Assembly: GCA_033439255.1 (NCBI GenBank)
Contig: CM065887.1
Location: 1,922,001-1,986,000, forward strand
Source of the DNA: Hericium rajendrae
Taxonomy: Eukaryota > Basidiomycota > Agaricomycetes > Russulales > Hericiaceae
Reading direction: 5' to 3'
DNA: 64,000 nucleotides
This document shows, piece after piece, positions 1 through 64,000 of the stretch (the first letter of the stretch is position 1; each line of letters starts with the position of its first letter). Both the position numbers and the translations under genes were made by a program. A model generated the notes under the pieces. It searched no databases. It was not told the origin of the DNA and saw nothing but the letters and a program-made list of their open reading frames with translations.

Positions 1-526
1 CTTCAGACCCGCATACAAAAACGCAGCCATCTCTTCATATCTCCGTAAGATCGGCTCTGAGTACCAGGGCAAGTTCAGTGCAACAGGACGCGGCTTCTCC
101 GACCTGTCCGCCGCAGGTGTGAACTTCCTTATTGCTGTCGGTGGCCAGGACGAGCTCGTCGACGGAACAAGCGCCTCCACGCCTCTCACGGCCAGCATAA
201 TCTCGCTGCTGAACGACCAGTTGATTGCACGCGGACGCCTCTCGCTCGGTTCCTTAATCCACTTATCTACTCGAACCCGCATGCGTTCACGCCCATCACG
301 TCTGGTGCGTTCTGCTGCTGCATTTCAGCTGTGACTTGTCTCGTTGAAGTTTGTTTTTCAGGCAGCAACCCTAGTTGCAACACTGAAGAATTCAGCGCCT
401 CGGTTGGATGGAGCCCGGTTCGTCTGCCAGACTCTGTTTCCATTGTTCTAGCTTACGCGATGCGGACAGGTCACCGGCGTGGTGCCGCCCATCTTCTCTG
501 TGCTTAAGAGGGTGGCGGGCTTGTAG
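1..526 (+). pseudogene. Sedolisin (peptidase S53), 3' part
   Basis: This is the C-terminal part of a sedolisin, a secreted acid serine protease of the tripeptidyl-peptidase type common in wood-decay fungi. The first exon reads GRGFSDLSAAG and then GTSASTP, the S53 signature that holds the catalytic serine. Two introns are visible: 305-361 (GT to CAG) and 418-469 (GT to ACAG). They join FLNPLIYSNPHAFTPITSG to SNPSCNTEEFSASVGWSP and to VTGVVPPIFSVLKRVAGL with a stop at 524-526, matching the usual end of the family. The usual VTGLGTP reads VTGVVPP here. Near position 250 the frame slips by one missing base between LSLG and FLNP, so the gene is either a young pseudogene or the base is a sequencing error. 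The 5' part lies outside the window. Confidence 0.85.
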
Positions 527-1984
527 GCCATCGACCAGGTGTGTTTGTTCCTATTCATTCCCTGCAGATCTAAATTATATTCTTACCTATCCAGCCAAAA
601 CCCACGGCCAGACAACACGAAGATCGCCGTACATCGAGCGCAGCATGCACCTAGACCACGTCCATGACGTCCACCCGCTGCGCGTGCACTTTGCTGCATC
701 CTCAATCTGCCACGAACTCGCAATATCGCTGCGCTCGCATCACCCATACTCGGCTAACGTGGAGTCTTCGGGAGCTACGACACCGCTGAGAACAAGCTTT
801 ACCTCAGCTGGATTTCCCTAATTTCGGGTGCTGCGATGTTGCGCGCGTGGGCTTATTTGGCCGCATGTTCGAGATCGAGAGCCTGGAGGTGCCGTCCAGG
901 GAACCTGCTTGAGGACATGGAGTCGAGCATGACGGAGTGGCACAAACGTGGCGTGCGCATGGGCAAGGGACCCAGATCACCAGCACGACATGACGCGAGA
1001 TGCGTGCCATAGCGTCGCAGGCGAGCAGAGCTACTAGGAGCTGCCAAAGCAGAAGTTCGGGCTCGGGAGCAATAGCAGGGAGCAGGAGCACGGAGTCGAG
1101 TGCATCCATTGCAGCATCATCGGCGGCGTCTAATGCTTTGGCAGAATACACTGCATTGGAAGAAGCTGCAGCAGCTCTCCGACGAGAAGCATGCCTTGCT
1201 CGTCCTGAAGACCTCTTCGCCGTCGACCGCAACCATTTCTTGTCCCCCATCAACTCTGCGCCCTCATCATCACCCGTACATCGCCACCGCCGCTTCGTAT
1301 CATCACCACCATCTGCACGCAGGGAGCAGAATGTCTTGAACTCGTGGACTGCTATCATGCGATTGAACTAGTGTTCTTGCTCGGGCATCAACGGCGGCTG
1401 TATAGCCTCTGCAACAGGTACACTTTCCTTTTTACCCTACTGACTCCTCTAATACATGTATGTGCCCAGAACACGATGAGCCTGATGGGCATCCCGCGGT
1501 AGACGCAGTGCTCGCCAGCTGGCATGTGAGTGATCTTGCACACTTGCTCGGGTACGTGCCCATGTCGGATGTGCTTCATCGCCTCGTGAAGCTGTGCGGG
1601 GGCAGACGAGATCCTCAGAAATCAGCACACGATGATTCGCGTGCAGGATCTTCTGGCCTCGTGCCCTACACCGGGCCTGTTTTGCGCATGCACACCATCT
1701 CACGCAGGTGATCACTTCATGACACGTACAATGCAGACGTGTCAGATTCTGCACAAGATGGATGCCATCAACTGCAACGTGCAGGATGCTGCGGGCAGCT
1801 CGTCTGATGAGGGCAAGGAGTTATATTAAGCTGCGAGGATTAGAGTAATTAGAGTAACTTGACAAAGATCTGACATATTGATAATTGCTCTCATAGTAGA
1901 TAGCAACAGTACTATATAATTCAAGCTATTCCTGCACTGTTAATTGAGTGACAATTGACCCGCGGATAACTTGCCATTGAACGA
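527..1984. other. No supported gene; degenerate GC-rich stretch
   Basis: Several open frames of 60-180 codons lie on both strands between 800 and 1830, but none has a recognisable domain, a consistent intron pattern or a clear frame preference. It may be the remains of a decayed gene. I see no repeat boundaries here. Confidence 0.4.
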
Positions 1985-2115
1985 GTACCCGACCCGCGGC
2001 TCCAGATCACCCGGTGGCTGAAACCTGCGCGGATCCAGGTATGCCTTCATGTCGAGTTGAATACCTGCAGGTTCGGATCCGGATCACCCGCAAGTGCACT
2101 CGTGTCGAACCCTAG
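1985..2115 (-). repeat. Solo end of the CTAGGG-TIR repeat family
   Basis: This block matches, in reverse complement, the terminal sequence of element N1 (21024-22945). It contains the words ATCACCCGGTGGCTGAAACC and TCGGATCCGGATCACCCG and ends with CACTCGTGTCGAACCCTAG at 2115. No matching second end is found to the left, so it is a truncated or solo copy. It is about 1 kb downstream of the coiled-coil pseudogene. Confidence 0.7.
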
Positions 2116-2234
2116 TGTTCCCTAACACCATACTTCACAGCTTTTGCCATAACACCACATGCCTTTGCAATATTGCTGTCGACCTTGTCAAGCAGAGGCA
2201 TCATCTATAGAGTCTGATGAGTGGTTGCTATCAG

Positions 2235-3320
2235 CTAGAGTGGTGAAATACTCACCTCGTTGAGACAATAAGTGGAAGCATGGGTCTCAAATGGCTTGCT
2301 TGACACTTTCACATGCTGCAAGACCTTCACCCCTTCCTCAGTTACTGTGATGCCTTCGTCATCCATTGCAGGATCAAGTGCCAATACATCATCCTGGACG
2401 GAACTATCGGTGGGTTGGTACCCTGGGGTGAATGTGTGGTCATACTCTGGGCCTGCCAGCATGGGAATGGTCGGCTGGTATGTCGCTCTAAGGTTAGCTT
2501 TCTGATCGAGAATATTGGTGAGTTCTTCTTGCAAAAAATGAGAACTTGACTTACCACTTTCTTCCATGCATTGTGCCGCGTGGCACTGTGTCTCACCACC
2601 TGGATTTCAATTGGCTTCCTCGACAGCTGGTATTGAGACTGGTAGTTCTCAAAGGCGGTATGTATTGCCTATGCAATACTCTCCAGGGTGTATTCTTTCA
2701 GGACGGCAGCTGTCATTCTATGGTCCCAAAGGTGCCCATATGACTTGATCTTCTTTGCCACCTCATTGACCCAGGCGACTGAATTTGCCTCTCAGGACAA
2801 CTCCCACTATGGGTGCAGACACGCAGCTCACCTCTGACAAGCCAAAATGCTGGCTTACCCTTATCAGTGATGGGATTAGGTAGAATCTTCATTGAGGTGA
2901 GACCCATCAGATTCTTCATGGATACATGAATTGTGTTCTGATGCAAGCACTCTGGTTAGCATATTATCGAGTCGCAAGGATGCTACTCATGGAAAGAGGG
3001 CTGTCACGAGTCTTTGACTTCTGTGCTGTGGACTGCAAGACAACATCGTGAATGGTAAGACCCTCCAACTTTTCAAGCATCCTCGCCATGTCATCCTTTA
3101 TTTCTCCCAAGCCAGCATCTATCTCATGGTACCATGCGTGCAACTGGTCCACTTTACCATGTAAGTACTGTACCTCCTGCTCCATGTTCTCTGCCATCTG
3201 TCTGTTCAGCAGGCTGTTCAGCTGATCCTGCATCACCAGGATCTTGTCTGTCCAAGCCTTGGGCAGTCGGACCATGCCCACAGGGGCTGCTGGGCCATCT
3301 TGAGTGCATCGTGTGGCCAC
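2235..3320 (-). pseudogene. Conserved agaricomycete coiled-coil protein, decayed
   Basis: Exons on the minus strand read in order: VRLPKAWTDKILVMQDQL with a predicted coiled coil (QYLHGKVDQLHAWYHEIDAG), then after an intron with branch point TGCTAAC comes MKNLMGLTSMKILPNPITDK, then AWVNEVAKKIKSYGHLWDHR, and finally RATYQPTIPMLAGPEYDHTF through a C-terminal acidic segment. Introns of about 35-53 bp fit GT-AG rules at each junction. The pattern resembles a large family of unnamed agaricomycete proteins with the 'HxxNxIH' segment; no function is known to me. One in-frame TAG sits after TLESIA, where CAG would be expected, so the copy is probably dead. The true start lies at or upstream of 3320. 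Confidence 0.6.
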
Positions 3321-3439
3321 TGGGCTGCTACCATGTTCAGATGGTTCTGGGATGTTGGGCCGCCATATAAGTACCTCCGATTATAGAGCGCAGCAAAGGA
3401 GGCGACTTACATCAGGAACCTTAACAACTTTCTGATTGA

Positions 3440-3800
3440 CCTGCAGCCATCTGATAGCATCTGTCAGAACTCGTACAAGTGAAATCAGATGAATCAGACA
3501 GTATAAGCTAGCATCAGACACTATCAGACACTATCAGTTTGTTGGACCTCAAGCTGAGCTCAGAAATTTCTCAGAATGCTCTCAGTTTTGTGTAAATTTT
3601 GGATATCAGAAATTATACTATAGTGGATAGTTAGAGATGCATAACTACTATGGCTAACAATAGATGTTAACTCTTAAATATATAAGCTGAATCAGATATG
3701 GTCATTTGAAAAGTAATCTCAGACAGATTAGATCTTACAGTAGGGTTAGATACTGTCAGACTCATCAGAAAATTGTCAACCTTCCTGATGTATGTGGTGA
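3440..3800. repeat. TCAGA-rich low-complexity stretch
   Basis: The words ATCAGA, TCAGACACTATCAG and CTCAGA recur many times on the plus strand, often spaced by about 11 bases. This looks like the subterminal repeat zone of a DNA transposon, but no inverted end or target duplication was found. Confidence 0.35.
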
Positions 3801-5727
3801 ACTTCCAGACAGAACTGATGAATCATGGCCAAATGGATTATTGTATCCTGCACACGTAGCACGGGCCTGGGCAGTCACACTGATGGGCCCGCTCACCCAC
3901 CTGCTGATTGCTCCACTAGGTCATGTGCTGGTTGCCTCGCCTGGCTGTGTGCTGCTCATTCTGCTCATCTGCATGCCCTGTTGTATGCGCGCTCATTTTG
4001 GAGGAGGGTTTTTCGGAGATGAGGGAGGATGATCATCCAATGCTGTCGAGCACGATTTGGAGGACATGCTGCACAGTATGTGGGCTGTTTATACTGCTGT
4101 TTGTCATGCTCACAGATAGCTCTGTAGATGAGGAATGGGCGAGCAATGAGCACCCCAGCATCCCATATAATGAGTGTCCTCAGCTTTACTTTCGCTCAAT
4201 CTGCTCCCCAGATGTCCACCTCGAGACGTACAATTATTGTATCACTATCGATGAATTTATCCTACTGCGGCTCTGTGATTTCAGCCCCCAAAGGGCATCT
4301 GTCTTGTCTTTCTTGCTGAGAAGCATAGTTACGAGCCTCTTGTGTATCTAGTGTGCCACGTGCAGCCTGCTGCAATTATGCAAACATCGAATACAATGCA
4401 TTTTCGATTTATTAAGCATTTAAAGTGATTTTATTAAATACAAAATGAAGTGGTAGGGGTGCAGACAGATGGTCCTTCATGGACACAATGCCTTGATAAT
4501 GCAGGTGAAATTCAGAACCACAAGGGACTTTCAAGCACTTTGTCCCAGAAATGTCCGGAAGGATTAATTCATTGAAAATCAAACTTTCAGGTGATTTTTC
4601 CTCCCCGAAAATCTGGGTTGACACGCAGTGATGAGTGATGGGGAAGGAGTCTGCTACTATTACTGAGTACGCTGTGCAGCAATTGTGCATATTTGGTTGT
4701 AGTCTCTTTCACACATCTCTTCCTGTTTGCTCACATGTGGTTATACACTCTGCTGCGCAGTCTGTAGACTACCCCATCTTCCGAGACGTGTTGTTGCAGA
4801 TTGAACGTCATCTCGCACTCAGATATGATGTATATTTTCCACTACTGAATATGCTTATTAATGCATGCATTGTGTGCCTGCATCGACTTCAAAATCACAG
4901 TAAGTCAGCAGTGAATTCTTTTCCATGACCATTATGCTGTCGCACTTCCTGCTATACAGCCAGTGCATGTTCCCATCCCCTGCTGGCGACATCCGACCAG
5001 GCTGTGCACGACGCATAGTGCACAATCATCGAGGGGCACAGTGTGCTCTGAGCAGGCATCCTCTTCAAGAGGCCGTGTGAGGTGCGTCATTGTGTCGCCC
5101 TTTTGTGCTGATTGGTTCGTTATGTGGGGCTGTAGGGTCTCTGTATTTCGAGACTGATTGCAGGTACCCATAACCTATTTTTGCATATAAGCGAAGCTCA
5201 CATCTGCACGCAGGCAAGCATTCTGCCCACCATCGTGATGAATGCATAGAATCAGTGCCGATCTCGTGAATGGCACACACATTCTCGTGCAGTGTGAGAT
5301 CTAGCACCGCGTCCCACATACTGTGTCCTCGCTCACAGCTCGCATTCATTGTCGATGAGACAAACGTGATAATGCCGTTGACATGGTCCTGCAGCACGAC
5401 AATCTGTCCAGAGCATGACAGACACCTCTGTGCTCAACGCTTCAATCTTGTGGCTGTACCACATCAGCACATCCAGACACGATATTCACTCTGTGTCGAG
5501 TATGGAGTACCTTGCCTTCCCGTGCATGGAAAGGTGCAGAAGGACTAGCCACTGTGTCTGTTTATGCACCTGCTTTGCTTTGGACAAGGTGCGTGCATTT
5601 GTATCTGTATGCCTTTGAGATCTGAGCAGCCACAGTGCTATGCCGTGCATGGTGCTCCTGGTGTCATGCACGTGCTCAAGGTGGAATGACTGCGAGACAG
5701 CGGGCTACGTTGCGGAGGACTACATTA
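3801..5727. other. No supported gene
   Basis: AT-leaning sequence with scattered open frames of 60-140 codons on both strands (for example 3923-4351 on plus and 5065-5397 on minus). None has a domain I recognise or convincing splice structure. It could be decayed transposon sequence. Confidence 0.4.
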
Positions 5728-5907
5728 GCAAACCTTTCCACTTACTTGTTGACCTTGTTTGCCTTTTTTTCATCTGGTTTATCTGGTTTGCATCTGGTTT
5801 GTCTGATTTTGCAGATTTCAGACAATAACCAGACAAATCAGACACAAACCAGATAAACCAGATGAAAAAAAGGCAAACAAGGTCAACAAGTAAGTGGAAA
5901 GGTTTGC
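5728..5907. repeat. Small fold-back repeat (MITE-like)
   Basis: The outer arms, about 60 bp, are near-perfect inverted repeats starting GCAAACCTTTCCACTTACTT and ending with its complement. The centre contains ATCTGGTTT and AACCAGAT words. The element is 180 bp. No clear target duplication is seen. Confidence 0.8.
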
Positions 5908-6104
5908 TGATGTATATGAGGATGCGTTGTGTGTCTCACCATCTCCTTTTCTCTCGCACTTCTGACCGAGATGCACATTATGGTATAAGTGCCCGGTTTG
6001 TTTAATACGAGTGATCGTGGAGGTCGAGAGTAAGTACAAGATCATGATTTCTGAGATGACTACAATCAAAAGGGTGTTAGAAAATTGCAGAAACTTTTAA
6101 CTTG

Positions 6105-6125
6105 CCCCCCCCCCCCCCCCCCCCC
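6105..6125. repeat. Poly-C homopolymer of 21 bases
   Basis: An uninterrupted run of 21 C follows CAGAAACTTTTAACTTG. It marks the left side of the large fold-back repeat region. The exact length is likely to be unreliable in assembly. Confidence 0.9.
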
Positions 6126-6411
6126 TAAAATTATATATTTTCCATACCAAATCGTGTAGATATTGCCTTTGTAATATGTTTCATCCAAACGTGACTGGAT
6201 ATGCACATGAACCCAGCTCTTCCAAAACGGAATATGAATATTGAGGCAGTTCAGTTAGACAGAATTAATCTGTGGCTGTAGTAAGGCCTGACAGAATTAA
6301 TCTGTCACCTTTAGGATTAGCCACATTATGGTTCAAACCGTAACACAATCTCCCACAGTAGTACAGATCAACTCGTAATGAAAGGTCCTGAGCTGCATAG
6401 TCTAGCAAAAC

Positions 6412-6494
6412 AATGTAGAGAACAAGAATCTAACCTAGGACAATTCACCAGTTCATCATGAACATAGACACAACTAACCACTGAGCCAATGTGC
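6412..6494 (-). other. tRNA-like sequence in left arm (mirror copy)
   Basis: On the minus strand the A box TGGCTCAGTGG is at 6489-6479 and a B-box-like GGTTAGATTC is at 6435-6426. The B box has drifted from the consensus more than in the right arm. The two heads point toward opposite ends of the fold-back. Confidence 0.45.
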
Positions 6495-6908
6495 TATTGA
6501 AGTAAACATAAATCTATGCATAATGAGCTATTATTTCGCGAAAATTTCGACTTAGCAACATTTCTGTGGGTCATAACCTTGAACAGATACACTCGTAATT
6601 ACAGCTTTATCTGTAAATATCAAAATTATATGTGATGAACAATAAAGGCATAAATTACAGATACATCTGTCAAGACAGGTATATCTGTAAGAACAGATAT
6701 ATCTGTCAGTATTAGCTTTGAAAGTTGTGTCTATAAGTTTTCTTCATTATTATTGTTTGTTAATTATAATTCACTAACTTGATATTTACAGATAAAGCTG
6801 TAATTATGAGTGTATCCGTCCAAGGTTATGACCCACAGAAATGTTGCTAAGTCGAAATTTTCGCGAAATAATGGCTCATTATGTGTAGATTTATGTTTAC
6901 TTCAGCAG

Positions 6909-6990
6909 TACATTGGCTCAGTGGTTAGTTGTGTCTATGTTCATGATGAACTGGTGAATTGTCCTAGGTTCAATTCTTGGTCTCTACATT
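6909..6990 (+). other. tRNA-like sequence in right arm (Pol III A and B boxes)
   Basis: TGGCTCAGTGG at 6914-6924 fits the tRNA A box and GGTTCAATTC at 6967-6976 fits the B box. They lie 53 bases apart, as in tRNAs with a long variable arm. The flanks do not fold into a full cloverleaf with a good acceptor stem, so I read this as a tRNA-derived SINE-like head rather than a working tRNA. Confidence 0.5.
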
Positions 6991-7230
6991 GTTTTGCTAG
7001 ACTACGTAGCTCAGGACCTTTCATTACGAGTTGATCTGTACTACTGTGGGAGATTGTGTTACGGTTTGAACTGTAATGTGGCTAATCCTAAAGGTGACAG
7101 ATTAATTCTGTCAGGCCTTACTACAGCCGCAGATTAATTCTGTCTAACTGAATATCTACAAATATCGACTCTAACCTTTTACCAAGACCGGCGGAGCGCC
7201 AGCTCCGTTGCGTCTTGTGTACTGTGACTA

Positions 7231-7443
7231 TTATACACAACGGTAACGTTCGACGAACTGAAGTCCCTCCGGATATTCGGGGTCGACAAGCAGTGAGAAG
7301 GTATCGACGTGAACTCCCATCGTCGTGATGAAAGCGCGGTCATTCTGGCTCTCGAAGAGGCACTGCCATGGTGTCGCCCCGGGCCGAGGATCTGGAAGGA
7401 GCTGTGGGCGCCAGAGGTAAAGACAGCTCGGATGACGCCTGCG
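7231..7443 (-). pseudogene. PIF/Harbinger-type transposase N-terminal fragment
   Basis: The minus strand reads RRHPSCLYLWRPQLL, then TPWQCLFESQNDRAFITTMG and VHVDTFSLLVDPEYPEGLQF before a stop at 7233-7231. The segment W-Q-x-L-x-x-S-x-N-D-R-A-F-I-x-T-M-G is typical of the N-terminal region of Harbinger-derived (DDE superfamily 4) proteins in basidiomycetes. No DDE catalytic core follows, so this is a fragment of about 70 codons. It lies between the fold-back repeat and the 3' end of the helicase gene. Confidence 0.65.
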
Positions 7444-7767
7444 AATATTAATGCGAGAATGTTGACCGTCGTGGACGGTTAGCCGTCTCAGTTCGCGCTT
7501 GTCATGCAGATAATTTAGCTGCCTGTATCATTGTTTGAGATATTGTTTGGGAATCAATGATATTATCACAAGGCCTGTGTTCGTCAAAAGCACACGTTCC
7601 ATTTGTGTCATTACAGAATTATCAACAGAAAGATATGATGGTATGGATATGGCTATGATGATTGAATATGACGATGGGCATGACAACATGGGCATGGATA
7701 TGACACAGTTCAGACGTAACGGGCGACTCCTCGCATTGGTCGAGTTGGCACAACGGCTGTGAAGAAC
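7444..7767. other. Intergenic, contains a TAACCGTC palindrome
   Basis: A GACCGTCGTGGACGGTTAGC palindrome near 7460-7480 is one of several related palindromes at 10540-10570, 13680-13710 and 13750-13775. No gene is seen. Confidence 0.5.
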
Positions 7768-10700
7768 TCACTGGCGCCTTCGTAGAGCAGGTAAAACCTT
7801 CCCTCGACCACCCCTACCCCGCGCGAGGATGTCCGGGAGGCTAACGGTACCACGAGCAGTAGTAGTAGGGCGTAGTTCTCGCGTGACAGGGACATTGTCA
7901 CCTTGACGGCCACTGCCGCTCGGGTCAAATTGTTGGGGCATACGACTGCCTCGTGTGCTAGGATTGCCGCTGCGCGGTCCTCCTTTGCCTCGCTTTGGTT
8001 GGGGGCGGCCTGGAGACAATGGTGGGGAAGCGATAGACTTGCGTTTCCCTGAACCAGAGGGGCCGGCATCAGTGGAGGGCCCTGCGTGAGAGGGCCCGGC
8101 ATGGGATAGACCCGGCTCAGAGCCCTCATCGTCAGAGGCTGACCGTACCCGATGAGACAAAGTCAGTATGGGACATGTGTACCACTCACGGCACTTACCT
8201 CGCTGCGATGGAGGGTGCGAGGGAGGGAGCGAAGCCGAGATGGAGGTTAAAGGGGACGGCTCTCTTATAGAGGAGGACGTGCGACTCGGAATGCGAGGAG
8301 GCACTCTGATAGAGGAGGGAATACGAACCGGAATGCGAGGAGACGGGCTAGGAGGGGTCTGCTGCCGCCGACGAAACCCAGGAAACGTACGAGGAGACTC
8401 AGGAGAGTCGGGTTCCACCATGGCCAAGTCCCGCATAGGCTGTAGTGAGGCATTCTCCATGGCGGCTGTTGTAGTGTGGATGTCCACGTTCTCCTCCTCC
8501 CAGTCCTTCACCTCCCACTCAGGCGAAGGCATGGCGCCTTGCTTTCCGAAGTTGCTGAATAGGTCGTCGTTTTCCTCACCGGTCGCCTCTTCCTCCTCTT
8601 CCTCTTCTGGCTGAACTTTTCGCTTTTGCTGTTGACGATCCTCTTCTTCTTCCTCTTCCTCTTCTTCCTCTTCCTCTTCCTCTCTCTCATCCTCGCGCTT
8701 GTCCTCGTGGTCAATGCGCATGTTGACGTCATCGGTATGATCGCCGCGGTAGCCGTTCCCCCCATCTGAGAGAATCGTTGAAGGAGGCGGGAGATCCTCG
8801 TCTCGTGCAGGTGTCACTGGGTCCTTCTTCGGGTCCCAGACATAACCCGAATACGGCGTGCTAGGTGTGCTGTTCTTCAGGGCCTGGTTGTTTCGATGCA
8901 AGAGAAGGGCGCTTGTGTGTTTGTCCCAGTGGACATAGTGTTCAGACCCCGCCGTTGCACGAAGTTTTGCAAGGGCTGCGATCTGTTTTTTGAGGACCCA
9001 TTCGACGTTCCCGTTCATGACTTTCTCGTTGTATTCGTCAATTTCGTCATGGTCCCAGTAAATGTCAAAGTGAGGGTTGGGCGATACAACGGCAGTGAAT
9101 TCGGCATCAAGCTGACGAGTGATGTCGGAGGGCTTTGCAACTGGCTTGGGCTTGGGCTTGGGCTTGGGCGCCGGCATTGATTGCGACCCATCCGCAGATG
9201 GCAGGGAGTCATGAGCTTCGCTCTCCGGGTGAGAATCCTGCTTCTTGCTCTTCTTTCTCTTCTTGTCCTTGTCCTTGCCGGTGTCCTTCGTTTTGACCTT
9301 GGTATTGGCCTTCTGCTTGCCCTTGCCCTTGCCCTCTGGCTCTTCATCATCCTCGTTGTCTGTCTCGAGCAAAATCGGCTTGGCGGCCTTAGCCGTCGTA
9401 GTCTTCTCCTTGCCCTTAGGCTGACGCTTGGGCTTAGGCTTGGCCTTCTGCTTGGTCTTCTGTCCCCTGGTACTTGTCTCCTCGATCGGGTTATCCTCGC
9501 TGCTTGCATCCACGTCGAGGAGACTGGTATCGTCAATTGGTTGCACGAGCTCCTCTGTCAAATACGACCGATAATCATTAAATTGCACATAGAGACCAAA
9601 TAACATGTGTTACTCACGCAGCATCCCGGCTTCATGCGTGAAGACATCCATCATAACTGACTTGTCAAATGAAATATTATTGAGGTAGACATCGGTCGTG
9701 TTGTTGCCGACAAGGCGGTATATTCGGGATTTTTTTTTCTGGCCTTGGCGCCAGATGCGGCCTACCAGCTGTTGGTCGGAGGTGGCAGACCAGAGAACGT
9801 CCTACCGTCACGCGTTAGCTTGCCTGGCGAGGAGCAAATGCATATACTCACGACGATCACCAAGACGTTGGCGAAAGCCATGTTTAGCCCGACTGTGCCA
9901 ACGCTGGACACGAGGAGGACACGGGCGTCATCTCTACCCCCACGGCTGAACTCGGCCAGTGTCTTACTGCGTGAGATGGTAGACATATGCCCTTGCAGCT
10001 CACGGACTTTGATGCCGTGCAATCTGAGAACCTAAGGAAAAGGAGGTGAGGTGATACCGACATGCAACAATGATGGCTCCTGACCTGTGTGATGAATTCG
10101 AAGTTCCCCGAGAAATAACTGTACAATATAATTTTGTCGGGGATGACTTTACCCTTGGCCTTATCGGCAGTGAGGTCTTTGTCATTATCTGTATCGTCTT
10201 CAACGTAGTGATTTGGGCCATCCTCCACGAACTTGAGCGGTCGTCGTTGATCCTTCTCTAGATGGTGCTTCAGAATGGCAATCATGGCGTCAAACTTTCG
10301 AGACGGAAACGCCTGGTACTCCTCTAAGGTTTGGGGTATGATTTTTCTGATCTGCGTGTCGTTGGCGAGTGGATGGAGGAGGGACCGGCGTATAGCGAGG
10401 TAGAACTCCTAGCCGTGCCATTAGAAACGGTGTGGTTTAACTAAGATGCTGCATGGGACGGTTGCGACGGCACCTGCCGTGATCTCTACCTGAAGCGGTT
10501 CTCGCACAGATGCACTGCGTTTGCCGCCCTGACGAGCACCGTAGTAACCGTCCACGACGGTTACTACTGCGCTCGGCCTGCCCATAACAACAGTAGAAAG
10601 CTGACAACTCACATAACCGCGAGTAGCACCACTATCGACTTCCAACGCCTCACGTCCAAGCTTTTCTAGAGCCTCCATCTCCGGTTCGTACAGATTCATG

Positions 10701-13287
10701 CGAAACAGATGCTCAGACTTGGGCGGGAGTTCGAAGAGGGGTTCCCCGTTCACGTCCTTGGAAAACATGGTACGCCGGACTACGTGGCCCTCGAAGTGCT
10801 CGCGTATGCGACTGATCCAACGGACCATTGTTTTGACCGTCTCCGTCGTATGATGGCGTTGGTGAGGACCAGACCGCGCCGCACCTTGCACAGCCTCACG
10901 TACCACCATAGAGTAGTGCTGGGGGTCAGCCTGACGATCCTTCCGGTCCTTGGCTCCGGCCTTTCTTATGTCGTTGGCCATCTCCTTGGCCTCTCCCTCC
11001 TCGTCCACAAACCATTGCATATGAAGAACACGCCCGATATTCCACAGGTCCTGCCCAGCCTTCAGACTGTGTGCGCCAGAGTTAAACCGAAGCAGCTCAC
11101 CATGGGCCGTGTCTGGACTGGTGTTGCTGTCATCGCGACCTTGACCTCGGACATACCGTACAGCGCGGAAGCAGCGGTAAATAGTTTTGCATATGTTCGG
11201 CAGTTGTGGGCCTCATCAACCACCGCCACGAGCCACCTCTGGTTGTATACGGTATATGGGCGTACCTTCTTCCCACTGCCGTACTGCTCCTTGGCGATCT
11301 TGACAGCATCTTTTGCCACGATCCGGTGGTAGAGTTTGTCAGAGTCGCCGGTCAACGCCTGTTGTCAAACTCACGTTGTCAATATGTGAATTCCGATGGA
11401 CGGACGTGTCTTACCGTCTGTACGGCAACTACCCAGCGACGTCCTACGCCATGATTGCTAGCTGCCCATACAGTCTGCCACCAATCCTGATGAGCCGACA
11501 GTGTCGTGCCGGTGTAAGGCAGGATGTCGAACGCGTTCGGAACCACATAGCGCAGACACTCCAACATGAACTGTGCCATCAACGTCGTTGGGATGGCGAA
11601 GATGCACGCCTGTTCCGGGATATTCCCGTCTTTGCCTTGCCATTGACGATTGGCTAACGTCTGACATGAGACACTCTGATTCGGGACATGAACAGACTGA
11701 TCGGCTTACCAAAATATCCCGCGAATCGACCGTTCTTCTTGTAGAAATCCCTATGAAAGGTCAACATTGATGCGAAGCCGACAGCCTGTAGCGTTTTGCC
11801 CAGGCCTACGTCGTCCATGTGCAACACTGCCTTGCCCTCGAAGGCGTTGTCGAGCATCTTTAAAATTCCTATAAGTTGATGCCAGTGCGGAGTGAGCAGC
11901 TCGCCGTTCTCCTCGATCCAGTCTTTATCTTCGCTGTCCGCTCTGTCCTCATCCTCCGAAATTTTTTTCGTCCACGGATGCCGGCAACCGCTAGGGTCGA
12001 TCTTCCGGTTAAAGTCAGGCAAATGCCGCTCGTCAGAGTTGTCGTGGTTGGGTACACCCAGAGCTTCCCAAGCTTGGGTGAGGGTGAAGTGGGCGAACGC
12101 CTCGCACCCCTCCTTCCAATCCGGCGTGTCGTATTCGTCTTCCTCCATCCAGGTACGCGGTGGTGTATCGTCTGAGTCGAGTTCCGAGAGCATGTCTTGG
12201 ATGGCGTGGGCAATCAACCGGACGTCAGTGGTCCGTGCCATGAACAGGAGCGCGCCCTTGAGGCCCTTGGGGAATTCTGCAGACAGATATGAATCGCGTC
12301 AATTGGCCAAACAACGACATCGGTACATACGCTTTACGGGGCCTGTTATCTCGCCGCCGATGGCGTCTAAAAAACCCTTGAGCATCTCATCGACCTCCTG
12401 CAACTTCTTCCTGGCCGATGGATCGCCGAAACTTTTCAGGTAGGTGCGGGTAGTCGTGATTTGCTTCTTCCAAATCTTCACCATAGTTAAGGTGACTTTC
12501 TCTCCCTGATTCTGAAGCTCTGTTTCGGGGTATAAATGTACCCAGTGAGCAAATCAGCTCATTATACATGACTCTCACTCACGTTCGAATACTTCATCTA
12601 ATTTTTTGTCATGTTTCAGCATAGCGGCCCAACGCCGCTTTGTGCTTTGTCGCTGTGTTCCCCACCAGTGGACAGCGAGCCCTTGAATGCATGCCCATGC
12701 CTCGGACAACAGAATTACCAAGGACCCATCGGAGACAGTGAAGGCATCATCGCCGAAAAATTTCGCTGCGATATTCTCCCGCCAGTCGCCGGTGATGCGC
12801 TCGAGCGGCGGAAGCTGACCTCGTATGAGTTTGCGGCATTCAGACATGTGAGATGACTTACCTCGCCTGCGTATGCTTCAGTTGCGGCCCTCAGGTAAGG
12901 GTCCATCATTGTGCCTTTAATCACCTCGTGCCAGGTCATCCAGATCTTTTTCTTCTTACACAGGGCCTTCACCCAGTTGTTCCACGTCATCCTTCCGTTG
13001 CTGTTCTGATCGACAATGCTGTTCCGCGAGAACTCTGCTGGTTCCTTGGCCATCCAGAGCGCCTTGACGTAGGCCCGGATGGAACTGATGTCGGCACTTG
13101 CCAGCCCCTCTGGTGGATTATCTTCGGCTTCTGCTGACCATGGGACGACGAGGACACCTGTCAGCTCTTGCCATGCTGGCCAGATCCACGGTGCGTCCCG
13201 CACGATGACGGGCTGTCTTGTTGTTTTGGGTTGTTTGGTTGGGGCACCGAGAAGTGCGATGACGGTTGGGTAGCTCAGGGATGGCAT
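7768..13287 (-). CDS. SNF2-family helicase-like ATPase with long charged tail
   Basis: This large multi-intron gene encodes a nuclear SNF2-type DNA translocase, a class that remodels chromatin or acts in repair. The chosen start is ATG at 13287 (MPSLSYPTVIALLG). After an N-terminal region of unknown function comes motif I, DDVGLGKTLQA (near 11800), then motif II VVDEAHNCRTYAKL (near 11210), MTATPVQTRP (near 11090), and the C-terminal helicase lobe with VGTVGLNMAFAN (near 9900) and motif VI QQLVGRIWRQGQ (near 9750). The tail (9540-7768) is rich in lysine, proline and serine, with an acidic run near 8640-8700. Most introns are about 50-65 bp; one near 10430-10620 is about 200 bp. All junctions I checked keep frame. 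Similar genes are multi-copy in Agaricomycetes, so the exact role is unclear. Confidence 0.85.
8636..8692 (-). repeat. Poly-glutamate-coding tract
   Basis: On the minus strand GAG/GAA codons give a run of about 20 acidic residues inside the helicase tail. It is a coding microsatellite and is likely to vary in length between strains. Confidence 0.85.
10427..10634 (-). repeat. Enlarged helicase intron carrying a TAACCGTC palindrome
   Basis: The intron runs from GTGAGTTGTCAGC to a TAG acceptor just before GAGTTCTACCTCGC. It is about four times longer than its neighbours and holds GTAACCGTCGTGGACGGTTA. The same motif flanks the gene on both sides, which suggests a small mobile repeat landed in the intron. 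Confidence 0.55.
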
Positions 13288-13539
13288 TCTTCGTACTGTG
13301 AGTGGGGTGTTAGTCAGTAAAGATTGACTGAGGCGACTCACTTCTGACCTTTGCATTTATAACATTGCCAGGCGCTCAGGAACCATCTTGCAACGGCCAT
13401 CACGATAATCAGTTGCATGCTGCAAGAGAAGCCCTGCGCTCACCGCGTGCTGATCCGCACGGCCTTCATTTCGCGCACTGTAATTATGTTATTATGTTAT
13501 TATGTAACGAGAATGTCAAGGTCAGAGACGGCCATCTCA

Positions 13540-13780
13540 CCCTCGTCCAGTCTATCCAGGCACCTGTAGCCATCCTCCACGAAGGACCATCCCGGATGGT
13601 TACTGGTGGTCGACAGGGACTGGCATTGGACTGTCCATGGCGTGTGAGCATTTGCCTCAACCATGAGGAGGCTCTGCGGATAACCGTCCTCGACGGTTAC
13701 TGCCGTACGACTCTTCCATCTTTTAATGAGGGCCGCATGCGAGGGCTCTGTAGCTAGCCGTCCCAGACGGTTACTCCTGT
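13540..13780. repeat. Cluster of TAACCGTC/GACGGTTA palindromes upstream of the helicase gene
   Basis: Related units occur at about 13555-13605 (CATCCCGGATGGTTACTG), 13680-13710 (TAACCGTCCTCGACGGTTAC) and 13750-13775 (AGCCGTCCCAGACGGTTACT). Spacing is 75-120 bp. They may be decayed copies of one small inverted repeat. The rest of 13290-14286 shows no gene. Confidence 0.5.
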
Positions 13781-14286
13781 ATGACTGTTCATGCATCATC
13801 AGCTCACCATCCTAGCTCCCCTTATTTCTACTAATATACTCAGGCATGCAGTCAGTAACTTAACTGAGTTAGGCCCCAGGCCACCCTGTTGCTTTCGGAC
13901 ACAAACTTACATAGCCAATCACCGGGTTCCAGGCAATGTTGGTCGAGAACGAAGTAGCTAGGATTAGATCAGCTGGTAGACAAACTGAAGCAAATCTACA
14001 ATACAAACGAGAACTGTGACGTGACAAACAGCGTCATAAACACAGTCTTTGACTTTCCGCCCTAAGCCTAATTACCTCAAAAGGAAATTTTCGGTTCCTC
14101 CGTCCGGCGCGACCGCTTACCGGTCATTCTGGCTCAAAGTTCCGGACATGGATACCTTAGAATAGAATAGCACGGCCCTCCGGGCACCACCTGGTCCCGT
14201 CGTTCCAGAAGGAAACCAAATATAGAGTACATCGCATTATTTCAGACAAAGTAAACAGTAGGACATCGTAAGGCAACAAAAAAAAA

Positions 14287-15938
14287 TTAGAGAACAACGG
14301 GCAGATTGTCAGCACGGCGGCGAAGACTGTCGCAAGATCGGTGACCATAGCCCGAGTACAGTAGGACGATGTGTTTTAAGTCGAAAGATGCGGGACCCCA
14401 GATGGCGCGCCCGCCGTTCCGATATCTGATCGCCTCGACCTCGAGCAAAACGATATCGTTGGGCTTGATGGTCTCGCACCATCGTTGCATGTCGGCCTTG
14501 GCCGTAAGCGCCGATCTCCCGTCCCAGAAATTGTTGAACAGCTGGCGCTAATTCGAGAAGATAAGAAATACAGTTGCGGACAGTCAAAGACATCCAGTTT
14601 TGAGATTTGATTTTCTATCCTCCGAAACCCATTGGAATCGAAAGCTTTTGATGAGAAGGGGATGCCCACAAAGTTTGAACCAAATCTGACGAGCCGTTCG
14701 CCCAAAAACCGGCATTTAGTGTTCCGACACCTCCCAAAATTTGGCCGGCGCCTAAAACAAATCGCTAAAAATATACAAAAAATCCCAAAATGCTCCATTT
14801 GTTGAGCAGATTATGATTCCGTTACTCAAATTTCGCCTGAGGCTCTCACAAAAGAGGAATGAGGCCGGACGCTTACCGGCGCTTCACCAGCGCTCCTCCC
14901 GTGATCTTAAGCGCCTGCGCCCGGCTGCCACGGCGCGCTCTAAAGTTGCTCACTGTTGAAAACGGCCGAAAATCAAGGAATGGCGAGGAACAGCAATGGG
15001 CATGAGTCTCATTACTCAAAGGTGCTTAGATTGGTGGTGAAGTTGCCACCCAAACGTCCGAAAGGGGTACACAATGTCGGTCATCCGGCGAAAAAATTTG
15101 GCCGGGCCATTTTTCTCGTGGGAAAGTCCCGACGAGGTCGTTTTTCGACGTTTTCGACCTCCCTGAGTCCGGTTCTGAGCTCAGTTTGGCCAAATAAATT
15201 CGCGTTTCGGCGCTACACAAACTGGATGCCTTTGACTGTCCGCAACTGTAGATGCACAACAAGACAGAATATGACATACCTCATAGCCACTGTCTCCGAT
15301 AGCCTGAAGATGCTGGTGGTGCCAGGCTCCGATCAAAGATGAGCCTTGGCAAGAGTGTACTAATGACAGAACAATGAAGAAATGGAAATGACAGAGAACT
15401 ACAAAACGACGACAGACCTGGGTGTGAACCACTGTTCCCAAGCAGTGCGCGTGCTTCGGCGACACTGTCTTTCCCGAACAATGCCAAGGATAAGCAGATG
15501 GTAGGCAAATCCTCATCATCTGGATCGTGCAAGTTGACATTCTTCAAGACACCCGGCAACCAAAACGTAACTGGTTGGGAGATGTCTGGATGATAGAGAC
15601 GCTGAGGCCCTCGGGGCAGGCGGACGCCAGAATCGTTGGTCGACATATCCCATAAAAGGACATTGGGAACGCTGCATATACTGAATATTCTGCGCTCCTT
15701 GTCGCCATGGGTCATCATCTCACGCATGCATCTAAATGTAATCAGGTGAATGAGAGATTAAAATAATGTGTGAGATGTACCTGGCGAGTACCTCGGTATT
15801 GAGCTCATTCTCATCGTGGATGTGGCCGATGTCATCGGAGACGAGGTCACCAGAGACGACCACGTCAGCAAGTCCATTAGGTGTGCTTCCAGCCACCGCA
15901 GAGGAGGGATGGTCTGTCGTGGGAGTGATCTCAACCAT
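14287..15938 (-). CDS. Conserved hypothetical protein (unknown function)
   Basis: The start is ATG at 15938 (MVEITPTTDHPSSAVAG). Exons continue with CMREMMTHGDKERRIFSICS, then FWLPGVLKNVNLHDPDDEDL, then SSLIGAWHHQHLQAIGDSGY, and a last exon RQLFNNFWDGRSALTAKADM through VEAIRYRNGGRAIWGPASFD to a stop at 14289-14287. Introns use GT-AG and frames join at each step. The last intron would be about 50 bp but has been lengthened by a 678-bp TA-flanked MITE. The C-terminal segment (KPNDIVLLEVEAIRY, WGPASFDLKHIVLLY) resembles unnamed agaricomycete proteins. No enzyme motif is seen. The gene appears functional if the enlarged intron is still spliced. Confidence 0.65.
14571..15248. mobile_element. Tc1/mariner-like MITE in an intron
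   Basis: The ends are inverted repeats of at least 30 bp starting CAGTTGCGGACAGTCAAAG, with one or two mismatches between the two ends. TA dinucleotides flank it at 14569-14570 and 15249-15250, the target duplication of the Tc1/mariner group. It is 678 bp, has no transposase frame, and contains CCAAATTTT and GGCCGG words near both sides. It sits inside the last intron of the gene at 14287-15938. Confidence 0.85.
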
Positions 15939-16374
15939 TGTAGAAGGGGGTGGACGCAGGACCCCTGATAACTCACCAAGAGGTCTGATCCTCATTCCCC
16001 AAAAATTTGCCACTTCGGGCCTCAAGGTCTGATCCCTTTCCCCAAATTCTCGACACTTGGATCACCCAGGATACATCCCCATAAGCCCCGAAAATGGCCG
16101 ATGTGCTCTGATGTCTCATCCTCGACCCCCAATTTTGATGGCGGGGGCCGGCAATTGATCTTAGGTTGAGGCACCATTAGGATTTTAGATTAAGCATGCT
16201 TTTAATCTAGATATATAACGGCTCTCGATCTCTTTGTAACTCCGTGAGCTGCTAGCTTAAGGCTATCGTCGCCGATGTGATCTCCAAGGACACAGGCACT
16301 GTGAGCCGAAGAATGCAATTCAGTTGGTTTTTTTCTTCGCCACCCACTACCTCTTTGCCGCTAGCTAGCACCAT
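15939..16374. other. Divergent intergenic region
   Basis: This lies between the unknown gene (minus) and the Ulp1-like gene (plus), so it must hold both promoters. A degenerate tandem repeat of about 45 bp with AGGTCTGATCC and TTCCCCAAA lies at 15981-16075. No TATA box is certain. Confidence 0.4.
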
Positions 16375-18079
16375 ATGACGATGGCTGACATCGATACTGT
16401 ACTGGAGAATATCCAGCCGCCAGACTCTCTTCTCATGCAACTGAAACCAAACCCCACCATCAATGTTTCAGAGTTCCTGGACTGGTATCTACCAGTGCAG
16501 CCTGGAAGTCGAAAATGAAACCTCCTGGTGCCAGATTGGTACTCGAAGACTCACCCTACTATCCATCTGGTGACAGCCCATGACCTTGTCCTTCCATCCT
16601 CAAAGCTATGCGAGAACCTGGATGGTGATCTTCGAAAAGCAGTTCTCGCCGGGCATCAATCAGTACAACATCCAGTGACGAGCAGTGTATACTTACCTTT
16701 ATGGATAACACGTGCCTGGAAATGGGCCAATGTTCTCATCTCTAAGCAGGAATTCTGGAAGGTGAAGCTGAATTGGGTAGATCACCAGGCAGAAGAGCAA
16801 GGGTGGACTGCCGAGTTCACGGCACACGTCAAAGACGCAATCCTTCGATCTCCATGGCATTCCGGACTCGAAAACATCGAGCGCGGTGCTGTAACCACGA
16901 TGACTTTAGTGCGGAATCTACTGTCAAAGGCTTGGATCAATGACGAGGCTGTGGACAGTATTTTACAGGTCATACGCACCGAGTTTGCCGGCGAGGACAT
17001 AGACCGGACGGCGCAAGTCATGATTGCGAGTACTGCATTGGCCGACGACATTATGAAAGCCGAGTCTGGCTGGGCTTACAGATCGTGGAGAGAGGCGCTG
17101 GCTGCCGACGATGTCACGCAGCTGCTGATGCCATTCAACGTGAAGAATATGCATTGGATAGCGCTGGAAGTCGACGCACCTAACTTTGTTATCAATATTG
17201 GTGACTCAGCACCTTGCGTCACCGAGCCATACCTGCGCGATATTACCGAGAGGATGATCAGATGGCTGGAGACTTCCATAACTGGCCGGTCATGGAAGGT
17301 CAATGCGAATGGGTTACCGACCCGCCTTCAGCTTGATTCACGCTTGTGCAGGATTGCGACTGTGAATGCTATCCATCGACGTCTTATGCCATCCATGAAA
17401 CCCTGGGATCCACAGAAGCCCGCTAAAATGCATGGCTTTTACTATGTGCGTTGTATCGAGGTGGGAAAGAAAGTGAGTACTCTCTTCAGCTCGCAAATAT
17501 ATAGGGTGCTTACCGATGGTTTAGAGCAACGGCAGTCAGACCACTGATCCTCTTGTCCTAGAGAGCCTGCTTGAGCACCTTTCAGAGAAAGAAGAGACTG
17601 GACAGGCTGAGGAACGAGACTGCATGTACCAGATGGACTCAAAGACTGACATTGGGAAAATAGGCTTGAGCCTCGAGGATTGCCGTGATGCCGCAGCTAG
17701 GCAAGCATGGCGAAAATGGATGTCACATAGCAAAGTCAGCTGCATCAGAGAACAAGGACATACGAAGCCTACTTGTGCAATACTCCCTGCGAAACCTCAG
17801 AAAGGTCAACAAACGAGCACAAAAGACGATGTGGAAGTGCGAGAGATGAAAGTGGCCAGACTTTACGGCTTCCAGAACCGTCCACCCATTCCCATGGCGT
17901 GGACGGTCCCAATCGTCCCAATCATCCACTTTGTCCCACGGCTTGGACACTCGGTTGTCTCGACCACTGTCCCACCAACATCCCATTGTTCCAACACTAT
18001 CGTCCACGTTCTGGCTCTTATTTGTCACATCCGGAGCCCGTCATGCAAAATGCCCCGTAACGTATGCCAGAATGGCTAG
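16375..18079 (+). pseudogene. Ulp1-like cysteine protease (C48 family), with in-frame stop
   Basis: The protein starts MTMADIDTVLENIQPPDSLL at 16375. The C48 fold appears as NLLSKAWINDEAVDSIL, then NVKNMHWIALEVD (catalytic His in HWxxL/x), FVINIGDSAP (acidic residue) and LQLDSRLCRIATVNAI, where Gln and Cys of the oxyanion/nucleophile segment are present; the usual Gly after Cys is Arg here. Such proteases cut SUMO or related tags. After an intron at about 17473-17523 a hydrophilic tail follows, perhaps ending at 18079. A TGA at 16516-16518 interrupts the first exon between GSRK and NLLVPDWYSK, so the gene is probably inactive unless translation starts downstream. Ulp1-like genes are frequent neighbours or passengers of fungal DNA transposons. 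Confidence 0.65.
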
Positions 18080-18701
18080 GCCACACAGTTGGTGCAGCGG
18101 TCCTGCTACCTTGCTCGGCCTTACTACGTAGTCCTACGCACATCGGTTTGAGTAACTACCCATCCTCACATGTTAATCAGGAGGCAGTCTACTACTGCAT
18201 CATGTTGCACTACTAGTACATAGGCAGCGAGAATACATACTGAATTTATTGACTTACCCCAGCACTGCACGTGATATTGTTGGTCTGACATGTGCATCCG
18301 TCGTGTCCGCCAGCCTCGCATGCTGTCTTTCTCCTCCTGCCACCTTTCTCCTTCCGCCGACCACCTCTACCTCTATCACCTCTGCCCACTCCTGCTTCCT
18401 CTCCTCTAGGGCTCGCGTCTCCTTGTTCTGAGGTCAGACGGTCACGCATAAATGAATGACACCGTTGTAAGTTGCCTTAAAGAAAGTTCCCTTAGAGAGT
18501 ACAGAGTACACTCTGAACGGGTTCCCCTAGGCGTTGCGCGTACGCACCAGGACATCTTCTGCATGTCACGATGACAGTTCCGCAGCCCAAGGTGCTCATT
18601 GGAAGTGCGCATATGCATCGTGTACAGTCAGCTGCATCAGTGTAAAATGTTCCCAGCAAATGTGTCCCAGGCACTGTTGTGAAGTTGACACGGACTGCTG
18701 C
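18080..18701. other. Intergenic, no supported gene
   Basis: CT-rich sequence at 18300-18420 gives low-complexity Arg/Gly frames on the minus strand. It may contain the promoter of the interrupted gene that begins at 18702. Confidence 0.4.
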
Positions 18702-20573
18702 ATGCACGCCAAACCTGCCGCCGCTGCCAGCCGCTGGCCTTCAGCTCAAGTGGGAGACCATCCCACCTTGCCTGCATCGGGAATGCTTCCCCAGCCCAGC
18801 GGCAGCCCACAGCCTGTGCAACATGGTTCACCTCCTCTTCACCCTACGCTGACTCCATCGGGAGCCATTACCTCGACACCTGTGCCCTCGGCCCCTGCGA
18901 GTCAAGTGGGGGTCCATCCTACCTCGCCTGCATCGGGAATGCCTCCCTGGCCCAGCGGCAGCCCACAGCCTATGCAACACTCTATGCCGACTCTATCGGG
19001 AGCCATTACCTCAATGCCTGTGCCCTCGGCCCCTGCGAGTCAAGCAGGGGTCCATCCTGCCTCGCCTGCATCAGGAATGCCTCCCCAGCCCAGTGGCAGC
19101 TCACAGCCTATGCAACACCCTACGCCTCCTCTACACCCTACACCGACTCCCTCGGGAGCCACTACGTCAACACCTGTGCGTCTGGTCCCAGCAGTCCAAG
19201 CGACAATCGCTCCCATCTCTGTGCAAGGTGCACAGCTGCCAAGCATCATCACGCTGCAATCGTCGCCAATGGTTTCGTCCACATTTCCGTTTGTCTCACC
19301 GGCAGCGGGTTTCATCAATGCTGGCCCACAGGACTATGCACCAACATCCACACCTCCCCAGCCACTTAATGGCCAACCATCACAGCCTAGTAGCACCCTC
19401 AGCCCGTACATGATGCCGCAGTCTCATTCGGTCATAGGGACTCAGCTGTCACTGCCTCCAGTGCCAGAGAATAGCCTCTTCACTCCCAGTGCTGTCGTCG
19501 GGGCATACATGTCTTCACCAGGTGCCCCCGCTGAAGAAGCAGACCGGGGCTCCATGAGGTCCATGGACAGGGCATTCTCGCACTACCCCAATCGTCCTGC
19601 TGTTGCTGCTGCCTCGTCAATGCTCAATAGCACTGTTCCATCAAACCCAACCACATCCTTGACTGGAGCAGCCTCGTCCCTGCCTACCGGTGCCACCACC
19701 GCACATTCTACTGAGGGAGTGACTCTGGAAAACAATCTGATGCAGCCCAAGAAGTCCATGAGGAAGGGCAGGAAGCGTTCTCCGAAGACCAAGAATCACC
19801 GCCTGTCTCAGGCCCAGGATGATGCCATCCCCGGTGAAGAGGTAGTTGCCAAGTCCCAGATGGCACCTTGTATGACGGAATACAAGAAGAAGCTACGACT
19901 GGAGCAAGAGGAACGGTGCAGAAAGGAGAATGAAGAAGCCTGGCTGCGGGTCAGAGTGAATCAGGAGATCAAAGTTTGGGTGTGGACCAAGGTGAGTGAC
20001 TACTCACCCATCATGCACATCATCTGTTCTCATTGGTCCCCTGTCCCCAGGATGACGTTGAGCTGGCTGTCCAGCAGCATTCCGACTACGTCTCCCCGTA
20101 CTTCGTGCTGACCACAGCAATACAGAATGCTGCAGATCTCGCTGGGGCCCCGATCATGCGGTACACTTCCTTGAGTCAGCGCTGGGAGATCTTGGGCGAT
20201 GCAGAGCCCATCATCGAAGTCCTGGATCACACGAAGACCTTCTACCTCAAACGTGCAGATGTAGATGTGCAAAAACTGAATGGATGGGGACAGAAGCTCG
20301 AAGAGGACCTCATGGGCTGGTCAGAATCTCTGCACCTGCGAAGAAACCTACCGGGAGAACGACAGCAGGTACGGGCACCTGGAAACCATCATGGCGTGGC
20401 ACACAGTCCAACTGAGTCCCTGTCATGCGAAAGATCGTGCTGACGGGACAAGACGCAGATCGAACCTCCTGGTGTCATGCATTATGAGCCACCGCCACCC
20501 CAGCACCAGCACGAGCACCACGGCCAATTCGCATCTGGCAGTGGGGTTAGCTATGCTCCAAACCGCGGCCAAC
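18702..20573 (+). pseudogene. Repeat-containing hypothetical gene, 5' fragment (split by E1)
   Basis: The start ATG at 18702 gives MHAKPAAAASRWPSAQ followed by three tandem units of about 46-50 residues built on SQVGVHPTSPASGMPP, QPMQH and TPSGAITST. A basic segment KKSMRKGRKRSPKTKNH and a charged helix YKKKLRLEQEERCRKENEEA follow. An intron at 19992-20050 joins WVWTK to DDVELAVQQHSDYVSPYF. A one-base shift near 20320 separates LMGWSESL from CEETYRENDSRYGHLETIM, so the gene is probably decayed. It stops at the E1 insertion site, with target copy AC at 20572-20573, and continues at 25467. I recognise no known domain. Confidence 0.6.
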
Positions 20574-21023
20574 CATCTGAGAAAAAGGATTTTTATATAG
20601 CAGCAAGTCCTGTTACAGGCCCTATCAGTGAGCTATAAAGGCTATGAAGTTGAACTACTCAGCTATATGGAGCTATGGGACCTATGATAGCCTTCATAGC
20701 ATGAAGTGTTAAATACATAGGGTGCCATAGCCTCTATAGCTAGGTGTGTCATATACATAGGACTATGATACTTACCAAGGGACACTATGACTGTTATGAC
20801 TACTATATTCATTATTGTCAGCTAGCTTGGCACTCAAGACATAGAAGCCAATTTTTTTCTTATATTCAAAATACACTACCAGATATAAGAGTACTACAGC
20901 TAATTATCTAGTAGATGACAAGTCTGGGACCAGGACAGCAGCAGACAGCTGTCACATATGATCAGGGGCAATGCGCACAGGAGTATGGCCGTGCACGGGT
21001 AAGCGAGAACCTGCGCGAGCAGG

Positions 21024-22945
21024 CTAGGGTTCGACACGAGTGCACTCGCGGGTGACCCGGATCCGAACCCGCGGGTTTTCAAGTCAGCACAAGGGCTGAC
21101 CTGGATCTGCGCGGGTTTCAGCCACCGGGTGATCCAGAGCCACGAGTCAGGTACCTGTAGCATCACGAGTCACTCGCAGGTCACTACCTACCACACGTTT
21201 CCATCCTTCTCTCTTCATGATTTCTCCTCAATCTGGCAGCGGGGAGGACTTTATAGCATCAGAGGGGCTCGAGGTGAGTCAAAAAAACAATATATTTCCT
21301 TTTTACTATAGTAATCTTGCGAGTCTCGCTCGTTATCGAGCGAGACTCGTTTTCATTGCTCTTTAATACTCGCCTACGCTCCACGGTTCATCGATATCTC
21401 GCTCGTCTTTCCGCTTTCGAAGAAGCCCAGCCACTTAACCCTCAAAAACGAGTCATATATCTCCCTCAGAACACCTACGCCCACCCCGCATGTCCGATCA
21501 GCTGCCGATCGCGTCCACTGTCTCTCGCCGGTCCGTGCGAGCAGGCCTTGCTGTTTGCGGCTCAGCAGTCCAGCCCGCCACTCATGGCAACTTATCGAGC
21601 GAGACTCGTTCTTCATTCTTATTTGACAGTCTGCCCCACCACCGTTCGACATGTCGCTCACCTCTCGCGTGTCATCCGGGCTCCTTCCCGTCATCCATGC
21701 TTCTGACAACTACCGCCAGCCTGCACCAACAACGAACTGGAGGGCAATACTTAGATCACGACGGTGAGCGCGTGCGCGTCATACGCACGCTCGACGATGC
21801 ACCTGACATACTATGCAGAATGCATTGGTGCGGTGTGCTCGGGCACCTGGAGGTCCGCGCGATGCGTCAGACGACATATTTCATGCACACAAGCATGTTT
21901 ATGGGAGGTCGGACGACGCACATCGGGCACACGAGCCATCCGTTGAGATGAACAGGTTGAGCTTCACAATGGCGAAGGTGAGTCTCATTTCTATTTTTAA
22001 CTCCCCGCATGCACTAACGTATACTGTACAAGTACCCGCACCATCATCTTGCATCCGTTACATCCCCGGCACTGCATCTTGCGGCCACACCAGCACGATA
22101 TCCCCAAGCCCTCCTTGCTCTCGACCTCCAAGCTTGCTGCGGGCTCGGGAACGACCAATACTGTGAGCGAGAGGCAACGCACGTGCAACCGCGCGTTGCT
22201 CTTCATGTGCATCTTCCTGCTGCAGCTCAGCTCGTCGAGCGCGCATGTGCTCAAGGCCTGCGCGAGCATGTCCTTATTGTCCGGTGTGACGACACCCTGC
22301 CATCCACGAATCCCCATGCTTCGTTGCCCTGCCGTCCGCCAGCTCTCCTGCACGCCCGCATGCTCCGCAACCTATACACAACATATATTCGGATTCAGCA
22401 ATGCTATGCCCATGCAGATGATGTGATTTACAGCACTCGAATTCGCCCGCGCGCAGTGGCCGTACGTGCCCGGGCCCGTGCGCTCCATGCACTGTAGTGC
22501 CATCAGCCTTGTTCGACAACCTTCCAACGCGGCGCACATGCACATATGCGGACCATCCACGACATGCTCACACAGCGGGGATCGGGTGCACTGCCTGGCG
22601 CGACTTCATCCAGAATCATGACGTTGTGTTGCCCAGGGTGAGTGACCTACGTGTCACGGTAGTAATTTGAAGGAGGCAGTGCCGTATAGTAGACATGTAG
22701 AATGGAAAGTCTGTGTATGTAGTGTACATAGTGTCCCAATAATATGTTGTTGATAAATAAACATTGGACCACGGGTTACTCGCGGGCGACTCGCGGGTTG
22801 ATGCATTTTAGCAAAGCCTTGACCTGGATCCGGACAGGTCTCAGCCACCAGGTGATCCGGATCTGTGGGTCAGGAACCCGCAGGTAAATTTCGCAGGTAT
22901 ACCTGTATCGACCTGCAGGTGACTCTGACTCGTGTCGATCCCTAG
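21024..22945. mobile_element. N1: CTAGGG-TIR element nested in E1
   Basis: Ends are CTAGGGTTCGACACGAGT and its complement with one change, flanked by the 6-bp duplication AGCAGG (21018-21023 and 22946-22951). Length is 1922 bp. Each end holds the block GGTTTCAGCCACCGGGTGATCC or a close variant; a solo copy lies at 1985-2115. The interior has a pyrimidine-rich stretch, a donor GAG|GTGAGT at 21274 and a stem-loop at 21320-21349, the same order as in E1-E4. The right arm of that stem, with flanks, recurs at about 21593-21625. GC-rich open frames follow but no transposase is recognisable. Confidence 0.8.
21320..21349 (+). other. N1 stem-loop after predicted intron
   Basis: A perfect 13-bp stem CGAGTCTCGCTCG with loop TTAT. 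It lies 46 bases after the GTGAGT donor, the same place as in E1-E4. At one stem position this copy has a C-G pair where E1-E3 have A-T and E4 has G-C. Confidence 0.75.
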
Positions 22946-24137
22946 AGCAGGCCGAAGAGTGCGCCCTGTCGGGCATGCGATTGCATGCATCGGCAGTGGA
23001 CAGCGCGCCCTTCCGAGCGTGCATGAGCAGGCACACCTGATGCGAGCATGCACACTGTGCGTGCACTCGCGTGCACTCACGCAGCCACGCTCGCGTAGGA
23101 GTGCATACGCGCACGCCCCGGGGTATGCGCGTGGGCAGTCGGGGCCCCAGTGCATACGCGGGCAGTCAGGGCCTCGGTTCTTGCATGCAGTCGGGGCCCT
23201 CGGTCCTTGCGTGCTCGCTGGACCGACCGTGGTGCGTGCGGGACGGCGTGCGCATGCTGGAGAGGCCATCCGGACCGTCTGCACGTAACCGGGACCTCGC
23301 ATGGGTTTGCGCACCGTGCGTGGTCGTGCTCGGGTGCAGGAGTGTGGGCGAGGTCACTCGCGCGTGCAGGGCCACGTGTCGTGTCCGCGAGTGCGTTGCC
23401 GACAGCGCGGGGCGTGCTGGCGCATCAGGCTATGTCGGGGGTCACACGCAAGCCTGCTGAGGATGCGCGGGGTTGACGTGGGTGTGCAAGGGGAGCAATG
23501 GGCGCAGCGGGCTGGGCAAAGGAGTCGCACCTTGTTGTCGTAGCAACGAGGGGCAGCGGCGGCGGCGGTGTCGGGAAGATGGCCGCGGTGGACTCATGGA
23601 TGTGGGCGCGGGGTGTCAGGGCCTCGCGCAGGCCTGCATACCATGCATCGTCATGCACGATCACGTGCGGGAACGTGTGCACGCGCTGGCTAGCCAGCCG
23701 CGGGTGCCACATATCGTGGCCACGAGCTCGTTGTCGACGGCCGGGACGTGCTAGTACGTGGAGGTGGTAAGGTGACAGACTTACGCACGCTGTTGAGAGC
23801 ATGTGCGAGTTGTTGAGGGGACGCGAGGGCGCGGGAGGCAGGGGAACGACGTGTCGTGGCCCATTGCCACGGCAACGAGACACGACGACACAGACGCAGA
23901 CACCGTCATCGGTGGATGGTGTGACTGGAGGCTCGCGGGCATGAGCGAGGGCGTGGGGGGTCGAAGGGCGAGTGGTCAAGGTTGCGGGCACGCGGTCGGG
24001 TCCGTGCAACTGTTCGTGACGCGCAGAGGGTCGGGGCTGGGGGCAGCATGTTTGAGAAGAGTGCGGTGAGCTGGCGACATGGCAGAGAGATGGTGATGCA
24101 GGAGGGGAGGTCGGGTGCGTTGCGGGTGTCGAAGAAC

Positions 24138-24169
24138 GAGAGTATCGCTCGTTCTCAAGCGATACTCTC
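24138..24169 (-). other. E1 stem-loop after predicted intron
   Basis: A 12-bp stem GAGAGTATCGCT with its complement, loop of 8 bases. On the minus strand it follows a GTAAGT donor at 24212 and a branch-like ACTAATA. The stem is identical to that of E2 and E3 while the loop differs. Confidence 0.75.
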
Positions 24170-24614
24170 TTTATTAGTACGAACAACAAGGATACAAACT
24201 GGTTTTACTTACCTTGTATCCCTCTACATCCCTTTGAGACCCTCCCGCATGTGATCCAATGGGTTAAAGAGAAGAGAAGCGACGGAGGAACGAGGAGAGG
24301 GGAGAGTGGTGGTAAGGATGGTATAAGAAGTCGAACTTCGACGCGCCTTCGGTGCTCCAGCTACCGAAGCGCGTGAGTTCGAACGTTTCGAGCCTAGTAA
24401 ATCAAATAAACTGCTTTAAATTCTGAAAAAAAGACGGCAGCCATAATTCATCTATTACATCGAATCATATGAGGTGAGTATCTAACTAAGCTACTATTAG
24501 CTACTGGGCAACAAACAGAACTTAGAGAAATCTGGCACTTAGCCTCTGACACGAGTGCTCGGCACCGCACGGCCCGGTCTCGGCAGCCATATTTGGCGCT
24601 CCGCTCACCACGTC

Positions 24615-24623
24615 TATATAAGG
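24615..24623 (+). promoter_or_regulatory. TATA-like box of E1 outward transcript
   Basis: TATATAAGG, in the same relative place as in E2-E4. Downstream there is pyrimidine-rich sequence, then TTCG|GTAAGTTGC near 24718-24730 and a possible acceptor TTTGTAG near 24770, followed by the conserved word TTTTCGCTTTTT. Confidence 0.55.
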
Positions 24624-25466
24624 TGTGCGCGATATGCTTCCTCTCTCTCTTCTCTACCACTACCATCTTCTGTCTTTCGTCTCCCTCTTTTCTCTCCTAC
24701 TTCAATCTTCGTATGTTCGGTAAGTTGCTATGTTGTTTTGTTGTTCACTCATCCTAATGTTCTTTGTAGACTTCATATTTTCGCTTTTTCTTTTCTTGGA
24801 TATGTTTTATGTTCTTATATATATATATCTTTTCTTTTGTCTTGTTCTAATTTATTAACTTATGTTTAGATCATGTTTTCAGTTTTTATTATCTTTGAGA
24901 TAAATCTTATCTTATCTTAGCTTGTGTTTTATCTTATCTTTTATCTTAACTAACATAAGTTAATTATAAGTTACTATCTATTATAGTGTATTGTAGTTTT
25001 GTATTGATATGTTACAATTAGATATTGTTTATAATATAATGCTTTCAGATTTTCGATGTTTTGAGTGCTTCAGATAGAATAAGACAGATTTATAATATAT
25101 ATATATATATATATTTTGATACATCTATAGTACTTCTGAGTGATATATTTGACAGAGATGACATAGAGTAGATAGAAATCTGAATAGCTAGATATAATAT
25201 GATAGTAAAGATATATTATATAGCTGATATAGCTCTCATAGCTATCTCATCCTATGGTAGCTATAGTAGCTATGATAGCTTATGCTCTATACTATGACAA
25301 CTATAATAGCTATGATAGCTACTGCCTTATACTATGATAGTTATGTAGCCCTATATAGATTACCTTGCTACTATAAGATGGCTATGAAGAAAAGGGGACT
25401 GCTATGACCCTATCAAAACTATGTAGACTACATAGTGCAATATACCTCTGGTGTTTTTCTCAGATG

Positions 25467-26599
25467 ACCGTCATCCTTCACTGTGCCTGTTCCCTCTGCC
25501 CTGCATGGGGGGTGCACTCCTTCTGTGCTGATGCCTCAATCCTCTCTCGTCCAGCCTCGACAGCCGGTCACACCCTCAGCACCATGGAGAAAGGCAAAGG
25601 GCATGCTCAGCTGCATCCAATGCTGCAGCCTGCATCTCGTACCATTGGTCCCAGCCACCCGTTGCCCTCAGGCAACATGCACCAGCAAGACGAGGTTCAC
25701 ATTGCTGCTGACCAGCGACCCCATGTTGGGCACCGGGGTCTCTCTACCATCAACGAGGACTACAGACGAGTGCCATCAGCATCAGAGCAATCGCTGTATG
25801 CAACTCATCCAACGCCGCAGCCTGCATCTCACTCCATCAGTCCCAGCTACCTGTTGCCCTCGGGCAGCACGCACCGGCAAAGTGAGGCTCATGTTGGGCA
25901 CCGAGGTCTCTCTATCATCACTGAGGACTACGGGGAAGCATCATCAGCATCAGAGCAATCACCATACCCGATGCATGGGAAGCATCACCTGTCAGACTCG
26001 GAGGATGGATACTCACCACCAGTCCATCCTAGTTACCGACGCGGATCGGCCTCAACCGAGGATTACGATACGGACACCCGCTGGACCCAGGGCCAGCCAA
26101 GTAGCAGCATGGTGAACTACTTATGCTATGGTCCGACCTACGATGTTCACAACAGACAGCTTTCTCCACACCTGGGTTTTCCAAGCCCCATCGCTGAAGA
26201 GCAGTCATCCAATGAATGGGTTACCATAGGGTGTGATACGGCAGGCAGCGCGTCCATTTCCGAAAGTGAGCCCCTTGGTAGCCTCGCTCGGGATAGTGCA
26301 ATTCTGCTGCCTAGCGCTGTCGCTGCACCGGAGATCGATCCGACTCCGAGCGTGATGTTGCCAGCAGTGGGTCAGGACTGGCCGAAGGATTTCTATGCGG
26401 TAGAGATGGAGGAGCTCTTCACCCGCCTGGGCGACGATCTGTGGCAAAGTGCTCCAATGGGCGAGGTCTGTGAAAGCAGAGCACAGCTATTCAAGGAGCT
26501 GACTAGATGCAAGTATGCAAAATCGACGCTCAACAACCACCACCTGAAGTGGAGGGCTTTGAGCTATGATGAAAGGAAAGCGTTCAGGTCATATGGCTA
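25467..26599 (+). pseudogene. Repeat-containing hypothetical gene, middle fragment (between E1 and E2)
   Basis: This stretch continues the gene begun at 18702. It opens with PSSFTVPVPSALHGG in the frame that crosses the E1 site, and further on a different frame carries MEKGKGHAQLHPMLQPASRT with two tandem units containing GHRGLSTINEDYRRVPSASEQ, so one shift is likely near 25580. The C-terminal part reads DWPKDFYAVEMEELFTRLGD and YAKSTLNNHHLKWRALSYDE, a helical globular-looking segment without a known name. It ends at the TA target copy (26598-26599) of E2. Confidence 0.6.
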
Positions 26600-26829
26600 C
26601 ATCTGAAAAACTTACAAGTGGTACATAGCTCTATGAAGTCTACATAGATTTCATAGTTCCATAGCACTGCCCTTTTCTCTGTAGCCCACATAGCTAAAGG
26701 GAGATGCTATATAGTGCTATAGAGCTCAAGGGGGATGCTATGAAGTGCTATCATAGCTATGAGAGCTGACTATGCAGCTATGATAGTATGGCTAGCTATC
26801 AAAGCTATAAGTATCTATGAAAGCTATAA

Positions 26830-26955
26830 GGCTTATATGTCTTATATATTCTATACTCAATATATGTCTCACATATCCTACATTCAATATGTGTCTCACA
26901 TATCCTATATTCAACATGTGTCTTACATATCTTATATTCAATATGTAGACCTGAT
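26830..26955. repeat. 27-bp tandem repeat in E2
   Basis: About four units of ATGTGTCTCACATATCCTAT plus ATTCA. The same array is present in E3 at 37370-37490 but not in E1 or E4, so E2 and E3 are the closest relatives. Confidence 0.8.
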
Positions 26956-27042
26956 ATATATATTGAAATCATAAAATCTATTAGAACTATAAATCTTTTC
27001 CATAGTCATATCAGAATTAATAACACATGATCACACAAATAT

Positions 27043-27465
27043 TGTCAAGACTCGGTCGTAGACAGCAGAGAACCACCCAAGTCACCAGCGATGATGGGAG
27101 TGAGAGAGCAGAGAGCGACTAGCAGCGCAGTGACCTGTATTGGAGGTACAGTACGGTACAGACGAAATGGACAATCTAGGGAAATAGGCAAGCAACAGGG
27201 AGCCTATAAGTACTGGAACGACAATGGGAAAAGAACAATGGACACCATAATGGGTTGAACAATAGAGTGAGAACAATGGTGGCCAAAAGGAGAACAATGG
27301 GAGGGAGAACAATAGGATGTCCCAAAGGAGAACAAGGGCATGGGTGAAGGATAGCCCCAGGTCATGTGAGGAAGTGAGCATGTGATGGGGCTGCTGGAGC
27401 ACATGACCGACGCGATGCCTTGATGGCAGAGAAGAAGGCGGAGAGAAATGGAGCGATCCGTGACA
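27043..27465 (-). repeat. LTR of the Ty3-type element (left in window)
   Basis: It begins TGTCAAGACTCGGTCG and ends GATCCGTGACA. The match to 33705-34127 is almost perfect; I noticed one substitution by eye. Confidence 0.93.
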
Positions 27466-27479
27466 TCACCCCCTCTCTA

Positions 27480-30400
27480 AGACGCACTTTCGCCTGGAGT
27501 GCGTGATGAGCATGGACGGGGTCGAGGTAGATGAGTCCACGAAGATTGGGAGCCTTGAGTGCATGCGGATGGCAGGTGTAGAAGTCGGTAATTGCACCAT
27601 GTGCATTGGAAAGGGAGGTACGCGAAAGCCACTGATTCTCCGAATCAGGGTAGCCTGCCCATTTGACAAGATATTCAATGCCGCGTTTGTTCCGGGTGAG
27701 ACGAGCATCGAGGACAGACTCAACTTCATACTCTTCCTCACCCTCCACAAGGTCAGGTGGTGGTGCAGGGAAGTTGGGACCATGAGCGTCGGTTTCCTTG
27801 TAAGGGGACAACAGGGACGTGTGGAACACCGGGTGGATACGCCAGGTGGGCGGTAGCTTCAGTCGATAAGAGACTGGGCCCAGGACATCAGTGATTTCGA
27901 AAGGTCCCAGGCGTCGATCAGCAAGCTTAGCTTTGGGTCGTGTGGTTTTGATGTTCTTGCCATCGAGCCAGACCTTGTCACCAACCTGGAAGTGGATGGT
28001 GTCGTGCATATGGTCCTGGTTGTTGCGCTTCATGAGATCAGCAGCTGTTTGAAGGCTGGCCTGGACCTCAGTGCGAAGTTGTTCGAGATGACAGAAACGA
28101 TCCTCGACAGCGGGTGTAGATGATGTGGGGTTGACAGTGGGGATGGCAGTGGGAATATAGCCGAGGAGCATTTCAAATGGAGCTCGGTTAGTGGCGCTGT
28201 GGATACGGTGGTTGTGCGAGAACTCAGCGTAAGGGAGCCATTGGACCCAATCATCCTGACAGTAGTTGCAGAAGGTGCGAAGGAACTGCTCGAGTTCTTG
28301 ATTGACACGTTCTGACTCGCCGTCGGTCTGTGGATGATAGGCGGTGCTGAGGGAGGACTTGATACCAAGTTTGTCAAAGACGTCACGCATGACTTTGCCT
28401 GCATACTGTGGGCCACGATCAGAGATGAGACGTTCCCAGAGGCCATAGTTCCGATAAATCCTGTCAAAAAGGATGTCGACTGTGCCATCACTGGTAATGG
28501 TCTCTTTACAAGGAGTGAAGGAGACGTGCTTTGTAAAACGGTCGACGACCACATTGATGGAGTCATAGCCTTGGCATTCTGGGAGTTTGACGATGAAGTC
28601 TGAGGTAATGTCTTGGAAAGGACGGGTAGGGATGGCATTGGGAATTGTTTCAACATGAGGGCGGTGATTTTGAACCTTGGTGGCCTGGCAGGTAGCACAG
28701 CCATCGACATAATCACGAACGAAGACAGACATACCGGGCCACCAGTAGTTGCGACTGAGGAGCTCGTAGGTCTTGTAGCGTCCGGGGTGACCAGCCATGG
28801 GAGTGTCGTGATGCAGCTTGACGATATCTCGACGAAGGTCCTTGTCAGCAGGGATGTAGACTTTGCCACGAAAGAGGATGAGGCCATCCTCGTAGTTCCA
28901 TTCTTGGAGGTTCTTGACGAGGGAGCGAGGACCGTTGTTCAGGATCACGTCAAGGGCTTGAACGACCTCAATATCCTTGGTCTTGGCATTGCGAATGCGT
29001 TGGCGAAGATCAGCATTGCCAATGGATTTGACAGCGGCTGGATGTGTAGCACGAATCTGGAAGTACTTGGGGTCGAGGAGGACACGATCTGAGTTGTCGT
29101 CGTCCACCCCCTCTCTATGGTCAGGTCGTCTCGACATGGCATCTGGCCGGTGATGAATACCGGGTTTGTGGATCAAGGTGAAGTCGAAACGAGTGAGGAA
29201 GAGAGCCCAGCGAGCCTGACGACGACTCAGCTTTTGGGCAGACTTGAAGTATTCCAGGTTCTTATGGTCGGTCCAGATCTCCACAGTATGGGGAGAGCCT
29301 TCCAGGTAGTGGCGCCAGGCTTCGAGGGCACGGATGATGGCCAGGAGTTCCTTGTCATAAATGTCGTAGTTGCGTTCAGGGGCAGTGAAGGCCTTGGAGA
29401 TGTAAGCAACAGGGTGCCATTGCTCGTCCTCCCCGCGCTGGGATAGGATACCTCCTGTGGCATAGTCTGAGGCATCGACCTCAACCAAGTAGGGTTTGGA
29501 TGGGTCAGGCATGATAAGGACTGGGGACGAGGTGAACGCAGCTTTAAGAGCCTCAAAGGCATGTTGACATTCAGCAGACCAGGCCCAAGGATGGTCTTTC
29601 TTGGTAAGGTCAAACATGGGACGGGCGACTTTGGAGAAGTCCTGGATGAAGCGTCGATAGAAGTTGCCAAAGCCAACAAAGGACTGGACGTCCTTGACGT
29701 TACGGGGGGCAGGCCATTCAGCGATGCCTGCAACCTTGACGGGGTCCATGGCAAGCGTGTTATGGGAGACGATGAGACCGAGGAACTCAACGGAGGGCTG
29801 CTCGAAAGAGCACTTCTCTGGTTTGAGGAAGAGGTCATTGTCCTGGAGGCATTGGAGGACCTTGCGCACAAGGTCGCGATGTTCTTTGAGGGTTTCGGTG
29901 AAAATGAGGATATCGTCCATGTAGATGACGACTTTGCCCGTGTCGATGAGATCCTTGAAAAGTTCATTCATCATTCCTTGGAACGTGGCAGGGGAGTTTG
30001 TAAGACCAAAAAACATCACCAGGGGTTCAAAGAGACCGCGGTTGGTTTTGAAGGTGGCTTTCCATTCGTCGCCCTCCTTGATGCGAACGTTGTTGTAACC
30101 CCAATGAACGTCCATCTTGGAGAAGACTTTGGCACCCTTGAGCTTGTCAACGAGTTCAGAGATGAGGGGCAGGGGATATTCATTCTTGATGGTGCCCTTG
30201 TTGAGGGTGCGATAGTCCTGGACGGGGCGTAGTTTTCCATCTTTTTTCTTGATAAAGAAGAAGGGACTCGCCATAGGGGATTTGGAAGGACGGATGTAGC
30301 CTTTTTTGACCTGGTCATCAAGGAACGAATCAAGGTCCTCCTGCTCAGTGGGAGCCATGGGATAGACCTTGCATGAACGGGGTTCGAAACCATCTTTCAG

Positions 30401-31452
30401 GTCGATGGCGTGATCCCAAGGGCGACGTTCAGGAAGGCGATGGGAGGATTCCTCATCGAAGACGGGTTGGAAATCCTGGTACTGAGGGGGAACCATCTCA
30501 GCAAAGGACTTCTCCGCAACATGGGCGGTCACACGCTCAGCCAGTTTCTGAGCATTGGACGGATGGTATGTTGGTAGTCTGGGTCGTCGTCTGGAGGGGG
30601 TGGTGTGTCCCAGTCAGGGAGAACACCAGCTAGGCGAAGACCCTCTTCAACCCAGTCATCATCGACGTTAGGTCGCGGGTCATCATCCTCAGTAAACAGA
30701 CATGCAGGGACTTTGGACAGGTGGATGCGGCGAAGACGGACACCTTGGACTCGGCAAGCAGGGATCATGTATTTGGGAAGTGGGGCAGGAACAAATGGCG
30801 GGGGCAGTGGGAGCAATGGAGGGGGACAAGGTGGGGGGAGCAGTACAGCAGCAGTACTGAGGACTGGTGGACGAGGGGCTGATTGGCGGTGTTCTGTGCG
30901 AGTGGACAGGTTTTTGACCGGGGGCTTATTCAGGGTGCAAGAGGGAGGGCAGCGAGTCATGTCAACACGACGAGAGACCCAATCAATTTCAGGGTTGTGT
31001 TCCTGTAACCAATCGGTCCCAAGGATAATGTCATAGTCGCCAATATCAACGAGATAGAACTCAGCTGTCTCCTCATGGAAGGACGTCGAGTCCTTGGCAT
31101 AAATGCGGATGTTCTGGTTGACTGAATAGCGGACCCAGCCCATGATGTTTTCGGAGTTGTCCACGTTGCGAACGGGAAAGGGTTTAGGGAGTTTCTTGAG
31201 GGGGAACTGGTGTTTCTTGGCAAACTCGGGGTGTATAATGATGCCTTCTGCACCACTATCAAGAAGTGCCTCAGCGTCAATTTGTTTCTTGATCGGGGCA
31301 GTGATAATCTTGGCCTGGAGCATAATGGATGGTGTCTGACGGTTGGGTGTGATAGCGGACATGCGCAAAGACGATGGATACGATTGCTCACAGGGGTCGG
31401 ATAGTACAGAGAAGCAATTCGACGGATCAAAGAAATGTTTCTTGCCACCCAC
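27480..31452 (-). other. pol region of the Ty3-type element (fossil)
   Basis: It carries protease, reverse transcriptase, RNase H, a zinc-binding integrase and a chromodomain, in the order typical of Ty3/gypsy. The chromodomain at the C-terminal end is the usual targeting module of chromoviruses. Confidence 0.9.
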
Positions 31453-31479
31453 GGACGACGTGACTGGGGGGCACTTTAA

Positions 31480-32465
31480 AAACCCTCAACCATATCCTTT
31501 AATGCAGCCTTTGCCTCTTCCCTCTCTTCCTCGCTCAAGTCCTTCAACTGCGACGATAAGTCGGCGATGGACCTGTTGATGGCGGGGACAGCGAGGGCGG
31601 CGGCTGCATCTTCTGGAGCTACTCCCGGGGCAGAGCCGGTTTCTAGCGCTCGGACACGAGGGGTTGGGGCACGGGGGTTGGAGTCGGCATTGAGGGGGCA
31701 GTCGCGGAAGCCATGGCCCTTCTGGCGGCAGCGGAAGCAACCGCCCTCATGCCTGAGGCGCTCACGGTCAGGCTCCGAGAGTTTGGGCAGTGGGGCACCT
31801 GTAGCAGCGACTGTGCGGGATCAGCCAGTAGATGTGGACTGAGGGGAGCGAGTGCTCACCGGGGTGCGCCCAGTTGTAGGGCAGGGACTCTGGAACCGGG
31901 TGCGCATGAGGTAGGCAGCATTCCTGTCACGGGCCCTCGCCTTCCACTCAGCCAGGGTGGTGGGCATGGGGTAGCTGCGCTGGCAATCATCGTGCAGGGC
32001 GCTGTTGAGGCCATGCAGGAACCAGTCGATCAGGGCCACGTCATTGTAGCCGGTGCGAGGGGCGAAGGACTCAAACTCGGTGATGTAGTCGACTACCAGG
32101 CGCGTACCCATCTGGAGGGTCTGAATGGCATGGGAGGCATCCTTGGAGTCGTCAAGGGGGGAGAAGTCCAAGTTGAAGCGAGTTCGAAGGGCGGTGAGGT
32201 TGGCGTAATGGGGAACATGAGCTGGAGATGTGTTTGCAGCCACGAGATCGTCATCCTCAAGGATCTGCTCGACGCGCTGGGTGGCCCACTGGCCAGCGAT
32301 AGGGCCCTGGCAGAGGTCGAGGAAGAGGGAGATCTGGGCGGTATCATCTTGATACCTGACAGAATTGGCGCAAAGGAATAAGCGAATACGCAGCTGGAAT
32401 TCCTTGGACTTGGAACGATCTCCCTCAAAGGGAGCAGGTTTGACGCCGATCTCAGGGTTGGACAT
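31480..32465 (-). other. gag region of the Ty3-type element (fossil)
   Basis: It shows the retrotransposon Gag core with a tryptophan-containing helical region and a zinc-knuckle-type segment near its end. It lies upstream of pol in the element's own direction. Confidence 0.75.
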
Positions 32466-33704
32466 GTCGATGGATGGCTGAACAGGGGGAGCTGTGGTGA
32501 TGATTGGTTTGACGTTGACGGTGGATGTCGATGCAACAGTGGCAACGGGTGGAGCAGGTGAGGGGACTGGTACTGCAGTAGGCGTCGAAACAGGTGGTGG
32601 TAGTGGGGCCCGAAGGGTATCGAGGCGGGTAGCTTGTTGCTGAGCGAGATTCTCTATAACTGCTTGAGAGAGTGCGAGTTCTGCAGTGGTTAAGAAGAGG
32701 GTACTGGCCTGCCAAAACCACAGGTCACTTTCTTCTACGAGGCTGGGTCTCCAACTGACTACAAGCCGATTGGTGTCGGAGCGGTATGCGTAGTAGTTGT
32801 TGGTTACCGGGTTGAAGGTAATACCTGGGGGAACAACAAGTGGGGTGGTGCGAGCAGGGGGAGAATCTGCACTAGGAAGGGCGACGGTGGGAAGCAGCGG
32901 GGTCGCGGGGTGTTGGCGGCGGTGTTCTGTAGCTGCGACGTCGAAGTCGTTAAGCTCGAGGTCTGCCTGGTCGTCACGATCAGCGAAGTACCACTGTGCG
33001 GGACCGTCGTCATCCTCGTCCGGAGTGACGAAGTCTATTCGAACGATGCCAGAAAGGGTGTAGATAAAGTATTCGTCGAGCGAGGCAAAGACGCCGAGTG
33101 GGTATGGTTCTGTGGTCTGGAAGCGGGGGTCGGTGGAATCAATGGTGAGGTTTAGAAGAAGTCAGCCGCGACTGGGCGACGACCAAGAGCACAAGGGTAC
33201 AGGGGGTCCGAGTACGAGTTTCTGAGGAATCGGTGGCCAAGGCGTTCTCTGGCCCACACAGGCTCAGGCGAGGGTTCGGGGGTGAAGAGACCTAGTGTGC
33301 AAAAGGGGAACGAGGTCGATGGTAGGATACTTGCAGGGGATCCTCGGTTGGGTTGGCGACAGTGGTAAGCGATATCCGAGGCACTGAACGTGAATTCTTG
33401 CAAGTCGATGTCAAAGGAAACTCGAATTCGAACGTATAAGGCAATGGAGATAGCACCTGCACGTGGTTTCCACGACCTCAATCGAAACCAAACTCCTTCG
33501 GCTTCCCAACGCTTCACAGCACAATAGCGGAGGAGGGGGATGAGTGCACTGCCCTCGATGGTGTTGGCGATGGGAAAGGGGAGATGAGGTTGATGGAATG
33601 GATGTCGGGATTCGGTGAAGATGTCGGTGGTGAAGGGTTCAAAGAAGAAAGGTATGATGGGCGATAGTAGGGAGGTGAGGCGGGTGTATGAGAGATTGTC
33701 CAGG

Positions 33705-34127
33705 TGTCAAGACTCGGTCGTAGACAGCAGAGAACCACCCAAGTCACCAGCGATGATGGGAGTGAGAGAGCAGAGAGCGACTAGCAGCGCAGTGACCTGT
33801 ATTGGAGGTACAGTACGGTACAGACGAAATGGACAATCTAGGGAAATAGGCAAGCAACAGGGAGCCTATAAGTACTGGAACGACAATGGGAAAAGAACAA
33901 TGGACACCATAATGGGTCGAACAATAGAGTGAGAACAATGGTGGCCAAAAGGAGAACAATGGGAGGGAGAACAATAGGATGTCCCAAAGGAGAACAAGGG
34001 CATGGGTGAAGGATAGCCCCAGGTCATGTGAGGAAGTGAGCATGTGATGGGGCTGCTGGAGCACATGACCGACGCGATGCCTTGATGGCAGAGAAGAAGG
34101 CGGAGAGAAATGGAGCGATCCGTGACA
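33705..34127 (-). repeat. LTR of the Ty3-type element (right in window)
   Basis: It is the partner of 27043-27465, has the same length and the same TG...CA ends, and is followed by the AATAT target copy. Confidence 0.93.
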
Positions 34128-34435
34128 AATATAAACCATTTCAATACATCAAGGTTATATTGATATTATAAATACTACTACTAACTAAAAAGCAAAAATA
34201 TATATGTAAGATAAGATAAGTAAAATATATAAGATAAGATAAGATAAGATAAGATAAGTAAGATATAAAAAGTAAGATAAGATAAGAAAACATTAGTCTT
34301 AGAAGATAAAGATAACATATAAAAACTTACCAAAGTAACAAAAAGTGAAATCTAAGATACAACTTGAAGACATCAGTATTAGTATGAACAATAAGAGACC
34401 AATAATGAAAGATTATCTTGAAGACAGCAACGACA

Positions 34436-34555
34436 AGCAAGAAATGGTGACAAATGAGCAAGAAATGACGACGAACGAGTAAGAAACAATGACAAATGAG
34501 TAAGAAACAACGACAAGCGAGTAAGAGATGACGACAAGCGAGTAAAGGACGTTGA
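34436..34555 (-). repeat. 21-bp tandem repeats in E2
   Basis: About five units of the form TAAGAAACAACGACAAGCGAG on the plus strand. E3 has the same array at 37935-38040. They lie just downstream of the leftward TATA box, inside the predicted first exon of that transcript. Confidence 0.8.
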
Positions 34556-34620
34556 CGAAGGCATCGACGTGGCAGGAGACGGTGGGGGTTAAGAGCAAGA
34601 GGCAATGCGCATCGTGCGAG

Positions 34621-34629
34621 CCTTATATA
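34621..34629 (-). promoter_or_regulatory. TATA-like box of E2 outward transcript
   Basis: TATATAAGG on the minus strand, conserved in place in all four E elements. It is followed leftward by GCTCGCACGATGCGC and CTCTTGCTCTTAACCCC. Confidence 0.55.
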
Positions 34630-34855
34630 CGAAGCTCGGGTGGAGCCAGGATTTGACGCTTGCTGAGCATCGTGTCAGAGACTGGCGCCAGACTTAACTA
34701 AGTAGATTTTGCTACACAAGGATGCAACGTATAGTAAATGGCTCGAAGTCTCACTAGTTTTGATTGTATGTACAATAAATAGTTGTCCTCTTTTTATTTG
34801 AATTTATACAATTTTATTAACTTAGTGGGGGCTCGAAATCTAAAGCTTCGACTCG

Positions 34856-34876
34856 TTCGGTGGCTGAAGCACCGAA
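34856..34876 (+). other. Small conserved hairpin in E2
   Basis: TTCGGTG, a 7-base loop GCTGAAG, then CACCGAA. Sister copies are at 38350-38370 (E3), 24358-24378 (E1, with a changed loop) and 45323-45343 (E4, imperfect). Confidence 0.7.
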
Positions 34877-35018
34877 CCGTGTGTCGAAGTTTGTCTTGAC
34901 TGTCTTCCTTAACCACTAAGTACTCCTCGTTCACCCTCTCTCCTCTGTCCTCCATCCTCTTCTCACCCCGTAGGATCAAAGACCAGAGGAGGTTAGTAGG
35001 ATAACGAGGGCCTAAAAG

Positions 35019-35064
35019 GTGAGTAAAAAAAAATGTGTTGATTCGTTCATTCATGCTAACTCAG
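35019..35064 (+). other. Predicted conserved intron in E2
   Basis: Donor GTGAGTAAAAA, branch point TGCTAAC and acceptor TCAG, 46 bases in all. E3 (from 38508) and E4 (from 45467) show the same spacing. The acceptor abuts the long hairpin. Confidence 0.65.
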
Positions 35065-35093
35065 AGAGTATCGCTCGTTCAAGCGATACTCTC
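35064..35093 (+). other. E2 stem-loop after predicted intron
   Basis: A 12-bp perfect stem GAGAGTATCGCT with loop CGTTCA. It would be the first sequence of exon 2 of the rightward transcript. Confidence 0.75.
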
Positions 35094-36584
35094 GACTTAC
35101 CTCCCCCTTGCATGCCCCTCCTTTCTCTTGCCACCACATCGTCGACTCACCCCCCGACATCACCGCCATTCCCACAGGGGCTGGCATGCCATCTCCAACG
35201 ACCGCGACCGCGTGTGCTGGCACATGCACACCGCGGGATGACGTGTACACGAGCCCACTGCCCTCCCGCATGCTGCCCTCCTGCATGCTGCTCTCCCACA
35301 CGCCACCCTCCTGCACGGCCTTGCTGTCCCCCATCCCACACTGTACCTGGTGTACGGGCAAGCCATGCCATGTGCAGCCTTGCCGTCTCACGCAGGGGCC
35401 GACGCGTTGCGCGCGACCCTGCCATGGTCTGTGCACACGGCCAACGGGATGGGCATGCATGCGCACATGTCACCCATGGCCTGCGCAGGTGCGCCGCAGT
35501 CTGATGCCACATCGGGCCTCATGCTGCCCTCCCGTGTGGCCAGTGTGCCTCGTGCGCAGGCTTGCCGCATCGTGCATGGGCCTGCGGCAGCACACCGACA
35601 TCCTGGGTATTCCTAGCGCCTCCGACATGCAGGCCTGCTGCGTCGTGCATGGCCTCTGCACCCTGTCCCAGCCTCATGCCCTGTCTGGTCCTCCTGCACC
35701 TCACGCACGGGCCCGGCACTTCAACTGCTCGCGCACGAGCCTGGGGCCTCGTGCACATCCACCATGCATCGTGCCATCCCTCCAACGCATTGTGCACGGG
35801 CCGACATCCAGTGCCATTTTGCTCACGTTGCCCGTGCCTCAACTCGCCGTGCCACCCGCACGTCCTTTGCGCCTCATGCGCATCCCTTGTGCCTCATGCA
35901 CAGGCTCCCCGTGCCTCACGCACATCCCTTGTGCCTTGCATATGCATCCGGGGCAGCAAGGCACCCTGCGCATGGGCCTTTGTGCCTCGCACGTGCCCTA
36001 TTGCCTCGCGCACAGACCCTACGGTCCCGCAGGAGTTCACAGCAGCCCCAGCACCTCGCGCACAGTCCGTGCTCTTGCGCACAGGCCCCGCCAGCATGTG
36101 TGCTCCCGTGCATAGCCCCGGGGCTTTGCATGCCACATCGCACGCACCAGTCATGCCCTTGTGCGCATGCATGCCTTGTCACACTGTGTGGGCGTGTGTG
36201 TGATGTAGTATACTTGATTGTAGTAGTAGTTGAATTTAATCGAATTTGACCTGTTTCAAGTATAGTCAGCTCGAAATCAGAGACTCTATACCAATTCAGA
36301 TCTTATAGCAGCCTGAGAGTTCATAATAACCTTTGGAAGCTCTGTATGAAACATAGTATTCATAGCATACATAGAGGGAAGCTCAAAATACATAGGTTAC
36401 ATAGCAGGCATAGTAGTGTTCTATGACTATATAATGCTACATACCTATCACCTATAACTATGATAGCTATGATAGCTACCATAGTCCTGTATAGCTGTGT
36501 GGCCAAACTACATAGCAGCCATAGCACTATGAAATCAGACATAACATTGGCTGGCAGCTATGTAGATTTCACATTTTTCAGATG

Positions 36585-36689
36585 TATACGCAAAACAACC
36601 TCTGGGCTAAAGTCAGTGCATTGGCCCTGGAGCAGAAAAAGAGCAAAGACGCACCTCAAACAGGAAGCACAAGCAGCCTCCATGAGTGA
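36585..36689 (+). pseudogene. Repeat-containing hypothetical gene, 3' end (after E2)
   Basis: After the TA target copy the frame continues from SYGY into TQNNLWAKVSALALEQKKSK and runs to TGA at 36687-36689. That the frame stays open for about 34 codons across the empty site supports a precise insertion of E2 into this exon. Confidence 0.6.
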
Positions 36690-37123
36690 TGGCTAGACCC
36701 TCATTTCATACTCGCCAGTTTTGTTTTGCTCAGCCATGCCCCTGTCACTATTCTGTTTCTGTTTCTCTTCCAACTCCAACATTTGGTTTGCCTTGGTTTC
36801 GTATATCCTTCACGTTCCATTGCTATTTAAATCTCGATTTGTATGTATCAGCAGGAATGTTACAATAAATGTGATTTCTGTTGTTTCGCCTTTGCACCGT
36901 GCCTTGCTTGGTGCATGGATGCACAAGCCTCGAGATATACGTGGCGATGGTGCCAAATGTGATGCATGTGGGCACTAGTCTCTGTGCTCGCAGCGACCGA
37001 CGCACAGGAGGCAGCCTCAGCAGGATTAGACTGATGGGTCGACCGGTTTTGCTTATAGCAGATCATCTCCAGAAAAAAAAAAATCTTTTGAACAGCTCTG
37101 ACAAAAGTCGAGTACAGTCCCTA
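36690..37123 (+). other. Probable 3' untranslated region of the split gene
   Basis: AT-richer sequence with CAATAAATGTG near 36865 that could serve as a polyadenylation signal. No gene is seen. It is cut by E3 at 37124. Confidence 0.4.
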
Positions 37124-38105
37124 CATCTGAAAAATTTGCCAGCGATACATAGCTCTATAAAGTCTACATAGATCTCCTAGCTTCATAGTATCGCCCTTTA
37201 TTGTATAGCCCACATAGCCAAAGGGTGATGCTATGTAGTGCTATGAGGCTCAAAGGTGATGCTATGGAGTGCTATGGAGTGCTATCATAGCTATGAGAGC
37301 TGACTATGTAACTATGATAGTATGACTAGCTATGAAAGCTATCAGTATCTATTAAAGCTATAAGGCTTATGTGTCTTACATATCTTATATTCAATATGTG
37401 TCTCACATAACCTATATTCAATATGTGTCTCACATAACCTATGCATAATATATGTCTCACATATCCTACATTCAATATGTGTCTCATATATTTTATATTT
37501 TATGTGTAAACCTGATATATATATTAAAGCAATAAAATTTATTAGAACTTTAAATTTTTTCTACAATTATATCAAAATTAATAACATATGGTCACACAGA
37601 TATAAAGTATTTCAATGCATCAAGATTATATTGATATAATACAAACACTACTACTAACTAAAAAGTAAAAATATAAGTAAGAAAATAAAATACAAGATAA
37701 GATAATGCAAGAAGATAAGATATGATAAGAAGATAAGATAAGATAAGATAAGTAAAAGAATATAAAAAAACTAAGTAAGAAAAGATAAGAAAAAGTGAGT
37801 CTTAGAAGATAAAGATAACACATAAGAACTTACCAAAAGTAACAAAAAGCGAAAATCTCAAAAACTAACTTAAAGACATTAGTATTAGTATAAGCAATAA
37901 GAGATCAACAATTAAAACATTACCTTAGAGATAACAAACGAGCAAGAAGTAACAACGAGCGAGCAAGGAACAGCAACAAGCGAGCAAGGAACAGCGACAA
38001 GCGAGCAAGAAACAACGACGAGCGAGCAAAGAACGTCGACGAAGGCATCGACGTGGCAAGAGACAGTGGGGGTTAAAGAGCAAGAGACAACGCACATCGC
38101 GCGAG

Positions 38106-38114
38106 CTTTATATA
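38106..38114 (-). promoter_or_regulatory. TATA-like box of E3 outward transcript
   Basis: TATATAAAG on the minus strand, in the same place as in the other copies. About 180-200 bases downstream a CTAAG|GTAATG donor (near 37925) and ACTAATAC branch-like word suggest a spliced leftward transcript. Confidence 0.5.
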
Positions 38115-38549
38115 GGAATCCTGGGCAAAGCCGGGATTCGCGGCTGTCGGGCGCTTGCCGAGCGTCACGTCGAGACTGGGTGCCAGACTTCACTAGACGG
38201 ACTTGGCTCCCTGTGAACTTCACATACAGTAGATACTTATAACGCTCATTCGTTCGAATTGTATATACAATTTATAGTTATCTTGTTTTTTTCTGAATTT
38301 ATGTGATTTTATTTGATTTGTAGTGGCTCGAGGAACGTACCTTCGCTCGTTCGGTGGCTGAAGCACCGAAACACGCGTCAAAGTTCGTTTTCCTCCCTGT
38401 CCCTACCACCTTGACTGTCCTCCCTCCACTCTCCACCCTCCTTCTCTTCCTCTGACTCGTCGAACCGCATGCCGGAGGGACTCGGTAGGATGCAGAGGGC
38501 CGCGATGGTGAGTAAAAAAACTTTCTATTTCGTTTCTTTGTGCTAACGT

Positions 38550-38581
38550 CGAGAGTATCGCTCGAACAAGCGATACTCTCG
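38550..38581 (+). other. E3 stem-loop after predicted intron
   Basis: A 13-bp stem CGAGAGTATCGCT with its complement and loop CGAACA. The stem matches E1 and E2; the loop differs. Confidence 0.75.
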
Positions 38582-40205
38582 ACTTATTTTGTCCTCCCGT
38601 GCCCTCATCCCCCCTTGCCTCCGACTGCCACCCCTCCTGCATCACCCCACCCTCCTTTGACCTCGCCGCCTTGCCGCCATGTCACGAGCACCCGGCGCGC
38701 CGTCTCCAACGACCACGACCATGCCCTGGCACACGCACATCGCGCAGACAACGCGCACGCGAGCCCGCCGCCTTGTCCATGGGCTCTGCCCTTCCCGCAT
38801 GGCCCCTGGTCCCGTGTCCAACATTGTTGGCCAGCGCACGGGCCAGCCACCCTGTGCGCAGCCTCCCCATCCCGCGCAGGGTCCCACGTGTTGCACGCGA
38901 CCCCGTCGTGGTCTGTGCGCACAGCCAGCGGGATGGGCGCGCATGCGCGCACGTCGCCCATGACCGTGCGCAGTCGTGTCGCAGCCCGACGCCTCCTCGC
39001 ATGCACGGTTACCGTGCCGTGCTAGTGCGCCGTGCATGGGCCCGTGGCAACACACCAACGTTGCCAGCACACCGACGTTGCCAGCCCGCCGACGTTGCCA
39101 GCGCACCGACGTCGCCAGCCAGCTGACGTCGCCAATCCGCCAACGTCGCCAGCCAGCCTCGCGTCTCCAGCGCGCAGGGCTGCTGTGTTGCCATGGCCTC
39201 CGTGCCGTGTTTCAGCCTCCTGCATCCCGCGCATGGGCCCAGCACAGGTCCCAGGCCTCGCGCGCGCTCGCCACGTCTCGTGCACACCCGCTACGTCTCG
39301 CGCCTCACGCACAGGCCCGCCGCCTGTCGCCCCTTATGCACATTCCCCGCGCCTCGCGTATGCGCCCATGGCAGTGCGCCGTCCCGCGCATGGGCCTTCG
39401 CACCTCACGCACACACCCTACGGTCCCACATGAGTCCGCGCCAGCTCAGCACCTCGCGCACGGGCTCGTTCCTCCACGTTTCCAGCGCGCAGTGCGCGCT
39501 CATGGGCCCCAGGCTTCGGACATGACCATCGCGTCTTGCACGCAGCGTCACGCACACCAGCCGTGCCCTTGTGTGCACGCACACCTGCCAGCACGTGTGT
39601 CAGCCCCACCTATGGCATGTTGTTTACAATGTAGTATACTTGCATGTATCAGTCGTTTGATATAAATAAATTTGACCTGATTTCTAGCACTCAAAACCAT
39701 AGACTCTACACCAACTGCAGATATTATAGCAACCTGAGAGTCCATAGTAACCTTGGAGGCTCTGTATGGAACATAGTATCTATAGGATACATAGAGGGAG
39801 ACTAAAAACACATAAGTTACATAGCAGGCATAGTAGTGTCCTATCACTATGTAATACTATATACCCATCACCCATGACTATGATAGCTATGATAGCTACC
39901 ATAGTCCTGTATAGCTGTGTGGCCCAACTACATAGCAGCCATAGCACTATGGAATCAGGAATAGCATTGGCTGGCAGCTATGTAGATTTCAGATTTTTCA
40001 GATGTAAGCTAACGAAGGTGCACAACACCCCAGGTGGCAGGGAAAAAAGTGTACAAATCAAGGCATCACACAATGGCAGGGCTGACATGGGAGCGAAGGA
40101 GGATTAGATTGTGAAAGGGGATTAGATTGAGGAGGACAGAACCACTGGCATGAAAAAGGCAGCGGTGTAGTGTGGGGATGGTTCAAGCAAGCGTGGAGTC
40201 AGCAT

Positions 40206-42471
40206 TCAAGCGAAAAATTTGGCCTCCCAGTAGCCCGGGCAGGCACCTTGCCATTCCAGATCCTGCTTGAGCTTGGCGTTATGGTGTAGGACCATCTCAT
40301 CCAGGAAAAATGTGTATTTGTCAGCCCGCATCTTGGAGCACATCGGGTGAAATTTTCTGAACCAGTTGTTGGTCTGCTTGGTGACGGAAGTATTGAACCA
40401 CCACTTGCTCTTGCTCTGGGGGTCTTTGTTCTGCAATTTGTGGAAGGCAGTCAGATTGCAATGGCTCAGACACCACACGTGCTTCTTAGAGTGCTTGCAA
40501 AAGTAGTGGAAGACATCCACCGTCCAGGCGATGCCGAACCACTTGGCAACTCCCTTAATCATCTTAGACAGCATGCAGGCATTGTTGTAGCATATGTGGT
40601 TGGGTCATGTCCAGGGGTCTGGATAAACATGCTCAATCATCTCCTAAATTATCATCAGCATGGGCAAGGGCTAGAGGGTGGGTAGTAAACACACTCACCA
40701 GGACGGCACTCAGGGTCTCCGCATGGAAGAAGGTCTCCTGGGCGATGATCATCCCACAGCAGGCGACAAAGAGCTGTTTGTTGTGAGTCGTCCTGTGTTC
40801 AAACTTGGCTTTGATCTTCTTATGACCCTCCTCTGGCTTCCCTTGCTGATCTAAGCCTGCGAACATTCCGTCGCCTGTAATGTAGAACTCCTGCTCATGC
40901 GGAATGCTGTCGCCTCCATCAAGATCATCATGTGTTCCGTCATCCGCTTCTGCATGGATGGACGGAAAGGAGCTGGGATGCGCAGCCCTTTGAGCCCAAA
41001 GTGCCACTCTAAGTTGGGGGGCAGCAGCCCCGGTCTGCAGGTGTCGCTCCTCTGTTGCCATGTGTAAGGGGTCATCACACGACTTCATGCCGAGGTGGAC
41101 GGGCCAATCGCACTTGTCCACAGAGCATATGGTCTCATGGCCCTTGTGTAAAGGGCAGAAGCAATGGCAGTTGTTGTCCAGAGGCACGGTGCATGGCGTT
41201 AAGTCCTCACCCAGGTAGGCACAGCACGGGCGACCGACACAGATGCTGTCAATTATGATCATAGACATCTTCACTAGGCCCAAAGTTGTTTCAGACCCGG
41301 CACGGCTTCTGGGGTGGAGAACAAACTCACCCGGCCCTGCAGCATTGGGCTGGTGCCAGTGAGTGCAGCGATTGCAGAAGTGAGACTGTTCGGCTTGACC
41401 AAGATGGGAGATTCTGGCATTACGAGCCTGCATGGCTGCCATAAACTGGTCCCTCTGTGAGCCATCTGGGACACGGAGGGTCGAGCCCTCTCGTTTGCAA
41501 TCCTCCAGCAGAGAGAGAACGATGAAGCCATCCCAGATGTGGTCTGTTTGGACGTTCGGTGAGGGTTTCCACAATGGATCCCAATTGTCCCAGAGTCATG
41601 AGGTTTCATTGTAAATGTCAGCGGAGCCAGTTGCTGATGTCCTGGATCATGGTGAATAGACAGTTGGAGCGCTATTGACATCGTCGGAGCAGGTCCTTAC
41701 CAGTTTCTTCGCATCTGTACTATCCACGTCTCTACCAACTGGTGCTCGGCATAGTGATGTTGGCCAACTTGGATATAGTCTGGGATGACATTGCAATAGT
41801 AGATCTGCTCTCTACCTTTTACGCAGTAATTATGATAATATGTGGTGTTGCATCCTGGGTACAGAATCAGTATGGTCTTTACACTGCCCCATCGTGCCAG
41901 GTACCTTTGCAATAGGTGCATGCAGTCCATATCGGCAGGACACCCTGACCAACTGTGAAAAGGGCAGCCTGGGTTTGCTCCACCTTCTTCAGTGGGAGCC
42001 GGGAATGCATGCAGCCGGGAGAATGACAAAAGTTGCTCGGCAGGTAGAGGGTTCTGTAGGCTGGGACGATTTCTCAGTGGACTGTCGAACAAGAACTAGG
42101 AGCAGACGTACTCATGCCCACGGGATGACTATGTTTTAGGAATAGCTTGTGTAGAAGTTCCGAACATAATTTGGGATATGCCCAGATTGATTCGCGCAGC
42201 AGCGTCCAGCACAAGTGCACTTGGATAGGCCGCAGATTGCACATGCCAACCAAAAAGTGCTCGATGGATGGCAGTAGTTCCTCAGGTGGCGTATCGATGC
42301 CGTGGGTTGTGGGCTGTGGGAGCAGGATGTCCTTCTTCTCGGCATAGCAGAGTCGGTAGAACAAAGTCAGCTGCTCTATGTGAACATTCTGCAGCTCTGC
42401 ATGGAAATCCACCAAGTCACTGAGATACCGTAAGGAAACCATGGCAATGGACAGAGCACTGCTGCAGGCCA
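40206..42471 (-). pseudogene. CxC5/CxC6 cysteine-cluster protein with KDZ-transposase-like C-terminus
   Basis: Minus-strand exons match the fungal CxC5/CxC6 proteins associated with KDZ transposons. Visible in order are MACSSALSIAMVSLRYLSDL and HIEQLTLFYRLCYA (N-terminal helices), a CxC5-like part with CHSPGCMHSRLPLKKVEQ and NTTYYHNYCV, TDHIWDGFIVLSLLEDCKRE, a CxC6-like part with VGRPCCAYLG, CHCFCPLHKGHETIC, DKCDWPVHLGMKSCDDPLHM, and the C-terminal domain with HNKQLFVACCGMIIAQETFF, VDVFHYFCKHSKKHVW and MRADKYTFFLDEMVLHHN. Introns of about 50-90 bp separate these. A TGA interrupts the frame after YPDPWT in the last exon, so the copy may be inactive. It is on the same strand as the KDZ transposase and TET/JBP genes about 6-11 kb away. 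Confidence 0.8.
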
Positions 42472-43806
42472 TCGAGGAAAACTGAGAGTGAGTAGGGGCA
42501 GTCGTTGCGGGAGGAGCGGCAGATGCAACTTGAGAGATTGGTATTCGTCGCCCGAAAGACACCAATCAAGCATGACTTCATAATGAATTCCAGTCGACAC
42601 TCCTGCATGATCTTCAGAGTTCAGCATAACATGCCGATTGATTGATCGATGAGACAAACGGTAGTAGGCCACAGCGCTGGAACAATGCACTGCTTCAATG
42701 CACTACGTGTGGAGTTGATTGGTGCACTGTCGCTGCATAAAGAGAGGGTGGAGTATAGTGGGAAGGAAATGTGGTGGGGAAGATGGATGACTACTATGGC
42801 ATGGGTACGGTGACCCCGAGGCCCTCACGATGCACCACCCAACGCACTATGTGTGGAGTCGATTGGTATGCTGCTGCGGCCGTAAGCAATCCTAAATTAA
42901 GAAGAAGGAAGAAAAAAACCCCAGGGTGGGCGTATAGGCAGCGTAAAGAAGATACAGAGAGGAGGTAGTGATGCAATGCATACTATAGTTTATATCAGCT
43001 ACCAAGGATGCTGGTGCTGGACTTTCCATGCCTGCATAGTATGGTGTTGCAAGATGGACTCGCTGCGATTTGGACTGGATGAGTGTCCTTGAGCAGTAAG
43101 TTGTTGCTACGTTCAAATTGTCGAGAGAGAGCACTTATGGTTATCAGTCCGCATTGTCCAGTTATGGGCACGGAGTAATGGTTTTCAAGGAGACAGCAAA
43201 GATTGAATGGAGAGAAAAAGAAGATGGAGAGAAAAAGAAGATGCAAGGGCATAAAAGACCAGGAGAAAAGAGTTTGAGAAAGTGAGTACTCGAGGCCCGA
43301 AGAGCAGTGGAAGAATGTCGAAGTCGATGTGCATCGAACAAGCCACACCATGCATGTAAGTGCCTGCTAAGTGCCTATCATTATTGATTGCCATCGCCTT
43401 CGTACTGGTACTCTCAATTCTCCTCTGGCACCCTCCCCTCACTCGCTCGCTCGCTCTGTCTTTTGCACCAGTGAGTGATTCTGTGTATCCTCGAGATCCA
43501 CTGACCGGTATGCTTTACATAGGTCTAGCTGTCATTCTGTACCCGCATACCATTCCACATTGCCTTCTACTAGGTATTGTCTGCAGGGAATGAGCTTCAC
43601 GCCTTGTGCGCTCAGACCCTGCATACTCCACCTTCAATCCCTCTTACTTCTTCCAGCCTTCTATCAGGCTCAACACATAAGGAACGAGCTTCACGCGTAT
43701 AGTGTGCTCAGACCTTATTTCCATGGACGCTCGCCTCCCTGTGCCTTCCACTAGGTCTCTACTGTCGGTTAGCACTCAGATACAGAAGGTGAGCCAATAT
43801 CCCTAG
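42472..43806. other. Intergenic with small duplications
   Basis: A 28-bp direct repeat containing CTATGTGTGGAGTCGATTGG occurs near 42697 and 42840. A tandem duplication of about 100-160 bp, with GAGCTTCACGC and GTGCTCAGACC, lies at about 43560-43755. No gene is supported. Confidence 0.5.
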
Positions 43807-44114
43807 ATGTGCGATGATGTCACCCATCCAGTGATTGTCATTCAGAATAGCATCATGGCTGGTGCCCAATGCACTTTGGATATGTGCTATATGTGCTGGG
43901 CTCTTGGATGGGGGCAGAAGGAGATGGTTATAGCAGCACACACGACCTACATCCCCCAATTACCGGGCGATGAGAAGGCCCTGGTTCGCAGCGATGGCTT
44001 GTGGGGCCCACACGACTGGAGCTGCTTTCCACAGCCCTTCAATTCTCAGTATCCATATCTGGCTTGAATATGTTTACCTACCAGAGAGACGTCATCATCC
44101 ATCCTGTATCGCTT
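43807..44114 (+). pseudogene. Hypothetical gene, 5' fragment split by E4
   Basis: The frame reads MAGAQCTLDMCYMCWALGWG and DGLWGPHDWSCFPQPF, meets a TGA at 44065, and the same frame is open on to the E4 site and beyond it. It may be a remnant of the gene whose 3' part is at 46965-47327. No known domain. Confidence 0.35.
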
Positions 44115-45090
44115 CATCTGAGAAATTTCGGGTAGCTATAGAGAGCTTTATATCTTATATAGATTGCATAACTCCATAGCTACCCTCTTTTGTATATATC
44201 TGGCCATAGAGAGCTCTAGTCTATATAGTGCTATATAGCTATTAGGGACAGCTATAGAGTGCTATGATAGCTATAGAGCTACAAGGGTAGCTATGATAGC
44301 TATAGAGCTATAGGCTTAGCTATGAGAACTATGTAGTCTAACTCTGCTACAAAGACTACAAAGTCTATATTAATGCTATGCTACCTCACTATATATTATC
44401 TGTATACTATAAAGCTTACCTTGTCTATACTATACTAACTCACTATGTACTATCTATAAAATATACATTTATCATATAAATTTGTAGCTCAACTAGAACA
44501 TAAAACTTTATTATAGCACAATACAATTAAATTCATCACAACAAAAGTTAAGCACAAAATCAAATTTTATTTACTAACTATAACATCATAATACATTACT
44601 ACACTACATTATATAGAATAGAGATTAAGACAACTTCTATAAAGATATAAGCATTAGTCAAGACTAACATAAAAGACTACAAAAAGCGAAAATCTAATTA
44701 AGAAAAGAAAACATTAGCATTAGAATATAACAAAGATAACACATGAAAGCTTACCAAACTAATAAAAAAGCGAAATTCTAAAGACAGCATGAAGACATTA
44801 GTACATGACATGATACAAAGCTTATCTAGTAGAGCTACAATAGTAGTGTAATAAGTATAAAGATATTAGTATAAGCTGTAAGAGACTAAGAGTAAAAGCT
44901 TACTTTAAAAGAAATAGCAACGACGAGCAATAAATAACAACAACAGAAAGAGCGATGCCAACGATAAAGAGAGCAATGATGACGATGAGCGAGCGAACGA
45001 CGACGACAAGTGAGCGAGCGACGACGACGAACGTGCCGATGTGGCAAGAGATGGGGGTTAAAGAGCAAGAGGGAAGGCGCGTCGCGCAGG

Positions 45091-45099
45091 CCTTATATA
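45091..45099 (-). promoter_or_regulatory. TATA-like box of E4 outward transcript
   Basis: TATATAAGG on the minus strand, preceded in the element by TCCCGGGCGAAGCCG. Position and orientation match E2 and E3. Confidence 0.5.
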
Positions 45100-45511
45100 C
45101 GAATCCCGGGCGAAGCCGAGAATTGTAGCTGCTGGGCGTTGCCGAGCGCCGCACCAGGGACTAAGTATTAGATTTTGATATCTTAACTCTGCTGTTCAAT
45201 AGTATATGTTAGGCTTGTTATAAAGATAGCTCATGTTATGTACTGAGAGACAATATTTGTAGCTCGTGTCTTTTTTCCGTATTTTCTGCTGTTTTATTTG
45301 ATTTGTTGTGTCTCTTCACACATTCGGTGGCTGAAGCCTCGAGTGAACGCATCGAGACCTCCTCCCACCACTCACTCTTCTCCGTGTTTCCTCCCTCCAT
45401 CCCTCTTCTTTCGTTATCGAGCATCAAGACAGAAGGATTGGGTTTGCAGCAGGCAGAGGATGGCAGGTAAGTAAAACGAGTTTTTTAAATCATTTCTTTG
45501 TAACTAACACA

Positions 45512-45539
45512 GAGTGTCGCTCATTTTCGAGCGACACTC
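45512..45539 (+). other. E4 stem-loop after predicted intron
   Basis: An 11-bp stem GAGTGTCGCTC with its complement and loop ATTTTC. Compared with E1-E3 both arms have changed together at one position (A-T to G-C), keeping the pairing. Confidence 0.75.
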
Positions 45540-45859
45540 GGTTCTTTCGACACCCCCATGCCCTCCGTCGACACCTCCATGCCTCCCGTCACCATACCAT
45601 GTCCCCGTCGCCCCCTCCGCCTTCAACTGCCCCCTCCGTCTTCTCAATGCTGCTGCCAACACCTCCGGTTGCCCGCTCGCGCAACCCCAACATCCCACGC
45701 CCGATATGCCACAACAATCGCGGCCCGCTCCCCACTTTTGCGTGCCCGGCCATGGATTACGCCCACCGTGACACACCGTCTGCATGTCGTCAACGACATG
45801 TGCACGCGGGCCACGTCACGGCCTGTGCTATCGACGTCCGTGCGTACCTGTGCCGTAGA

Positions 45860-45883
45860 GTCCCGTTGCCATGGCAACGGGAC
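45860..45883. promoter_or_regulatory. Perfect 24-bp palindrome with an X-box-like core in E4
   Basis: The core GTTGCCATGGCAAC matches the X-box consensus bound by RFX-type winged-helix proteins. The matching place in E1 (23851-23886) keeps an imperfect palindrome around CATTGCCACGGCAACG. Binding is inferred only. Confidence 0.4.
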
Positions 45884-46964
45884 TTGGACGTCGTTCGTGC
45901 CCATGGCCTGCAACTCCGCACATTCGCCCCATGCCCCACAAAGGCCCGCACTCGCAGGTAACACCGTGCACGCTCGCAACGCCTCGCAACACCCCGCCGA
46001 CGTGCACAATGCCCCACGCTCGCGTACAGCACCTAGCATACGTGCCCCGCAGCCCCGCATGCATGCCTCAAGCCCCGCGCTCATCCCTCATGCCCCGGAT
46101 ATGGGTACAGCAGCCCGCGCTCATGCATCACGGCCAGTCCGGGGCTTGGACACACGTGCTCAATGCCCCGCTGCGTTCATACCCTACGCCCCAGATGCAC
46201 CACAACATCCCACTGCGCACAATGCCGTGCGCTCTCCCGCAGCATCCCTCACACACGCATGCCCTCTTGCTCCCGGTCCGCATGCCCCGGGCTCGACACG
46301 CCGCATGCATACATGCCCCGCGCACTCAATGCTACACGCACGTGCAGACTGCCCAGCACGACCGCGCGATACCCCGCATCTGCATCTAACACCCCGCACT
46401 CCTGCACCATCCCGCACGCCCGTGCAACGCCCTGTTCTCGTGCACTATCCTGGCGCCCGTGCGTCCCGCCGCATGCGCATACATCATCGTATTCGCGCCC
46501 TCTGCACCTGCGCGCTTGACAAGCGTCGACGCGTGATGGCGCTTAATGGCACCGGTGCCCGTGCCGGCTCTCAATATAATTAGAACTTCTAAATCTTTGT
46601 ACTAGAGCAGTCATGACTTGTATAATAAAGTTGAATTTGATTTACCTTTTGTGTGCATTATATGACATGTATACTCTGGATAATGTGTATACTTGCTGTA
46701 TATCTCATAGATGTCATAGCATATAGCTTACACTTACAAGACTCTATAGTTGACATAGGCTACATAGGCTCTATAGCATGTAGAGATGTGTCTATAGCTC
46801 TCATAGCTATGCTCAGTAGCTATATAACATACATAGATGGCATATAAGGCTATGTAGTCTATATAGCTACTATAGAAATATATATCTGTATAAGGCTTGT
46901 ATATAGCTCATATAACTTAGATAATTATGGCTGGTAGCTATATAAATTTGGACTTTCTCAGATG

Positions 46965-47327
46965 TTGCTCACACGATCTGATGTGTGCCCGCATCCTGTT
47001 TATCCCCCGTGCCTTGTGTTGTCCCCCAAATGGATCGAAGATCTTCACAAAGAGTGGGACATCCTTTTAGCTGAAGTCCAACAATATTTTTCCCAGATCA
47101 TCAACTTCCCTGCATTTCAACATGTATGCTACCCATCCACTGCACCTCGCTGTATCGCTTCAGCCTTAATACGACTGAAGGATACTCCATGCTTCTGGCG
47201 AGACATCATTGAGGGCATTGATGTGTGGACCCTGGGAATGGAGGTGGCAGCCAAAACCAAAACCAACAGAGTACCGGGGGGTGTGAGGGGACCAAGTATC
47301 TCAAGAGGGGAGCACCGGGACGTGTAG
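46965..47327 (+). pseudogene. Hypothetical gene, 3' fragment after E4
   Basis: The frame reads VCPHPVYPPCLVLSPKWIED, LHKEWDILLAEVQQYFSQII and STAPRCIASALIRLKDTPCF WRDIIEGIDVWTLGMEVA. It is helix-rich, with a conserved look (W-R-D-I-I-E-G), and resembles unnamed agaricomycete proteins. It ends at 47327. The 5' part is cut by E4 and probably decayed. Confidence 0.45.
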
Positions 47328-48086
47328 CTGATGGGTGACCATACTACAGGTAGGGGAGCAAGATCGTGGAGGGCGAGCTTGCTGTGTGCAGATGATTTCC
47401 GATGCGGTTCTGCTAGGGACAATGATGGTACGACAAGACTCACAGGTCTTAGGTGATACAGCTTGTAGATAATGGTGCGACAACGAGTACGATGGATATG
47501 ATGAGCGGAACGAGAAAGTGAGAAAGACTACATCTGAGACGTGCTTAGAAGCTGGCTGTGAGAACATCAAAGGACGGGCTTTGTGAAATCTGAGCTCTGA
47601 GGGGAAAAGGGCAGACTCTGTTCTGATTCTCCAAGTCTGTAGCTATGGTACAAATGGCAGTCGACATGGTAGCGGTTTAAGTAAATGTACAGTAGTAGCC
47701 ACCTGACAGATACCTAAATGTCCAGTAAGTCGCTGTTGGCAGCTTGCCAGATATTTAGGTAAGTGTACATTTATCTAAATCACCAATACTACACCACTGA
47801 TAGCTTACCAGTAATTTAGCTAAAGTCACCAGCAGTCCACACAAAAACAGCTTTTAGGTGAAATTACAAAACAAAAATAGATTGATGCGAGTTGGGTACA
47901 AAAATGACAAATAGTGTATACAGTGCTTCTCCGGCATGCGGTGCAGGAATGCATAATGCAACAACACAGGAAGTCAACATGGCAACAAAAAAAGCAGGCA
48001 GGAATGCATATGAGAAGAACACCTAAGGGGACATGAGCTTGGGAGTCGTAAAGGCCAGCACAAAATTACTCACCTGAGGAGACAGC
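47328..48086. other. Intergenic, no supported gene
   Basis: Contains several TTTAGGTAA and CAGTAATTTAG words at 47700-47860 that could be a decayed small repeat. It lies between convergent gene ends. Confidence 0.4.
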
Positions 48087-51000
48087 CTAGTCATCCTCAT
48101 CACGCCCTACCACCTCGACCTCTATCCGAACAATGGCAGAGGCCACCTGCTCATCGTCGTCTTCGCTGTCTTGATCCCAGTTGATGTATGCACTCTGGTC
48201 GAGAACAGGAACAGCCTTGCTTCGCACAGCTGCCCATCGTGATGCAAACTTCGCAGCAAGGCTGCGATACATAGCTGCGTGCTCAGCTGCATAGGCATGG
48301 ATGCCTTCGATCAGCGCATGGTCGCCGTCCAAAACTGCATCGCGCCTGGCGGACATATCCTCCCATAAGCTTGCCTCTGTGGCGAACGTTTCGAGGACCC
48401 GGCACATCTCCTCCTCGATGTGCATGACCTCTTCATGCCAGTGTGCTGCATGTACCTTCGACTTCGCCCACTCAACGCAAAGTGCTGCAAAGAAAAAAGT
48501 TTCAAGTCTGCAGGCAAGACTGTGCACAAGGAAGTACTCACCTTCATGTAGGTCTTTATCATCGTCGTCATCCCCATCGGGGATCAGGAACCATATCCAA
48601 GAGACCTTCTTACGTCCCTTGCCTTTCTGTGCCTGGCTCCATTGCGAAGGGCCCTGAGTCCTTTGAGAAGGACCCTGCGTACGAGCTGGGGCACCAGTCT
48701 CATCCTCAGTGTTGCCTCCCGGCAGCCCAATAATGTCGATAAGGTCCACGTTCAGAGAGACGACGTGCTCCTCGTGCAGCTCACGGAGGGTTTTCGACCA
48801 CTCCCCCCCGCCAGTAAGGCGCATCAATGCAGCGCGGGCATGCCGGTAGCGCACCTTGCTCGTCTTCACGCGCTCGTCAATGCGGGACTGTGTGTGTTGA
48901 GCACACATGAGCCTGCATTGCCCACGGACTTGGGCACATTTGAACGTATTCACAAATGATCATAGGCGAAGGTGGCGCCGCAGGTCGTTGAGCGCGTCTT
49001 CTGCCTCTGCCATGTGCAGCTTCGCCTCCATGTCTGCGATGCCAGCTGCACAGCATGCTTGCCGAGCCTCTGGGTTCAAATCAGAAGGCATATTGACTCT
49101 AGTTTCCTCTGGCTTCAGCAGCTGCACGCCGTCAAGGGCCTTGGGTGAAGCACCCTCATCAGAGGCCTCAGCAAGGCCGGGCATATGTACGCATTGCTGA
49201 CGCCGAAGCCTGCAAAGCTTCCGCCTCAAAGTTCAGCGCCGGTCTTCGAAGTTGGATAGGTCTATTGTCATCGGAAGCTTAGCAGCCCGAACGTCCTCAA
49301 GCAGCAGATGCCTGTTTCAATCAGCACTGCAAGCCACAAAGAGGATAAGAGGCACTCACTGCTGGTGTTCGATCTCAAGCCCAAGCAGCAAAAACGACAG
49401 CCCGCTCGCATCGCCTGCATCATCGGCTGCTTGCCCCAACGCTGCCTGTTCTTCTTCCTTTAACTCGATCTTCAGCTGAGCCATGGATTTTTCTTCATAA
49501 TCACAATCAGCACAAGGCAGCTCAATCTGACATAGTATACGTACTTGCTCGGGGCATGGTGAAGGGGCTGGCATGTGTTCCTTGTCTGCATCCCAGGCTG
49601 CAAAGATTTCCTCCCACTCCTCCAATTGCAGCGGTCGCTTCTCTTGCAGGCCAGCCTCAAACTCCTTGAACCTGTGGTGCTGAGTGATGGCATTCGGGAT
49701 GGCATCAAGCATCTTCCTCAGGAGAAAGGTGCCTTGGGCCCAGTCAGCCAGCTAATGGTTTCGAAGGAGAACGGACGCACCCATGCCGATGACATGCCTC
49801 CAGTTGGCAAACCCACAGAAGTCGTCCAGCGTATCCCGCCGCGAGCTCGGCCCCATCTCCTTTGTGCTCGTCGCAGTGCCGTTGAGCCAGGACCAATTTC
49901 TCTCTGGGCCTTCGAGCTCGGATCGACCCATGCCAACTGTTTTTCGCAACGAGTGCTTGCTGTGACAAGGGTCTTTATGCGCCTGGAGGTGAAACTCCGG
50001 GACCAGGAACTTCACGTTCGAGTGCGGAATGTTGAGCTGAAGATCGTCGGGAAACATCTCCACCCACGGCCAGAACTTCTTCTTCCACTGGCAGGCTAGG
50101 TCATACGATGCGACAATAATTCGGAGGACTTCGTCAGTGAGTGTCGAGAGGAAAATGTAATCCATGTTGATGTAGCTAGGAAACGTTAGCGTAGGGAACA
50201 TCAAGAAAGTGACAAAGCCTACCGTTCGCCTTTCTGCAAGTCTCCGACACCGTTTGGTCTCCAAAACTGATGCCTACCACAAGTCACAGCCCCCACTCCT
50301 GTTGAAGCTAGGCCCGTCGTTCTCTTGAGGTTGGCTGTTGCCAGCGCGGCAAAGGCCACGCACGAGCTGATCTAACAGGAAGGCCGGCGTTAGGAGGACA
50401 GGCTAGCAGGCAGCAGGCATGGAGAGCATACGTGCCTCCTCCTCATTTGTATGTTCCAGTACGAACTCCCCATACACCTTGGTCTCCACGAAGTAGGCAA
50501 GGCCGCTTCTGAGCGGTGGGTCCTTCTCCTCGCTGGAGCGCAGGCGGCTTTTGAGATGAAAGTTTGCATCCATGGCCAGGACTAGCCAATACAGGAAGCT
50601 AAAACCTAAGATAAGCCCAGGAACTTCCAGGATGAGGAAGGGATGCACACAGTTTCTGGCGGGGCATCCATCCAATTAGATGGTAGGTTCACTCCCGGAC
50701 GAGGACACGCGGGGCAGCGCACAGCAAGCTCCCCCTCTTTAGTCCCTGCGATCCCAGTGGGATCCAGCCCATGCCTTCCCCGCTTGAGAAGCAGCGTGAA
50801 GCGCCACTCACAAACCATAAGCCTGAACATAGGAAGCCGATCCTATCGCATCACATAAGCATCACAGCGACGAAGAGAATGTGATTAGAAGACACTTACT
50901 GGCAAATCAAGAACACCGGCACCATTGCTCTGTATCTCCAGGGCTTTGTAAAAGTCGTACATTGAGGTCTTCCCCTGCAAATTTTGGGCGTGGAATTGAT

Positions 51001-51864
51001 GGAGGACAGACATCGTTGCGCAGGTTTGCGGGACAAGGGGGGTTGCAGGCTACCAGGTAGCACACAGAAGCTGGGTCCAATGCTCCGAGCTGCCAGCGCA
51101 GCTGCAGAAATCCACGTTGACGTGGTGGATGCCATTGGTATGGAGGACAATGAAGTTCTTATGGCCGGGGACTCGCGATGGGCACAGGCCCGGAAGCCCA
51201 TGTCCTATCTGAACTCTAAGGCCCAGGCTAGCGAGAGAAGCCTGGTGAAATCTGGAAGACCTCCATTCCTGTTTTAAAAACAGAGGTTAATGGTCGCAGC
51301 GCCATGCAAAGGGCATGGATCTCACCTCAACGATGTGCAGGGGAAGGCAGCGATGAGCATCCTTAATGCAAGCAGCACAGAGCAGCTGCCGCCCATGGCA
51401 TTCTCTGCAGCGAAACGCTGGCTTGCCAGAGCTGCAGCCAGTGCAAGCTGCGCCCTCCTGCCTGGCCGCGACATCGTCCCCTCTACCCTCTAGCCTCATC
51501 ATCTCGTCGAGGTAATCAGATGCGTATGCCTGCCATGTTGACAGGGGTATATCCTTCAGACAGTTGAGCAGATATTCAGAAAGATGACGGCTACAGCAAG
51601 ACGCACCGAATTTTTGTACCTCTTCGCTGGCACTACCTCCAGCCCCTCCAGCCCCGGCTCTGGCACCGACGAAAATGCTTGATCTTCCACGAAAAGTTCA
51701 TCCTCCAGAGCCGAGGCGATTGCAGGGGGAGCGGAAGGCGGTAGGGTCACTTTGGAGGACCTCGCATGCACGCGCCGATGGTCGTCGAGGGTAAGAACCT
51801 CTGCGATCAGAGTAGGCTGTGCAGAGTCGACGACCTCGTAGGTTCGCTTTTTGGCCCGAGTCAT
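48087..51864 (-). pseudogene. KDZ-family transposase with CxC2 cysteine cluster
   Basis: The start MTRAKKRTYEVVDSAQ is at 51864. After an intron comes the CxC2 cluster CTGCSSGKPAFRCRECHGRQ with LLCAACIKDAH, then LGLRVQIGHG and FIVLHTNGIHHVNVDFC. The transposase core follows: VCEWRFTLLLKRGRHGL, AMDANFHLKSRLRS, GLAYFVETKVYGEFV, INMDYIFLSTL, VASYDLACQWKKKFW, VKFLVPEFHLQAHKDPC, WSWLNGTATSTKEMGP and SSRRDTLDD. The C-terminal helical part includes LEEWEEIFAAW and VSWIWFLIPDGD, ending at 48087. KDZ enzymes move DNA by a DDE reaction. One TAG at 51052-51050 stands where W-Y/F-P is usual (WxPATPLVPQTCA), so this copy is probably dead but otherwise nearly full length. Introns are about 50-65 bp. Confidence 0.88.
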
Positions 51865-52142
51865 GTCGACAGTGACAGCTGAAAGCAGCGGCGAAAATGG
51901 CAAGGAGGGAGGAAGAAAGTGCGAGGGTACAGTGGGAGCAAGAAAGACGTGGCGCCCGCCGGCTCCGAATTGCCGGAGGGCACCAATTACATAACTCGAT
52001 CAGTCTCTTGGCAGGAAAAATACCACTGCCGGGCTTCAGCTTCAATCGCCTTCAACATGTACTTTTATTGCCTTGCAGACGAGTCTACTGCCTTCCATGT
52101 GCCTTCATACATTGCTGCTGTGGTCAAGAAAAAAAAGATCAT

Positions 52143-53829
52143 CTAAGCGAGTACACTAAGCTGGTCTTTCACCATGCTCACCGCTGTCGAGAACAAGGAC
52201 AATGCCCACTGCCATCGCTGCTCTGGCATTCCATCTATAGAGACCCTCTCCTCTACGGAAAGCATCTTCACCGGGCGGAAGCCATGGTGCGCAAAACGGA
52301 TCAAGCCACCGGGGCAATATTGTGTGAACGAGAACCGGGTCTTGCCTTTTCCAATCGGGGTGTTAGCGTGGCGAAGGGGATCGCAGCTGTCGAGCCAGCA
52401 GGGAAGTTGATAATCAATCGGAACTCCCATAGAACGAGGTGTCCTCCCTTCTTACTATCAAAATTTCCAAGCGCCGTGATGACGCGCCAGCCGTGACGCA
52501 CGTTTGTGGGGTCAACGTGGTCATTGCAGACCGTTGCCGGGCCGAGGTTAAAGGTGCAAGTGGGAAAGATGCTGCGTGAGAAAGGCCAGCGAAGGTATGG
52601 GTAGTGGTGGAAGAGGGAGTAAAGATGTTCTTCATAATATGTGTAGACCTTGGGCGCCCACAGGGCAAAGACGCCTGCAAGAATCCCTGAGCAGACATAC
52701 CAGAGGGTGCAAAGACGGACTCACTGCTTCTGAACCCTGCTATGCGCTGTATCGCTTCGCAGCCCAGAAGGCTATCCACAACACGCTGCATAGGCCCCGT
52801 GTTCTTCAGATTTCTGGGAAGCTGCCGTGCGATGCTGAGGCTCAGTCTTTTTAATGAGCTGGCTAGCGGACTCACCTTCGGCCCTCCTCCGTAGGACGCC
52901 CCCGTGTTCAGCACGAGAAACTTGCCCCGCCATCGATTGATAAGGCCAGTGCATGAGTACTTCCGGCTGTCTTTCTCAGCCCGCTCGAAAGCCAGCATTG
53001 CGTTCGCGATGACAGTCGCCCAAGCAGGGCCTGCTGGCCTGCCCGGGAAGATTCCAACCAAGCGGCCCTCCCGGTCACAAAGGGCAAAAGGATCGCTGGA
53101 CAAATAAGGCCGCATTAGGCAGCGAACAGGATATGAGAAGCCCATTGCTTACCATCCGTCCCAGCCCATTTCCCTGAAGCCCATTTTCCTCAGCTCCTTC
53201 AACGTCCAGGGGTGGTCGCGTAGCCGTTTCGCACGTACGCCAGTGTACGCCCACTTTGCGGACCTCAAGAGTGCTGCGTCAAAGTCAACGGTGATGAACG
53301 CCGGCATCATGGTGCGGCAAGACAGCGAGGATCTTGTCTTTGGCCTGGCGACAGGGTCCTGGGAGGGAGCATTTCCCCCCTGCTGTTTCTTCAGCTTGCG
53401 CTTCGCGGCGGCCAGCCGTCGACGCCTTGCTGCTCCCGAAGTCCCAGCAGGCTGCGCCGGGGCAGACGTCATTGGCGGTGTTGGGGATAAGGGCGCCAGG
53501 CAACCTCCGGGCTGCCGCAGACGGGGGGTAGGGGAGGGGGAAGGGGGATCCTCCCGTTGATGACGAGGAGCGGAGTGAGAGCTTGGCACATGCGAGGGAG
53601 GAGGAGGAGTAGCCAGGGTAGAAGGCCAGCTGAGAGGAGTTATAGGTGAAGAAAACACGCCCCTGCCTCGAGGTGGAGGCATTGTGGCCCGTGACGGCGC
53701 CTGCCCAAAGCCCGTGTCCACGTCGAGGTTGTCGTGGTCACCTAAACCTTGCTCGTCATGCCTATCCTCCTCCTGAAATGCAGCCACCAGGCCAGGGCCC
53801 AGGTCGACGGCACCAGCAACCAATCGCAC
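52143..53829 (-). pseudogene. TET/JBP family 2-oxoglutarate/Fe(II) dioxygenase
   Basis: Fungal TET/JBP enzymes oxidise 5-methylcytosine (or thymine) in DNA and are often carried beside KDZ transposases. The N-terminal part is proline-rich and basic. The catalytic part starts SDPFALCDREGRLVGIFPGR, then KFLVLNTGASYGGGPK, QRIAGFRS, LAGVFALWAPKVYTYYEEHL, and FPTCTFNLGPATVCNDHVD with the iron-binding HxD. VRHGWRVITALGNFDSKKGG and LVLWEFRLIINFPAGSTAAI follow, then RHANTPIGKGKTRFSFTQY with the distal His and the 2OG-binding Arg. Introns near 53150, 52850 and 52720 fit GT-AG. Between STAAIP and RHANTP the frame slips by one missing base, so activity is doubtful. An alternative start is ATG at 53682. 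Confidence 0.87.
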
Positions 53830-54934
53830 CGGCCCGTGGCTCGCAGCAGAAACGAACGGGTTGTAAGTGCAGCCGGATCGCGTACGTGGCCCAGCACCTG
53901 GTGAACGAGGCTGCCAAAGCCCAGCTATCTACAACAAGAACAATCAGGCTTGTTTTAGGAGAGGAGAGGAGCACGGAGCTAGGCAGGAGAATGCCAGGGC
54001 AAGGCCCGCCCAGCACCCAGCACAGGTCGCGGTCGAAGATGGAGGGGAAGGGGCATGAGAGGAAGCACCCACCATGCGGCGCGTGCCATACGCGTTTCAA
54101 CGTCGAAGGAACAAAGCCCCTGGTGGAAAACACAAGGCGAGGCATCAGCTGAGCTGAAGCTGATGCGACAAGACAGCGCCACCCATGCCAGCGAAGCAAA
54201 GCCATCTGCAGGGCCTTGGCGAGACCCTACTGGATGTCTGCGCTCGCAGGCAGAGGGCGACCAACGAGGAAAAACTCACCAGCTTGCGGAGAGCAGGCCT
54301 AACAGCCAGCACCAGTTGCGGCCGAGGGCGGATGCAGGCAGGTATGAGTGGAGATTCCCACTGCACAGCGTGCATTGTACGCATCTCAACGTCGAAGCAA
54401 TGAGGCCCTTGTGGAAAAATACAAGAATACGCGTCAGCTGAGCTCGAACGGACGCGACGACGCAGCGGGGCCCCTGCCAGTGAAGCAAAGCCATCTGCGG
54501 GGCCTTGGCGAGACCCTACTGGATGTCCGTGCTCGCAGGCAGAGGCCAGCAGCGAAGAAAAACTCACCGGCGTGCAAAAGTAGCGGTCTGTGCAGGAGAG
54601 GGAGGAGGACGAATGGCGTGGTGAGGGGAGGAGCTGAGGCCAACGATGACGTGAGAATTGGAGTGACGTGTAATTCATGCTCCGACTCCATGGAATCGGA
54701 CTCCGCTCGGCTTCAGCCGCACCCTCCTCTGCGCGGCCGGCGCTACCGCGTCGACAAAGGAATAAATGCGATCATTTTTTGGTTACTCCCCAAACATGTT
54801 CTCAAAGCAGGAAGAAAATTCTCCTCGGCATGATCATAAGATGTTTTAAACAATAGTATTGAAGGTAGAGAATGGCTCGACGAAGGGGCACATATAAAGA
54901 CAAGACGGAATGACACGTGCGAAGCGTCAGCGCA
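53830..54934. repeat. Upstream region with 288-bp tandem duplication
   Basis: Two units, about 54020-54310 and 54308-54600, share AAGCAAAGCCATCTGC, CTTGGCGAGACCCTACTGGA and TCAACGTCGAAG at a spacing of about 288 bp and differ by roughly 15-20 percent by eye. They lie upstream of the TET/JBP gene and downstream of the viroplasmin-like gene. Open frames here on both strands follow the repeat and have no domain. Confidence 0.7.
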
Positions 54935-56275
54935 CTACCTCCGCTCGCAAACCATTCTGGCCTCCAGGGCTTGGCGAAAGGCATTGCGTGCAGGATGAAT
55001 CGACCTATACTTCATGAGAGTATTAAGAGATACCTTGTTAACTTGGTCCGCTGCCTCCCGGTGAGTGGTGTATATCCCGGGTGCTTTCCCCTGAAATACA
55101 ACATAAACTTTGCCGACATGCGTGTTGGAAAGCATGTGGTATCCCTCCCACGAATGACCGCACGGCTTCTTGTCCTCAGGTCCATGGTATGAGCGACAGC
55201 CCCGCTTGCTAGAGGCATCACCGGCATTTGGACCGGGACCCGACCCGTTGTTTTCATTGCCGTAGCCTGCAGTCGAAGGGTTCCGCCACGGTGCGACGGT
55301 CGGTGAGCACTCCTGCGAATTATCTGCACACTCGTGCAGGGGACCGAGCTTTCGGTACAGACGAAGGGCGGCCCAGGCATCCTGTCGAGTGTGAAAGCCC
55401 GTGTAGAGGCCGTAGGTGCACCCACGGACCTGTTCCTGCACATCAAAGCTACAGAACGTCAGCAGGCAAGACGCGCTCCAACAGAAACCTACATACGGAT
55501 TGTAGTAAACACCCGGGCAGAACCCGCGGAAAACCACCCACGCCACAAGCCAATCCTCTTCGCCCTCACCGTCAGGGCCTGTGGCAATGTCTGATTCTTC
55601 CTCACCGATGGCAGGGTCTGGTCCCGAGCGAGTATTTTTGCCTCTAGTCGACGCCCGGCCAGAGCGCTGATGCTTCGTGAAAGCGAAGACCTTTCCTCCT
55701 GGCACGCCTTGACTCGCATGGCTGGCCCGCCACCTACACAACGTCTACGTGAAATTACATATACGTATGTACCGTAGCCACTTACCAGTGGCAAAATATT
55801 CCTGCCGGCCTTCCAGACCCGACATTATAGTGATGACCGTTCATTGCCTGGTCGTCTGCTGACCATCAGCAGGGCACCACTGTGTAAGAGATGCCCGTAC
55901 TGCTGCTGCTGTGATGGCTGCGAGATGGTGCACGATGTGGTGGCAACAGCAGACGACGGGTACAGGAAGGGTGATCAGGCGAGGGCGAGGACCGCACGGA
56001 TGGGCATACGGGGGGTATGTCTGTCGTGCGTTACAATCAGCGACTTACGGACAAGCGAATGACTTACACGTGCGGCCCGAATCTGACACCTCCACCTCTC
56101 CTATAATCCTGTCCAGATCAGAGTCGACCGCATACGTCGTCGTCGTCTTTGTCGTGGTCGTGGTCGTAGTCGTGGTCGACATCGTCGACAACGGTGTAGC
56201 GTACCCGCCATCACTCCTGGATGACAACACGTCGGGCAAGACAGGCGGCACAGCGAGCTGGGGTGGGGAAGGCAT
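54935..56275 (-). CDS. Protein with two viroplasmin/RNase H1 N-terminal-like domains
   Basis: The start is ATG at 56275 (MPSPPQLAVPPVLPDVLSSR). A Thr-rich run and SDLDRIIGEVEVSDSG follow before introns. The first domain reads WLVAWVVFRGFCPGVYYN and, after an intron with CWSASCLLTFC, VRGCTYGLYTGFHTRQDAWA. The second reads KVYVVFQGKAPGIYTTHREA ADQVNKVSLNTLMKYRSI. Both match the small caulimovirus-VI/RNase H1 N-terminal fold that binds RNA-DNA hybrids or double-stranded RNA. Such proteins are multi-copy in Agaricomycetes, often near transposons; no RNase H catalytic domain is present. The stop is at 54937-54935. The upstream LTR element at 56522 may affect its promoter. Confidence 0.7.
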
Positions 56276-56521
56276 AGACAACAGGAGACAGAAAACGAGG
56301 GGGGAAATGCTGAAGAAACTGAGGCTTTGCATGGGGGTTTTTATACACCAGAAATCCCTCAGCCACCAGTATTGATCGAAGCACATTTGTCGAACTGAAC
56401 GCATGGGCACGGATTTGAATCGGAACAAGGCTATGCGACGCTGGGAGACACGATCACGTGCATGTTGTGGCTGAGTGGTTCAGTTGACATCTGGCTCCGG
56501 GACTGCCCACAAGTTCAACGT

Positions 56522-56696
56522 TGGAGTGGGGGCCGCAGGACACAGAGCAGGGTTAGCCAGGGTTAGGAGCAGGGTTAGGTCAGGTTAGGAGCCGGAGTCA
56601 GCCGGGGTTGAGGCTTAGTCAGCGAGTGTAGGCATAGCTAGAGAGTCTGTCGTAGCACAGGTCCTCATCATCATAGAGTCAGTTGGGCCCACTCCA
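56522..56696 (+). repeat. 5' LTR of the short-LTR Ty3-type element
   Basis: It begins TGGAGTGGGGGCCGC and ends GGGCCCACTCCA. It contains several GGGTTAG words that resemble telomere repeats but are part of the LTR. Confidence 0.93.
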
Positions 56697-56791
56697 CCTG
56701 GTGATGAGAGTGTGAGTTCGACAGACGCAGCTCTGTCCTTTGCGTTCTCAGCGTCCTTTCCATTCGTGTTCTTGTCGTCTCCCGTGTCCTT

Positions 56792-58789
56792 GTGTCTCAG
56801 CGCTCTCAGTCGTCCTCGTGTCCTCGTGTCCTTGCGCCCTCGTGTCCTCGAAGCCCCGTGGTTCTAGCGCTCTCGTGTCGGAGATCGTGCGCAATCAGCG
56901 ATAAAGGCCTTTTTTTTTCACCCTTTGCCCTCTCACCACACCAGACACTCACCAAACTGCCTCCCAAAGGAAAGAAAAAAGCCGTCACTCGAGACACCCC
57001 CCACGACGCTCAAGGCCGTTTTACCACCGTCGAAAATGCGAAACTGTCGTCCGCCAGCTCCCCACTGCACCTCCCATCCGACGGCTCCATCGATTCGCCT
57101 GCTGCAGGAACCCCCGCCTCATTCGGATCGGAATCAGGAGCCGACTCGTGGAACGCATCCGGATTCTCCAGCGCCATCGCCAGTCGTCCCCCCACACGCG
57201 CGCGGGAACATCTCCTGTTCGGCCACCACCCCTACGGCACCATCAGCCTTAACGATTCCACTGATCGCTTATCGGACGCCCACACAGCCGAATCCACAGA
57301 CGGCCTCTCAGGCATCGAGTTCGTGCTACCGACCTTCGACGACGCCGAGCCCGTCGTACCAAAGGTTGAACCCAAACCAGAACCCAACCTCGTACCCTTA
57401 GCAAGTGCGACATTCGAGACGCCACACATTCCCGCTCGTACCCAACAGCACGCGCCCAAACCTGACCCTGACTCGGCAGTGCGCCCGTGCAAACTCCCGT
57501 TCCCCGTCCTCACCACGAAGCCTCAGACACAGCAGTCTCCGCTTCCCCCGCAAGTACTCCCTACCGCGACCGCGCCGCAGCCCCTAGCCATGGCAGCAGC
57601 CCAGCCGGTAGCCGGATTCCACTACTTCTTCCGGGGCAATGACAACAATGAAAACATGCCGGGAAATTTTCTACGCCTTTACCTACGCTACATGGAGAGC
57701 CTCGGCAAGTCGCCGAGCCCGGACTGGGTGACGGGTTTCAAGAATTATCTCTACGAGGACTCTCCCGCAGAGGATTGGTACAAAGCCCTCATCCCCGCCG
57801 CTCTCACAGACTGGCCGGCTTTCGAGACCGCGTTCCGCGCACGGTGGAAGCTCGCGAAGAAGGCGGTGAAGTCTTCGGCGGAGCTCCAGCAGGAGATGTT
57901 AGAGTACCGGCTACGAGAGGAGCTCTTGGGCACGAAGGTGACGGTCGGAGGACGCGAGGTATGGACTCACGTACAGTGGGCGAAGCACATGCTCGAGAGA
58001 GCCGAGAGAGCCGACATTGCAACCTCCACGCAAAACATATGGCTAATACGGCGCGAGCTGCCGGACATCATCAAGGACTTTGTCCCCGAAACACACGCAG
58101 ACTGGACGGCCTTTGCGCAAGTCGTCACTGACATCGACATCAGTAGGCTCCGCGACAAGGTCGACGCGAAACGGCGCCGCGACGGCGAGCTCGCACGCAT
58201 GAACGCCGAGGTACAACGGCTCGCCACGCAGCTCCAGCGTCTCAACACCCAGCAGCCCCAGTATCAGCCTGCAACTGCACCCCAGTTCCGCCGACCACCA
58301 GCAGGTCCAAGCCCCGCGGTCGCCCGTCCGTTCATACCCGGACCACCTGCCAACGTCAGCACGCCACCACGCCGCGAAGCAGTTCGACAGGCCATGAATG
58401 CGCTACCGCACCATCCCGACACGGACGCCGGCCGGGTGGCATACCAGGCGCAACTCACGCGATTCACGGAGACGCATGGATTCAGCCCCTACATTACAGA
58501 GCGCACGCCCGTCCCCTTACGCCCCGGCACCGACCCGCTGTGTTCAGGCGAATGCTGGGCGTGCGGTCTGCAGGGCCACCGAGGCGACGGGTGCAAAGCA
58601 GCTCCGCAGGCACTCGTACCGGACGTCGAGCGCAAGTGGCGCTCCTATTGCCAGAGGATGATGCGCGAGCCAGCACCGCGCGTGCAATACGTTTCGACAG
58701 ACATGGCGTACGAACCGCGCGTGTCGTGGGCGGACAGCATGGCGCATTCGGAAGACCTGTCGGGAAATGGCCAAGGGCCGCCTGCTTAG
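56792..58789 (+). other. gag region of the short-LTR element
   Basis: About 665 codons. A proline-rich N-terminal half is followed by a retrotransposon Gag core and a zinc-knuckle-like segment C-x2-C-x-x-G-H near the end. Confidence 0.8.
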
Positions 58790-61700
58790 AGAGCGAACAG
58801 GTGGCCCCGGAAATTTCTCAGCCTATAGATGCAGAAGTCCTCACGAGGGAGGAGGCAACGTGCGAGGACATATCCAATTGCCCCACAGAAGTTCCAGAAT
58901 GTACCGTTGTACCTAGATTGGCTGCGCAATCTCACATTTCTGACTTGTATGCTGTGGGTGCAGTACCGGTGTCGTTAAAGGGGGATGTCACCCCATTCGT
59001 GCACGAAATCGGCTTGTGCGGACCGCAGGGAGAGTGTGTCCGTGTGCGCGCATTATTCGACGACGGCGCCATGGTCTGCGCCATGTGCACATCAGTCTAT
59101 CGAAGGATCAAACACCACCTGGGCACATGGGAACGTTCATCCAAGACGCTTCGAATGGCGAACGGCGCCAAAGTGGTATCCGAAGCCGTCTGGCATGGAC
59201 GAATCGAGTTAGGTGGTGTGGGAGTCGAAGGTTCATTTGAGGTTTTCGACAGCGGCGGCGGATGGGCCTTCCTCTTCGGGAAGCCCCTTCTCAAAGCGTT
59301 CAACGCCATACACGACTACGGAACGGACTCGGTGGAGGTCCGTGGCAGCGACAACCGCACCACAACTTTCAGCAACCAGCTACGCGTCCCGCTTTACAGG
59401 AGAATGCACGAAACGAGAGGGATTAACCTCCTCCTCGATTGGAAGCAGCATAACGAGTTTGCGGGGGGAGATAATCCCCCCTCGAGGCGAGTTTCGCACC
59501 TAATCTCCCACTTTGAGAGCTCCACTAACCACGAGCAACCGTGTTCCATCGATGACGAACCACTATGGGCGCACATCGACAAAGTGGACGACGAAGAAGC
59601 CCCCCGCGAGGGGATTGCAGCGGCGGACAACGACCGGTGGCGGGTCACGTTGGAGGAAGTAGAGGACGAGGACGCACCACAACGAAGGCGGCTCAACGAG
59701 TGGGAGGAATGCATTAAATGCGCGCAGGGTACTGGATTGGGGAGTGCATCGTCGCTCCCTGCAAGGGAAGTCCCCCCTCACCTCGATCGTTTCATGACAT
59801 GCACCCCCGTTGACATCGAACCTCCGTTAGCCCCTAACGGAGACCCCATCTGGGATGTGAACGCACTGCTCGAGGGCAACGTATTCACAAGGCACACGGA
59901 CCCCTTCCTTCCGGACCGCGTCGCACGCATACTGGAGGAGGTCACCATCGGAGAGTCGCTGTCACCAGCAGAACGGGAGCAGGTCCACGCGTTGCTGACA
60001 GAGTTCGTGGACTGCTTCGCACTCTCGATGGGTGAGGTCAAACACGCAGACGAAGCGGTACACAAGCTCAACATACCGGAGGGCACCAAGTTCAACGTCA
60101 AACCGCGACAACGGCCACTCACGCCGCCTCAGCGCCAGTATCTGAACCAGAAGGTAGATGAGATGCTCGAAGCGGGCATCATCGTGCAGGTCCACCCGTC
60201 CCAAGTCAAGGCGGTTTTGCCAACGACGCTCGCGCAGAAGGCGCACGAGGGCACCGGCCTCACGCTCGACGAACTACAGCACCGCGTGAACGACGAATGC
60301 AGCAACGCGGGAATGGCGCCCGCGTTCGATCTTCCCCCACGACCCGCCGAAGCATCTCCCGCGCATAAACCCGAAACCCCGCAGAAATGGCGAATCTGCC
60401 AGAACTTCAACGAGGTCAACAAGATCACCGAGGTTGCCCCAATGCCTCAAGGCGACATCCGGGCCAAACAGCGGCGCCTCAGCGGCCACCGCTACCTCTC
60501 CGTCTTTGATTTTGCGGCTGGATTCCACGCCTTAGAGATCGACGAGGAGTCGCGGCCGTATACTGCCTTTTACGTCGAAGGGCGCGGATACTTTTGGTAT
60601 ATCCGCATGCCGTTTGGACTCACGGGTGCGCCTGCATCATTCGCATACATGATGGGCAGACACCTCTACGACCTTCTGGTCGACGACGTCATGGAACTCT
60701 TCGTCGACGATGGAGGCGCATTCGCAGACGAGTTCGATGGTATGATGGGGAAGCTCCGTCGTATCTTCACTCGCATCCGTGAACGTAACCTATCCCTCTC
60801 CGCAAGCAAGTCCTCATTTTTCATGACTGAGGCAGTCTTCGCCGGCGCACGAGTCGGACCTCAGGGAGTACTCCCCGACCTCACCAAGTTGACAGCCATA
60901 GTCGACTGGCCGCAACCCGCCGACGCCCTCAACCTCATGTCCTTCCTAGGTCTCACTGGCCATTTTCGCGACCTGATCCGAAACTATACAAAAGTGGAAC
61001 GATCACTGCAGGACTTGCTACAGGGCGCCAACCTTCCGACCTCATGTTCGAAATCCACGTATCGTCAAATCCTGCAGGACTACAAGCTCTCATCACACTG
61101 GACGGACACGCACACACGCGCATTTATCGGCCTCAAGGCAGCCCTCACGTCCGAGCCAGTCCTGCGCGGGCCGCAGTGGGATGGCACACCCTTCATCGTC
61201 ACCACAGATGGATGCCAGGACGGTTTCGCAGGTGTCCTATCCCAACGCGCTAAAACAACCTTGCCATCCGGGAAAACTGTCGAGAAGCTGCATCCAATCG
61301 CATTCGCATCTAAACGTACGTCCAGCTCCGAAGAAAAATATAAACCCTTCCTGCTCGAGTTTGCAGCCCTGAAATTTGCCCTCGACAAATTCTCGGACGT
61401 CATATGGGGCTTCCCTGTCGTCGTGGAAATGGATTGCCAGGCGCTCCGGGACGTATTGCTCAGCGACGGCCTCAATTCCATCCACGCACGATGGCGCGAC
61501 GGGATCCTGGCCTATCAAATCATCGACGTAACGCACGTACCCGGCCGCCTCAACGTGGTCGCCGACGGCCTCAGTCGGAAGGCCGAAGGCCTGCCACACA
61601 CAGAGGCTGATGGCAGTGAGTGGACGGTTAACGAGGACTGGGAATCCTCGCAAGGCCTGGTCTGCGACGTACTCGCACTTACCGATGCCGCCGAGTTACA

Positions 61701-63198
61701 CGAGCCAGAGATGCGGGAGCGCTTTAAAGCTGAACCGTTCTTCGTACAGATCATTGATGCGATCCTGGGGCAGGACCAAGGCACGAGCATACGGGACAAG
61801 AAACGTGCGCGCCATCGCGCATCCGAGTACTTTATCGAGGAAGGCCGCCTCTGGCGGCTCGGCGCTCGCTCTAACATCCGCGCAAGGGCGCGCGTGGAAT
61901 GTCTCACCCGCGAGGAAGCACAGGCCAAAGCGTATGAGCAACACGTCGAGGGCGGGCACTGGGGCCGGGACCATGTCAAACTCAACATCATGGACCGCAT
62001 TTGGTGCCCGGGCCTGGACACCTGTATTCTGACGGCAATACGCGAGTGCCCGCAATGCAAGAACTTCGGCGCCCGACATATCCATTCGCTCCTCGAACCG
62101 ATCACACGACGGCACCCCTTTGAACTCCTGGTTGGCGATTACCTATCCATGCCTCCTGGAAAAGGCGGATTCAAAACGCTAGGTGTGTACCTCGACACAT
62201 TCTCCCAGCACATCTGGGTCTTCATGTACAAGAAACCCGGATCCGCCGCCTCCACGATCGACAGCCTCGAACGAATCTTCAAAACGTACACGCCACCGGA
62301 AGACTTCATGTCCGACGGCGGATCCCACTTCCACTGCGCGGAAGTCCGCGCGTGCTGTGCCAAGTGGAACGTCAAACCACACGTCGTGGCCTCATACTCA
62401 CCCTGGGTCAACGGCCTGGTCGAAGGCACTAACAAGATTCTGCTACACGTCCTCGCTAGACTCACTGCACCAGGACTCGGAGAGGAGGAGTACAACGAGA
62501 TCCGCTGGGAGAAGCTCCACAAATCCTGGCCGGAGCATCTCGAGAACGCCGTGCGCATGCTCAATGGCCGCCTTCTTCCAGCCCTCAAGTTCTCGCCACG
62601 AGAACTTCTGCTTGGCCAGGTGGTCAATACCATCCCGTCGTCCATCGAGGAGAGCACGCCCATACTACATGCTCCCGATGCGGCAACGCACATGGCTTAC
62701 GTCGCGCAACAGCGCCTCGACGGGTACGAAGCCATAGTGCAACACGCGACCCGTCGTAAGTCTGTCTTTGATAGACGGCTGCGGAATTCGGTACCCGGTG
62801 AAGTCATCTTTCATACTGGTCAACTAGTACAGTTTCATCGGTCACGTCTAGAAACTACCCTGACAGCTGCCAAGAAGCTTCTGGCCCGCTGGTCACACCC
62901 ACATCGCATCACCGAACGCCTTCTCAATTCATATTCTATCGAACAACTAGACGGTACGCCCGTGGCTGGCACAACACATGCACGACGCCTTCGCGCCTTC
63001 ATCCCCAAGCCTGGGTCGGACCTCGAACGAGAGCAACACACATTCATGGAGCACCTGGAGCAAGAGAACCCCGGCGGCCTTGCAGCCGAGGAGGCACAGG
63101 CATTAGACGAGCAGGACGATCGGGCATCAGATGGAGACAGTGAGGAGGACATTGGAGTAGCCCAAGAGGTCACACCGCAAGACCTGGGATCGTGGTAG
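58540..63198 (+). other. pol region of the short-LTR element
   Basis: About 1550 codons with aspartic protease, reverse transcriptase, RNase H and integrase, in the Ty3/gypsy order. It overlaps the end of gag in another frame. Confidence 0.9.
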
Positions 63199-63410
63199 GA
63201 TGGGAGATATGCTACTACATGCTGGCAGCCATCTACTCAACTGCTGACTAAGCCTCAGTCTCTAGCGGTGATATCATGTGATCTCTCCCTCTAAGACCCC
63301 CTGCTCTCCCTACTCCAACATCGAGGAGGAGGACACAGCCGAGGAGGATGGTTCTGAGGGCGCATAGGTGCAGAGGCGACGCGGACGTCGCCAGATTGGA
63401 AGGGGGCACA

Positions 63411-63585
63411 TGGAGTGGGGGCCGCAGGACACAGAGCAGGGTTAGCCAGGGTTAGGAGCAGGGTTAGGTCAGGTTAGGAGCCGGAGTCAGCCGGGGTTGA
63501 GGCTTAGTCAGCGAGTGTAGGCATAGCTAGAGAGTCTGTCGTAGCACAGGTCCTCATCATCATAGAGTCAGTTGGGCCCACTCCA
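63411..63585 (+). repeat. 3' LTR of the short-LTR Ty3-type element
   Basis: By eye it is identical to 56522-56696 over 175 bp. Confidence 0.93.
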
Positions 63586-63657
63586 ACGTTCAACCCTAAT
63601 CCGATTCGGAACCCTAGTTCCCTCCCTTCCCTCTGATCGTCGCTGGCCCCGGTTCTG

Positions 63658-64000
63658 ATGACAGACAGTGCTAGCGCCCTGCCTTCATCAACGAACACGA
63701 CCACCCAGCCAGCAAAGAAATCCCATCAGGCAAGCCTAGGCAAACAACGCAGCTGCCCTGCATTCATACTTGGACACCGACTCGAGTTCTGCGAGGTGCG
63801 CAAGACTTCCTGGCGGACTGCCAGCATGTCCAAGAAGAATGGGGCAGTCGGGACCTTCTATGACAAGTCGACCCTCGAGTACTTCGAGGAGCTCGGCTAC
63901 GACAATTTCGTACTCGATGAAGTAAAACCCCCTACAAAGTCTGCCGACGTGGCAGATGATCTAGCCATCCTGGATCTGGATGAAGCTGAGGCCGACTTGA
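63658..64000 (+). CDS. Hypothetical protein, 5' part (runs off the window)
   Basis: ATG at 63658 opens a frame to the window end: MTDSASALPSSTNTTTQPAK, then RSCPAFILGHRLEFCEVRKT, GTFYDKSTLEYFEELGYDNF and an acidic segment. The pattern (a short basic lead, then a helical 'H-R-L-E-F' segment and Y-D-K-S-T-x-x-Y-F) resembles the start of a large unnamed family in Agaricomycetes. No function can be given. The LTR element ends only 72 bases upstream, so its promoter may be displaced or replaced. Confidence 0.55.
   Translation, partial: MTDSASALPSSTNTTTQPAKKSHQASLGKQRSCPAFILGHRLEFCEVRKTSWRTASMSKKNGAVGTFYDKSTLEYFEELGYDNFVLDEVKPPTKSADVADDLAILDLDEAEADL

Follow-up and report, generated by a model that had tools for sequence, protein, structure and literature searches.

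Within the window, i.e., the whole stretch of 64,000 nt of DNA that was analyzed, lie four elements with terminal inverted repeats (TIRs), E1 to E4, which raise the question of the superfamily they belong to, the enzyme that moves them and the sequences they carry. E1 to E4 likely belong, together with many other non-autonomous copies, to the Plavaka-type transposons of the CMCT clade and would be mobilized by Plavaka enzymes, with each of them carrying a conserved, likely non-coding transcription unit.

Structure of the Elements

Counted from the first letter of the window, E1 spans positions 20574–25466 (no strand assigned, TIR of 13 bp, flanked by AC/AC), E2 positions 26600–36584 (plus strand, 11 bp, TA/TA), E3 positions 37124–40004 (plus strand, 12 bp, TA/TA) and E4 positions 44115–46964 (plus strand, 11 bp, TT/TT). 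These positions, the CATCTGARAAA ends and the flanking dinucleotides AC, TA, TA and TT are all as given in the original prediction. The TIRs are perfect over 11–13 bp and all four elements show 2-bp target duplications, the flanks stopping at 2 bp, as a 3-bp match was found in none of the four. The size of 2.85–2.97 kb without nested insertions that had been proposed does not apply to E1, which is 4.9 kb long and is regarded as composite because it contains two internal units, at 21273 on the plus and at 24213 on the minus strand, in opposite orientation. E2 reaches 10 kb because a Ty3/Gypsy element (approximately 27040–34135) is inserted within it. With up to one mismatch, CATCTGARAAA occurs 10 times in the window compared to 2.3 expected occurrences. 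The expected AGCTATGATAG-like subterminal zones are present, the words CATAG, CTATG, ATAGCT or AGCTAT reaching 45.7 per kb in the outer 350 bp vs. 3.8 per kb inside (20 elements). Of the shared internal plan that had been claimed, a unit of promoter, intron and palindrome is conserved, whereas the GC-rich stretch that follows is alignable only within a subfamily.

Family Size and Mobility

In the whole genome, 1033 exact CATCTGARAAA ends were found compared to 24 for the reversed control motif, which provides the further copies that the original prediction had proposed to search for. Flanking dinucleotides match in 24 of 26 pairs that were read at both ends and do not match in the other two; these counts omit L020 (right end not covered), L025 (ends face outward) and L003 (no end match), and the L046 element, which has a CATCAG end, was tallied separately. 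L024, L035 and L036 are probably not independent of each other, L023 is flanked on its right by a shared repeat, and L070 and L074 resemble a single insertion within an inverted duplication. Besides TA, the duplicated dinucleotides include AC, TT, CA, TG, GA, CT and others. From the first 100 TA-flanked ends (113 in total), 28 facing TA/TA pairs less than 10.5 kb apart were assembled by eye. An empty site, also looked for in the original prediction, was observed in L039, a sister copy that lacks the insertion present in L046, the overlap being exactly 2 bp. E1 to E4 are genuine members of a very large non-autonomous DNA transposon family, and the copies, duplications and empty site support the earlier proposal of a TIR family with 2-bp duplications and an enzyme supplied from elsewhere. 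In a non-exhaustive search of the open-access literature no earlier description of the family was found. In L018, L020 and L023 a common sequence continues past the element end, and L024, L035 and L036 have a common flank motif.

Relationship to Plavaka Transposons

CACTA/EnSpm transposons have CAC.. ends, 3-bp duplications, subterminal repeats and non-autonomous members that are mobilized in trans. The E elements resemble these non-autonomous members in their subterminal repeat zones, short duplications and presumed trans-mobilization, but differ from CACTA/EnSpm sensu stricto by ends in CATCTGA instead of CACTA and by a duplication of 2 bp instead of 3 bp. Tc1/mariner elements target TA only, whereas the targets of the E elements include AC, TT, CA, TG, GA and CT. 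Plavaka (CMCT) transposons have CA..TG termini and duplications of 2–5 bp, and PlavakaB has CATCA..TGATG ends and duplications of 2–3 bp (Kojima, 2025; PMC12730594). The E family falls into the wider definition with CATC..GATG ends and the 2-bp duplications in 24 of 26 pairs, and it shares both features with PlavakaB as described there, but the E elements show no transposase and end mostly in CATCTGA and not in CATCA, E1 to E4 deviating at the fifth base (CATCT). The L046 element, a relative of E2 and E3, ends in CATCAGAAAAA, with the CATCA that was published for PlavakaB (PMC12730594).

Relatives of the Plavaka kind that encode a transposase, end in CATCTGGAAAA and have subterminal repeats are present in the same genome. 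When the first 100 of its 201 CATCTGGAAAA ends were considered, five Plavaka transposase loci are enclosed by facing ends 9–16 kb apart, four of these five intervals have 2-bp duplications, and the intervals contain CTACAGTAGC-like subterminal words. These ends were defined by comparing near-identical copies, an initial end test on the Plavaka loci before this comparison having yielded no convincing pair; three of 13 CATCTGGAAAA pairs lack matching dinucleotides. The superfamily had been called unknown, which has to be revised: in their ends, duplication size and subterminal repeats the E elements are similar to this genome's own Plavaka (CMCT) transposons. The E family is very probably mobilized by Plavaka-type enzymes encoded elsewhere in the genome, by which a repeat that is very abundant here gains a superfamily and a testable partner.

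No transposase was seen in E1 to E4 either, as no Pfam family was found in eight frames taken from them, nor in three frames of longer elements. PF18759 gave no match in the window among the best candidates, tblastn with two Plavaka proteins was negative for the window and for L017–L036 except L020, and by eye a Plavaka match was contained in none of the 28 TA/TA pairs described above. Such an absence is expected of non-autonomous elements. The longer autonomous relative with exactly CATCTGARAAA ends, which was suggested as a search target, was not found in the parts of the genome examined. Of the frames with at least 200 codons in the chromosome-1 elements, seven were searched in Pfam, revealing Copia pieces in L020 and nothing in L017, L021 and L024. 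L020 was rejected as a transposase-bearing E element, its flanks being mismatched (AT/TG), its interior containing the Copia pieces and its left flank being a repeat common to L018 and L023. A second Plavaka gene inside L046 or adjoining the Plavaka genes in L045 and L048 was also dismissed; these sequences are E copies, which in L045 and L046 lie in or beside a Plavaka element.

Two other origins of the copies were considered. KDZ transposons are likewise abundant in the genome (172 matches) and KDZ-associated domains adjoin E3; it is nevertheless very improbable that another superfamily such as KDZ is the mobilizer, as KDZ duplications are reported to measure 7 bp in Kyakuja and 8 bp in Zisupton (PMC12730594), whereas those of the E family are 2 bp long. 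That the copies are immobile and were spread by segmental duplication is hardly credible: L018, L023 and L020 as well as L024, L035 and L036 were duplicated with their flanks, but most pairs have differing flanks with matching dinucleotides, and an empty site was observed.

A Conserved Internal Unit

The conserved unit and its palindromes, H1 and H2, go beyond the original prediction. The unit usually has the order TATA box, leader, splice donor, branch-site motif and palindrome. On the plus strand of E3, the TATA box TTATATA (38108–38114) lies 399 bp upstream of the splice donor GGTGAGT (38507–38513), and H1 (38548–38583), with a 15-bp stem, directly follows the branch-site motif GCTAAC. E4 has, on the plus strand, a TATA box at 45093–45099, the donor GGTAAGT at 45466–45472, H1 as GAGTGTCGCTC variant at 45512–45539 and H2 (AGTCCCGTTGCCATGGCAACGGGACT) at 45859–45884. 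In E2 (plus strand) the TATA box at 34623–34629 is followed by the stretch 35018–35093 from the donor (35018) to H1 (35064–35093). The first unit of E1 (E1a; plus strand, 21273–21349) contains a donor and H1 as GAGTCTCGCTCG variant (21320–21349) with no TATA word found, and the second (minus strand, 24138–24213) contains a donor at 24213, H1 at 24138–24169 and a TATA box at 24615–24621.

Of the 20 chromosome-1 regions that were fetched, 19 fit a model of the unit, R1, and 13 of them had no part in building this model. A TATA box is present in four of five window units and in 14 of 20 chromosome-1 units, the remaining six lacking the word, compared to 1/20 and 0/20 control stretches; the splice donor is absent in L029. 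Downstream of H1, AG is below expectation in 18 of 19 units. TATA box, donor, branch motif and H1 are kept while the aligned parts of the subfamilies are approximately 65–80% identical. Three short Plavaka-ended (CATCTGGAAAA) elements, selected for containing H1, share the donor and branch motif, and the palindrome-bearing unit was not seen in the autonomous Plavaka stretches examined. In the leader of E3, a stem near 38350 is no more stable than shuffled sequence, 25 of 200 shuffles folding equally well, and window positions 20000–47500 contain no match to an Rfam model up to an E value of 1. The unit is probably a spliced, non-coding transcription unit of a non-autonomous Plavaka-type group, its transcription and splicing being predicted from motifs.

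Introns are known in which the branch point is distant and an AG exclusion zone, i.e., an AG-poor stretch, lies between it and the acceptor (PMC1431707). The E unit is similar in having a branch-site motif and then an AG-poor stretch before a putative acceptor, but differs from these introns, as described there, by the conserved palindrome at the branch site and by being carried on a transposon (PMC1431707). In outline, the internally symmetrical stwintrons of Hypoxylaceae are comparable in being fungal introns that are repeated and symmetrical inside; in their case, however, it is the intron that is repeated, whereas the E intron is part of a TIR element (PMC8469720).

The Palindromes H1 and H2

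Genome-wide approximately 345 H1 sites compared to none in the control and 112 H2 sites were found. On chromosome 1, 16 of 29 H1 sites lie between facing ends, compared to 0.7 (maximum 5) at random and 2.9 (maximum 9) for local shifts. The free positions of H1 are paired in all 52 listed sites (A-T 42, G-C 5, C-G 5), and in H1 and H2 pairing is preserved via double changes. As RNA, the H1 stretches of E3, E4 and L062 each fold better than any of 200 shuffles. In a set of 24 H1 rows, mostly chosen with a pattern in which the central pairs were fixed, two of five measures are not above shuffles (233/500 and 320/500), and H1 copies with broken stems exist.

Proposed Mobilization and Role of the Internal Unit

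In the favored Plavaka model, the transposase from other elements would recognize CATCTG-type ends together with AGCTATGATAG-type subterminal repeats, excise the element and insert it at many different dinucleotides, generating the duplications observed on both sides of the copies and evident from the empty site. The unit, read as TATA box, leader of approximately 370 nt, splice donor, branch-site motif, H1, AG-poor stretch, sometimes H2, and GC-rich tail, would be transcribed by RNA polymerase II. At the RNA level, H1 may then form a hairpin that lies between branch point and acceptor and shifts splicing to a downstream AG, and the product would be non-coding. Ends, promoter, splice signals and palindromes are retained across subfamilies with tails that are no longer alignable. 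Elements devoid of transposase can thus keep a promoter, signals of an intron and paired palindromes even though their subfamilies differ at one fifth to one third of alignable bases. Tentatively, the sequence pattern may even point to a mobile non-coding RNA gene comprising several hundred elements with at least two end types, in which the intronic hairpin would be selected and the RNA or its spliced transcription would aid persistence of the element, e.g., via open chromatin or by countering silencing. Provided that transcription and selection of the unit hold true, a trans-mobilized DNA transposon would rely on its own RNA, of which no clear precedent is known to us.

Non-autonomous transposons often arise by deletion, and the internal unit could be a mere relic of an autonomous CATCTGARAAA element as yet unseen. 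The promoter, leader and intron of its transposase gene would then have persisted by descent and not by selection, which would leave the superfamily assignment unchanged. Its resemblance to the 5′ part of a gene would fit, as would the unseen autonomous partner. We consider this rather doubtful, as the exact form of H1 is absent from the Plavaka intervals C2:25000-37414 and C1:626169-635219, the two covered by the H1 listing, but present in three short CATCTGGAAAA pairs of the same stretches, and as among 14 fetched Plavaka stretches (left halves of 12–16 kb elements lying outside this scope) R1 matches just L045 and L046. Moreover, double changes in H1 and H2 and the persistence of TATA box, donor, branch motif and H1 at the divergence given above argue against mere descent. 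Alternatively, the palindromes might act as DNA, e.g., by extruding as a cruciform or as the site of a symmetric protein, and not as RNA hairpins. H1 is often perfect as DNA and one-sided changes at free pairs were seen in none of the 52 listed sites; the stretch between the arms, however, varies (matched lengths 25–31), which would not be expected of a fixed dimer site. In addition, donor and branch motif precede H1 in constant order, and AG is depleted after it, which renders an action as DNA unlikely.

The GC-Rich Tail

Pack-type elements are non-autonomous TIR elements that carry gene fragments. The E elements are similar in their variable GC-rich interiors, but in genome searches scoring the best 40 candidates the interiors of E3 and E4 matched family members only; a parent gene is possible, as only these best 40 candidates were scored. 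In the tails no codon phase was seen, with seven of 20 gaps in multiples of three, and together with the lack of a Pfam domain in the eight E1 to E4 frames this leaves a coding tail unsupported. Sense frames are above the shuffle mean in 15 of 20 tails, with E4 being highest (5 of 200 shuffles reach its value), so that the tails may have a weak coding tendency. CpG decay was withdrawn as general cause of a fast-changing tail because the tails are no faster than the heads in E3 vs. L002 and E4 vs. L012. It was seen in the tail of one young pair, which is insufficient for all of the tail difference, and its pattern fits E4 vs. L010 and partly L011.

Ends, Target Duplications and Copy Number

The four terminal inverted repeat (TIR) elements E1 (20574-25466), E2 (26600-36584), E3 (37124-40004) and E4 (44115-46964) were found at the positions of the original prediction, with perfect TIRs of 13, 11, 12 and 11 bp and with the predicted dinucleotides AC, TA, TA and TT, respectively, on both flanks. 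E1 contains two opposed copies of an internal unit, and within E2 sits a Ty3/Gypsy element (about 27040-34135), which is a recent nested insertion because its LTRs are near-identical (300-bp blocks are 100% identical in one comparison, yet not letter-identical in another).

In the 46.8-Mb genome (19 contigs), the exact 11-mer CATCTGARAAA has 1033 matches (501 and 532 by strand), compared with 24 for the reversed pattern. In 20 regions fetched from chromosome C1, 17 of 18 facing pairs of ends carry matching flank dinucleotides, the sole mismatch being in region L018, the right end of which falls in a repeat common to region L023. The further copies L010, L011, L012 and L002 match in three of four cases, and pooled with the C1 pairs and E1-E4 (4/4) this yields 24/26 pairs, which are not wholly independent, as L024, L035 and L036 have a flank motif in common and the right flank of L023 is a shared repeat. 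A search for TA-prefixed ends returned 113 genome-wide, and a count by eye among the first 100 of these gave at least 28 TA/TA pairs whose ends face each other across less than 10.5 kb, in most cases 2.7-3.2 kb. The 140 AT-prefixed ends give no pair count, since many derive from one duplicated composite repeat. Several copies exist of a composite repeat that includes an E end together with a shared flank (L018:5036-6494, L023:3836-5294 and L020:1-62), so that not every ATCATCTGAAAAA site represents an independent insertion.

An empty site, as implied by the original prediction, is provided by an E-like element in the fetched stretch L046, which is flanked by TT on both sides: in the sister copy L039, which lacks the interruption, the stretches that align to the two L046 flanks overlap by exactly two bases. 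Alignments of L046 to L014, L043 and L044 end within a few bases of the insertion junction.

Probable Relationship to Plavaka Transposons

The original prediction placed the family in an unknown superfamily; this assignment was replaced, as duplications, ends and Plavaka relatives point to an ordinary superfamily once Plavaka is recognised. The genome contains 132 matches to the Plavaka transposase domain PF18759. The alignment of two Plavaka copies with 99.8% identity, L047 and L050, stops exactly at TTTTCCAGATG. A pattern search for CATCTGGAAAA revealed 201 sites vs 17 in the control, and among the first 100 sites listed at least five intervals enclose a Plavaka match between facing sites. 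Five such intervals measure 16.1, 12.4, 12.4, 12.4 and 9.05 kb. Duplications flank four of them (AG, TG, TC, CA), and the fifth is flanked by AG and CT. The subterminal zones of these intervals contain repeated CTACAGTAGC-like words, which correspond to the AGCTATGATAG-like ones in E1-E4. Short CATCTGGAAAA elements of 3.3-3.7 kb differ at one end from autonomous Plavaka ends by 3/51 and 2/51 bases in two comparisons, their other end is similar to the autonomous one, and dinucleotides match in six of eight pairs read. In two CATCTGGAAAA elements (L059/L060, L068/L069), the flanks TAG and CTA match each other in inverted and not in direct orientation.

Kojima (2025; PMC12730594) describes the subgroup PlavakaB with 2-3 bp duplications and CATCA..TGATG ends, from which E1-E4 differ in the fifth base; the E-like element of L046, which over 264 bp has 88% identity with the beginning of E2, terminates in CATCAGAAAAA. 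The E elements work like the Plavaka side of the CMCT clade and very probably belong to it as a non-autonomous family, presumably moved by a mobilising enzyme. Among the Plavaka stretches scanned, none lies between CATCTGARAAA ends, and no listed PF18759 match falls within any of the 28 TA/TA pairs. What sets the E family apart is its scale and an interior that is conserved and gene-like.

A Plavaka element in L040 (100-500, 7100-7213) has a CATCAGG right end; another palindrome, CACGAGAACGAGC..GCTCGTTCTCGTG, is repeated in tandem on its left side, and its right subterminal zone contains CATCTGAAAAA itself. In the C1 region L020, a fragment (3968-4654, minus strand) that has no such Pfam match resembles a CACTA-like transposase; it has five uninterrupted relatives of 64-66% identity (C4, C8 twice, C9 and C2), all absent from the list of PF18759 matches of the genome.

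The Internal Unit

E3 has one stretch in common with other subfamilies, and the next 0.9 kb matches within a subfamily only. The conserved islands in an alignment of 13 diverged units are CTTATATA, the stem-like TTCGGTGGCTGAAGCACC, GGTRAGTAAAA, CTAA and a palindrome (H1); the rows were picked by a pattern containing the donor and the palindrome core, with TATA, CTAA and the stem-like word outside it. Folding of the stem-like word was no better than that of shuffles. TTATATA lies 391-417 bp upstream of the splice donor in 14/20 C1 units, one of which has a second, nearer copy, and 373-408 bp upstream in 4/5 window units, vs 1/20 and 0/20 equal-sized control stretches. The unit model R1 matches 19 of the 20 C1 regions (not L020), 13 of the matched ones not having been used in building it. 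Applied to the 14 Plavaka stretches retrieved (L037-L050), the model detects the unit in just two, L045 and L046, both of which have E copies within the Plavaka element or next to it.

Just a few bases separate the first AG from the branch-site motif, and the following ones lie inside H1; the median distance from H1 to the first AG past it is 107 bases (19 units, range 20-317). Over the 300 bases that follow H1, the 19 rows, which are related, contain 109 AG against about 182 expected from base composition, and 174 GA; AG is below expectation in 18 units and above it in E1a, the first (+) unit of E1. In L021 and L045, a normal CAG is located about 20 bases past H1. Introns with an AG exclusion zone are described in PMC1431707. 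The AG pattern together with H1 would be the expected look of an intron with a branch-site hairpin and such a zone, and the unit is putatively transcribed, spliced and functional.

No Pfam family was detected in eight frames of E1-E4. The longest sense frame in the GC-rich tails is above the average for approximate dinucleotide shuffles in 15/20, and in every one of the 20 tails at least 5/200 shuffles reach it, E4 being the extreme. Codon phase was not clearly evident in five pairwise comparisons, the most uneven counts being 20/34/37 and 34/31/18, and 7/20 gaps have a length that is a multiple of three.

Palindromes H1 and H2

H1 is placed a few bases downstream of the branch-site motif. Its loose pattern GAGTNNCGCTN{3,12}AGCGNNACT has 342 and 348 matches by strand and none in the control, corresponding to about 345 sites because the pattern is its own complement. 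The free positions are complementary in all 52 listed sites (29 on C1, 23 on C2), the first pair being A-T in 42, G-C in five and C-G in five, and the other T-A throughout. Sixteen of the 29 listed C1 sites are bracketed by facing ends, each under 8 kb away, compared with 0.7 expected from random placement and 2.9 from local shifts. In 24 rows, 90.8% paired cells and 17 double-change cells exceed all 500 shuffles; two other pair measures on these rows were not above shuffles. The L018 H1 (reverse strand) adds two compensated pairs, and in several R1-matched C1 units the stems are decayed, largely at CpG.

In the C1/C2 part covered by the H1 listing, three short CATCTGGAAAA pairs have one H1 each, in the order GGTGAGT, CTAATC, palindrome, and the unit is therefore common to Plavaka-type-ended and E-type-ended elements. 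Two Plavaka intervals of this part contain no H1 among the sites listed, and the autonomous Plavaka elements examined are devoid of the unit.

A second palindrome, H2 (AGTCCCGTTGCC..GGCAACGGGACT), lies 298-410 bases past the donor in 8/28 units scanned for perfect stems; a palindrome at 651 bases in L025 is different from it. Genome-wide, H2 has 112 sites vs none in the control. Its free pairs are Watson-Crick in 43/50 and 39/50 listed sites (C-G or T-A at one pair, G-C or A-T at the other), the remainder being one-sided changes.

CpG Decay and Surroundings of the Elements

Between E4 and L010, its closest copy, 115/2840 sites differ, all of them by transitions, 108 in CpG and in both directions. 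The rates are 0.09 and 0.08 in the two tail segments, as against 0.002 over the first 500 bp and 0.000 over the final 350 bp. As both are nearly identical outside CpG, the E4 insertion is young. Between E4 and L011, 88/134 transitions are in CpG; for E3 vs L002 and E4 vs L012 the CpG share is weaker and the tail not faster. The E4/L010 pattern is one of strong CpG decay in a repeat; hypermutation is not detected in Agaricomycotina according to Kojima (2025; PMC12730594).

KDZ-associated clusters of CxC6 and CxC5 occupy 40633-42092 and 49803-50585 (both minus strand), with a KDZ domain match further along the window; E3 and E4 are situated next to these clusters or between them. At 18684-19115, a 138-bp unit in three tandem copies (63-100% alike) falls within a long open frame adjoining E1.
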